From the NCBI RefSeq assembly GCF_035083965.1, contig NC_089731.1, positions 10,638,001-10,702,000 of the forward strand: 64,000 nt of DNA. Direction: 5' to 3'. The position numbers and the translations under genes are program-made. Source of the stretch: Branchiostoma lanceolatum (lineage: Eukaryota; Chordata; Leptocardii; Amphioxiformes; Branchiostomatidae). The notes beneath the pieces are model-generated. The model searched no databases and was not told where the DNA came from. It was given only the letters and a program-made list of their open reading frames with translations. Positions 1 to 64,000 of the stretch are shown here, in pieces (position 1 is the stretch's first letter; the number at the start of each line of letters is the position of its first letter).

Positions 1-3000
1 TGACGGGAGGCGCTCGCTTGTGGATTGAAATTTTCATTTTGAAATCAGTCTACGCTTTACTAGTAATTCATGGGTTACACTTTACGTTACATAAAGCTAA
101 CTGCCCACGGTTTACGTAGAATTAAAGCGACCAATCACGCGTTTCGGCGCATGTACTGATTACGAATTACGTTGATTTTGGGCGACTGCCTACGGAATAC
201 GAAGACGAAAAAGGCTGCATCACGCTTCACGAAAAAGGGCATGCATGCCCTCCTTATAGCATGAGGAGATGAGCCTCTCCACAAGGTCCAAAGTGAACGT
301 GTAGGAATTCGGGGAAGGGGAGGATCACTAACACTGTGATCTGACAAGAAATGGTATGTCTTTGCTAAAAGTCAGTTCAAATGTGGATCTGATACTGGAT
401 ATCACTGAAGACCTATATCATAAGCCCATACCTGAGCGTGAAAACGAGTTGGGAATGGTGCTGTATTGGGCATAAATGTACGGGGGCATGCACCCGTCGC
501 ACATTTTGAACTCCGTAAACGCTATTTTCCGCACTTTCAGAGGCAATTCATTGTTGAGTAATCTACGTTTAACCCTCAAACATCCTAACTTTTTTTGCGA
601 CTAAAATAACTGAACGGTGTCAAAAATGACCCCAAAATGTTTTGTTCAGTGAAATCCCCCTTTTCACGTTTTTCGCTGATTGTTATCCGTACATTTCTTC
701 ATCAATGTAAGAGGAATGTTTTGGCGTGTTTGGGTATGAATAATTCCCGTTCATTATCATAATTTGTGCAAAAAGATCAGAAGGACCACGTTTTGAACTA
801 TCCCTATTCAAACCAGGAGCGGATTTTTGAGGCCCACGCCAAATTCCATGTTGCATAACTCCTGAACGGCTTACGCTAGAGACGCCAAACATGGTAACTT
901 TTCATAAAATGTCCTTAACAAAGATTTCAAATTGATAAAGTAAGTTCATCGTTTTTCGTGTTGCCATGGCATATTTTACAAAATTTGCTAATTTCAGTTC
1001 AAACAATGACGTTTCCAGGCTTTGTTGGTACATCACATTTATTTTCTTTCATCATTATCATCATATGTAATCCAATGTAACTTTCATGATTTAACATTTA
1101 ATATTTAATGCTAATTTGATGACAACATCGGTCAAAATCCAAGATGGCGGATAAAATCACATAAACTTACGTCGTAATGACGTCATAATGACGTTATATT
1201 ACGTCATATTACGCCATAATGGCATAAAATTTGTTATGGTAATACAAATTCATATCTGCATCATTCTCTGAAAATTTGGTGGTCATACAATAAGTAGTTT
1301 AGGAGTTACAGAGGGCAGGTCTCAAAAACAGCAAATCATTTTTGCTGGGGTCAAAAATGACCCCAGTCGACTCAACACAGACTTTCCTCTATGGTATCAG
1401 CAGTATTGTGCCAATCTCCCTAGAAAATTAGGAAAGGTTAGAACTGATCATGATGTCTACTGACAAAGTCACGGAAGGAATTTTCTAACCGATCAAACAT
1501 GTTCAAATGGTACTGATATGATATTCCAATTCTACTGCTGACGTACTCCCGAACACCAGCCGAACACCAGCCGAACACCAGCCAACCAATTCCAGACCCT
1601 CCATCCAGAACCGAATGTTTTAAAATTAAACATTCGGCTGGCGCAGCCGAACGCAAGCTGACTCAGCCGAACGCCAGCCGACCTAGCTCCCGAATCACTC
1701 TAACCATAGTCGGGGAGAGTCGGGGGGCCATGTTCGGCTATGTATAACCGGGGCTTTAGAGTTTCGAACTTGGCTTGTTAGTATTAATAAAAGGGCACAA
1801 TATTTGTACTCCAGAAAACTAGTCTTATTCGCAAACACCTCATCCATGGCAACCGCCAAACCTGCATGTTCCATGCTTTATAGAGACGCGTAACTTTAAG
1901 TCCTATATGGATTAAAGACTAGAATCATACACACATGCGCGTTCGTGGATGCGACCATAGAGCTGTGAAATGAAAAACCTGTTCAAGTACTGACAGCTGC
2001 ATATCTGCTTGTGATATACATTGGTGATTGGCCTCGGGCACGCGCTTGGGCAGTGGCAGCGCGTGCAGAATCCAACCCTGCAACTTTTGTTTGATCGGGT
2101 GGTATAATCAAATTGACCTTTCGTAAAAGAGCTTATCGTCGGGTACTATCAGCAACAGAGTTCCTACCAACATGATTTAAGCTAAGCTGGTCGATCAGTA
2201 GAGGATTCTTTTTCGTTCTGTAATGCATTTTAAAGTGTAAGCGGCTAGGAGAATCCTGCGTTCCATACAATCTGTGATGTTCAGTATAAACATGAGGCTG
2301 GGATCCCCGGGAGCGTTCTCTCTCGAACTGGGAAGATAAACACGCCCAAGGTCTCACGAGAGATGCCATTGATGCGGGCACCAGGGGTTAACGTTGTTTT
2401 GACGCTTCATCGTTGCGGGTCGGTAGAGATTATTCATGCAATGTGTCGTCAGTGAACCACACAGAAGGAGGGAATTTTAAATAAGCTTTCAAAGAGGTTT
2501 GGCTTTTTAAGGGGGGATGTAGTTTGGCAGTGGACTACAGAGTTTCGAAGAGTCGGACGAGAAACAGCAGAACATTTTTATCTTACCCGTATACTTGATA
2601 TGAATTTATATATATGTACATTTACCCGGTTGAGTAAACAGATACAGTCACACATACGCACACACACACACAAACACACACGTGCGTACATACGTACATA
2701 CGTACATACACACGTGCGCACGCGCACAAATCATAATATTATTTAATATAAATTTACACATGTCTACGGTCATGCCTTAGCGACATCCTGTTGAACATTG
2801 CAGGCGTGTGACTATACCTTAATAAGTACCAAGTAGAATTACCTATCTCTGTTGTGTTCATCAGCAATTTCACCACCATGAAAGGACTTTCATTCTAGCC
2901 GAATCGTTGTCAATGTTTTGAATGACACTTGGAATAATCATCCACACATGCAGACTACATAAACGCTTAATGACAACTGTTTAGCTCTTTATGGAGACCA

Positions 3001-3589
3001 AAATGCATATATTAAATCTGTATGTATCAAGATCTGAAATAGGTCCATGCAAATGATCATCAAAATCGTAGCAATAAGTAAAAACATTGTGAACATATAT
3101 AATGAAAACAAATCACAATGATCTTTCTTGCATATTCACACCCAAAAGAGCTAAATGCAGTATACATATATTGAATAGCTAAAAGAGAAAAAAATGTAGT
3201 ATACAACGCTTGAATCTACAATTAACATGCTTATTCTTTTTACTTAAAACTTGTGTAAACGAGTTCACAAAGTTTTCCGGTTATATCAGTGTTTGTTGAT
3301 GACATAAAATATGTAAACGACTTCGATCGGCTGCAGAGATGAGTACATCTCTGGCCTAGGTAAAGCACTTAAAATGTCCAGAGAATTGTTACACATGTCG
3401 CTATTCAGTGTGCATTCTAAGACATAAACATTTTCTATACAATAGGTGTCACAAAATATGCATAGTCTGTCATTTGGAGGGGTCCAGTGGTATCTACCTA
3501 CTTCAGTTGGCAATGGGTGGTCACTGATTTTCAGTCACTACTATGAAGACATGTGCTATGAAGTTGTCCTTCATTTGAACTGGGACTGA
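1..3589. other. Intergenic, no supported gene
   Basis: I see no exon chain with consistent splice sites here. The stretch holds a CRE-like array near 1172-1221, a short palindromic motif (ggtcaaaaatgacc type) near 619-636 and again near 1349-1366 that may mark the ends of an old transposon, an 11-bp triplication (cgaacaccagc) near 1551-1583, and a CA/TACG microsatellite near 2650-2725. The 3' UTR of the gene ending at 3590 must lie in its right end, but I found no clear AATAAA signal for it. Confidence 0.5.
2650..2725. repeat. CA-rich and TACG microsatellite
   Basis: Runs of cacaca are followed by repeated tacg/taca units (acatacgtacatacgtacatac). Simple sequence with no coding significance. 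Confidence 0.85.
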
Positions 3590-6500
3590 TTAATCCCAGA
3601 TCCCATGAAGGGGACCGAGGGTCTTTCTCCTTCGTCTTTCAGCCTTTTTCCTTCCCGGTACGTTTGAAAACCAGCCGAGATCTGGCATCGCTGAACCGGA
3701 GTCCGAAGATGCTAGGAATTCAATGGAAAATATTAGAAAACAAAATATAAGAACCTCTCCCATTCTATGTTTTTCCTGTTTTCAAGACAGCCTCTCTAAA
3801 ATATGCACAAAGTCAGTCTCACTTCACAGCTTTTGATACCACTGATAAGCTAGACTAACAGTGGGAAACTGTTATGGCAGGAAGCAAAGCACAACCCAAA
3901 GATATTAAAAGTACCTAAACTTCCAGTAGAACCACGTCTTCTGTCGGTATATTTGTTCCCTGACCACCAGCTTGTTGGAAATAAGGTGTTCGGGTCGACG
4001 TTTTTGTCAGAACTCCTACGCCGATACCTTTGCCTCCGACAAGCTGGTCCAGCCCAGCTAGGATCAGTCTCCTCCTCTGTCGCTATACCGAGGAGGCCTT
4101 TTATGGTTGACCACCAACTGCGAGGTGAGAACCAGCCCAAGCTTTCCTTGTCATCTGACCTTTTGGTAGACTTCTCGTTCGGAGGGGGAGAAACTTTGAA
4201 TGACGGGAGCATATTCACGAAACTGGGTAGTCCTGTGAAATGCAGTGATACAAAATGACAAAAAAAATTTGGAATTTTTATTCTAATGTTTCCCTGGAAT
4301 ATAGTTTGGTTATACGCGCGGTGTCGTTCAACCGTTGGTGGTTAAGCCATAACAAACCCCACGAGAAAGATACTAAAAGTAAATTTTGTACACGGGCGAT
4401 ACACGTACCAGATCCCCACAATTGCAATATATGTACAATTCAGATAAATGAATAAGCTTAAGCATAATCCTGGTGTGTTGCGTCGTGAGGTGGTTTGCAG
4501 GGCAAGCAATACAAAAAAAAAAACACATTTAATTCATTCACCTCCACTTTCCTGTCGGTCTCTACCCGTGTCTTCCCCTCCTGCCCAGCCGTCTCTGAAT
4601 GCTGAGCTGGCCGGTTTATCCTCCCTGCCTGCCCGACCATCCTTATCAGAAGGCATCCAAAATGACCGTACTTTGTTAACCAAGGAACCCAGGGGTCCTG
4701 TGGAGATGAATTCACAAAATATTACTTTGGAGTTTGGAATATCAAAGCTAGAAGTCAATGTAAACTAGAGTCAATGGCAAAATTTCATTCACAGTGACAG
4801 TCAATCAGAAACGTCTCTCCCACGTCATTTTCTGATAAGAACTAAACTAGAATGTAATCGCGTAGGGAGGGGTGATTTTTTAACGGTAGGTCCAACTTTT
4901 TAATAGGTCTAATTGAAAACCATACAAGTAAGTAGGCACGTGCATTGGAAATTAATTCCCATTTAGCAGGATATACAAAAGTATCGTTTGTACTACATGT
5001 ACTAGAAAACTTAAACCATTTACCTGAGTCCTCTGTGACATTACTTCTGTCCTTCCCCGTGTCCTCGCCTCCTGCCCAGCTGCCGATTGGAGGCCTTCTC
5101 TGGTCTCCGTCCCATCCAAGCTGTTCTCGTGTTCCACTGTCTCCCCAAAGAGATTGCTTCAGACTATTTATAAATCCTTGAGAAAGACAGAGTTCATGCA
5201 TCAGCACAATAAGTCAAACATCATTGTGAAAAATGTGATCCGGGGTCACGTTCTTACAGTTCGTAGACATGAATTGAAAGTCAATCTACATAATCCTTAT
5301 AATCAAAACTTTCTAATTCCTATCTAATGGTATAACAAAGTCATACAAGACGCTGCCACAGAAATCTCCAAGCACATTTACCGGTGGTTTCCAAAGGGCA
5401 AATGCAGTATCCAATTGGATACTGATTTGGCTATTTGGATACTGTCATTGTCACCGTTAGATCTGTTTGGAAATTAAACAATATCTGTACATGGCGCTAG
5501 TACGGTAATGCGGTATGTTGTATATAGTGCATTGTATAGTGCAACAAACATGTCAGGCCAATATTGGTCAGGTCATCACCTGACTTCCCGGCATCCCCGT
5601 GACTTCCGGTGTCCTGCCCTCCCTGCCAGCTTCCCACGAAGGCGGGTCGTCGCTTCTCTGACTCACCAGTCGTCCACGAGTCAAAACGCCTTTTCAGACT
5701 GTTCAGTAAACCTTAATGAAAAGGACAACAAACTCATTGCCTAATTATCATCAATATTGGGAAACCATTAAAACTTTGCCTTCAATTTGCAAGATCTAAG
5801 ATTCCTTATCAACGTACTTGGTGAATTCTCTTCTTGGTTCTTTCCTGCTTCTCCTCCTCCGATGACCACGTTGTGCAGGATACCTGGGATGTGATCTTCG
5901 TACGTACCACGGTCTTCTACAGTTTCTTCACTAGGAAGTCGTAGGAAATTTTTAACCCCACCCACAAAATCCGAGAGCATTGCGGCTCCTCCTCCAATTG
6001 GCTCTGTCATTGGAGAGAACGTATGAAATTTTACAACTGTGGATTTACTCGAAAGTATGAAGGTAGGACAGAAAGAAACGCCTTTAGTATCATTTCATAC
6101 AAAGATAAACCTGCTATGATACTTAAGGAGTTTCTTTCTGACTTACCCTCGTAGCAACTGCCTGGGACTAGGTTTAGCATGGACAAAGAAGCTTTGGTAA
6201 ATACATCACTTTTTAGATGCTATTTTGACACGGATGAGACATCCTTACCGATACCGCTGCTATACTTTACTGCACCAACTATCTTAAAGCAACAATGAAG
6301 AAATCTGTTCTTACGTGAGCCACGTCTTCTGCTGGTATTATCCTCTCCTGCTTTAAAGCTTCCCAAAATGACCAGGTTCTCATCGGAAAGTTTATCGTCA
6401 GAGCTGTCCACCACATACTCCATAGGGGGGGCATTATAGAGGAGTCTCCCGTTGCTTCCGGAGTTTCTTTCTTGAAGAAAAAGATAGATAACGAAAGATA

Positions 6501-9500
6501 AAACTTCATCGATGTCAGGGATTCATGTTATGAAAAAGCTAGCGTCTCCAAACTGCTACGCGCGTATTCCGTTGTTTCTTCTGGAATTTATCTATCTATG
6601 ATCATCTATATCTATATAGCCAGTATTACCGCCCTTCGGCGTAACAAAGCATGCATGTTTCCATTAATCCGTTTGTAAGCATTATTCAAGATCATGCATG
6701 ACCCAAAGCATACACTTACTTTTGTTTCTCTTTTTCTTCTTGCCGCTGCCCTTTTCATCTTTGCACTGCTTTTTCACACACGCTTGTGTCGTACGTAGCC
6801 GTTCCCTCACCCTCCTGTCGGTTCTTGGAGCTGTGTGCTTCCTATTTGGGTCATCGGCAATAACTGAAATGTTCAAATTTATGTGAAATTAAAGCATCCA
6901 GTTTCTATAGAGTGGTAATAACTCAATACTTTTTTTTCAAATGATTTTGATTTCAACATGGTACATAATTTCGCCAGAGTACATAATTCCGCCAGGGTTC
7001 ATATATTCCATCATGGTACATAATTCTACCAGAATACATAATTTCACCAGGATATATAATTCCACCAGGGTAAAAAATTCCGTCCGGGTACATAATCAGG
7101 GTACATATTTCTACCTGGGTACATAACATCGGGTACATAATTCCACCTTAGCACATAATTCCGTCAGGATACGTAATTCCATTAGGGTACATAATACCAA
7201 TTATTCTCTGCTGTTTGGAAGCTTAACATTGTATAGTGAACACAAATGCAGAAAAGGAAGGAACACATCATCCCTCATGAGTTGTCTAGGATTATCTTTA
7301 CATTTTAACCAGGAGACATAGATCGAGTACTTTGCTATTGTTAATAAGCTAGCACAGCATTCTTTGGATGCTAACAAGACTTCATCAATAACTCAATACT
7401 TAACAATGACTAGATGTGCGAAACTTTTGAATCCCTACATCATAACTATCGTGTCACACATAAAAGTGTAGAATCTATTTTACAGTGGTAAAGATGATAA
7501 AATAATGTTCAGTGAAATGTCTCCACATCATGTCATCTGTCTTGATGAGGCTTCATCCTCAAGAACAACCTTACCAACACGTGCCTTCATCTTTAATATA
7601 CCACCTACCATCCACTTCTGACATCTGTAATGTCGACATACTAGTGGACTCCTGGTCCGGGCGTCTTTCTGGGCCTGGAACACAGAAAATGCGTTAACAG
7701 TTGGTGGTGAAAAAAAAATTGTCTAGCTGCATTTAGGCTGCACTAGCTGACAATGTTACTCTCCTAGACGTAAGGAGTAGGTACTCACTGTACATGTCTT
7801 CCACGCTGGTATGGCTGATGTACAGATCTGATGGAAAATGACGTATATTGGACCAACAATCGCCTAATGTAGAACGACGATCCCTAGACATTGCCACCGG
7901 AGTTCCTATCGAACAAAAACACGGTGACTTCATAAATAATGCGTATAATTGATTTCACGAATACGTAGGTATAAAACTACATTATGTTCACAGACAAAAT
8001 GCCATTATAATGACATGCAGCTGTTGTTCAAAATGAGATAAGATGAATTCAGCTTTTCCTTAATTTAATAACTTAATAACCTTACTGAACATTATTGAGA
8101 AGAGGGAGGCACGAAAATCGTCAGACTATTACAACGCGTATAGCTATTGTCCTGCAACTCACTTGTCCCATTTTCTTCATAGCTGATGTCAAAGTCGGAA
8201 AGTGAACGCCGCAGATAGGATGACCTGTGGTTCCCTGGAAATAGACTTCTCTTGCCGTCTAGTTGGAACAAATCACAGTGTGATAAACACATATCGACTA
8301 TTATCAATATGACAGAATGGCATTAGATTTTTAAAAAGGACATTAAGAACCATACAGGTGCTCTATACCCACCTTCTTCATGACTGTTATTGCCGTAGAT
8401 GAGCGATTGTCCGCTGTCCTCACTTCCAGTGTCCTCATCCTCAAGCCAATTGGATCGCTTGATTATGACGTCATCTCTGTGTTCATCCTGCTTGCTGTTC
8501 GAAGCTTTGCCTGTGCAGTAGTCAATTCCTTCGGCATCATCTAGCATTTCACATTCTCTGTCTACATCTACATAATCTGGGCACTTGGTGTTCACATTCC
8601 GTCGTCTGACACAATCTCCTCGATTTCTCAGACAAAATTGTTGTTGAGTGCTGAGCCGTATGACTGAAAAAGAAGGCCATAAACATAACTCTGTTCGCTG
8701 TCGCACATGATCATTGAACCAGATGGAAGAGAAGAGACATTCTTAAGGCTGTATTCAAGCATGATATTCTTACCTCTGCGTTTCCTCTTTCCCGTACTGT
8801 ACATGTCTGGATATGTCTGGAAACGCCGAGTCCTGGGGCGGTCCTGACTGTTATTCTTATCATCCTCATATCCTTGGATGAATAAGGAAAATATGCTTGG
8901 GAATTAACAGAAACGTTCCGTGCATTGCACAATAGAAAGTCTAAATCCTTTTCAACATGGATTTTAGAGACAGAACAATGTTTCAGAGTATATTTATGTA
9001 TAATCATACGGTCTTTTGAAATTGAAATAGTTTTCCGCGTTATGTCAGGGGAACTGACAATCCACTACACTGAGAAAAAGCCATTCTACAGGTTGACAGG
9101 TTTGAGTCATAAACCCCTAGTTTACAACACGATGCTTGCTTTGTGAGATAATAGAATGGCAAAGTTCTTTATCTACAACCAAGTATTCACATAGCCTCCG
9201 TTGCAGTCCTTTTCCCCGCGGCGTTTTTTTTCAATTTTTTTGGGGGGGGGGGCCGTGCGCCTGTGTCCGCTATAGACCCTAGCGGCAAACACAGGGTCTA
9301 TAGCGGACACAGGGGCACGGCGGATACGAGATCCCAAGCAGATACGCGGCGCCCCCCCAAAAAAAAATTGAAAAAAAAACGCCGCGGGGAAAAGGACTGC
9401 AACGGAGGCTAGTATTCACACGAGCCGACGTTTCGATGACTGTCTGTGTCATCCTCCCGTGAAATAATAGTTATGTCCTTCGTCCGTGTGCCACGTGCCT

Positions 9501-9632
9501 CAAGACACTGTTTTACGGGATAAGCAGAAACAGACCATGGGTTCTAAAGACAAATCATGTGTTGTAGATAACGAGCTACTTACTTTTAAATGCCCCTTGG
9601 CCTCTCTCACCGCCATCTTGTTTGTTCCCCAT
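3590..9632 (-). CDS. Unrecognised modular MGN protein, paralogue 1 (14 exons, 686 aa)
   Basis: I do not recognise the family. Exons 5'-3' on the minus strand: 9632-9584, 8872-8774, 8663-8373, 8234-8163, 7905-7789, 7674-7609, 6863-6720, 6470-6315, 6003-5818, 5711-5580, 5176-5024, 4697-4542, 4232-3915, 3711-3590. All 13 introns are phase 1, so every internal exon is a multiple of three, and the joins leave no in-frame stop (2061 nt). The start ATG encodes MGNKQDGG, a possible N-myristoylation site, although Asp at position 6 is unusual. Modules in order: a VIRLSTQQ exon; LRRSLSDFDISY (exon 4); a Lys/Arg-rich exon (7); RLLYNAPPMEY plus DENLVILGSF (8); QPIGGGAAM (9); three GSWxGG/GWAGGED exons (10-12); a WFSPRSWW exon (13); and a tail with DLGWFSNVPGRKK. 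No membrane segment or known domain is visible; it looks disordered. Colinear with the gene at 11418-19993. Exon edges may be off where acceptors are weak (exons 2 and 8), and further exons may exist. Confidence 0.72.
5401..5480. mobile_element. Probable decayed end of the TAATCTCCAAGCAG MITE
   Basis: The sequence ccgttagatctgtttggaaa plus tta resembles the right end of the element at 51217-51342 (ccgttagatctgcttggaga plus tta), and tatccaattggatact nearby resembles its arm. Only a fragment is left, in an intron of paralogue 1. Confidence 0.45.
6957..7196. repeat. Degenerate 19-bp minisatellite in intron
   Basis: About a dozen diverged copies of a roughly 19-bp unit (consensus close to ggtacataattccaccag) lie in the intron between the exons at 7674-7609 and 6863-6720. 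The short open frames across it on both strands follow from the repeat. Confidence 0.8.
9183..9420. mobile_element. Foldback MITE, TAGCCTCC family, with 9-bp target duplication
   Basis: The element spans 9192-9411 and is flanked by the perfect direct repeat gtattcaca (9183-9191 and 9412-9420). It begins tagcctccgttgcagtcc and ends with the inverse; the arms continue inward through a GC-rich part, an A/T run and a G/C run, so nearly the whole element can fold back. It encodes no protein. It sits in intron 1 of the 3590-9632 gene. A 9-bp duplication fits Mutator-like (MULE) transposition, which is an inference. Confidence 0.9.
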
Positions 9633-9642
9633 GCATGAAAGA

Positions 9643-10389
9643 TCTTAGATCTGGGGAGTACGAAGTGATTTGCTGTGCTCCTTTTTTCCCCTGCTAAATG
9701 TGGCTAATCAAGTTGTGCCATGTAGAAATGAGAGTGAAGAAGCATCTTTGAATAGGATACTTATTTATTGATAGCTCATATCCACATGGCAAGTTTCAGT
9801 AATGCATTAAACCTGGTGTCAATACTACTACTTAGAAGAGATAAACAGTGATTAACTGTGATTACGGTGTTAGCGTTACTTGACTTGCTCTTAAAATGCC
9901 ACAATAACTTTATATACAAAATAGACAACAGAAGAATACACTGAGGAACAAGTTAAATGCGTTTAATTGTTGATGTTATAAAAATTTAGTGGTGACAATA
10001 CAAGCCCTACCTTGAACAGGATGTTAGGGCGATTAAAGAAAGACCTTAATTATGTTGGCACTTGTTTAGCCACAGGGTACAAACACAATGTTGACACGTT
10101 TCCTCAGGGTCACAGCGCTCGAGTGCGGGTCATAGAATATGATAATGCCTATGATATCAATCTGTGCACATCATTATTGATAATAATTATTTGTCGTGAG
10201 CATTAGAAGTAAAATACAATTACAAGTCGGGCATTGTTTAGTTGTAGGTGAACACATGAAGCTGCAGTTACCAGTCAATTAATCACTTCACCATTCACGC
10301 AGAAAAATGACGTTTCATTTGTTGAAGCTTTTTCTTAAAAATAAAGATAAATCTTATTTAAGTTGTACCAATTAGCTACTGGTCTTACC
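9643..10389 (-). promoter_or_regulatory. Possible 5'-UTR intron of paralogue 1
   Basis: On the minus strand a good donor (AAG then GTAAGA) ends a possible exon at 10389, and a possible acceptor (TCTAAG) precedes 9643, just upstream of the MGN start codon at 9632. The two paralogues on the right show the same arrangement. Transcript data are lacking, so this is only a candidate. The rest of 9633-11417 shows no other gene. Confidence 0.25.
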
Positions 10390-11417
10390 TTAGTAGTTAT
10401 GCAAGGCACACATTTCTCTGTGAACACGTCGTGTGTTGTAAACACGTTTGAAAAAGATTGCACCCCTGACATGAGCCATGAACCTTGACCCACATTGTTT
10501 ACATTGTATCTGGTCATTCCAGTTTATGCAGGGTAGCCTCAGAAAAAGGTGCCCTAGGCTGTTGCGTGTGTGTATAGAGCCACCTTTCAATTTTATCACC
10601 TCTCATTATAGTCGGCCTGCAGTTCCAGGCGTCTACCATGGGAAAGGTGAAGTATATGTTGGGATAAGACTTGAGCAGAGTCAACAAACACACTCTTTCA
10701 AACGCCCTACGTTTACGTTATGTTGAATGCTGAACATAGTTGAGTTGGGTGCAACCAATTGTTGACGTTACAATGTTGCAACACCCTTTTTGCTCCAGCA
10801 CACGTTGGATAAACACAAACAGAAGTAGTTTATACAGCACTGTCCAAATATCTCTCGGTTAAGCAAGGGGCATTCGGTTTTCTGAGACCTAATGTCAAGG
10901 TCATTCATTCTTATTCATCGACAGGCATCCTAGTCGACTTGAAATGCACAAATAGTCTCCGACGCCATTCACTATGCGGTAACTGTGTGAACACAGGGGT
11001 GCCATAGACGCCTCTGAATATTCCTGGACTTGAGAAAAGTCGACATGATATATAAAAGTAATTCTCCTACCCTCTTTTTCTGGGGACGGTGGTATCTATT
11101 ATCATTATCAAGCTTACGCCCCCTTGCGTATTGCAGCCACCTGACAAGACATATTATAGCTATCCTGTTTACAAGAGTCAACAACGCAGCTACTGATGTA
11201 TTCCATACTTCCATATTCCTTCTTAAATGAAATTAGATGTCACATAATCATCTGGACCAACACCAAATATATACATTTTTATGTGAAAAATCAAACAGGA
11301 AATTTGTATAGGGAACTAATAAGTCTCTTTTTTATGTTGAAGTCTTATTTTCGATTCATGTATTTTTTGTCTATAAGCCATGAAATCAGTGTCTACCAAC
11401 AGGACTGTCGATGTTTC

Positions 11418-14400
11418 TCAGGAAAAGAATGAGAAAGGAGAGTTCTTATCCTTGGGCCTCGGGCTATTTCCTCTTACGCCACAGGGGTGTCTTCCTTGGG
11501 ATTTCTGTCCGTTCAGTAACTTATTCAATCCGAGATAATCCATAAATGAGCCTTCCTGTTCTGAATGGGTCCCTGTTGAAGATAGAAGACTGTTAGAATT
11601 CGAAAATGTGCAACCTGGAATTTAGCTTTTCTTTGATCTGTAATATTGATGATATTCTAAGAAGAATCTACACGAGTGATGAATAGAACGACAAACCTAC
11701 GCAATAAACCTACGAATCTGAGCTGATACAAGAAAAGTTACATACATCACAAACCGATGAAATGCACTAATAGGACTCGAAAAAGAGGGTGCGTCTGTGT
11801 CTACACCTGATACCCACGGAATATGCAAAAATTACCACCTAATCTATGATAGTGGTGTTCGTCTTTGTGTGAATCTAGTGAATGTTCTTTAAGCATTTCC
11901 ACGAAATACGGTTGGCCAGTAGCTCTGGTGATCCCAATTCTGTTCATGCTTATGAAATATGCAGGATTTCCAATTTTCTCCTATCTATTTTACTATTCCT
12001 TGCATTCACGTGTATGAATGTAAAAAAATATGTATAATTTCATGAGCAACACAACACATCTATGGCATTTTCAAATAAAGAATTCGATAGAGATGAAATA
12101 CCTCTCTTCTGCCAACCGCTGTTGCTGTTGTTACTGTCCTTGTTTTGGGTCTTGTCTTTCCATCTATCGAACGCCGTCCTCGCTTTATCCATTCCAGTCC
12201 ATTGATCTAAAACACTCCGGGCTTTATTATCGGTATTCTCGTCTCCCTTGTCTTCTCCCCATGGCTTTCTCATTGAGTTCTGGAGGTTTTGTATCCAACT
12301 GGGAGAATCTGAAAGAATTTAACATATCATGACACAAGATCATCATTTCTCAGCAAATACGAAAGGATTTTTGCTACTGGTTTGGGAGTTAACTTTTAAT
12401 CTTTTATTTGTAGCATGTTAGGAAATGGATAACCAAACTTCCTTGTCTGAGCCAAACCGATAATTCTGTTTCAGTAAAATTTCATACTTGCAAGAGATAC
12501 AGCGACACATTATTTTTTTCTAACCCTTTTACCTTTTGCTTCCTGGTCCTTTTCTCCCGTCCACCATTTTTCTGGAGAAAACCAGCTATGATCATTCCTT
12601 CCCTTAGCAGAACCCTCGCTCGTAGAAGCAAATGATGGTAGATAGTCCCTGAAGCTGGGAGGTGCTGTAGATCACGTTTGACAACATGTCAGTTTTATCA
12701 AGTACTTATCTTATTACAAAACGATTCAACAAATAAAGTTGCGTACTGGCTGCACTTCACAACTGAATGGGCTGCCAATGGCATATCAAATAAAGGTGAC
12801 TTACTTACACACTGATGATGTGGAATTGAAAAACGCATCAGCCAACCTGTTATCAGTACGAACTTAAGTATAATATTCTATACGTTTCCCATTATAGTAT
12901 ACTGGGTCTTACCCAACTGCCATCAACCAATCACCACCATCACCTGTAAATCATTGCCGTCTTGCACAAATGCTAGAAACCACCACGTACCACTTGTACC
13001 ATCCTTTCTGTTTCTCCCGGAGTCCTCTCCGGCGACAAATGTGCCGCTGAAGACCGGACTGACAGGTTCGTCCTCTCCTCCGTACTGAGCAGGATCTTCA
13101 CTCGATGACATCCGAAACGACCTTCTGAGACTGCCCAGGAAACCCAAGGGTCCTGTAGCAAACCAGAAACCGTTACATGAAATGTATTTAACATTCATTG
13201 GGATCGTAACTGTTTTTGTTGTTGTATGGCGTCTTCATGTGGAATGAGACCATGGTATATATAATTATATTAGCAATCTTTGCTAGTTTTCACGAAGAGC
13301 TATAACATAGCTACGCACCTACAAATCTTTTATAGCTATAACAAAGCTACGCACCTACGAATCTTTTATAGCTATACCATAGCTACGCACCTACGAATAT
13401 TTTATAGCTATAACATAGCTACGCACCTACGAATATTTTATAGCTATACCATAGCTACGCACCTACGAATCTTTTATAGCTATACCATAGCTACGCACCT
13501 ACGAATATTTTATAGCTATAACATAGCAACGCACCTACGAATCTTTTATAGCTATACCATAGCTACGCACCTACGAATCTTTTATAGCTATACCATAGCT
13601 ACGCACCTACGAATCTTTTATAGCTATACCATAGCTACGCACCTACGAATATTTTATAGCTATAACATAGCTACGCACCTACGAATATTTTATAGCTATA
13701 AGATAGCAACGCACCTACGAATCTTTTATAGCTATACCATAGCTACGCACCTACGAATCTTTTATAGCTATAACATAGCAACGCACCTACGAATCTTTTA
13801 TAGCTATACCATAGCTACGCACCTACGAATATTTTATAGCTATACCATAGCTACGCACCTACGAATCTTTTATAGCTATACCATAGCTACGCACCTACGA
13901 ATATTTTATAGCTATAACATAGCTACGCACCTACGAATCTTTTATAGCTATAACATAGCTACGCACCTACGAATCTTTTATAGCTATAACATAGCTACGC
14001 ACCTACGAATCTTTTATCAGCGTTTTTATGTTAACAAAGAAAAAAAAAACCTTGTTAATCATTGTCCGAAATTATACTTTATGATTGTCATAACTAAGCT
14101 TAAGGTCAGTCAATAGAGCACACACCTGGCTCATTACTACAGCTCTTTCCCGAGTCCTCTCCCCCAGCCCAACTCCCCAGCAGACCAGCAGACTCGTTCG
14201 TTCCTCTTTTCCCACTACGGTGCTGACTCATCCCATCGATGCCCGCTGAACTCAGGAGAGATTCTTTCAGATTTTGAATAAAACCTGGAGCCGAACAGAT
14301 TAGCAGTGTTTCAGTCTAACTAGCATTTTCCACCAGGTGTATCAAAACTTGATCAAATTGATAACACAAGTAGCCTCCGTTGCAGGCTCTGAACCGGCTT

Positions 14401-17400
14401 TTTGGGGGGCTAAATAATACACTTTTTGCAGCCAGCCCGTAACTATCATAGCCGGCTGATAGTTACGGGGTTGGCTGATAGTTACGGGCTGGCTGCAAAA
14501 AGTGTATTATTTAGCCTCCCAAAAAGCCGGTTCAGAGCCTGCCACGGAGGCTATAACACAAGCACCACACAGAATAAGATGAAAAGTTATTTATCTCCAG
14601 TTATAATCTCTTTATGATGAATAGTTGTGACCTGAGTCATTAACTGTCGCCTGTCGTCCAGCATCCTCCCCTTCAGCCCAGCTGCCAAGAATGACTTGTT
14701 CTCCGTGTCTCCTTCCTTTTGATTCGTCACCGAAAAACACATTGAATCGTCCCATCAAGTTGTCAATGAAGCCTAGAAGAGGAATGATCAACGGGCAATT
14801 GTCAGCTTTACGCGTAGAATTAATGTTATTTCTAAACTGATATATGGACATAAGATGATTCTCAACGACGTTTTTGTGACATATACTGTACGGTAATGTT
14901 ATGTTTGGGCATTTGGTCTTTCCAGATCGTCTTATTACCGTACCGTTATTGCTGAAAAAGACACTTAAGTCCCAGCAAGAATGTCCTTTAATTGAACCTT
15001 TACCACACAATTACGACATCTTCTACTAACGAAACATTTGTTTGACAGTTTACAATCCAAACTTACCATACAAAGAGTTTGTAATGATTCACTTAAGTGG
15101 AACCCACCTGAATCGTCATCTTTCTTACTATCCGTGTACTGCCTTGTTGCCCAGCCCTGGATGAGATCGGGAAGCTGGTCTGTGTATGTTGTCTCTCCTT
15201 CTTTGACATCTTCCTCTGGAATCCCGAGCGACTGTTTAACACCGTCTACAAGGTCTGTCACTATCTTAGCTCCTGCTCCGATAGGTTCTACCGAAACATA
15301 TTAAATACTGATGATAAATCTATATATAATGAGTTACATTAGGCTATCTAACATACGTAAATAAAATAGACAAGAGAAAATTGATATTGTTAACTATTTG
15401 TATCAAAAGTGCCAAATGATATCTACATATATGTATGGCTTGGTCAAAATCATATCAAGTTGCTAGAGTAACAACTACATGTATATTTGGCGTATCTTAT
15501 TACCTGGATGTCTAAATTTCATCAACATATCTACATGTCCTTACTGGTCCATCACGGTATCACTAAGTTCTGATGTGTGCGAGGATGTGCATCAGCCTTG
15601 AAACAATTAAAGGCTATTCTTTTCTCAAGTTTCAATTATGGACTAACCCAAGAAATGAAAGCAAGACAATGAATGTATTAAACCTGCTGGTTTCCGGCCG
15701 TCTTTCCCCTTCCTTCCCGTGTCCTCCCCTGCCCTGAAGCTTCCCAAGATAACAAGGTTTTCATCAGATCTCTTTCCATCAGAGGAATCCTCTGCGTACT
15801 CGACAGGTGGAACATTGTGCAGGAGTCGTTTACGGTGGGTCGGGCTGGTTTCTTGAGAAGAAGATTGATAAAAGGTATACAGTTTAACGTTATTTCAGTC
15901 ATGTAGTCATTGCCGACACAGATTCATGACAAGGTTTTGTCAACAATAAAGCACTTGGAACTCCGGGTAGTGGATTCTTTTCACCGACACCGTATTGAAA
16001 GCTAGTTGAAGTAGGTGCTGACTAAGAATATTTGTTATCCAAGCTATACTTGTCATGTCTCTTATCCAGTACCGCCATTCACGCAATGACGACTATCGGT
16101 ATGGTACATTTCCTGTTTTGCAGTTGCTGAATGTACTTCATCTTATGTACCCTTCCTGCCAGCGTAGCTCTACAGCTTCAAAAGACCATATATTTTCCCG
16201 AGAACTAAGTATAATCGATTAAAGTTCAGAAGGAGTTGCAAAACCTGAAATACCGGGTAGGAGAGGAGTTCGAGGAAACCAGAGGGTAACTGATACTTGG
16301 GCCCAGTAATAACAGTTCTGAAGGTCAGCGCCGATAGTGTTCAGGCATACGCAGCAGTTTTACGACATACCTTTGTCGGTGGCGCGATAGCTGATATCAA
16401 CGTCAGACATGGAGCGACGGAGACTGGACGACGTGCCAACTGCAGGTGAACAGGCATCCGATTAAAATGATATTGGTATGGCATCAACTTCCTTTCAACA
16501 CAATAGATAGAAATGCATTTTTCTATACACTTATGATAATGATGGAAACTGGGGGATACTAACATCTTCTTCTGCAGTCCTGCCGTTTGCTGTTGTGTTT
16601 CCGCTGATTGTCTGCTCGTAGTACTTCAGCTGTATCTTTAAATGTTGGGTCTTCAGGTTCCTTGTCTATTGGTACAGGTCTTCTGGTAGCTATAGGGTGG
16701 GGTCGGGGGCTGGTGTAGCCTGTGTGGGTTACAATCGGATCACAATTAAACCAACATAATATAATCATCATCATCATCATAATCACCGCACAGTCCAGCT
16801 GCCACCGATGCGGGCCACCACAGCTCGCCACTCTCTTCTGTACAGTGCCTGCTTTCATAAAATATAGTATATTGATATAATATAGGTGTTTCAGAATGAA
16901 AAGATCGTCGCAAAAAGACACAAGCCGCTGCAAATGATAAAAGAATAATAATGGTACTGTTCATATCTATGAAGTCAGAGCTGTAGAGAAAATACCTTTC
17001 CTGTTGCCATGGTAACTTATGTCTACGTCTGACATCGATCGTCTTAGGGTTGAAGAGACTTGAACACCACCAAGTTGTCCTGCAAGACATTCTGATATCA
17101 ATGATATATCAGAAATAAAGATGCTTTTCTTCAACTGTGCAATACACAAGCTGAGCTACGTATACAGTACGAAAATTACTGAAAATAAACTTTTAGGATA
17201 CTAACGGATTCTCCGATCCTTGGTCCTTGGTGATGAGTATTCATGGCTCTTCTCACCCTGATTAGCTTCCTCTAAATCTCCATCAAGTAATCGTTCTCTT
17301 TTTGAACGGATCTTGTACTTGCTTTCCTCCTTAGGAACTCTTCTCGGGTCTCCTGCACGATATTAGGTTCAACGGGTGGTTGAGCACTTACAACATTTAG

Positions 17401-19993
17401 AGCATCGATTGAACGAGTATAAGATACATCGATTCTCTCTCCTGAGGATAAAGTTGTTCAGTGTCTGGTCCAATTTGTGAATCCTGTATTATCATTGCGC
17501 CGTTAAAGTTTTGGCTGATCTGTTATCAAAGTCTGTTTATATGGAAATAGAGCTGCTCAAAATAACCAGGTTATACGTACCAATTTTATGGCCTCTATAG
17601 CTTATGTCCACATCCGACATGGAACGTCTCAACTTGGATGAGCGGGATTGCGACGACCTTGGCACGTGTCCTTTGCATTGGTCAAAGTAATCGATCGTTA
17701 TGTACCCAAACTGTACAATAATACCTTGAGTAATTCCATCTCAGGTAACTCTAAAAGTAGATAACAGAAATTTCCCTTTCTTTCGGTCAGACCATAGTGA
17801 GGAAAGAAGGAAGGAAGAATAAGAAGATCAAGAAGGGAGTACATCACCTTACTACATGCTACATCACCGAGACTCCACCTGGATCTAACGTCCTACTATA
17901 TGCCTGATCCATAGCAGCATGAATACATCATGACATGGGATATGTCATATACAAAAGCACGTACTAAGTTTGAATGTTACGTTGGTATTGACAATCATTT
18001 CCTTGCAGCCTTTGGAGTCAAATCAGACACAATACAAAAGTATCTGATGAATGTAAAACGTACTGATAATTTGACATTTTTTGTAAGTGAGACATGACAT
18101 TGCGTCAGGTATACTCACTCTTCCTCCTTGCTTTATTAGGACTCCCGGGTAGAGCGTCTATTTCGTCTTGGAGGTTCTGTTGCACTAAATGTGGACTTGT
18201 CCTCCCTGAAAGTGAAGATTTAGGGATTGTGTAGTGAAGATTTAGGGTTTTCATTTGCACCAAAAGACTCTCCTGTATGGAAAAATATTTCAATTTAAGC
18301 CCAGAGTAGAAAAGGGTGGCAGTGGATCTCCATCCATACTTTCGTCTTCACAAGTATTAAAAAGAAAAAAAAAACACTACTGAATATTTCTAACTCACCT
18401 CTCCCTTTTCCTCCGTAGCTGACGTTCACATCAGATGTCGAACGTCTTAGTTTAAAAGATTTGCGAATCCAGGATTTGGCTTTCGCTGTTTCTGAGGGGA
18501 GAATATATAAATCGGCAATGTCACTGTGGTAAACAGGGAAGATAATACAGTAATGATAGCGCCGCCAGGTAGGTAGGAGGCTGGCAGGAAATGCCACGTC
18601 GGGAACGAAAAGTATGATATAAATGCCAACAAAACACAAAAAAGTTTCAAATATTAATCATGAGCATCATGTTTTATGTATATACTTGGTATGAATTGTT
18701 TAATTTCCGTTCACGCAAACGGGCCCCGGTTTTGAAATGTGACCTTAGCATAATACAGATTGTATATTTCAAAAGAATCAAGATACTTACTGATACTTTT
18801 CTGTAGCGACGTCAACATCTCTTTTAGATCATCGTATCCTGTTATGCTTTCTTTGAGTCTCTGGGACTTTCCGTGTCTCTGATGTTGACAAACATCATAT
18901 TCCTCTTCATCCGTATTGACCAGACTGTCTTGTTGTATTGAGCTGTCGGCAAATGTAGATGATCTTGAATCCAGGTCTTCTGTCCCATGTTCACTTTCAG
19001 TTAGCGAAGTTTGCAGTCTGTACTTTTTTGTAGCAGCGTCTTCGTCTTCAGCGTGTGCAAGACCAATACTATCGTCCCATGCTTCAATCTCCCTGGCTTT
19101 GGCATTAGCTTTGCATTGTCTGGTGACATCTTTATTTCTTAGATTTCTCTGGGAAAGTGTTTGTTGAGTACTAAGTTTGGTAACTGTAAGATAATGAAAT
19201 AAGATGATTACATAAAGGAACAATGATGCAACAGGTGTGGTTGATAACCGAATGCATCACCACCAACGAAGTAGCCTCCTTTGCAAACCGGTAAGTTTCA
19301 ACGAATCTGTATATCCCTCCATTTTCATTGCAAAACACAATACCTTCACAAAGGCTATTCCTTTATATCAACTATAGAAGTTTAGTCCTTCGCTCGGAAG
19401 TTAAATACGTATACGTCCTTTAAGATGATTCTTAATGGGGAAGGTCATAGAAAATATTTCAACCAAGGGGAGGGGCTTGGAAATTTTTTGGGCCGGACCG
19501 CATAAGCACCCGTACCCCCGTTGAATATCGTGCAGCTCCTTTCAGTATGTATTCATGTTTACCTGGCTTCAACATGGCGCCTGTAGATCTAGACAGTCGA
19601 TTGTTATACGAATGCTTCCCTCATAACTGTCACGTACCTCTCAAGCTCCTCCGGCTTCCTATATCTGATCTGGCACGCCTAACTCTGGGCCGACCAGGAT
19701 CACCATCTCTCCTACCCTGTGGACCTTAAACAATGGTCAAAGGTCATGATCATGCTACTGTTTCAATCTCAAATGAAGCTTAGTGTGGTCAATTATATTT
19801 GAAATTCACAGATAATTAAAAGTGCCTTTTCTTTCCGACATATGTCCAGACTGCCCAATCCCGACCACCACCACAACCACTAGCATCAATTGAATCATGT
19901 GATATGGGAATGACGTCGGTATCTTTGGACAGGAATGGTCTGAAACTTACCCTTGCTCAACCGCTGCCCCTTCCCCGCTTGGTTGTTGCCCAT
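11418..19993 (-). CDS. Unrecognised modular MGN protein, paralogue 2 (18 exons, 850 aa)
   Basis: Largest member of the unknown family. Exons 5'-3' on the minus strand: 19993-19951, 19724-19638, 19183-18791, 18491-18399, 18205-18119, 17670-17581, 17352-17206, 17079-16996, 16719-16564, 16439-16371, 15851-15684, 15287-15108, 14772-14632, 14284-14126, 13152-12991, 12664-12533, 12308-12102, 11572-11418. All introns are phase 1; the sum is 2553 nt without a stop. It starts MGNNQAGKGQ (myristoylation-like). Order: VTKLSTQQ exon; four LRRSxSDVxxSY exons alternating with three charged linker exons; RLLHNVPPVEY plus DENLVILGSF; EPIGAGAK; three GSWAxGED-type exons; WFSPEKWW; a SPSWIQNLQ exon; and the tail ending SPFSFFS. 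No transmembrane segment, signal peptide or catalytic motif is seen. Repeated RRSxSD sites suggest phosphorylation (inference). Because cassettes are symmetric, exon skipping would keep the frame, so many isoforms are possible. Confidence 0.74.
13298..14017. repeat. 36-bp minisatellite, 20 copies
   Basis: Twenty tandem units of 36 bp (core catagctacgcacctacgaa) lie in the intron between exons 14284-14126 and 13152-12991 of paralogue 2. Copies differ mainly at two positions (aac/acc before atagc and tct/tat before ttatagc), which give a mixed higher-order pattern. Since 36 is a multiple of three, one plus-strand frame stays open for 278 codons; I regard this as an artefact. Confidence 0.95.
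14362..14562. mobile_element. Foldback MITE, TAGCCTCC family, with 9-bp target duplication
   Basis: The element spans 14371-14553 and is flanked by the perfect repeat taacacaag (14362-14370 and 14554-14562). It begins tagcctccgttgcagg and ends with the near inverse (gccacggaggcta). The interior differs from the copies at 9192 and 27091 but is again an almost complete foldback. It lies in an intron of paralogue 2. Confidence 0.9.
16371..18491 (-). repeat. Amplified two-exon cassettes: LRRSxSDVDISY module plus charged linker
   Basis: Within paralogue 2, four exons (18491-18399, 17670-17581, 17079-16996, 16439-16371) each end with a version of LRRSMSDVDISY followed by a short Gly/Lys/Arg-rich tail. 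Three linker exons (18205-18119, 17352-17206, 16719-16564) separate them; all are basic and two end in an Arg cluster just before the splice. The colinear gene at 3590-9632 has only one clear copy (8234-8163). The simplest reading is tandem duplication of a linker-plus-module pair in a phase-1 setting. The linkers have diverged much more than the modules, which suggests selection on the LRRSxSDVDISY core. Confidence 0.75.
19271..19290. mobile_element. Solitary TAGCCTCC-type terminal repeat
   Basis: The sequence tagcctcctttgca matches the terminus of the intronic MITEs at 9192, 14371 and 27091. I cannot find the partner end nearby, so it is probably a truncated copy. Confidence 0.4.
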
Positions 19994-22900
19994 GATGACG
20001 ATCTAAACAATGCAGATAAAAACGGCTAGTCAGTCATGACATGGCAGTACACTGTAGAGCAGTAGTGTGAGATAGTACTAGTGTTTTACACGCCAGTATG
20101 GTGTAGACAAATGCCCCATTGAGATAGCGTTTTACGCAGTTTCGTGTAGACAAATGCCCCATGTGCCCGCCTGTGTCATGCTTTGCGCTTTGTGGTGTGA
20201 ACAAATGTCCCAGCTCTTTTGAAAGAAACTCTTCGCCGCGAGGCATAAGCTTGTCATTTTTGACGGTGTCATCTCATTGTTCACAGAGTGTTATTCTGAT
20301 CGAGGTATTTGTAACGCGATTGAGGAATTCCCTCACTGAACGTTAAGGGGAATTCTTGACCACCTGTTTCTATGGAAAAACACCACCTTTCAGCTGTTCA
20401 CACATATGCGTTACGCTTTTTCGTTTCTCGCTTGGGATTTGAACCATGGCATGTGAATGTACTTAAGATGCAACTACAAACTCACATGAAAGCATTCATA
20501 CGGTCAGATCTTAAGTGCCATCTACGCCCGAACCTTGCACCTTTTGGTCTTACCTTCGTGGCAGATATTGTAAGTATTCAAATCAGAAAACTAACGGTAA
20601 CTAATTGTATGAAAGTAAGATAAAATCTATTGATTGAAACGACTGCAGCTTTCATCAATCGAAACACGCGTACATGGTTGTGTGTATTCATTTGATAAGC
20701 TGACATAATGATCAAATGCGACGGAGTATACAAAATACGAATCTAATAAAGAGAAGACTGCTGGAATGTGCTCCGTGTTTTGGGTGTAGGATAGACTGCA
20801 GACAGCAGCAACACCCCTCTATACGATTTCACACTTTGATTTCTACAGATCTTTCAGATAATGAGGTACTTGCATTTGTATCGTACCCACCTGTGTCATG
20901 TTTACATTGTCTTACCTCTCTGCAAGTATTCGTGAAATCTGTACAGTAAACATGCTTATATGTATGACTCTATGATTTTTGTGTAACATACCTGGTAGTT
21001 TTTCATGCAGTGATGTTTCCGAACCGTGGGTTTAAATTCATAACCGAACAATGTACCTTTAATCCCCTCTTCAGAGATGAATATGATTCGGCTTCCGGCC
21101 CGAATCGGGACAGCTTTATTTCTTTTCTTACATGATACTATCAACCTTGACCCCACAACAACATTACAGCCCCAGAAACAACAACAACAACAATGCTGAC
21201 GACAACCACGACAATTGCAGCTTCAACAACGGTAACCACAGAAGAAAAGAAATTCTGTTCCGACAAACACAGCAGTAACGGCACACTAACTACCTACCCA
21301 AGAGTAGAACAGATCAACCAACTGGAGTGGCGTGGGTGCCAGACTGTGGTCGAACCGCCTCTTGAAATCGCACACTCTGTCTTTCCCCAAAGAGTTAACA
21401 AGACTTGTTGTGTCTGACCCTCTTCTGTGACCTAACATCTGACCTGTCAGTCCCATCATGCACCAAAATGCCTGAGGAAATTCAATACCTTTGAGACGAA
21501 GGTCAGTCTGATATAGCAGATAGACTACTAAAAGACTGATTACGATAAGAATCTCCTCGCCATTCTAGAGAATATAGAGATTGAAGAAGGACGTCAATTG
21601 GACATATTCAAAGAATACTAAAAGCACCCCCCACACACATACATACAATAGACTTTTGATGAGAAATCACCTGTCAAACTTCGTTTTCGTGATCAACCTT
21701 CATCATGTTTGGCTCTTTAAACTGTTGGATGCCCTCGCCAACATTCCCTCTTAGAAGGGGCCAACTAAAGTATCGCGGTATCTCAGTGTTAAGAATGAAT
21801 AGCGACAGACAACTAAGTCACCTTAAGTCCTGACCGCCCTGGGTTCTCGGTAAGCCTGTTGCGGTAGACTGAGGTCTGATAAGGAGTCGGGTTGTCTAAC
21901 TGCCACTTTTAGGAAGGAATTGTGATTGAAACAGACTAAAATTGGACAGCCTTAGGGCGATCAGGGACATTAGTAACAAGCCACTTGTCATTCTGGATTT
22001 GCTTCCAGTCTAAGACGTAGTAGCCTTTATTTGCTTTATCTTCTTAAGAAAACTATGTCTAAATTAACTACATCAGTGGTCGATGATCTAATTTCGGGTC
22101 GGCTTAACATATTTGCAAGGAATTGCCCCCGGCTGTACTCTTTTCTTCCCAGTTGTTCTTCAAGACGAATGAAATACTCGGCCTCTTACCGTGCTGCTAA
22201 TCTTGTTTGACGTGCCGCATTGTGTTCTGTGTCATGTGTCGCATTGCATTGTGTCCGATCGTTAAGGCATGTACTGTCATTCCTGTCGTTGTCGTGCAGA
22301 AAGCTCCCCCTCTCACTGGACCCGCGACACGCTGGCGGCGTCGCTGAGGCCGATCGAAATGGCAAAGCACTCAACGAATTTCATCGCCAAAAAACGAATC
22401 TTTTTAACCTTTGTGCATGTGTGTTTTGTTGTCTTTTTGGTCATACTTGTACGTTTTGAATGATATTCTCATTTTAAAGTCAAGAGTAACACAAGTCCAG
22501 TTTAGGACGCAGCAACGCCAGCGTGCCGCGGGTCCAGTGAGACGGGGGGGGGGGGGGCGTAACACTGGTTATTGTACCCAGAGCTGTGGCTCTATGATAT
22601 AGAATCGGGAAACAAAACGCCAGCTTATCACGAGGGGAAAAGTACGTACATACCCTTTATTAAGTACTAAGAGCATAAACGTACAATAAAAGTATTTCAT
22701 TCAATATAATAATCGTGCCGCAAATGAAACCATTCCCGCACTGCAATCATGAAAGCACTCGCTAGGTTTAACAACATCGACTATCGTTAGCTGGCCCAAT
22801 CATTTGCTTGCGACAGCAAATTAAAACCCAAAACGTTATCACTTGAACGTGACATTGATCTACCAACATACAGGTGATCCAAGTCCTTCTCCATTCCCCC

Positions 22901-25900
22901 TTGCCTTCACAAGATGCCGATTTCTTTTTTTATAACCATTGGACCACAAGCGGTACAGGGATCAGTGATTCATAAATGAAATTTCAGATGCATCTTCTCA
23001 AATATTCGATCTTCTCTGAAGGAAAGAAAAAAAAAAGGTCGTAATTTTTCTATGTCGCTGTAAAACTTTTTTTGATATTCTGTGTGGTAATTTCCCATCA
23101 AAATATACCTTACACACGGCGTAGGTAATTTGGTTCCTACGGCGATATTAGGTTTGTATTACTACCATTTCATTCCGCGCCTTGACTATGGGGATTCGTT
23201 ATTTTTTATTTGATTTCTAGCCTCAAGTAGTCATTGATGTGTGATAAGCCTCCTCTCCGTTAACCAGTCGGTGGACAGGGTCACAAATGTAATCAGTTCT
23301 CAGAGTCAGAGGGCACCTTAGGGAGATAAGAAGTTTTACTGAGGGCTGGTCTAAGCCTAGCCCATTTACAAAATTCATGGAGGGGTTAGAAATATTTCCT
23401 GAAATGAAACATCGCCAAATATAAAACGTTAGCATCTGGAAATAAAAACGTGATGGAAGGGGATGAGTAAATTTGCAATTATGTTTTATAAAACATCTCT
23501 AACAGGTTTTTGCTAGTGCGGTAATTTATTATCTCCGATGATCGAAATTGAAATAAAGACGAATTCGAATAAAGAAATAGCAACGTTAACATTACATCAT
23601 TGGTGTGTATTCTGTGGCTGTGCAACTATTATTAGGTAACATATTTTTACCTGAAACAATTCCGATTTCTTGGAACAGATACGTTGCCTGTTGTGACCAT
23701 TTCCCGTAAGGGTTACGCGGATACCGTTTTCTAAAAATACTAGCTTTAATATCTTGCTACTCAAATATGTTGTTGGATGTCTTTGATCTCTCGTATATCA
23801 CATCTAAGATTTGCATTATGCCTCTTAGACATTTCTTTTGTATCTGAGTTGATTAATGGTAGCCTTAAGCACAAATATCTCAGTGGGAAGTACGGGGCTC
23901 AGAAGTAAAAGCGCAAGAATACATATCAAGATTTTAGCGCACACACAAAGGCCGGAGGCACATTGAAATATGGCAAACCTTCCAACAAAACGTTAAGGTA
24001 AATCTCTTCAGGTGTTTAGAGAAGGGGGATTTGTTAGATGTAATAACAACTGCGCTCCCCAGTTAGTCAGGTATTTTGACATGTACATGTAGGAGTTGTA
24101 TGTAACCTTGGCGAGTTGGCGAGGGAAGTCGCGCGTCTGTCATGACTGGAGTTGTGGGAGTTCCAAATCGCGCGGAAGGATCATGTGCCTTGGCAAATCG
24201 CTGTTATACCGACAGAAACCGGCGGAAACTGGGAAAAACCAGTCTGAGTGAAGATTAACCCTGCAGCATGTTACACTATGAAAGCCGTAAGACGAAATGT
24301 GCTGCTTAGGAGACGCGGAAACATCGTAAATTGTACACATAAAATGCCGTGTAAATACAACGTACTGTACTGTGATGCAAACAACATGCAGTGTATAGAC
24401 ACCATGCAGAAATCGGAAAATAGATGTAGAAAGACACTGTATGATGCCATTTATTTGACCAATGGTACACAGGCACATAGCGTGACGACTTTACAGTCAC
24501 ATACATTTACATACAGAAGCCTCATAACGGCCATAGTGTCATCCAGTGGACAAGATAGATTACATATAAACATTCAATGCATTAGTAAAAAAGATTATCT
24601 GTTCCTTCTTCAGTATCACCTAATAGATAAACACTGGCGTTTCGTCATCGTTCACAACGTAGTAAACTGGCACGGATTTAAACTTTAATCCAACATACAT
24701 GTTGTAACAGTCGCTTTCTCCTAGAGAGACATATCTCGTCTAGACAACACAGCTGGGCATTTTCTTTAAGAACACACATCCATCATCATATACTCTATTT
24801 AATCTCCAGAAGAAATTCACATATTTGGAAGAAGTTGTTGCATTCGTCAGAGGAGAGGGTATCATATATCCGACTCTAACTCCAGGTAGGGGTGTAGCAA
24901 ATTTTGAAGAAGATGTTTCTGACGGAATAGAGAATGAGAGGAAGACCCAACAATTCTAGTCAAAACACTTACTTATATTAATTCCAGGTAGTTGCGAAAC
25001 TTCTTTAAAGTGTTGGTTAAGATTCTTCTTCCCTTTTCTCTTGGTTAGGACTAATACAAAATAATAGACGTAAAATGCAGGGGCATTTAACAAGTTAAGG
25101 TGTCAAACTGCCATCAAAATTGACCAAAATGACTCTCCAATATGAAGATTTACCCTTGTTTACCGTGTTTACCGACCTGTCATGACTGTGTTTTAGTTTC
25201 TACAAATCTGACCAGTCCTCTACCTATCCACACACATCTCTTTAGACTCATTGGTATTCAATGTCGTATTCCCTAGAATGCATCTATATATGTATACCGT
25301 ATATATCAAACGACATTAAAACTTTATAAGGCTTACACATGGCTGGCACTGACACTGGTTTTGGTCCCACGTAATGAAAAGTTTCTTCTTTACTTTATGT
25401 CTCCACAAAGTACAACAAGTTGTTACAAAGGCAACATCAAGTACATCAAGTTAGATAGTGTACATCTACGATATGTGTCGCGTATATGTATATAAAAGAT
25501 CACAAATGTTCCACCGTCCTTGTCTTTTTCACCTCTATTTTAGTCTATTTATCGACTGAGCAATCGCTCTTCCACGGCCCTGCTAAAATCGCAGACAAAC
25601 TGGGTCCGAATTTCACAAACTAAAGAAAATGATCTCACTCTTTTTCAATTGTGCTGTGATCACTTCATGATTTTTTCAAAGCCACGTGCATTTATGGCAC
25701 GCTGAGATTTGCTCTTTTGGCACAAAGATGTTATTCATTAAAATAACGTGGTTTAGATCCCTTGATCCGTGCGCGAAATTATAAGAAGAAAATTACTGTT
25801 CACTTGGTGTGAAAAGTGTACTCTACAATATCAAACATCAACGTCTACATAAATAACTGTCTCCAAAACATTGCATTTACATTGCTCAATCATAGCAATT

Positions 25901-26090
25901 ATCATCACGCAGCAATATGCAATATGCATAATAAGTTTGAACTCAAAGACCTACCCTTCACCACTCCCTATCATATGCCTTCTTTCCCCTTTGACGTTCT
26001 AGGTATCGTCTTGTTGCTTTTTCTTGTAAAAAAACAATTAAAGACAAATAGGTAAGCTGGCTTTTTCAGTTCCTCGACACAACTTTGCCT
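19994..26090. other. Intergenic between paralogues 2 and 3
   Basis: No supported coding gene. A possible acceptor before 20002 and a good donor after 20992 (CAG then GTATG, minus strand) could mark a 5'-UTR intron of paralogue 2. Near 20098-20215 there are three spaced copies of gtgtagacaaatgcccca (about 45-50 bp apart). A MITE lies at 22304-22557. Elsewhere I see only unassigned sequence; an open frame of 146 codons near 24248-24688 (plus) has no recognisable content. Confidence 0.45.
22304..22557. mobile_element. MITE with CTCACTGGACCCGCG termini
   Basis: The left end (ctcactggacccgcgacac, then gctggcggcgtcgctg) and right end (gcaacgccagcgtgccgcgg, then gtccagtgag) are inverted repeats of about 30-40 bp. 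A closely similar copy lies at 58184-58414, sharing the interior (caacgaatttcatcg, ttgttgtctttttg). More degraded relatives lie near 27330-27540 and 32455-32900. No target duplication was clear. Confidence 0.75.
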
Positions 26091-28593
26091 CTACGTAAAG
26101 TATGAGATGAAAGATTTTCCATCATTCGTTCTCTTCCCGCTGGATTTTCTGGACCCCGCCGAACCTCTCCGGGAACTTCCGGTGCTGGCCGTGCGTCTCA
26201 CGGAACCACCCGACTGCCGCCCCGATCCGCTTCGGCTGCTTCCAGTACCTGACGAAAATTTACGATTACTCTATGGCAAGGAAAATAATATACAGACACA
26301 ATGACACGATTGAGCATGCACACAGAGTGTCATAGATATGTATAATGTATGGTCGTGACATGAATACTACTTGAGAAAGGTGTAGCTTACGATATGCTGG
26401 AGGGAAAATTAAAGCTTGTACAACTGACAAATATCTTTAAAAAAAGCTATGAACTCAAGACGCTTACTGCAAGTCCTGCTGGCCTGCCTGTGACCACCGC
26501 CCGAATCCCGGGAGTTACTCCGCTTCTTTCTCCCAGCATCCTCTCCGCCTGCCCAGCTTCCCATGACCACTTGCGACCTGTCTTTGGGCTTGCCCTTCGG
26601 TCTTCTTTCCTGTTCGTCCCTGGACGGAACCCGGAAGGACCGTCTCAAACTGTCCTTCAAGCCGGAGAAGCCTGGAAACAATATTTCAGACATTTCAAGT
26701 CATCATCAGTCGGTTTTGGTTGGGATTTTAGGAGACCTTTGAGCAAGGATGCTACGAAATCTTGAGCAAGCTAAGGATGCTACGAAATCTTGAGCAAGGA
26801 TGCTACGAAATCTTGAGCAAGGATGCTACGAAATCTTGAGCAAGGATGCTACGAAATCTCACTTTTTTAGTAGATGACAATGATTAATGTACTAAGCATG
26901 GTCATAGGCAACAGTATTTAACTTTCACAATGACCGGTAAGTTTGGTATAGGATACAAACTTACTATGACTCTTTTCTTTAGTCTTCTCCCGAACATCCT
27001 CCTCTGATCTAGACATCCCGAATTGGAGAGATCCGGAACTTCTGGCTCGTCCGTTCCTGGGTCCTACAGAGGGGAGATGTTGTTAACACGTAGCCTCCGT
27101 TGCAGTCCTTCCCGCAGCGATTTTTTTCAATTTCTTTTTTGGGGGGGAGGGGGTCGGCGCCGCGTATCTGCATGGGATCCAGGTCTACAGCGGACACAGG
27201 GGCGGGGCGGATACGGGATCCCAAGCAGATACGCGGCGCCTCCCCCCAAAAAAATTGAAAAAAAATCGCTGCGGGAAGGACTGCAACGGAGGGTAGTTAA
27301 CACGCCCTTTTCACAAGAGGCTGCGACCGCACTGCAACCGCGCTGAGCGACCACAAATTTCACATGGTGGCTCAACGAATTTCATAGATAAGAATGAATC
27401 TTTTTACGTGTTGCGTGTTTTATTATCTCTTGAATAATAATTTTACATCTTGCATCATATTTCAAATAGGAAATCAAGGCTCACACGAATCAAATTTTGG
27501 TCGCTGTAAGGTCGCTAGACCATCGCCGTCAAATGGAAAGGGAGCCTAAGGGCGTGGGAAGACCGTAGCCATAGACACTGGAAGAGCCAAATCCGTAGGA
27601 CAGCAGGAAATATTGATATTTGATAGGTAGGCAAGAAATTATTCTACTTCACAGCTCCTTTATGAGAATTTCACGTCCTTTACGAAATTTATGGTACTCA
27701 AAACTTCGCCGGACGGAAAAAATAAAAGAGAACAAAGGACTGTAAAAATGCAACAAAAGAAACAAAAATGTATGAACATGTCGGACTCAACTGGTCGTGC
27801 GATGGTTGTTTCTGTCCTCATGCGAGAATCTGCTCAGAATTTCGTCAAACTTTGGTTTGTTGTCGGAATCTGTAAATCAAATAACGAACAGAAATAAAGT
27901 ATAGTACTGTACAGAAAGGAATAAAACCGCAAGTAAACATGAATATTCCCAAAGCTTAGGATTGTGGCTTACAACAACATCTAATGTTTTCTTTTCTGTT
28001 GCAATATACATTATCTCTGTAACATCGCCAATTTATAGGGTAAATGTTCTGTCTTTGGAGACGTCTGAATAGATTGGGCCTTGAGATACATCATTATCCC
28101 GGCGTTTCAATCCCATTTGGTAACCATTAACTTGCCATAAAGTGTAATGGTAATCGTACCAATGTGGCGTTGGTGTCTCTAGGCTCCCGTTGTAAGTACA
28201 ATGACCATATGTGAGGCCACAAATCTTTAGATAAACAATCACCAACAAAGAGTGGAATGATGGTCACCAACTATATATAAGTGCTAACCTTATCTGATGA
28301 GCAAAAATTTCCGCCTTTTGCGACTGTTTTCTTTGACTGCCCATAATATAAAAGCCTGGTCGAAAGGCTGACTACTGCAAGAAACAGACGACCCTGGAGA
28401 CAGATGTCCATCTTCCTTGCTATCTTGCCCCCCCCCCCCCAACGACCCGGAGGTCAAGGGACTAGGTAGGTAGTATAAAAGGCCACGCAGATCAGATTTC
28501 AGGTCAGTTAGTATATGTAAATGAAAATGTGCATTAAAACTTACTGGAGTCTCCATGACGTTTTCCGCCGCCCTGGCTCTGCAAATTCCCCAT
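26091..28593 (-). CDS. Unrecognised modular MGN protein, short paralogue 3 (5 exons, 195 aa)
   Basis: Exons 5'-3' on the minus strand: 28593-28545, 27869-27792, 27063-26965, 26671-26468, 26248-26091; all introns are phase 1 and the sum is 588 nt. It starts MGNLQSQGGGKRHG; Ser at position 6 gives the best N-myristoylation fit of the three. Exon 3 is 99 nt, like exon 2 of paralogue 1, and carries GSLQFGMSRSEED. Exon 4 has LKDSLRRSF and VVMGSWAGGEDAGRKK, the family signature. The last exon is Ser/Gly/Arg-rich (SVRRTASTGSSRRGS) and ends KSFISYFT, resembling the SPFSFFS end of paralogue 2. Exon 2 uses a weak donor (GTTGAG) and is the least certain. A strong acceptor before 28602 implies an upstream 5'-UTR exon, perhaps ending at 30313 (CAG then GTGAGC). 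Function unknown; the likely role is membrane-tethered and disordered (inference). Confidence 0.7.
26741..26859. repeat. 23-bp tandem repeat, five copies
   Basis: Five units of gagcaaggatgctacgaaat plus ctt, one with a 5-bp insertion, lie in the intron of paralogue 3 between exons 27063-26965 and 26671-26468. Confidence 0.9.
27082..27304. mobile_element. Foldback MITE, TAGCCTCC family, beside a splice acceptor
   Basis: The element spans 27091-27295 with perfect 9-bp flanking repeats gttaacacg (27082-27090 and 27296-27304). Its termini and interior (gcagatacgcggcgcc, gcggacacaggggc) closely match the copy at 9192-9411. It lies only about 27 bp upstream (minus-strand sense) of exon 3 of paralogue 3, so its insertion moved or created the branch-point region. 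Confidence 0.9.
28405..28487. repeat. Poly-C dispersed repeat
   Basis: A poly-C run is followed by aacgacccggaggtcaaggg and actaggtaggtag. A similar unit (poly-C, aacgaccttgaggtcaaggg, aataggtaggaag) lies at 61500-61565, so this is a dispersed repeat. Confidence 0.6.
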
Positions 28594-31085
28594 CTCAGGG
28601 ACCTGGAATAAAGAATATAGATATACAACTTATAGGGGTAATGAACTTTGCCACTCCTTACCGCATGGTGGCGTTGCTGCACAAATGCGGTCCCAAACGT
28701 GACGTAAAATCAACATCATCCACAGGGTACTCTTTGGTACTTATATATACGTTAATAACGAATGCTTTTTGGCAGACGATCTACTCTTTGTGATAAAAAT
28801 TAAACATTTTTACAATGATATCATCGGAAGTGTACAAGTTTGCTTGCTTGCTGTGAAATATATCTTAGGAGTTTATTTGTTCCATAAAAGTTTAGAATTC
28901 ATGCGATGTAATATGGTTCTAACTCCTTTACACGGGGAAGGATACCCACAATAAAACAATTCCATATTCCACATCCACTAGTTCCTTCCAGCACAAGCTC
29001 TTACCATTTATCAAAAGGCCTGGGGCCTGGATACATCCGTGGGAAATACAGTTGAGTAATTTATAGTGCTTACCACTTATAAAGTAAAATGTTAATGGCG
29101 TAGATCAATCTTGACATGGTTCGGGGTATTTCAACCTTTCTGTGACTCATCCTATCGTCATAGCGGGAAGCAATCTGGTTACCCTGACCCTCCCGGATAA
29201 TTACACCTTCTCGTGCTTGTAACAACTTCGTAAAAATATACCTACAAATTGAAGACTTCAAAATGTTACCTATGTATTCAATCATTCGTTCATTCCAACA
29301 TAAAGTGTTACTAGAAAATTGATAAGGTGAAAGTTTTATGTCAGCTGATATATCTGTCTTGGGAGTATGCTAGATTCTAATATTATACCCTTGTGGGTGA
29401 TTAAAAGATATTGGAAGCGTATGGAAATCCTGAGGTATCGTTAGGACTGTGGACATGCTGCTATGCTGCCGCAGGCCTATTAAGGTAATGTACAAGTGTG
29501 TACTGGGAACGCCATGTCCTCAACACACGGTTTACGGACTGGTCATATTCCGTGATTTATGATGTTTGTATTTAGTTTCATATTTCAAGCTGAGATGCAA
29601 AAACAAATAAGCGTATCTACAGTCATGATATGAATAGAAAATAATCACTTCAAGAATTCATTACATTTTTATGGCCTCTCTGAAAACCAGCACTCAGTCA
29701 CTAAATGCGCTACCCTAGTAAAAGAAAACAGAAATAAATGGATAGATATTGAGATTATAAGTAAAATGCTAGGCTAGATTCTACAACCCAAATTGTGGTG
29801 ACTGATAAGGGATATAAATGAAGACCAGGAAAGTGACTAATGATCACAAACTTTCATCAGCGTTTACTGATGTTTATCAGCGTTAAAGACACACCATTCA
29901 AACCTCCACGGCGCTAGAGTAGCACTTCTAGTCAAGGCCGAACGTCTCAAACTACTTACACAAGCCGGAAAACATGGATAACAAGTCAAACTCTTCTCCT
30001 ACCGGAAAGCCCTTTCGACATCAATTCGTGTTCAGTTCTGCATGCAGGATTCTGGAGAACTAATAGCTTGTACATCATTTTGCTGCTAGGCTTTATCGGA
30101 GCATCTATCTCGTGGCGACAGCTGCTTTACTTGATAAAGGCGGCAACATGTCTTGGCGACGAAGAACCGACAGGCTCGTATATCTAAAATGAAGGCTGAT
30201 AGATGTTTTGGACCTCCTAAGTTGCACGAAAAGGCAGTTATTGACGAAAAATATGACGATTGACTTAGCAAACTGGACAGTAACAGCGGTCAAACTTGCA
30301 AGTCATGCTCACCTGACATAGACAACGTTAAGAACCTGAACAGAAATGGATGGTTCCTCTCGACAGTGGATCAGCTATCGCGACATTGATATATCACGCT
30401 CTTAGACGCTAACTCAGTTCAAAAACGAAAGTCAGACAAAATCAATTACGTGACCTATATTTTGATATTTTCTGTATTCAGTGAAGTGAACTTTCTTGTG
30501 AAGCGTTAATAATTGACTTGTAAATGGCAGACACAATTACAAGCTTCTATCGTCTGCCTTTAACCTATTCGACATGTTATCCAATTCACTCTTAAGCAGC
30601 TGAAGTCATAAAACATTCGTAGTGCCATTTGGGGTGTACGGAAGGTAAAATTTTCCCCTTTTCATAAGTTGCAAGCTTGAGATTACCATTTGTCAAGGGA
30701 AGGAACGCATTTGTACGTCTACACCAATTTGAAACGTCCAGGAAGCGCAAAACTAGCCCTGAACATGGTGAATTACAAGGTACGGCGAGAAAGTCTGTTC
30801 ATGATTCAGACTCCCGCAGGGTCTTCACGTTATTTCGCCAGTTTCTATGCCATCAAAGGTGCAGATGTGCGCATTTTACTCAAATCAGCATTCAGCGTGT
30901 ACTTCAGCTTTCTTTTCAGCGTTTATATCGTACCAATTTCAACCCATTAGTTCTTTGGAGAATAGCACGCCATCACTGGTGAATGCAATGTCGGTTGTGC
31001 GTCCAATTTTTAACTAGTACTTCTACTGCATACAGATTGATGTTCACTTTGCTGATAATATCCACACTATACATCTAAGAGAAGC

Positions 31086-31599
31086 TTTAAAGGCACCCAG
31101 AGCATTTTACGAGGCCTGAAAACTGGAAATATTCTAGTTGCTGTAATCTTTATGAAATTGACATTCAATGCCACTGTTTACCACATTTGCGTGCAGCTTT
31201 CTTTTCAAAAGTGCTCAAAAACGGCACAAAAATAAGATACATGGTGATCTTTTAGTTACACGCGCCTAGTGTAAATAGACCGATACCATAGCCCCGCCCA
31301 CCTCCGTCAAAACGTAGAAATGCAAAATTAAAACATAAAAATGCAAATATTTGACGGACATGCAGTCACTCTCTCATTGGTCGAACCGCTAATTGTGACA
31401 GACAGTCAGGATCAGTCTATTAGGGTTTGGATTTTCTATCAGTTCTCACCACACAACGACATCGTATCTTTGCTCCTTTAATGTCCATATGTAATGGCAA
31501 AGTGTTATTGAAACATATTATGTGTAGGAATGACTAGAAATTGGAATTTTTTTTAAATTCAAGTTTCAAGCCTCATAAAATGCTCTGGATGCCTTTAAT
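31086..31599. mobile_element. Non-autonomous TIR element of about 0.5 kb
   Basis: The left end (taaaggcacccagagcattt, then tacgaggcctgaaaac) and the right end read in reverse complement (taaaggcatccagagcattt, then tatgaggcttgaaac) are about 40-bp imperfect inverted repeats. The interior has no coding capacity. I could not define a target duplication. Confidence 0.7.
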
Positions 31600-31699
31600 G
31601 TGGTCCTAGCATTACTTTTTCTACGTGGAACGGGTGATGACTTTGTTAGAAAGGTATTTAACAAAGATTAACACTTAAACCATCTACATGTCAAAAATT

Positions 31700-31960
31700 G
31701 TGACGATCGGTTAACCCCTTCCCTAGCTATTATTTTTCAAAGTCTGAAATAAAATCTGCCCCTGTAGTAAAAAAAATATCGCTAGGGGGCCCAAACTTTC
31801 ACAACTTACTCTCCCTCCAAAGAGCTATCTACCACTCAAAAAGCATGGCCATAGCTTGTCATGATCAGATTACGAGGTATCCAAACCGGAAGTTCCACTG
31901 CAGTACTATAGCGAGCCGCTAGGGGGCCCAAAATCTAATCATTTCGAGCTCTTATCAAGA
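31700..31960 (-). repeat. Dispersed repeat containing TTAGATTTTGGGCCCCCTA
   Basis: This stretch, read on the minus strand, matches 55520-55850 on the plus strand. Shared blocks are gattagattttgggccccct, gcagtggaacttc, ttgagtggtagatagctc and ttcagactttgaaa. It is an old interspersed repeat in two orientations. Confidence 0.75.
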
Positions 31961-32454
31961 CCTACCCACATACCGACGATCAGGCCCACATAACCGAAAA
32001 CATAACCTTATTGACGAAGGTAAAAAGTGATCACATATTACCTACGCTTTAGGTATATATATATACAAATTGTCTTCTCAACGCACCGCTGGGGAGCAGT
32101 CATTTTCAAAGAAACTGTTTTTTTCATTCGTGACGTATGGGGAGAATGTTATCTTTTAATTATATGGATATATGCAATAAATCATTACCTATAATAGCTT
32201 TTATGACACTAGGAAATTGAGTAGGACAAGGCTGTAAATTCAATTACACGCCTTTGTCTCGTTATGTCTCATTCAACTCTGTATCCCTCAACTGTATTTT
32301 TTGCAGTGAATCATGACAAATAGTCTGCTTAGTTGCCCATTAAGTAAGGATGTACACGTCCCAAAGCCTGTCTTTTATTACTGTATACTACAAATCCGAC
32401 GTTTGGCCGCCTGGCGTTACTTCATGAATCAAATGGCAGTGGGAACTAAAGCGG

Positions 32455-32900
32455 ATATCCAACTGACGCTGTGGCACGTTGGCGACCTCGCTGCGGCCGT
32501 GCGATTTGACAGAGCGCGTAAAAAATTCCATTGATATAAAAACATACATTCCTTCCTGACACAGCATACTGTTACCAACATATTGTATTCTAGAGAGTTA
32601 GCATGTACAATATTCTATAGACTATTTTACTGTTAGTCATGTCATATATCAGATTAGTTCTCTATATCTGTAAACAATTAGCAATAGCTCGATTCTCATG
32701 TACGTAAGTTGCCATACATTGTACCAGCTACAATTATCGCGCAATAAACTTCTTCTTCTTCAACAAAACGAATCTTTTGATGCTTTGTGTTTTGTTGTAT
32801 TTTTAGTCATACTTCCACAAAGTAACACAAATCCAATTTACGACGCAGTGACGCCGCCAACGATCCGCAGCCCAGTAAGATATCATCTTAAGAAAATTTG
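32455..32900. mobile_element. Degraded, interrupted copy of the CTCACTGGACC MITE
   Basis: Left-end-like sequence (cgctgtggcacgttggcgac) near 32467 and right-end-like sequence (acgaatctttt ... acgcagtgacgccgcc) near 32768-32860 match the MITE at 22304. They are separated by about 235 bp of unrelated sequence. Confidence 0.45.
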
Positions 32901-35900
32901 ACGTGAACGTTGACAGAGTAATAACGTAAGGACGGGTACGTGAGCCCACTGGGCGCCCTAGCTGTCCATCCATGAAAATGGCGAATGATTGCATGAAAGT
33001 GTCTGTATTCATTCAAATTCCCATGTGAAGAAATACCCGTCAAGTGCTTAAACTAAGATGGATACGGGTTCTCTGCACCAAGACCTCATGATGTGACGTG
33101 ATTTGACAACGAAACACATAAAGTTCTCGACTTGACTGTGCTCCAAACAATCTGATATTTTCAAAGTCAAATGAACTCCTAGGGGTATCAATAAAAAGGG
33201 GTTCTACTCATGGATCAAAAGGTCATGGCATTAGCGTCATGTAAGAAAATTCAATTTTTGTGCCTTTTGTGCCCCGAACACCCTTTACTTACGGTGAATC
33301 ACCGTAGACATAAGGGTCAAAAGGTCAATAGTCGGTGGAATGGAGATAGCCGAGGGGCTTGCAAAGTAAGACGGACGCAGTGGGACCTGTAGCGCTCGCC
33401 AGGCCCTGGATAAAACAGCACGAAATGGTGATAACACTAGAGAGATACAGCGCCAAGGCAGGTTCCCAATACTTCATAAGAGATCCAAAGCGGCACTCGG
33501 TGCGCTCGGTGCAAAGCTGGCTCTGAATAACAACGTTCAGCATTATTACTTTTTTTTTGCTTAAAAGTTTGGGGCGTTGAAAAGATAGGGCCGCTGTCAA
33601 TAGTTTCCTTACCTGGCCCAACACTTTTAAAGTTCAAGAATGGCTACATGAAATAGACTCTAACTGAGAATTTAGAATGCAATATCCAACGAAACTAGAC
33701 ATTTAGAAACACATTCAGCTGCAAGTGTTTACCTGAGTTGTAAGAGATCTATGCACATATAGACTGCTTCAACAATTAGAGCATGAATAGACGCTCAATT
33801 ACCTATCTGACCCAATGAAAACAGTGTTCTGACATTTGCCGGTTCTTCAATCAACCAATGAAAGACATGTCAGCACATTTGATGGATGGTGAGTTCAATT
33901 GAAATCGTACACCAGTATTGCTTCCGAATGCTTAGGAAGTAGGCACACCCCGATTATTATGTGACCTAATGTTTCGAGCAAATTAGGCGTAAATAATCCA
34001 TTCCCACTCGTTGTCATAACATACATTAGATGCGTTTTCTTCCTGCGTGGTTAAATTGTTTCTATTATTACCTAAATGGAGTTGTTCTCATAAACAATTT
34101 AAAGTAATATTTCAGTTTTAGTTGCCGTTGTGACATCTGTAATGACTCCACGTCAATTGGCATCCCGAGTTTATCAGTTGCAAGAGATGCATGCTAACAA
34201 CTTTCACCAACTACCGGGTAACTAGACTCCGTAGAGTTATTTGCCTCTGTTGATAGCCTCCTCCCTCCCCCTACCATGTCCGGGAGACAATTTGCAACTT
34301 GTTTCACTCAAGCAGGTACGCTGGTAATGGGCTCGAAGTACATTCCGTGTCAGAACATATCAATCGCGAAGTCTCAGGCGGCAATTGTCAGATAAGATAT
34401 ACGTACCATCTTTGTGATGAATTCTTCAGCAACTCATCCGTGAACGCCCTCATATCAGCATCCCTTTTCATACATATATAGCAGCATTTATTCCGGTTCT
34501 AAATCTCACTGTTATCTAGCTAATGATAAGGATGTAGGTTACTTTCAATAAAGCAAGTGGTTTCTATTTGCGGAGAGAAGAAGATAAGAGACGAAGTAAT
34601 GGAAGTTTTAGATTGTCTAGGCGAGCGTTGAAACATGGCCACGACATGCCGCAATGGATAATGAAAGAAGTGAACCGTGGGCGATTTGTAAAGTGGTGCC
34701 CTGGATTTTTGGCTGCCTTGCACCCGATATCACTCATGACAGGTTTTTATTAGGGCTTTTTGGTTGCAAGGGAGAGGTCAAAAGCAATATAGTCATGTTT
34801 TGGACCAAAGTACTTCCAACATGGAATTCTGCAACTGTATATATAAACGGCTAGTTGTGATTATAGAGGCATTCCAAGCTGTTGGAGATGTACTTGAAAA
34901 TATCGCAACTTTGACACTGGTCAAACATGTTTTGCTTTTATAAGGTTGCTTTCTCAAACTATAGCAAGGAAGCCATAGGATATCAGCGTTGGAAGAACGA
35001 CAGCATATTCTAAACCACTGCAAAGCATTGCGTGGAAAAAATCATCCAGAACCTAGTAACAAAACAACGCCTTGCAATTAAAAAGTAACACTGTCAGATC
35101 TTGGGACTATGGCCTGGATAAATATCGTCCATCAAGCCAGCCTTTGTTACTAGAATGACCCATAAAGTTTATCTCAAACCATTATCAAGTAATAGACGGA
35201 TGACTCCACCCAAATCAACTCTGACAATCTCCGATGTTAACATAAAACTGGCAAGACTCCATTAACAGGCAATAGGGGTGAAAAGGCAGTACCATAAAAG
35301 GTAAACAATCCTGTCAAGACACGGGTGAAATTGAAAACTGTCTAGTTAACCTACCCCATGGCAAGGTTTATAAAGAAGACATGTTCGAAGTCATGAAGGT
35401 GCCAGAAGTTTCAAATTATATGATAACTTCACCCCCACGCAGGTAGACAACCCAATATTACCACCCGGACACACGCTGTGTGGTCATAACTTGGTGGGTA
35501 ATTCTACCATAACAGTTTTGGCATGTACTGACAGACGATGTAAGCCTTCAAGCTGCCAACTACATACGAATTGGGCGCAGTGCAACCGTTTAATTTCTCA
35601 TCGGCAATCCCATTTCATGTTTCTGTTTATGATTTTCAAATCCACGGAGAACACGGCTGCCCAGACTGTTCAGCGTAGCAGAAAGCTGAACTTGTGAGAA
35701 ATACAGATTCTTACCAAGTAGTCTGAGGTTTGATGGTATGCTGGTCACGACTCTTTAAGGAACTCAACTTGAGTGAACGTGATATACGAGCACAAGGCGA
35801 CCATACAGATTCATCCCTGCTTCATTTTCACGTTCCAGTAGAATCATACGCGTGATAATAAATGTCGCATTCAGCACGGATACACGAATGGTTGTCAGGT

Positions 35901-38900
35901 GGAAATATATGTATTCACAACGCTATATATTACTCCTGAATGTCTGAAAAGAACATATCATTCATATCGTACCAACCATATTCGACTCCATACTGTATTT
36001 CTAGACCGCTGTTGTAAACTTTACTTTGTATTCAACACCAGGAACAGAAACGCTTCTTTTCATAAAGTAATCTAAGATATCAACGGCTCCAATGCTTTCA
36101 AATCCCGAAATAATAGCCACTAACAAAGCTTTTCGGATGACAAATTTGCGAATGAGAATGATGGTAACGTTTCAATTCAATCTGCAAATCCTTCTGAATA
36201 GCTGGTAGCGAATGGGTTTGATATCTTTTGCTAGCCTCGCGCAAACAATGGTGGTTATATAAATAAATAAGCACCAATAACAGAAACAGTGGGCATTTTT
36301 TAACACCAGCACACGGTCGAAAACACCTGCAAAAATGTTGACTCAGATTAAATACAGAAATGTCAGCGAGTAAGACAGAAAAGCTAGATATATGGTCATG
36401 GTTCTGTCATGATATACTGAATATACAGAGTTACGCCCTATATAAAGAAATCCCACCAGAAATACTCTGGGAAGGAAAGACAAAGAAAGAAGAACCCTAT
36501 CATGTCATGGCGGTAATACCGTTCTGACAGCTGAACAAAAACAGGTAAACACATAGCGGATGCAGACCGCGGATTGGAATGTCATCAACTCAAGCGAGAA
36601 ACGTTTGCAGCGAAGGATAAAGGACTAGATAAAACCGATGACCTCATTATTCAATCACTTATCTAGGCCAAAAGCTTTTGGAAGTATTAACCTAACAGAA
36701 ATGGCGTCCTGGTTGTGTCATTTTCTTCTGTAGATCTGGACATTTCCTGTAAACCCTTTTATAACACAGATATCTGCGCATACATTACACATCGCTTTGT
36801 GGGCATGCACAACAATACAACTATATCTTGTTACCGTAGAGCATTGAAAAAGATAAACAGGAGTTGTCCCCAGAATTCTTCTGAAGCAATAATCTTCTAC
36901 ATGAGGCAGATTAGGCGTTTAGAAATGCGAGAAATAGAGGAATAAGATTTCTAGACTCTGCCGTACATCACAAGCATCGAGAATAACGTTAACAACAGGA
37001 GTAAATGTGCGACTCAAGGATGTTCAACTCACCAAAGTGAGAGTACAGCGCTGTTAGGCGTACGGAGGATATGGAGACGAGAGAAGAACCGGGCGCGAAG
37101 CTGCTGAGCGTGTTTATCCCAGATCCACACTCATACGGACCTACAACAAACCAGCGATTGCAAGTCCTTCCGTAATAAGATGTCGAACTCAACAGGCTCT
37201 CCGGATCAGCCAATCACCTGTTGCGGCCCGAGGTTTTGGAGAACCCTTTGCACACGACTGCTCCGAGAGATAGAAAGCGTTTTCAGTGCGTTATCGCGAG
37301 GGCGTTAAGTCGTCAAGTCGCCCTGATGCAGATTGCACTGACCCGTTTCTATCGACACGGTGCATGCACGGGGGATCCGACTTACACGAGCCACCGGAGA
37401 TGCCATCACAAATCGCATATAATTAGGGACAGTCATTTTACAGTAAGTGAAGGTCACTTCGAAGTAATTTCAGAGAAATATTGACTATTGAGATTTATTC
37501 ATGTCGTTAATAACCAAGAACAACAACTCGCTCATTGGGCGGCGGTCACGTGATGTAAATGACGCAATGAATTTTTGGAAGAAGGCTATGTCATCCATTT
37601 TGTTCCCGCATCATGCAATTAATCTTAAAGTAAAGATCAGTGCGACTGGCATGTCTTGTTTATATTCACCAGGTGTTACAAAGGAAAAAGATCAAGAAAT
37701 ATGTAAGACATTCCTTCGGGAAAGCTTGACATACATATCAGCCATTGGCTGCATGACTTCTGAAAAGGAAAATATGTATTAAACTTACATATCTTAAGCC
37801 AAAGCGGTTGTATAAAACCTCCTTGCTTAAGCCCATATACATCAACTAGGGGTGTACTCCCGGGCCTCTGTTCAATTTTGATAAGATAGAATTTTGAACC
37901 TTTCATAGCCTAATGGTGATGCATCTAACACTGATCTGCATTGAGTGTAGTTGTACAGAGTTACTATATTAGGAAGCCATTCCCTAAGCCCCGCTATGTA
38001 AAACGCATCACTGAACCTAACGCTGCAAATGGGTGGATGCGGGCGGTAGCACCACTGTTTGTTAGAAAGATCCTGGGTAGGGTCACTGAATAGCATCTGC
38101 TGTCGTCTTTTTTAGGAGGATTTACATGCTGATGGTTGAAACGTGAAACCTTGACGGTACAAAGTGCCCTGAGATGAAGATTAGAATGTGCGCATGGATT
38201 ACTGACGGAGTGTTGTACTTGGATGTTTATATGAATAATGATGATAATCTTTATTGCATATTTATTCCCCAGGGGTATTAATGCATAGGTGACCATACAT
38301 TGTGAAATGAATTTGAGAGAAAAGAAACGTCAACATAATACTAAACACTATACAAATGTATTACAGTACATCTAAGTTCTAGCAGCTTCTTCTCTCTTTT
38401 CAAAACACATGGCGACATATTTACAAACTTCGTCCACTACCTAATTATACATTTGTGCATGGCATCAACTACTTAAAAGTATCCTTCTTATTAGCAAATT
38501 GGAGATGAATTTTAATTTGTGATGGAATGCTCTAGATATCATATTTTACGTAATACGTTATTCACATTTCTCAGAGACTCAATGCTTCAGACAGATTTGA
38601 ATATATCTTTAGTTGCAACACCCCAACGATGCAAAATAGGTAAACATATATATAAAAGACTACTTTGTCATTAGAAAACATACCAAAACTCATGATTAGC
38701 CCCCTCAATTGTAACACTATATCAAAGACTTATGCTAGCCCTTATTGTATTAGTAATTAAGATGTTACGTTTTATTTCATTCCTCTATTTTGTACTGTGT
38801 TTAATAGTACTAGTTGTTGCCAGACATGTCGTGCAATAAAATTCGTCAGATAGTACGATGTTCGCCTGGTCTCTCAACGCGAGATTGTTGTCACAAATGT

Positions 38901-41779
38901 AGCCGAGCCTAGGTATTGCAAGGACATTATATAGGACTTGGGTATTGGGAGCGTCAAAGGAAATTCAGTACTTTTTCATATTCACCAACGCCGCCTCGTG
39001 GAAATACTTCTGGCCGCCTGCTCTGGCTATGATTTAACATTCCACCAAAATTAGCCAATACAAACGGATGAGGCATAATGTGTTATCTTTAGCGTCGCTG
39101 TCACTAGATTGAATGTCATGAATATCTGCATGATTATTACCTTGCAGACATTATCCTTCGCAAAATGCGATAACGTTACAGTCTATCATGCAGACATAAT
39201 GGGCGCAGTTTCCATTTATGTTTTGATTTTGCCACCAAAATATGTCATTCTCAAAAATCCTGCAAAATTGGAAGGTTCTGGTCATTGTGAAGCAAACCAG
39301 TCATTTTATGTCAACAACAGCACGAACTATCTTCTCATTCCTATTTATCTCCCCTATACAACGCTATTTTCTATCGGAGTTTCATCTCAAAGGGATGCAG
39401 AGCCGCGCTGTAATGCTATCCTAAAGGCATAAAATCTACACACTAGTGTCATAAGGTCTTAGTAGCATGTAGCATAGGTCACTGAACAGCTAGTTAAAGA
39501 GAGAGGTCCATTTTACTCTCGGGCAGTAGCGTAACATCATACAGCCCCTCCCACTATGTATCTTACTTTTAACACACTTCTTATAGCCCCTCTACTCAAA
39601 TAGCCTTAGATCACTGTTAAAAGCTTTTGAAAGGAAAGGAATGAACAACAACCGAACAAAAACGCGATCATTAGCGAGCAAATGAAAAATATTTCCCGCC
39701 GCTCCATTGTACTTTTTTTTCAAGAACAGTAAATGATCTTGGAGCAATATAGTAAGAAGGAAAAAATCCACCAAAAAGTATGGTAAAATGAATAAACTGA
39801 AAGCATATTGTTAAAAATGTATCTAGATTAACAATTTCGGACTCCTTGTCTAGCACGGTATTGGACCATTCCAAAATAGATGTGCCGACTTGTGTGATCC
39901 TTTAAACAACTAGTTCAAAAGTTCAATACTGCACCGATCCGATTGAATTGCTTCCGGCGATGTTAACGGTTGCTTGGCCACGTTATAAGATATCTGATTA
40001 ATATTAGCACACATCTAGGAGATATTCTTCATATCGCAACCAGCAACTATATCCCTTAACCTTTACTCCGTATACTGCCAAGCAATTTGAGAGTACGTAA
40101 ATCTTGGTAGATTACCGTTGAAAGCCACCCATAAGACCCAAAGAAAGCTAGAGGCTTTGCCATGTCAGTGAAAATGACTTCACGCTCTATGCTCACAATA
40201 ATGCCGCAATTTCTCCAGTAATCAGTTAGCTGGGGATGACTTACATGGACGTTTCACTAACACAGAAGGAGCTTAGAGATAAAAGATTTATTACAGGATG
40301 TTATTGTTGATAAACTGCTTCAGAGAGAATTTAAACAAAGGGAATATTGGTGTCTATCTTTTCTGCCTGGTGTACGGCGTTATTGACAACACTGAACCAT
40401 GCGTACCCCTGTCTCATTTTAATAGAATACAAGTGAACTAATTAATAAAAATTGATTAAAATACAGCTTAGACTAGCTTAGTGTGCTTTCCATAGAATAG
40501 TCACTTGTTCCACTTGTCACCATTGCTAACTTGCACTGTCTGTATAGTTTCTATACATAGTTTCATGTTGCAATCAGCCCTCGGGCAAGAACTTGCAAAG
40601 AAAACTTATAAATAGAACTAATGATCAATTCAGTTTACCGAAAAAGATTGACGGATCACATCGCTTGTAGTGGTCGCTTTGATATTGCTTTATCTATTAC
40701 CTGGCAACACACAACAAAGGACGGTATGTATGTACCACAAACCTTTTATCCAAGAGTCATGTCAACATTGCCGACCTTTCTTTTACATCCAAGGGCGTAC
40801 ATTTTAGAACGTTTTCCCTTCAGGACAAAACTGTATATCATACGGCAGGATGTCCTCTTTGTCTCTAGCTATAGGACGAGAAGAAGTACGTGTGTGTAAT
40901 GAGCTTGTCAGGTACGAATATCAGCTACATTTCCTCATATTAGTTATTCTATTCTTAAATTTCCTGGATGACTAAAATTCACAGAGGAATTTCCTCATAT
41001 AGATAGGAGTTCGTCAGTTCAGAAAAATAATTACGAAAGGAAGAAACATTCTGATCACGTTTCCTCTAGTCGTAGCAAAAACGGAGCAGCTTAAAATGCC
41101 GTTAAAGGGTGTACAATCTGTCAAATGATGACTAGTAGAATGATAGCTGTTCCATCTTCTTCAGACGTTAACGCGGTGCTATAATTTACGGAGAAGCCTT
41201 CCCGCAGGGGTCTCCCCATAAAGATAACGGCCAGCTCTGCTACCTATTTCATAAGGTAATAAAACTTCAAAGTTGACAGCATCAAACTCAGACATCCATG
41301 GCTCAAACAGGGTAAAGATGCTCCAAAGGCATAGCTGTGTATCCTGATATATCTCAAGATTTGAAACGAAAAAAAAAATCTTCTAAAAAGTATATCCAGT
41401 TTTCTGCAGATTTCCCTGATTTTGATATTATGACATTCTACAAATAGTATGGCAATGGCACGCAGTAGGCACCACATAAAGTTAGAAGGAATTTCGGGCA
41501 ACATTTTTACATTAATTGTGTTTTTCACTTATTGTATCTCAGTAAACAGTGTGTAACCAGCCTATTACCCCGTTAATTGTTCAAACAGTTGCTTCATTTT
41601 CTTCTATCAAGCAATATGCCCTCACAATAATAAAGATGCAAATATGCTTATACTTAAGATTCTTATCATATATGAATGCATGCCTACCTCATAAAAAGGT
41701 AAGGCAGTTATTTTCAATTGAGGTCAGGCATATTGCTTTTTCAATGAGCTAGTATACGTAATAATAAAATGCTACGGCT

Positions 41780-41890
41780 ACGCTATGGCTCGCGTTTTAA
41801 GCCAAGTACACCGGGTCATCCCTACTCTTCTCGATGAGTGTGTTGGGTTCTTTTACGTGCAAATTTACATGAAAATGCCCTGTTGGGCTG
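41780..41890. repeat. Dispersed repeat with gggttcttttacgtgc
   Basis: The string gtgtgttgggttcttttacg resembles a repeat tail I recall from other marine invertebrate genomes. Only one copy occurs in the window, so this is recollection rather than a match seen here. Confidence 0.3.
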
Positions 41891-42205
41891 TGCGTGCTGT
41901 ATCAAAAATTAAACAGTCGACCATAACCTAAACCATAACCATAAGGATGAAACGACCGTTCAGTTTTCCTTGAACATTTGCAAAATATACTTGATGAATA
42001 CCTTTTGTCACGTAGTTGTTATGTATAATTATCATAGTTCTATATGACTCATGTAGCGGTACATCTACCGACAAATATCACTTTCCTCGCTAATGATACC
42101 TGACAGAATACGCGGAATTTCTAATCATTTTAGAGAGCATGCCACAGATACTTAACATCTTTTGTCAGTCTAAATTAACGGAGCTGTAAACAGACTAGAA
42201 TGAGT

Positions 42206-42500
42206 GGCGTCGTGTTGGCGCAACGGTGTTACCCGGCCCAGAACTCAGCGGTCCTGGGTTCGTATCCTCTGGCATGCTCCCGATGCTGTGCTCTTGGAAA
42301 AGGCCGTGTTAAGTGCCTTTCCCAAGAGAGGCCGTGTTTTTCTTGGGAAAGGCACTAACACGGCCTTTCTCACTCCACCCAGGTGTGAAAGTGGGTACCT
42401 GACTTTGGTTGGGGAGGTAAAGGGCGGTGTAAAGAGAGGGTTGGGCTCCGCCTTCCAATACTGTGCCCTAGAAACAGTAGACCCATATTGACCATACGGC
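42206..42500 (+). mobile_element. tRNA-derived SINE-like element
   Basis: The head has an A-box-like tggcgcaacggtg and a B-box-like gggttcgtatcc about 35 bp downstream, as in tRNA-derived SINEs. Behind it lies a body with an inverted duplication (ggccgtgttaagtgcctttc against gaaaggcactaacacggcc). The A-box match is imperfect, and no poly-A tail or target duplication was found. Confidence 0.55.
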
Positions 42501-42759
42501 CTCGAAAAGGCTATGTGACAACCTTACCTTTTTCTAAACATAACAACAGATGAGAATCAGAATTCATTACACTATACGACGCGCCTCTGAAAAGCAATCT
42601 CTGTAAACGCTTAAGGCCACTTTGTCTGATTCTTTACGAGGTAGCAATATGCAGTCTGTATATCACACAAGAAAACCTTCATTTACACAGACCCCTAGGG
42701 CCCTTTTAAATCGCTAATGAGCTGAGAGTAAACGTTTGCATGCTTCAGAGGATTACTTA

Positions 42760-43010
42760 AAGCTCGATGGGTTCTTTTCGAAAAAAAAAGCTGTATTCTG
42801 TCCGTTGCATTGTGAATTCCTTGCTGCTTGTTATATTAGCTGGTTGTAAGATGAATTCCAATACTTCAGGCCCGAAGCTCTGCAGACGAATATACATCGG
42901 CACAATCATGCATAACAGATAACATCGCAAATTCCCATTCCACTTATAATCACGTATTGTTAAATAAACATGTCGACTAAAAATTGGGTGTAAGTGATTT
43001 TTGATCACTG
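42760..43010 (-). pseudogene. Second copy of the RKEPIEL fragment, ends in a stop
   Basis: The minus-strand frame ends MQRTEYSFFFRKEPIEL followed by a stop codon. At the DNA level it resembles 43738-43840 (gctcgatgggttcttttcg shared). A run of nine A/T bases in the shared part suggests decay. The relation to the copy at 43660 is clear; its nature is not. Confidence 0.3.
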
Positions 43011-43659
43011 AAAGGACTGGAAGATCAAATCACACCTCAAAACTTTGATCTGCTATTACTCAACCACTGATACAACCTCTGGACACCCTAGCGTGTAACC
43101 AATTACAGGCTACGCCATTTCCCGTCCAAATTCAGGAGGAGAAACACGAATCACTGAAGGTTACCTGTTGGCGCTCTGGGGTGGCATTTCTTGTCGAAAC
43201 ATTTATTACCATTCAAAATGGCGAGAAGACCTAATGTAGCATTTAAGGCAAGTAGGACATGATTCTAAAGATGGCGAACGCTCCGTCTTTTAAAATAGGC
43301 TATACTCATTTTCAAGATGTCGGGAAAAGATACACAAGTCCTAAGGGTGGGAACTGTCAAAAGGGATAATTCCAAAAATACGTGACCTTCTTCTCACGTC
43401 AGCAAATATAGACAATTACGATTTAGACTCCTGTACATTTAGGTATCTAGTCAAGCTTTGGTTACAACACTATGAGGGAAAATTATACGTTATGAAACGG
43501 AAATTGCACGTTACGGTACGGTGAAACATGGAAATACTTACTGCGTCTTACACCTAAGGGTTGCTATGCCGGTTGATTGATACGCTATTAGTGAGCTTTA
43601 GCCTTATAGAAAGCTGTGCAAAACAGTGTTCTCACTCACTTAGACACCATGGGGTCTCT

Positions 43660-43840
43660 TACCTGTGAGTTCTCCGCAACAGGTGGTCAACAATTTGAAG
43701 ATTCTGCCCCTTGAGGTCAAGACATCCGCGTCCTTTTAGCTCGATGGGTTCTTTTCGCAAAGATATGTTGTATTCGGTCGGTTTTGAATTCCTGAACAGC
43801 GCCATATATACAAAGTACACACGGTGGAAAACAAATTCCA
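43660..43840 (-). pseudogene. Coding-like fragment with RKEPIELKGRG, possible exon
   Basis: On the minus strand an open frame reads NSKPTEYNISLRKEPIELKG and on to HLLRRTH, then meets a strong donor (CAG then GTAAGAG) near 43661. A related stretch at 42760-43010 (minus) shares TEYS..FRKEPIEL and then stops. I cannot name the family or find partner exons. It could be an exon of an unseen gene, a gene relic or a repeat. Confidence 0.25.
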
Positions 43841-43916
43841 AGCGATACGTATCGGGCAGCGACCGACGTACGCGCGTTCGTGTGTGTTTGGGATAGTATG
43901 TGACTGTGTATACACG

Positions 43917-43994
43917 TGTGTGTGTGTTTGTTTGTAACTTTGTGTGTGTGTGTGTGTATGTGTGTGTGTGTGTTTGTGTGCGTGAGTGAGTGAA

Positions 43995-44062
<68 letters not shown>
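43917..44062. repeat. TG and GA microsatellites
   Basis: A (TG)n-rich tract (43917-43984) is followed by an uninterrupted (GA)n tract (about 43997-44062). Long open frames through them are artefacts. Confidence 0.95.
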
Positions 44063-44063
<1 letters not shown>

Positions 44064-45936
44064 AGATTTCAAAACTTCCCTTAAGTTATCGTTGCCGTCA
44101 TTTGTAAACACGCAGTAATATTCGCGCTTAGGATGGGTGTATTTCCATATTTGCAAGAAAGAACATTCGTACATTTGGACAAATAGCAAACATCGCACAA
44201 TCATTCTCCCAACAAAGAACAACATAACTCTTACCTCAAGGGCGCGACTCCAGGCTGCATGATAGTATGTGGTGTTCCACTGTCCATGTATTTGTGGTAT
44301 GTGAAACAACTTTAGGGTGCATCAAATCATTATACACTGTACAAACAGGGATTATTATGGCCGTATTGAGTTCATAACCTTTGACATATCTCCATGCCAA
44401 CGGATGAGAGGCAACGGGATTTACATAGAGTTGTTGTCTTTTTCTTGTACTATAGCTTCCGACGACAGGTTTATCTATGGGGTTGTCTCAAATGCGCAAT
44501 TGAACACATGTACATTGAACCATGGATATTTTTCTACGACTCTCAGCCACAGACTTCTTTGTGTGTAAAGTATGTGTGTGATGTAAAATGCCTTGCGAAT
44601 TGTGCGTAATAGAAGAATAGAAGAATAGAAGAAAACCGGTTAGACCAGTGGCCATCTAGGGCTAGGATAGGGGTTGTCAATATCTGGAACCCTAAGAAGA
44701 CGGTATTGGGGGTTTGAAACATTACGTGAAGTATAAGGTATTAAACAATTGAGTGTCAAATTGAGTGTCAAGGTGATCGCAATCTTGGAGTAAAAACATA
44801 GGAATGGTGGAGTTTGGAATTCCTCAGATACCCACTCTGTGTCCCTTTTTTGACAAAATGGGGTGGCCCATGTGTACTTAACTAAGAAAGCTTAGACATG
44901 TAACGTTACTCGCTGGTAGTCAAAGAGAGCTCTAATTTAAGGCAGCTCGCATAAAGGACGCCAAGGACGATGTCAATCAGGCATATCTCTTATTCATGAG
45001 AGGCTAAGGTTTCTGACTACGGAAGCACTGCATGCCACGAGGGAAAGCTGCGGTATGTTATACCTTAGGTTCAAATAACGAGAGTTAATGCTGCCTACGG
45101 AGGTCAAAGAATTTAGCATGTTTATGTATTTTAATGACGTATACAGTACGCACTTCAACATTAATTGTATTGCTGATATCTCTGTGATTTTTGATAAGTC
45201 GTTTCTCTTGAAAATTATGAATATTTTTAAATCACTGTTGTGTGAATTAGCTGGAATTCAGACTGTTGTCTTGACTGTCCGCTAAATGCTAATAAAGATC
45301 TGTTGACGTTGATTTGACTTTGAGCATAACCTCACGAACAGTTTTCATATTGGACACATTATTCTTTCTCGTACTTACTCTGTCTGGTGTTTATTTTTCA
45401 ATAGTCAAATCATTAAATATCCATAACATATATTGGACATAGATTTTTGCACATGAACACATAAAGACATAATATATACATTTAGTCATGGCCAGATATG
45501 ATTTACAATATAGAACAATATTAATCGATAAGCAGCAGGTGCCATTATATACATAGCAGGTAAGAAACAGCCGTGTGAAACAGACGTTCAACACTGAACA
45601 GAGACGGGGGGCGATACAGGTTACCTGGCACTTTCGACCCGTTACTGCAGTCACGTGTCTCCAACGTCACCTCCCAGAAGTTGCAGTAGACGGGTCATTT
45701 CGTGATCAAGACGGAGTCAGACGAGTCAGACGAAAATTCGGGTAATTCCCAAATATTTCAGTGTTGTTTACGTAAAGTTTAGCCTTTTCATAATGTCATT
45801 ATTACCAAGTGAACACAGATGAACTTTGGTAAGACTAAAACCGTGAAATAGTTTTTTATGACTTCTCGCTTCCTACCACACCAGGACAACATGCGCCTCC
45901 TTACAACCGATCTAGATATTCTTCCATTCCATAAGA

Positions 45937-48807
45937 TCAAGTTTGAGGTCGCTTACATCTACTCGTGACTAATTTAAGAACCCCCCTCTTTTCCATCTCT
46001 TTCAACAGCCTGAACTCTGTGGTGAAATTGTGTACTGAGTCCATAATGGCTGGTTCAATGTAGTCATCTGGGTAGTAATGATACGAGAGAGTGTCATAGG
46101 TCACAGCGATGTTAGATTTGTATGGATAGAATCCGTACAGCGTGATGTCGTCACACACGTTAGTTGCCATGACGACGGCCGTCAGCCCTGTGGTGACTAG
46201 ACGCCCAATATGGCGGCTGATGTCAGGGAATATCTTCCTCATGATTCTGTTCGGATGGAAGTACAAAGTGTACATGCATGAGGAGCATATAATGATCACG
46301 GAAATGTATCGAATTTACTAAAGTAATCCAAGATATATAATACAGCAAAATCTGCTCAAGAAAAGACCACTTGAGGGACTGATAAAATCTTGTCTTTGTG
46401 GACAGGTGGTCACTTTATCATATACAGACAGGATTCTTAGGCCCGGTTTAGACACGCGTTTCCAAGCACACTCAAAGTACACTTAGCCGAAGTCTGTTTA
46501 CACACGGGTGTGACGACCGCAGTAAATCTCGCTTCGAGTCCTGACACAGCCCCCCCCCCCCCGAGTCGGACTCAGGGTGTGCCCGGAAAATGCGTGTCTA
46601 AACCGGGCCTTAATGCTTGTGTCAATGGGAAAGTCACCAACATGTGGTCACATTGGCCAGGTGGTTCTTCTGCAAAGTCTGATTCTGATATATTATGTTT
46701 ATGTACGGATTTAAAAATAGTTTGAAGGGTGCACCAGGTTGTACTAAAGGTGGCGTGAAAAGGTGGGACTGTGACAGATTTACTTACCTTTTCACGTCGT
46801 TCAGAGGATAGAAGTATTTCAGCGTAACAGTTATCCAGTTGGATCTAACAGCATTGAAAAAGAAGCGGAAAAGTTCCTCTCTCTTCCCCATAGGGAAAAT
46901 GAATATCGACCCGTCCAGTCGTTTCAGTCTACTTCTGTAAACGTTCATGGATGTGTTCAATGTAAGGCTCTTCTGTACCCTCTCTACGATTTGCTTGTTC
47001 ATGAATATGAGGCTAGTTTTACTCCCAACGTCACGTTCGTATCCTGTAATGGGAGCGAGGCTAAAACGGATGACGTAATCGTGCGAGTCGATGTCTTCAC
47101 CGCAAAGGCTGCCGGACAGGACGCCACCATTCCCGACTACTGCGCATGTGCGATGAGGAACGATTTCGTTCCGTCCCTGAAGGAAACATTCCTTGTCGTG
47201 ATTTTTTCCACAGAAGACCATCTCCTTCGGTTTCTTGCGACCCCTCAGCTCCATACTTATGAAGTGATCTGGCCTAAATCTTCTCGCGTAACTTCTGTAA
47301 GAAAAAAGTTGAATGGAAAAATGAAGTTGACGGTTCAAAGAAAATAGCAGCCATTGATGAGTCTTGAACACTGCTTGAGGCAGACTCGATTTGAACCTGC
47401 TAGAATCTTATAGAAAGTGAAAGATATACACAATGTCATATTTTGTCTCAGATGTGATATACATTGCCACTTAATCCGTTCTATTTAGAAATGTAAGTGA
47501 AATACTTTCCATTCATTTCGCTATATATGAGCAGTGAAAGCAAGCATTGTATATTTGGATAACGAAAAACGACATATCGATTGTCGGAGAACAATGGGAT
47601 ATTCATTATAATGCCCCCTGTCGATAATTAATCACACTATTCATGGTTCATTAATATTTCATGGGAGCAAATTGTGCTTTTTGTTGCATATTTCATTCTT
47701 GGTAACAGTTATGCAATGCATTAGGCCCATTAGTGGACCATATGTAAAAAGAAAATGGGTCAAAAGTTATTTGTTTGCATGCATGCAGCAAATATGATTT
47801 ATAAGCAGCGATCAATAAAAAAGGGTAATATAGACATGCAGTGCAGATTTTGAGGTAAGGAAAAGGACGGTCATTTCCGTATATAGTCTTCACATACTAT
47901 ACTAAATCTTATAAACGATAGGATATTAAATTTACGTCAATCTAAGTTAATTCTGCTTGTATAGTCAGAATGTTTGCCGCATGGGGCAAGTGGCGATGTT
48001 CGGGCTATGTTTTTACAGTATGTCAGTGCCATTCACCAAAGTCATGAAACTATGATTCACTAATCCTCCAACATAAGCGTTTTTACCTTATTCTGTCCAA
48101 GGTCTGGTCGTCATCCCAGACTTGAGTGTCGGCTCCGATGGGGTCGTACCAGTAGTTTCTCCTTCCAGGCTTCTTGATCATTTGGACAGTTTGGTTTGAC
48201 GTATGCCCCGTTTCGTTTCCAACCCTGAGAGAGGTCCTGATAGCCTTGGTAGTAGTCAGTCCCCTTGATGTCTTCTTGGCGTAGTTCCACAGTGCTTTGG
48301 GTGAGTAGTTGCTGGAGAAATGTACATTCAAATTTGGTAACATGCATAATGCAAATGCACCCATGAAGCCACCTCCAAAATGTCTAATAACTTGTACAAG
48401 GAAGCCTTGTTTGTAAATACAAGCAAGCCGTGGTAAATACAAAACTAATCCCCTTGTTCTTTCATACATTACAATCAAGTCTAACATTATATTACTAGCG
48501 TACTTGCTATCGTTCATTAACAGCCATGATGTAGAAAACCAGGGATTATTATGGAGTAGGGTGTTACTTTACCCAAATGATTCTTCAATACTCTTAGAAT
48601 GCGATTTTAGTTTTCATCGAGCATTTTTCCAACTTGACATTTTTCGGCAATATCAAGTACATGCAGCAACGTTATATTCTAATTCTAGTTGTGCCCCTGT
48701 AAGAGTTCTTACCTTAAATCCGTCCTGTGGATGATCAGGATGAACGGAGTCGAAGTGAAAAGAAGCACAAGAAAACAGACGAACTTCATTTCATGCAGAC
48801 AGCCCAT
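45937..48807 (-). CDS. ST8SIA-like: ST8Sia-like alpha-2,8-sialyltransferase A (4 coding exons, 378 aa)
   Basis: Golgi glycosyltransferase of the GT29 family, expected to move sialic acid from CMP-sialic acid to a glycan. Exons 5'-3' on the minus strand: 48807-48713, 48311-48087, 47294-46788, 46246-45937; intron phases are 2,2,2. Residues 1-6 are cytosolic, about 8-26 form the type II anchor and 27-150 the stem. Sialylmotif L is at 157-202 ([20 protein letters not shown]), motif S at about 293-315 ([14 protein letters not shown]), motif III at H332-Y334 and motif VS has H348 and E353. C157/C307 and C171/C373 fit the ST8Sia disulfides. The usual RCNLAP is RFSLAP here, so the Asn that contacts CMP in solved sialyltransferases is Ser. 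Length matches the ST8Sia family. Its closest relative in the window is the gene at 60047-62825. Acceptor linkage and chain length cannot be told. A possible AATAAA lies near 45395-45390 (minus). Confidence 0.93.
46437..46613. mobile_element. MITE with GGCCCGGTTTAGACACGC termini
   Basis: The ends ttaggcccggtttagacacg and, inverted, ttaaggcccggtttagacac form about 26-bp terminal inverted repeats around a poly-C-containing core. It lies in the last intron of sialyltransferase gene A. No coding content. Confidence 0.8.
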
Positions 48808-50536
48808 CGCTACAATATGTCTTCTGGCACAAACTGTAGAACTCTTCACACGAAGTCTTCCGTAAGCTCTTACATCGGTCTCTAAGAGCTAAGAGCTGTA
48901 GCTCGGGTTTTGTTGCACCGAACGAATGAAAGAAGGCCCTCGCAACAGTCTTCAGGCGCGTCATATCATAGTTACCGTGTTATGATCGATCGGTTTTTAA
49001 TCGTGATCCGACACGATATCATTTGGCCTTTCTGTTGTTGCACGAGATGATATCAGATGCGTTACTCGTTACTGTGACATGATAACAATTGGATACATCA
49101 AATGGCTCGCCTGGCCATCGATCGACTGACCTTACTTAGCCTTTCTGATTCAAAACGGCGCCCAGAACTATGAATTCGCCTCGTTATTTAAACATAGATA
49201 GACTGCCTGTGAGTTATTAAGTCAAGCGCAGTGTCAATATAAAGATGTAAGTGCCGTGACTCTGTATGAGACTCATAAAAAGATAAAGGTAACCAGTCAT
49301 CCTCAACTGACCATGATGGCTTTCCCGCCATGTTGTGTTTGGTCACGCTCTTGCCGTTGGTCGCCATGGTGAACTGATAATGAATATAAAACTATCAAAC
49401 ATTTATTCGTTGTCTGACATATTCTTTGGCTTAATTTCAACAAACCTGTCCACCACGACAAGTAGAGTTAGTGTACTGACAGGAAATACAACTTATCACT
49501 CTCGGTAAAAATTCCATGGCCGGGAAAGACGCCGCAGACAAAACCAAGTTCAGTGAACTGACGTTAACAGCTCATCAGACGAGGCGTCCTATGGTCTCGG
49601 ACTGTATGATCGGTTTGACTTTATAGGCTCTTTGATTACCTTACACTCAAGTTATTGGCATCCTCAGGTAGAAAACAATAAAAGAATGGGCAGCACCCAG
49701 GAATGGCAACCAATAACTGACGGATCCAAGTGCATGTTTTTTTCCCGCACGTGTGGACTGATCTGCTTCATCAAAGTTAATTAGTTACTACCAGTTTCTA
49801 GTGGTCTGGTAAAAGCCCTGCTTAAGGCGGAGCAATCAATATAAAGAGTACTTCTGTTTATTGCACACCCTTCCAGCACATTTTGGCAGCTGTTTAATGT
49901 AGAATTTTAATGGGGTCGAAGAGACCGAAGGTCTCCTTAAGAAGATCTTATATAACCTCCGTGAAGCTGCCAGAAGTGGTAGAGTCAGAAGACATTGACG
50001 TTCCTTGAATGATGATAAAGACTGCGGGGCTCTGTAAATGAATGATATGTAGAAACAAGGCCGTCCACAATCTTAGCTACTATTATGATAGCTCTTGATC
50101 TGGGAGAGGCCGAACAAGGTTTTTTGTAACACCGTTTGCTCTCGTTTGGGACTATGCAAATATGTACAATACAGAACATTATTATATAATAAGAAAACAC
50201 TTCTTTCAATGTACAAGTTTGTTAGTCGCATCAGAAATACTAGTCTTTATTAATTGTTGAGATTTGTTGATGTTTTATGGTGGCACAGAACCCGGAGTGT
50301 ATATCTAGTATGGTTCTAGTTGACAACAGACACACGCACAAACGCTACCCAAAATATGACCTTCTGAACGAAGGTAACAAATGCGTTGAATTGTATACCG
50401 ATTATTCCAACATCGCGAATGATACCTTTTGTTCTTGAAATGACCCCCCCCCCCCCATACTGATATTTAGAGAAATGAGTAAGTTGTATGTTAGATTTTA
50501 CCCACGGAAGAAGTCACGTGTCGTTCATTGCGTCAC

Positions 50537-50552
50537 AACTCTCGCGAGAGTT
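50537..50552. promoter_or_regulatory. Perfect TCTCGCGAGA palindrome, candidate core promoter element
   Basis: The 16-bp sequence aactctcgcgagagtt is its own reverse complement and contains TCTCGCGAGA, a motif known to mark TATA-less, often bidirectional promoters in animals. It lies between two divergent genes, about 1.2 kb upstream of the CRAL-TRIO start and 1.7 kb upstream of sialyltransferase A. A promoter role is inferred. Confidence 0.35.
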
Positions 50553-51207
50553 GGCCAAACCTCTTTATGTAATTACACTCGTAATTACCAGGAAACAAGT
50601 CCCTCTGAGTCGTCTTCTACCAGTGACGTTGCTTTGTGGTAAGAAATGCCATGCATTCATTACGGTTGTACAAGTCTGGGATGTACGGTGTTTTTATTAA
50701 GTCTGACACGAAGAACGATAAAGATATAGTATGTAAATTCATTACATATTTACCTTATATATTCAATGCATGTTACCCCCCTCCTAAATAGCAATACGCA
50801 CAAGTTAAAAACTCGTGTTGTGATTGATCGACTCGACTCTAAAGTGCATTTTGCATACATTTCTATTGAGATGGTGTCAACCAAAATACACAGTGTTTAT
50901 TGTGGAAGCTAAGAACAGCAACAGCAACACATATGGAAAAACTATTTTGTTGATTTTTGGCGTATACTACAAATTCTCCGGTCAGTTGGTTTTGAACTTT
51001 GCATCGGCAAACAAGCTGTGTTTACATAACGTTGGTACCAGGTGCGGTGCAAGATGAAGTTATGCGTAACCTAATAAAGCTCACATTTCTGCATACAAGA
51101 CTATCGTTTTGACACAATTTACTTGCTTAGATTTTGCAAGAAGTAATTTGTCTCTATATCCAGTAAAGAAACGTCGGGTTTAGAGTTTCATACTGGCCAA
51201 ATATGTT

Positions 51208-51351
51208 AAGATATCATAATCTCCAAGCAGATCTAACGGTTGCATGCAAAGACCGTATCCAACTGGCAAAAGGAGTTGCAATGAAAACTCATTTTGCCAG
51301 TTGGATACGGTCTTTGCGACCGTTAGATCTGCTTGGAGATTAAAGATATCA
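51208..51351. mobile_element. Foldback MITE, TAATCTCCAAGCAG family, with 9-bp target duplication
   Basis: The element spans 51217-51342 and is flanked by the perfect repeat aagatatca (51208-51216 and 51343-51351). The ends taatctccaagcagatctaa and its inverse continue into arms (accgtatccaactggcaaaa), leaving only a short loop. Confidence 0.92.
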
Positions 51352-51751
51352 GTCGTACTTGTATACGGTCACGATCACTGCATTTTTCATATTTCTGTCG
51401 TTATGATAGTGGAGCATATGATGTCATATCTACAGAACTCATATAATCATGTGTGATCTTTTATTGCTCTAGTTTATCGCATCCTTGTTTTATGAGCGCC
51501 GTTGTTCCCGTAAAATAGCGGTCTATTCGTTCATAAACTTAATGCTCTGCCACCACCATTTTAAAGAAACAATGTGTTCGGGATCCCAGACACTGTGAAT
51601 TATTAACACCGCTTGCCACTTCCTTATGTGCCGTAGTAAATCATTGTTGGCCGCGTGCAAACATGAAAAGAACCCTTGGTCAATGACGTGTGTTGTTTTC
51701 TTGCGTATTTGTAGGTCCGGTCCACATAGATTTCCGTAAATACTCATCAAA

Positions 51752-54700
51752 ATGGCAGAGGACGAGAAATACGTCTGCACTCTGAGCTCGGCCATGAAGA
51801 AAATGGCGGAAGACGAGCTGAACGAGACGGACTTGAACCGCGACCGTGACATTGAAGCCCTTCGGGAGAAGGTGAAGGGGCCGCCGAGACTGAACCCCCG
51901 CACGGACGGAGGGTTTCTCGTGCGGTTCCTCCGTACACGGAAGTATAATGTGGAGAGGGCGTTCCAGGTAACATTTTGTACATGTAACGCTACGTACATC
52001 TGTTGGAAAGAAGGGATAGAAAAAGCCTCCCAACTAGCTACATTTGGTGGTGTTTCAGAGCCATGGTTGTTTCCTTTTGAGAGGATTTTGTGTCATAGAC
52101 ACAGCACAACGTTTCACATCAGTAATATACATACTACACTTTTGTTCCAGCTTGTCCAGTCTTACTACAAGGCAAGGACAGACGCACCGGAGTTCTTTGA
52201 CAACTTCACGCCCTCCTCGGTGTGTCACGTGTTGGAGTCTGGGATCATAGCCGTGATGAGGGACAGGGACAAGGAGGGCAGAAGAGTAATGGTCTTCAGA
52301 GTCGGTAACTGTCCACAATATCATCGATAACGTTATAATACACAATTTGTTTTCGCTGATTATTCGCCTGTTATCGTAAGTTGATACGCCACCTTCCTCT
52401 TCCAATATCTAGTATTCTGCCGATGTATATATATGTAGTTATAGGATAACATCCGGGTCTCAGCAATTGCACCCTGGGATACCGTTAACTACGGGACAGG
52501 CACTGCAGAACCTAATCTCCAAGCAGATCTACACGGGGCGCGAAAATCGTATATGCTAGCCAGAGAAGGTCCAGTCAGCCAGATAAGCTGGCTGGAGCTT
52601 ATCTGGTTGACTGGACCTTCTCTGGCTAGCATATCCGATTTTCGCGCCCCGTGTAGATCTGCTTGGAGATTATGCAGAACCTACAATGTAGGTTGAAGGA
52701 CAAAACGCATCGTAACGTTGGTTAATGTTCTCATTAGATTAAAATCACTGCTCATATAACATGTTTTCAAGTTTATTGTAACGTAGCAGACCACAACTTT
52801 TCTAACAAGCAAATTATTGTCTTTACTACATATTTGTTCCATCACACGTTGACAGACAAGTGGGACCCTGTCGTCATCAAATTGGCCGATATCTTCAAAG
52901 CGGGGTTCTTGCTGATGGAAAAAATCATCGAGGTACGTGTGTTGTGTCGCAGCCGCATACAGTACGTCGTACAATGTTTTCATAGTAGGAGTTTTAGCAA
53001 GGCTATAGCAGAACTGACTGTCGAGGATCTGTGGCAACCTTTCATTACATGGCATTTTGCACGGCATATCCACCACTGCCCGGAGAATAATATAGATATC
53101 TTGTCGTAAACAAAGCATACCACGATTTGACAGGAACTTCAAGTAAGATCACGTCGTTGTTGTCGCCCCCCTCCCCCATCATTCCTCCTATACATGTACA
53201 TCCTTATATTGTCCCGTTGTAGGAGGAGGAGACCCAGGTTGCCGGAGTGACGTTTATTGAGGACCTTGCGGGGATGACTGCGAACCACGTGTACTACGCC
53301 TCCAGCCCTACACTGATGTACAAGGGCTATGGAGCCTTTCAAGTAGGGGAATGGTCATTGACAAAATTGTTTTGGTTCAGGATGTATGAATTATAGGCAT
53401 ATTAGCCCGAAATATACATTTTTGGTCTGAAAATGGCAAGAAATTTCAGAACATCTGGGCAGGAATTGAGATCCTGCATATCTAGGTTTGTTACCTTCGC
53501 GACGAATGGTTTCGTCGAGAAGGTTATGCGACGGTGCTTGTCTGTGTGTCTGTTAGTGAACAGAATAAGTCGAGAACGCCTGGATGGTTTGTTGTCGTAG
53601 TTGGTGTGTCGGTGTGTATGTGTCAAATCTCAAGATGATTAGATTTTGGGCAAAGTGTTTTGCATAATTAACGAGAAAAGTGTAAAAATGTGTTCAATTG
53701 TATGCTTTACTATGCGTTCTGGTTGGGACGTGTGGGGTGTATTGTTTCAGGGGATATTGATGGGGTCACAGATGGGGGGCAAAGTTGGTCATGAGGGGTC
53801 AGGCGGGAGACGTCAGTTATTGGGAAAAATTGGCTATCAGCCAGCTGTATTCATTGGTGTGGAATGTGGTGGACGAGGCAAAAGTCAGATGTCGGAAGGG
53901 GTAGGGAAAAGGTATTAGGAGAAAGTGGTGTGGAATTGGGCGGGGGGAGACCAAAATTGGATATTCACTGCCTTACCTCGGGGAGAACCAGCAGTACTCG
54001 TGTGTCACAGTATGGGAAAAGGACGTTGTTCAGGGTAGGTGAGTTAACCATGTTATATCTAAGAAGGAAGAGGCGATTGACAGGAAGACCAAGGTTGCGC
54101 TGGGGCATGCCCTAAAGGCTTTAACGGCATTGTGAGAATTATCCTGGCGTCACTGGTAAGAAATCGATGAATATCGCTATGACTTTACGAAGTGAACGGG
54201 AAAATAAGACGCTACACTGACATTTGAAAAGAAACGTTTATATAAAGAAGCCGTTGACAGTCTCTAAGTCCCATCTGTGGCAAAGTAGGGTTCGTGACAT
54301 AAGTCCCCTCTGAGCGCAATGTGTTGGTTTACATGTTATATTACGCAACTTGTATGGCCGTAAAGCCAACAAGAGTCCGTAGGACACAATTCTCCGTGAA
54401 GTATTTATAGTATGTACAAGTATTGACCCACACAAATTGCATCTCTTCTCAGTCCAAGTAGTGTTTTAGAGCAAGTAAAGAAAAAGTGTTTGTTTATATT
54501 TTTCTTTCAATACAGGAGTGGTCAACCTGCTGAAAAGTATGTTTTTACAGTATGGCACAGATGGGATCTAGAAATTCCGGGAAAAGCCACAAAGTTAGAT
54601 CTAGATGGCCCCTTTTCAATTATCAACGAACCATTCAGCCTTACAACTAAGATGTATCAGAAATCACAAATATGCAGTAAATCCTGTTTCCACAATTTAT

Positions 54701-57700
54701 TGCAGGCCGGCCTGATCTATAGCTATCAAGCTATTTGCAATAAAAAAAGGCTCATTTATATTATCGTAACATAATTTCACGAAGGTCAAAGGTCACCGGA
54801 TCTAACCACCCGGAAGTGACACTGGCGCGCGCACTTTTCTGAGAGATATTTCTCAACAATCTTTCATCCCCTGCGTAAACTTTTTACATTGTCACAGCCT
54901 CCGTATTATAAACTACAAGTGTGGTAAGTTTGAAGGTCCAGAGATTTGCCATTTTCACACTGTGCGTAAAAATGCATCGTCCGTCCCGTGCGCACATACT
55001 GTATGCGAGTTGCGAGGGACACGGCATACTTAATACACAGACTGGAGCTCACTCGGCACATGTTCGCAGCTAAAACTCACAATTCCCGTTGCCGCATTGG
55101 TATGTAACTTGGTATATCGTTTGCTAGGTTGCGTGTGGTGATGCACGTTGTCTATTTTTCAATGTAACAGTGACTATACGATCACAGCAAGTAAGGAAGA
55201 TTTATACCCCGTATCTGCCTGAAGTATTCCAGTCATGCATAACGGATTATAACATGGTCCCTATGGCAGGGCAGTGGGACATAGCATTAATTATAGGGGT
55301 GCAATTACGATATTGGATTGACGTTTAAAGTAGTTATGGTGTAACAAAGCTATTGTGCATCACCACGCCGAACCAGGCAAACGATATGCCAAGTAACACA
55401 CCAATGCGACAACGGGATCGTGAGTTATAGCTGCGAACGCGCAAACAAATGCAATCCCAATACTCCCAGAAGGAGGTCATCCTCCTTCCCGGAGTAATAA
55501 AGGAATAGTATTGTTGGAGACAGCATGGGAATACCGAGCATGTCTGTGTGTCTGTTAGTGAACACGATAAGTCGAGAATTCTTGGAAGGATTGTCTTGGT
55601 ATTTGGTATGTTGGTAGGTCTCGATGAAACCTGAAAATGATTAGATTTTGGGCCCCCTATCGGCTTGTTACGGTACTGCAGCGGAACTTCATGTTATGAT
55701 ATCTCGTGTTGTGGACATGCTATGGAACTGATTTTTGAGTGGTAGATAGCTCGTTGGGCAGAGAGTAAGTGGTATAGGTTTGGGCCCCCTAGCAACTTTT
55801 TTGGAACTGCAGGGGTAGGTTTTGCTTCAGACTTTGAAAGGGAATAACTCAAGAAGGGCTTGATGGAAGGTCATGATTTTTTGCATGTACATAGCTTGAG
55901 CGATGATGTACATGATTGGATACTTATTATGCAAATCAGTAACTAATTTGCATAATTAATGAGGAAAGTTTATACATTCATCAATTTCCATGATAGGACT
56001 CGCAAACATGTGACATATGTAACTGAGGAAGAGAGAAATATTAATAGATATCAGCTATGCAAATGAGAACCTCATTTACATAATTAATGAGAAAATAATA
56101 TAACTCGAGATGGGCTTGATGGATGGTCATGATTTTTGGTATGTAGATAGCTTATGTGATGCTTTGTATGATTGGATGATAATTATGCAAATCAGATTAT
56201 AATTAATGAGGCAATTTTAAAAACCTGCTGTGTTCCATGATATGACTATTCAAATATGTGACATTTGTAACTGAGGAAGAGAGGAATGTCAATAGATAGA
56301 AATTATGCAAATGTAGGCCTAATTTGCATAATTCATGAGAAACTACTATCATTCCATACTAGTTTAGAATACATCAATGTACATTTGTACCAAATCTGCT
56401 GCTTGCTTGTAGACAAGTTTGCACAATTTTTCAGCTATACCGGTGGACTATTATCAACACAGTCTGTTCTAACTAGTTTCCATTTGATTATTTCATTTGG
56501 TTATCTGGCAAACGTAGTGCTTAAACGCTTTGTATATCATGACGTAAAACAAGCGAGGAAGCCCTGGACGTTTTGAAGGAAATCGGTAGTTATTTCAAGT
56601 TTACTTGTCATAATAAAAAAAAAATTATTATTACAGTTGTATTTGCTTTACAGAATGCCTTCCCCTGCCGGATTAAGGGTGTTCACTACTTGAACGAGTC
56701 TCCACTGTTTGACGGAGTTTTTGCCATCATCAAGCCAGTCTTGTCTGAGAAGATCAAATCTAGGGTGGGTGATACACTGTGTTCTATTCATTTTGTCAAC
56801 ACCAACACTGTTTCTGATTAATGATAGTGGCCGTCAATCAAAACTGCTCACTACGTTTCACCGTCCTAGAATTTCTAATAGAATGATAGAAGTAGGTCAT
56901 CATTACTCCTGTGTGCGTGTTTCTAATTGGTTAATTCACGGGTTCGCCATATAAACTACACCTTGGAGACAAAATACCTCCGCCCCTGCGGCGTCGCCAA
57001 AAACAACGACTTATTAACTCCTACTGTCCCGCGATTAATTCTGTTGGTTAGGCGTAGACAAGAATTATAACCCCATGAGTAGGTCATCACTACGATTTAC
57101 GGCCCCTAGACGCTGATAATACCCTTGATTCTTGTGGGACCTGGATCTGCGCCCATACCCATAAATCTTCGTTATTGATGAGTTGATGCTGACCTGCGTA
57201 GTGATCCATACTTAATATTGTCAAACTACATGGAAATAAGAAACAGTGTTGACATTGGTGAGAATCTATAGTACATGAAGCAACGTTGGTTTTCCCCTGG
57301 GTTTGTTTGAATCTGGTGTTGTCAATTAAAGGTCAAACATGATTGCACATCGGGCAAAATGATTGCTTTATTGATATGTGTCACTCAAGTTTGTTTACTT
57401 CTGGGCTGTGATTTCTAATAGCGCATGCGTGTAGGGTGCCCGTTGAGTGTGTTGGAATATAGTACCGGGTATACAGCATTAAAACTTCTTTTCTTTGAAA
57501 AATCTGGTGCCTTTCTGTCAGTTTCGAGGTGTATGTGATAGGTCAGGCTTTTTTTCTCATTGATTTTAGCCCAAAACCTGTGTTTTTGAAGTGTCGGGAG
57601 ACTGCCAGGGGAAGTAGTCCCAAGGGGTGTGATCAGGTTGATTCTTGGAGACTGGAGGTCAAAGGTTATGTTTTCGTCTTTTAGCGGCCATTTAAAGTTT

Positions 57701-59004
57701 TAAGTGCTGTATGGAAATTGGCAGAAATGGGGTTTTGGACACATTAGGATGTGGGCTGTCCTGTCAAGGTGAGTTTTGGTGGACATTTAGTCATGGAGGT
57801 GAGATTTTGGCCTCCTTTTCATCTGGTTATCTGAATACAATTCCATACTAGAACGTATTGGGAATGCATGCCCTTCTCAAATGCACATAAGACTGATAAT
57901 GAAATGCAGGATTTGATCAACAAAATGTAACCTGATGGGTTAGAACAGCATTATGATGTACAGATGTACAGACAACTCCCATTCCCCCATCTATAAGTAT
58001 ACAGTTTAATGTGACTGTTTGTAACGTTCCAGATCCGCATGCACGGTAAGGTGTACAGCACGCTGCACGAGTGCCTGGGGAAACACGTCCTGCCGCCCGA
58101 GTACGGAGGGGACGGCCCGGACTATGACGACTCCGTCAAACTGTGGACTGACCGACTCATGGCGTCTGAACAGGTATGTAAAGCCCCACTGGACGCGCGG
58201 CACGCTGGCGGCGTCACTGCGGCCGATCGAATTGACAAAGCATGCACTCAACGAATTTCATCGACAAAAAAATCTTTTAAGCTTTGTGTGTTTTGTTGTC
58301 TTTTTGTTCATACTTGTGCGTTTTGAATGATATTCCCATGACAAAGTCAAGGGTACCACAAAGGTTTAGGACGCTGCGACGCCACCAGCATGCCGCGGGT
58401 CCAGTGAGAGGGGGCTTAAGAATATTCATATGATCATTCCTATTTTACCGACCAAATTCTTTTTGTAATGAAGAACAAGCAGATTTATCGGCACAACAAA
58501 AAGTACAGTGACTTTTCTACGGTCAACTGCAAACTACAAAATAGACATGTCAAAATTCTACTTTCTAAACAATATAGACTAACCAACGTAAATCTCTAAT
58601 TTCTAAATGCAAACGAGGGGGGCTAATCGTGTCAGTATGTTTTATGATATTTATGTATTTTTGCATTGTGAGAGTTGTCAAATCTTAAGATATATTTGAA
58701 ATGAATATGATTGATTGAATATGAAATTAATATTAAATGATTTGATCGATACTGTTTCGAATGGACCCTTTTTCATTTTGTTCTGTATGTACGGCTGTGT
58801 CACTTATCTAAAACAATGCAAAAGAATATTGGCTATTTTGGCTAAGAGTTAGACGGTCTTGCCATGATTTCTTCACATCTGCAGGACTTCATCAAGTTCA
58901 ACAAGAAGGGATTTGTTGCCCACGGAAACCTGGGGACGAGCGCTACTGGGGACGAGACCATGTCGGGAATGGTGGGAAGCTTCAAAAAGCTGAACGTCGA
59001 CTGA
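51752..59004 (+). CDS. RLBP1/TTPA-like: CRAL-TRIO lipid-transfer protein, RLBP1/TTPA-like (7 exons, 312 aa)
   Basis: Soluble carrier of a hydrophobic ligand (retinoid, tocopherol or similar), related to cellular retinaldehyde-binding protein and alpha-tocopherol transfer protein. Coding exons: 51752-51967, 52151-52304, 52856-52932, 53223-53342, 56654-56764, 58033-58173, 58885-59004; 939 nt in frame. Residues about 50-72 hold the CRAL-TRIO N domain (GGFLVRFLRTRKYNVERAFQ), continuing as LVQSYY; the lipid-binding domain runs about 105-260 with RDKEGRRVMVFRV, FKAGFLLMEKIIE, GVTFIEDLAGMT, FPCRIKGVHYLNE, FAIIKPVLSEKIK and LPPEYGG. Length is close to RLBP1 (317) and longer than TTPA (278). The ATG follows a probable 5'-UTR exon start at 51715. 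Exon-exon joins align without gaps to both families. Ligand identity cannot be decided. It faces the 3' end of sialyltransferase B (convergent) and is divergent from A. Confidence 0.92.
52504..52681. mobile_element. Foldback MITE, TAATCTCCAAGCAG family, with 9-bp target duplication
   Basis: The element spans 52513-52672 with perfect 9-bp repeats tgcagaacc on both sides. Its ends match the element at 51217; the arms (acggggcgcgaaaatcg, tatgctagccagagaaggtc) are different and almost perfectly paired. It sits in intron 2 of the CRAL-TRIO gene. Confidence 0.92.
53400..53650. repeat. Dispersed repeat (cttgtctgtgtgtctgttagtgaac)
   Basis: Shares cttgtctgtgtgtctgttag, tgaaca..ataagtcgagaa and gatgattagattttgggc with 55540-55655, both in intron 4 of the CRAL-TRIO gene. 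The stretch 53650-54120 that follows is G-rich with no recognisable gene. Confidence 0.65.
55062..55438. mobile_element. Foldback element with about 85-bp arms
   Basis: The left arm 55062-55146 (gttcgcagctaaaactcac ... tggtgatgcac) is the imperfect inverse of the right arm 55355-55438 (gtgcatcacca ... gttatagctgcgaac), with about 210 bp between. It lies in intron 4 of the CRAL-TRIO gene and has no coding content. Confidence 0.75.
55520..56345 (+). repeat. Composite repeat with tandem 250-bp units
   Basis: 55520-55845 matches the minus strand of 31700-31960. It is followed by two diverged tandem units of about 250 bp (about 55846-56100 and 56108-56345). Each has gggcttgatggaaggtcatg, tatgcaaatcag, tgtgacat..gtaactgagg and a paired tttgcataattaatgag. 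All of it is intronic. Confidence 0.75.
58184..58414. mobile_element. MITE with CTCACTGGACCCGCG termini, next to an exon donor
   Basis: The ends ccccactggacgcgcggca and tgccgcgggtccagtgagag are inverted repeats, and the interior matches the copy at 22304-22557. It begins only about 10 bp after the donor of exon 6 (58174) of the CRAL-TRIO gene. Confidence 0.8.
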
Positions 59005-60046
59005 GAGCTTAAGAGAAAAATCTTACCTTGGTCTTGATATTGAGCTGTGAGGGAATATGAAATGTTGTAATACCAAGTCTTCTTATTTCATATCTTTATA
59101 AGACGCCAGGATGAGTTTCAATCCTTCCCAATTCTAAGGTGCATGATGTTTTTGTATGATAAAATCGCTGATTATTTAGAGAGGGTTGTGGACTTTGCTG
59201 TTGAGAAAGGAAACGTACTATTGAGAAAGGAAGGAAGTTGAGAAATTTAGAATTGTCCAAAATACTTAATACAGATAGCCTACAGACCAAATAGTACATG
59301 TAATATATATATATGCTACATCAATAGAAAGAATATTTAGGGGATAGTACATGTAATCTCGTAAATACAATTTGCTGTCTTACTGCAAGAGGGCGTGCCT
59401 GTACACTCTTTGAATATGCGCGCATATGTGTAATTCGTTGTCACGTCACAATAAGGGGTAGCTCATTAACGAGTTTGATACCAAATGAAACAAATGAAAT
59501 CTTCAATGAAGACACAAATCATTGCCTTTATTTCCTTTTTCATAATAGCTTTCGACATATTCAAGTGACATTCATATCTTTTTGGCATGCTGGGTGCATC
59601 ATATAATTTGTACTTGTCCATTTTGAGCGATCACTCCTCAGTTCTCCTCGTATCACTTTTCTATACAAGCTCTGTCTACACTTTCTTCAGTATATAGAAA
59701 AAACGTGACATAACAAAGGAAAAAAAAACTTGAGTTGCACCACTTAGAGGAAAATGATTATCATAATTGATCGCATTAATTTTTACTTAAAGACGCTGTA
59801 ATAAGTTAGAAAACGGTCCACATTTCCTTTAATCGCATAAGCCTGCCCTCTGATAAAGGCTTAGCAAACACTCATCTTTTTCTTGTGTCTGTTTAACTTC
59901 TCAGATTATAGTAGACATATTCTATATCTTCAAGTCTATCAGTATCGAAGACCTTGTTTGGCTCGCTCTTTCTCTTTCCGACAAAATACATCAAAGCTTT
60001 CAAAGCTGACTTTACTTTCAGCCTTCTACATGTAGTTTCTATCTTT

Positions 60047-62825
60047 CTATTCCGTCTTGCAGGCCGTGTCCATGATATGTAGGACACCCTTGCTCTGTAG
60101 AGCCTGGTAGAACGCAAACTCTCTATCGAAGTCGTGCTGCTCTCCCTTCTTGTGCGGTTCCTCTCGGGGTAACCTAGGTTCGAAGTAAGGGATTGTGTAG
60201 TAGTGGTAGGGGATCGTCCTGTTGTTGGAGTCCCTGTCGAAAGGCCAGAAGCCGTACAAGTTGATGCGCTGGCAGAAGTGGGTAGACATGAGTATTGCGA
60301 TGAGACCGGTGGTGGGCTGGCCTGTCAGCGTGACATTCACGTGTGCAGAAACCTTCTCCAACATACTGTTGTTGGAAACGTAAGAAATATAATATGAAAT
60401 CTTTGTTGACACAAAAAAAGTACAGCGACTCTCTACATCTATACATACAAGAAGTCAAGTGCATACACATGAATCAATGAATATATATCCGTAGCTCGTA
60501 AATTTCACATATCCATCTTTAAATCCCAAAGTATCTACTCGATTCCACGAAAATTACCTGACATCATATTCTCAAAAGTCTATTTTGAAATACCCTAAAT
60601 CAGTTTAAACAAAAAGTAGCGCAAGAGATGGCAAATGATGGTAATATTAGTACCAGTCTTTATAATCTGCACAGATTACAGCGTGAACAATTCACAAAGA
60701 CGATGCGTCAAATTTGACAAAATGACATAGTTTTTACTTACCTTAAAAGTCCAGTTTCGTGTATACTTTCTGCGAAATATTTCAAGTTGATGATTACACG
60801 GTTGGTGCGAACAGCCTTGTAAAAGCGCCGAAAGACTCTTGTAAACTTGCCCTTGGGAGCCAGAAACATTGTGCGGTTCGAAAGCCGCAAGGTCGCAGCG
60901 AAGGGGTTGAGCTTGGGCCGTATGTTGACGTTAAACATGATTGCATTGTTCAGGCTGGTCAGGGTGGTTTTCGAGCCAACGTCTTTCTGATAACCGTCTA
61001 TCGGAGCGAGGTTGAAGCGAAGGACAAAATCATGCGAGTCGATTTCATCACCGCAAAGGCTGCCGGTAAGGATGCCACCGCTCCCCAAAATGGCGCAGGA
61101 TTTGTACTGTTGAATTTGGTCGGACCCCTGCAGCAGACACTTTTCCGTGACTCGGTTAGTTCCACATGCGAAGGGCTCTGTACGTACCGTACCCCTTATC
61201 TCTCGCTGATGCAGCTTTCCGGGGCCAATCATCTCGGTCAGTTGCCTGCATTGAATATAGTCTCTATCACAACCAATCCCATAAGAAATTTGACTTCAAT
61301 AATCATAATGGGTAAAGTACGTTCAATGTAGAATCCCTTCTTGTTTTAATGTTGTCCGGAATAAGCAATGTCATGGATTCAGCTGCGCATACGCAGGTCA
61401 AAAGTGAAAGCCTCTGAGACATAAACAATTATTATAATTTATGCAAAGCGATCAGTAGAGGTGACATGTAACAGGAGACATGGCTGTCCATATTCATGTC
61501 TACCTTGCCCCCCCCCCCCCCCAACGACCTTGAGGTCAAGGGAATAGGTAGGAAGGTAAGTATAAAGCGTGGTCAAGACAAGAACTATCAGGGGCCTCCA
61601 CCTACGCATGCGCAGTTGGATTCACGAAAGGGATCACTAAGAGCGTTCACCCATGACATAAGAATAATGACATCATCGTCATCTTTTTGTAATATGGGAA
61701 ATGTGGAATTGCTTTCAATCCGTCCATGACAACTTTTCATGTACTGAATTTACCATCTAATAGTATAAGACAGAACAACTGTGTGGCGTGAGACTTACTT
61801 TAGTTCCTTGATGGCTCTCTTGTTCACTGGCCAGTTGTTCCAAGAGACGGAATCACCATATTCATGACGACCAAATGGCACTTCCAGACGCTCGGATGGT
61901 GCTTTAAGACGCTCGGATGGCACTTCCAGACGCTGGGATGGCACTTTAAGACGCTCGGATGGCAAAGGGGTTAGATCTCGTGCTCTTCGAAGACTAAAAG
62001 ATAACGACAAAAGTCACAAGCTTATGATTAAAGCTCGAAATTAGCTGTCTTCATATGTTTACAGATCTACCAATGATAACTCTTGTACTTGCAGCTACGG
62101 AAAAAAAGGACAGCCGCTTTTTCAAGTTAATTAATTGTCTAGGAACGAGCCAATGGATGAGTGCCATTATGATGCTATTTTTAAAACAGCCCCCCCCCCC
62201 CCCGTATTACCATATCAATTACTCAGTAGTGAGCAAAATGTTTCTGGCGTCTGTAGCTTTCGTACCAAAGCACCATTTCTATAACATCAAATTGTATTCA
62301 TAACCTTTGCATTGTGGCTCCCTCTCTTGACTACAGACACCTCCATATACTTAAGCCCATTCGTAATTCCGACTACGCATGTGCAGTGTCAAAATTGAAG
62401 TCCCCTGAGACGTAAACAAATAAAACTCGTCTGGACGTTGTTATGCAAAGCTAGACAATGTCGAGACGATCACTTTTAACAAACCAGGGGCCTTCACCTC
62501 TGACACTGCACATGCGTAGTCGGAAATACGAATGGACTTATTAAACGTCTTCAAGACTATAAATATAGGTTTACGAAAATTCTAAGCAAAGTCAAATTTC
62601 CATGGCCTCTTTCAGGCATGAACAATTAAAGAAGCGAATCTTGGACTTGAAACGAGTTTTGCTTTAAAAAAGATGGACTCACCTTTCCTGTCTGACGTCG
62701 TAGTCCAAGTTGAGAAATAGTGACATACACGACAGCACCGCCAACATCACAAACATCAACAACTTGTCACCTCTGTTAAACTTGGCGTCTTCCTGCCCCT
62801 GCTTCTTGCCTCTGGCCAGCCCCAT
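60047..62825 (-). CDS. ST8SIA-like: ST8Sia-like alpha-2,8-sialyltransferase B (4 coding exons, 386 aa)
   Basis: Paralogue of the gene at 45937-48807. Exons 5'-3' on the minus strand: 62825-62683, 61993-61799, 61245-60742, 60365-60047, with the same intron phases (2,2,2). Residues 1-20 are cytosolic and basic, about 21-39 the type II anchor (LLMFVMLAVLSCMSLFL). Exon 2 encodes a stem with tandem heptads (PSERLKV, PSQRLEV, PSERLKA, PSERLEV) unlike gene A. Sialylmotif L starts at C163 (CAILGSGGILTGSLCGDEID), motif S has PTTGLIAILMSTHFC, motif III is H335-Y337 and motif VS has H358 and E363. C163/C312 and C177/C383 fit the disulfides. The invariant GN(S/G)G of motif L is GSGG: the Asn known to contact CMP is Ser, while RFNLAP keeps the second Asn. 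Activity is therefore uncertain, although the rest is intact. A possible AATAAA lies near 59532-59527 (minus). Confidence 0.93.
61385..61625. mobile_element. TIR element (TGCGCATGCG type) with poly-C insertion
   Basis: The ends agctgcgcatacgcagg and, inverted, aactgcgcatgcgtagg flank gcctctgagacataaacaa and tatgcaaagc, both shared with the element at 62352-62541. A poly-C repeat (about 61505-61565) like that at 28405 lies inside. Located in intron 2 of sialyltransferase B. Confidence 0.6.
61885..61980 (-). repeat. Coding 21-bp repeat in the sialyltransferase B stem
   Basis: About four and a half copies of a 21-bp unit (plus strand: gctcggatggcactttaaga) encode the heptads P-S-(E/Q)-R-L-(K/E)-(V/A). 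The unit is in frame and lies wholly in exon 2, in the region expected to be the flexible Golgi stem. Confidence 0.9.
62352..62541. mobile_element. TIR element (CGACTACGCATGTGCAGTG type)
   Basis: The arms cccattcgtaattccgacta plus cgcatgtgcagtgtc and, inverted, tccattcgtatttccgacta plus cgcatgtgcagtgtc pair almost perfectly over about 55 bp. It lies in intron 1 of sialyltransferase B. Confidence 0.85.
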
Positions 62826-64000
62826 CTTTCTAGGATAACTTGTGAAGGATGTTTTACCAACTGACTCAAATGTATCAACCAGTATCTTAGATAGAAATAC
62901 GAAGTTGGGATTTCAGACCAACGCCCTCCCTCTTTAAAAGAGACGATATAATGAAAGAGAAAACAGCCTCTAATTCAAGACATCAGGTACATGCATTCGC
63001 ACCAACTGGATTACAATGCAAGGATGTTCTAAACATCCAGAAATTGCATTTTATCTCACGAGTAATTTATGTAACAAATTAAGGTAAAAGCATTGTAAAA
63101 AGTGTCGTGTCTATGACAACATGTATCATATCCATAAGTGGCTGGCCATCATGCGATGAATGCCATATCTGCAGATAATTAACGATGTACACACCAATTT
63201 TTCGTGATAGTGCACGGGCAAAAATGACGAGAGGGTTTCGAGGGTCGAGTTTGAGTTCACATTTCTCATCATCTGCTGTGAAATGACATTAAATACCAAC
63301 ATCTTGTCTGTTTTGTCTTAAGGTATAGAATAGTTATGAATACTACTTCAGAGACACACCCGCTTGTAGCATCTTGGTATTTATGAGAAAAAAATCAAAG
63401 AAGTAAAGATAAACTTCTTGTACAACTGGGCCAAACTAAGCTCTGTATTCTATACACATTCTGATGCCAAATAACCCTTTCTGTGGCAGACCTGCGTAAA
63501 AAATATAATTTTGCGTGGGCAGGAATATATTTTAGTGTGGGTAGAAAATGATTTTGGGTAGGTAGAAATAAAAGGTTGCGTGGGTAAGACTATAATCTTA
63601 CGGAAATGGCACACCTTAACTACATCCGTTAGTGAGCCTCGTCCCTTCTTTTGAATACGAGAGATCAACGTTCTATTGCGCATGCGTTATCTTCTAGCCA
63701 AGGGCAATCTTTGGAGAACTTCAAAACTTGCCCGTGAAGACCAAAGTGAAATGACGACTGAAATTCTTGACAAAATAATCTTTCTGGGTTTTTTTGTAGA
63801 TGAGGCATATTGTAGTCTATGAATATTTTGGTAGATTTGTCCTCCCCTCAGCACAGTGTATATTGGTAGTGACCAGTTAAAATGTCAGAAGGTGTTAACG
63901 CATGATGTGTGACACAGCAAGATTGTAGCTGCTGTTGTTCACACGCGAGATGCTATCGTTTTGTGACGTGTTGCAAAAGGTATTGACGACGAAGTCCACA
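62826..64000. other. Upstream of sialyltransferase B, no gene seen
   Basis: This should contain the promoter and any 5'-UTR exon of the gene starting at 62825. I see no coding exon. Near 63500-63600 there is a loosely repeated gcgtgggtagaaa motif. Confidence 0.4.

Follow-up and report, generated by a model that had tools for sequence, protein, structure and literature searches.

Three neighboring genes on the minus strand of a 64,000-nucleotide window of Branchiostoma lanceolatum DNA (the window being the whole stretch analyzed) are paralogues whose spliced exons are open, whose short modules recur with divergence biased toward synonymous sites, and whose products all lie on the disordered side in composition. 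Tentatively, we read the array as encoding intrinsically disordered, cytosolic, probably lipid-anchored scaffold proteins with multivalent linear motifs, belonging to an old three-member tandem family; we hold this to be possible rather than probable.

Gene models and coding status

The original prediction of three spliced tandem genes was confirmed, as reanalysis recovered exon counts of 5 (gene A), 18 (gene B), and 14 (gene C), with 28593 and 3590 as the outer coordinates (Table 1). As had been claimed, all three genes start with ATG-Gly-Asn, each of the 34 introns of the predicted joins is in phase 1, all 31 internal exons are multiples of three, and every gene splices without an internal stop. 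All 34 introns are also bounded by GT-AG. Over the predicted genes together, this amounts to 1739 codons with no stop and no frameshift. The shared MGN start alone was not significant, with first-exon comparisons matched by 77 to 176 of 2000 shuffles. The acceptors of gene B exons 6 (17670) and 7 (17352) were picked because other AGs break the frame, and the former has no clear pyrimidine tract. A start of exon 6 at 17657 was rejected because it yields 20 internal stops, the frame being restored at 17670; an upstream AG for exon 7 was rejected on reading the sequence, as it leads to an in-frame stop.

Table 1. Predicted genes, exons, and modules (window coordinates).
Feature	Position	Strand	Description
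Gene A	28593-26091	minus	5 exons, 195 aa, MGNLQS start; joined CDS open, introns all GT-AG phase 1
Gene A exons	28593-28545, 27869-27792, 27063-26965, 26671-26468, 26248-26091	minus	last exon RS-rich
Gene B	19993-11418	minus	18 exons, 850 aa, MGNNQA start; spliced CDS open
Gene B exons 1-9	19993-19951, 19724-19638, 19183-18791, 18491-18399, 18205-18119, 17670-17581, 17352-17206, 17079-16996, 16719-16564	minus	
Gene B exons 10-18	16439-16371, 15851-15684, 15287-15108, 14772-14632, 14284-14126, 13152-12991, 12664-12533, 12308-12102, 11572-11418	minus	
Gene C	9632-3590	minus	14 exons, 694 aa, MGNKQD start; spliced CDS open
Gene C exons 1-7	9632-9584, 8872-8774, 8663-8373, 8258-8163, 7905-7789, 7674-7609, 6863-6720	minus	
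Gene C exons 8-14	6470-6315, 6003-5818, 5711-5580, 5176-5024, 4697-4542, 4232-3915, 3711-3590	minus	
LRRS copy B4	18399..18491	minus	LRRSTSDVNVSY, with SWIRKSFK before it
LRRS copy B6	17581..17670	minus	LRRSMSDVDISY
LRRS copy B8	16996..17079	minus	LRRSMSDVDISY
LRRS copy B10	16371..16439	minus	LRRSMSDVDISY
LRRS copy C4	8163..8258	minus	LRRSLSDFDISY
Exon C5	7789..7905	minus	possible degenerate LRRS module, IRHFPSDLYISH vs LRRSMSDVDISY, not significant
GSW copy A4	26468..26671	minus	SGLKDSLRRSFR ... GSWAGGEDAG
GSW copy B11	15684..15851	minus	GSFRAGEDTG, counterpart of C8
GSW copy B13	14632..14772	minus	GSWAEGEDAG
GSW copy B14	14126..14284	minus	GSWAGGEDSG, counterpart of C11
GSW copy B15	12991..13152	minus	GSLRRSFR ... 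GTFVAGEDSG, counterpart of C12 by score
GSW copy C8	6315..6470	minus	GSFKAGED, counterpart of B11
GSW copy C10	5580..5711	minus	GSWQGGQDTG
GSW copy C11	5024..5176	minus	GSWAGGEDTG, counterpart of B14
GSW copy C12	4542..4697	minus	DGWAGGEDTG, counterpart of B15 by score
Exon B12	15108..15287	minus	counterpart of C9; its AGAKIVTDLVDGVKQSLGI is the 19-residue stretch of highest hydrophobicity in gene B
Exon C9	5818..6003	minus	counterpart of B12; its IGGGAAMLSDFVGGVKNFL is the 19-residue stretch of highest hydrophobicity in gene C

Elsewhere in the window, AG...GT intervals of the same lengths (±9) are open in frame in 0.6% to 32% of cases, depending on the exon, and the summed log10 probability of openness for the 31 internal exons is −33.1, a figure that assumes exon independence and ignores freedom of choice. 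Thus, it is homology that carries the argument for coding. In 326 aligned codons from seven collinear B/C exon pairs, differences at codon positions 1/2/3 numbered 130/109/196 (χ2 28.4, 2 df), and pN/pS was 0.448 as compared to a mean of 0.840 and a minimum of 0.647 in 300 column shuffles; the codon tests used protein-guided alignments and a pattern-chosen core, which lowers the apparent non-synonymous change. Because the divergence is mostly synonymous, the exons look coding and under selection.

Paralogy and repeated modules

Exons B3 and B11-B16 match C3 and C8-C13 in the same order (scores between 55 and 145, each reached by 0 of 400 shuffles), while exon A4 matches B13, B15, C11, and others (0 of 400); shuffles were run for the 124 of 666 exon pairs that scored at least 28. 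Further cross-gene matches linked C with exon B11 (E = 3.8e-14) and B15 (E = 1.5e-6), and A with exon C11 (phmmer, E = 1.2e-6). This collinear homology, together with the GSWxGGEDxG module found in A, B, and C, bears out the proposed paralogous array with modules shared between genes. For the linkers B5, B7, B9, C6, and C7 and exons A1-A3, B1, B2, C1, and C2, homology was not convincing in shuffle tests, the best pair being C7-B9 (57 of 2000).

The family had also been proposed to be growing by gene and exon duplication. Both kinds of duplication are supported, but ongoing growth is not, as synonymous sites between duplicated modules are saturated. When the array was compared with itself (blastn, word 7, E up to 0.01, minisatellite pairs excluded), the only exon matches were C11-C12 and B11-C8, the latter running on for about 20 bases in the intron upstream, and the introns beside duplicated exons showed no similarity past those ~20 bases at one acceptor. 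Given this and the saturation, the duplications are old; as judged from sequence, the predicted genes A, B, and C are an old three-member tandem family of paralogues. The remaining self-matches of the array lie outside exons and resemble inverted, tandem, or dispersed repeats.

The LRRS module occurs four times in B, once in C, and not in A. All five copies keep L-x-R-x-x-S and so match the PKD/CAMK-type consensus in sequence; LxRxxS is the PKD consensus according to an excerpt of PMC3262827. Across the ten copy pairs, we counted 6.5-10 synonymous differences per 7.7-9.2 synonymous sites and 0-5.5 non-synonymous differences per 26.8-28.3 non-synonymous sites; thus, the peptide was held while the DNA became saturated. 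That a 12-residue core outlasted synonymous saturation in five copies suggests that it probably serves specific binding or modification. Total LxRxxS counts did not clearly exceed those in composition shuffles (A, 1 vs 0.8; B, 5 vs 2.4, 88 of 1000; C, 3 vs 2.1), nor did those of RxxS in any of the three genes. Exon C5 scored as an LRRS module no better than 173 of 2000 shuffles against B6 and 470 of 2000 against C4. A nebulin-like reading of SDVDISY, after the SDxxY motif, was dropped because the spacing differs.

The GSW module is present once in A and four times each in B and C. Among 2858 six-frame ORFs of at least 15 aa, the next matches beyond the nine GSW and five LRRS copies had E values of 1.5 and 0.087 and were taken as chance.

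Protein properties and possible function

In agreement with the initial observation, in which no known domain was recognized, nothing exceeded the cut-off in the libraries searched (Pfam; NCBIfam for B and C), and no PDB sequence match was convincing. Pfam returned no family for A or B at E ≤ 1 and for C only Rib_recp_KP_reg (E 0.062, below its cut-off); seven GSW modules gave none above cut-off, one of them matching HOXB-AS3 at E 0.56, and B12/C9 gave no match. NCBIfam, searched with two of the three proteins (B and C), contained no family at E up to 0.1. Sequence searches of the PDB found nothing for A or B and two chance-level matches for C (E 0.64 and 1.2), while module profiles found nothing for GSW and B12/C9 and a single match for LRRS (E 1.4, nine residues around DVDISY). 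Pattern scans yielded one stretch in viral contigs (protein C) and 55 in prokaryote genomes (protein B), with no relative confirmed, as expected. The peptides GSWAGGED, LRRSMSD, SDVDISY, WAGGEDTG, and LRRSLSDFD occur in no paper text of the literature collection searched, and among the matches listed, the excerpts on amphioxus lineage-specific genes, exon shuffling, and orphan genes do not treat the A/B/C family.

The charge-hydropathy boundary places proteins A, B, and C each on the disordered side; their net charges are +25, +23, and +11, and they have 1, 5, and 9 cysteines (in 195, 850, and 694 aa), respectively. By hydropathy, none has a transmembrane-like stretch (highest Kyte-Doolittle mean over 19 residues −0.71, 0.62, and 0.94) or an N-terminal stretch resembling a signal peptide, and no helix moment exceeded the 95% shuffle maximum in any of them. 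The PS00008-type N-myristoylation rule is passed by A and B and failed by C, which has Asp at position 6. Only A, with Ser/Thr at position 6, fits the stricter MGXXXS/T site (MGNLQS; B, MGNNQA; C, MGNKQD), the MARCKS N-terminal myristoylation consensus in the part of PMC6478813 consulted. The basic-Ser/Thr-hydrophobic-basic pattern was over-represented in A (3 vs 0.6 expected, 30 of 1000 shuffles) and B (7 vs 1.8, 6 of 1000) and absent from C (0 vs 1.4), and RRx[ST] was over-represented in C (6 vs 1.2, 2 of 1000 composition shuffles) and not enriched in A or B; these counts cover ten patterns in three proteins, picked after the sequences were seen, with p values uncorrected for 30 tests.

In the scaffold that we tentatively propose, each symmetrical 1-1 phase module exon would be a bead bearing one short linear motif, which, because of that symmetry, could be duplicated or lost with the frame intact. 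A CAMK/PKD-type kinase would phosphorylate the LRRS bead, in which D-x-D/N-x-SY comes after LxRxxS, and a phospho-reader, for example a 14-3-3 dimer, would then bind to it; the four copies in B would allow multivalent, graded binding. One 14-3-3 dimer can bind two phosphosites, and mode I is R[S/aromatic][+]pS-X-P, as excerpts of PMC9523730 state; LRRS[MTL]SD has Arg −3 and Ser −2 but neither Pro +2 nor a basic residue at −1, so it is not a canonical mode I site. The beads that begin with an FxxSLxRSF-type stretch and finish in GSWxGGEDxG would attach to a partner or to an acidic membrane and come off once the serine of the basic-aromatic stretch is phosphorylated, in the manner of the MARCKS-type electrostatic switch. 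We infer myristoylation, phosphorylation, 14-3-3 binding, and the membrane switch alike; by analogy, the proteins may perhaps work like MARCKS or BASP1 without membership of that family. A broader proposition, to which we give rather little credence, is that 1-1 exon shuffling, usually tied to extracellular domains, acts in this undescribed animal family on short linear motifs in the cytosol; every module exon would be a phospho-switch or membrane-docking bead, with exon duplication or alternative splicing tuning the valency of a membrane-tethered scaffold.

The same coding family might instead act in the nucleus or in RNPs or condensates, its basic RS/RG-like disordered chains using the repeats as multivalent stickers. 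The net charges, the RS-rich exon A5, and the GKKKKRNK end of exon C7 would suit such a role; we nevertheless consider it unlikely, as all three proteins start with MGN, what recurs in them are GSWxGGED and LRRS motifs rather than RS/RGG repeats, and no RNA-binding domain exceeded the Pfam cut-off. It is likewise doubtful that the proteins are diverged members of a known animal family, such as a MARCKS/BASP1-like or AKAP-like scaffold, with kinship hidden by fast disordered evolution: no Pfam family exceeded its cut-off, no PDB match was convincing, and MARCKS is acidic while A, B, and C are net basic, even if the general plan of an MG start, disorder, and basic-aromatic serine stretches is alike (excerpt of PMC6478813). 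Less plausible still is an elastic or cross-linking protein of cytoskeletal or muscle type, whose motif exons would serve as repeats that bind actin or filaments; titin PEVK and Xin-type arrays offer a comparison. Against the numerous small symmetrical exons with repeated short motifs in a disordered chain, which recall such proteins, stand the low copy numbers (5 LRRS, 9 GSW), their irregular spacing, and the lack of a known actin-binding repeat above the Pfam cut-off. Extracellular mosaic or matrix proteins are the classical users of 1-1 phase exons, and all 34 introns are in phase 1; this reading is very improbable in view of the MGN start, the few cysteines, and N termini that, by hydropathy, do not resemble signal peptides. 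Finally, mis-joined or decaying exons, as in a pseudogene array or gene-prediction artefact, are scarcely credible given the uninterrupted 1739 codons, synonymous bias, codon-position pattern, and identical exon order in B and C, although PMC4967905 (excerpt) argues that gene models in lancelets are prone to error and two gene B acceptors were selected to hold frame.

Comparison with known systems

If the array is as it looks, it would represent an animal family that lacks any catalogued domain and has the exon as its linear-motif unit, with exon copy number setting valency. The bead series A/C/B (LRRS 0, 1, 4; GSW 1, 4, 4) would then be a natural series on the evolution of linear-motif valency.

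The proposed scaffolds resemble the cationic-effector, acylated membrane proteins MARCKS, MARCKSL1, BASP1, and GAP43 in their MG start, which in A and B may be a myristoylation signal, their disordered composition, and their short basic-aromatic serine stretches, such as SLRRSFR (A4, B15) and SWIRKSFKLRRS (B4). In contrast to MARCKS, an acidic protein (excerpt of PMC6478813), they are net basic and carry several scattered basic-aromatic stretches rather than one basic PKC-site effector domain. They further differ from this group by modules repeated on 14 symmetrical exons, by the failure of C to pass the acylation rule, and by the absence of a Pfam match above cut-off, with no counterpart of GSWxGGEDxG or LRRSxSDxDISY as judged from Pfam rather than direct alignment. 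With multi-site 14-3-3 client scaffolds carrying PKD/CAMK-type LxRxxS sites, they share a disordered chain in which a basophilic serine motif is repeated, and at least two LRRS copies in B are predicted to be able to bridge a 14-3-3 dimer; unlike in those clients, the modules, as putative phosphosites, lack Pro +2 and continue into a conserved acidic-SY tail. The phase 1 introns and symmetrical internal exons are those of extracellular 1-1 shuffled mosaic proteins, whereas the conserved cores, instead of being disulphide-rich domains, are linear motifs of ~12 residues within a chain presumed to be cytosolic, with no sign of secretion by hydropathy and no Pfam domain above cut-off. Last, as in tandem lineage-restricted animal families, the paralogues adjoin on the same strand and differ greatly in size and exon number, while the duplications in this array are old by synonymous saturation.

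Gene models and coding constraint

Three minus-strand genes of 14, 18, and 5 exons had been predicted, with every intron in phase 1 and every internal exon a multiple of three, and rebuilding them from the sequence and by script reproduced this structure. Gene A encodes 195 amino acids from 5 exons, gene B 850 from 18, and gene C 694 from 14. All 34 introns start with GT, end with AG, and lie in phase 1, and the lengths of all 31 internal exons are divisible by three. The splice columns show the usual consensus, with G at donor position +5 in 24 of 34 and a pyrimidine (C/T) preceding AG in 27 of 34. Acceptor-like sites 9 bases upstream of the ATG of gene A (tttattccag) and gene B (attgtttag) suggest that both may have further 5' untranslated exons. 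The hexamers AATAAA or ATTAAA were found within 2.5 kb downstream of each gene, with ATTAAA only for gene C.

One study argues that lancelet gene models are often wrong (PMC4967905). Open AG...GT intervals of matched lengths occurred in the rest of the window at 0.6% to 32% per exon. Because single open intervals are thus not rare, the exon chain alone is weak evidence, and joining by eye could over-fit. At the sequence level, it is homology between the genes, not the open chain, that settles whether they represent more than chance. Exons B3 and B11-B16 (gene letter and exon number, in gene direction) match C3 and C8-C13 in the same order, the seven pairs scoring 55 to 145, and in each case none of 400 shuffles reached the observed score. 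Despite this collinearity, the best match of B13 is A4 and that of C10 is C11. Over the 326 aligned codons of these pairs, differences at positions 1/2/3 numbered 130/109/196, and pN/pS was 0.448, whereas 300 column shuffles gave no value below 0.647, the protein-guided codon alignments biasing toward a low ratio.

Features of the array and its surroundings
Feature	Position	Strand	Details
Gene A	28593-26091	minus
Gene B	19993-11418	minus
Gene C	9632-3590	minus
LRRS module			B4, B6, B8, B10, C4
GSW module			A4, B11, B13, B14, B15, C8, C10, C11, C12
Minisatellite, intron B14-B15	~13300-14030	minus	36-base unit, ~20 near-identical copies, TTCGTAGGTGCGTAGCTATGGTATAGCTATAAAAGA type
Tandem repeat, gene C intron 6	6950-7198		short, imperfect, GGAATTATGTACCCTG type
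Tandem repeat, gene A intron 3	26739-26859		short, imperfect, ATTTCGTAGCATCCTTGCTCAAG type
MITE-type imperfect palindromes, array introns	9192-9411; 14371-14553; 27081-27302
Region adjoining gene A	28600-45900		~17 kb, no gene recognized; Pfam 0/3 on just 3 ORFs
Glycosyltransferase family 29 (sialyltransferase) genes or gene pieces	45937-47407; 60047-61295	minus	two loci
CRAL-TRIO lipid-binding type gene, partial	51740-52330	plus	CRAL_TRIO_N E 0.00031, slightly below Pfam cut-off
Inverted repeat near CRAL-TRIO-like ORF	52513-52672		77-base arms 97% complementary, 6-base gap

Shared modules and duplication history

As predicted, modules are common to different genes: the GSW type, named for its GSWxGGEDxG-type end, occurs in all three, and the LRRS type, with an LxRxxS core, in genes B and C. 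The LRRS core, LRRS[MTL]SD[VF][DN][IV]SY, is protein-identical in B6, B8, and B10. Compared pairwise, these three cores differ by 8 to 10 synonymous changes across roughly 8 synonymous sites; the 0 to 2 nonsynonymous differences are an artifact of stepwise paths through multi-change codons. Because the cores are identical in protein while their synonymous sites are saturated, the copies are old and each has been retained; such saturation within 12 residues is hard to explain without coding constraint. B6, B8, and B10 score 70-74 mutually and 56-61 against C4, which fits an extra duplication in gene B or a loss in gene C.

GSW modules close with GSWxGGED variants in 9 of 9 copies and open with a consensus FxxSLxRSF-like motif in 7, B11 and C8 being the exceptions. 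Module profiles found no further convincing copy of either type among the 2858 six-frame ORFs of the window; as the profiles derive from the very copies that they recover, only this absence is informative. In the GSW tree, where one of six inner branches was starred and four were open, B11 paired with C8 (100/99) and B14 with C11 (92/96, slightly below the tool's own threshold). B15 and C12 are reciprocal best matches by score, a pair that the tree did not resolve. Since the pairs formed in the tree join modules across genes rather than within one, at least some GSW duplications predate the B/C split.

Self-comparison of the array, with minisatellite pairs left out, gave exon matches for two pairs only, C11-C12 and B11-C8, the latter continuing upstream over about 20 bases of intron; the remaining matches were extra-exonic inverted, tandem, or dispersed repeats. 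Such sparse exon matches, together with the old module copies, indicate that the array is old. Thus, of the original prediction of a family growing by gene and exon duplication, the duplication stands, while ongoing growth found no support. Among the intronic palindromes, those at 9.2 and 27.1 kb are about 80% alike across 232 bases, and all three terminate in or near TAGCCTCCGTTGCAG variants.

Searches for relatives, and neighboring genes

Pfam gave no family above cut-off, whether searched with proteins A, B, and C, with B12/C9, or with seven of the GSW modules. NCBIfam returned no family for proteins B and C, and a PDB sequence search gave no convincing match for the proteins or modules of genes A-C, bearing out, for the libraries searched, the claim that they hold no known domain. 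The Pfam search works on this genome, as the same run recovered neighboring sialyltransferases (E 1.4e-25, 4.2e-24, and 6.2e-16). Five peptide strings of the modules did not occur in the paper texts searched. Together, this looks like a real orphan family: coding, old, tandem, and without a catalogued domain.

Both family 29 loci have their best PDB matches in alpha-2,8-sialyltransferase (entries 5bo6-5bo9). ORFs at ~58.0-58.3 kb, picked by eye as a later CRAL-TRIO exon, had no Pfam support.

A putative membrane-linked scaffold

By composition, all three proteins fall on the disordered side of the charge-hydropathy line. A simple N-myristoylation rule accepts proteins A and B and rejects C owing to its Asp at position 6; the first exons, MGN start included, showed no significant likeness among genes by shuffling. 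We favor disordered, perhaps N-myristoylated, cytosolic scaffolds. In the LRRS peptide LRRSMSDVDISY, the second Ser would be a candidate phosphosite and 14-3-3 a candidate reader of the switch. The PKD consensus is given as LxRxxS (PMC3262827), and the core matches the 14-3-3 mode I site (PMC9523730) only in part.

Along with the first-exon result, several observations speak against this view: in proteins A-C, LxRxxS and RxxS counts were not clearly above composition shuffles, and no amphipathic moment exceeded the 95% shuffle maximum. Protein C contains no basic-Ser/Thr-hydrophobic-basic site, though its RRx[ST] count was raised (6 versus 1.2). These pattern counts come from uncorrected tests of ten patterns on three proteins, picked after viewing the sequences. 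The mechanism is a testable proposal.

MARCKS, GAP43, and BASP1 are described as unrelated in primary structure, although all are modified with fatty acids and carry cationic effector domains, and PKC phosphorylation reverses the membrane binding of these domains (PMC6478813). Proteins A-C are not members of this group by the tests made; by analogy, they could act in the same manner.
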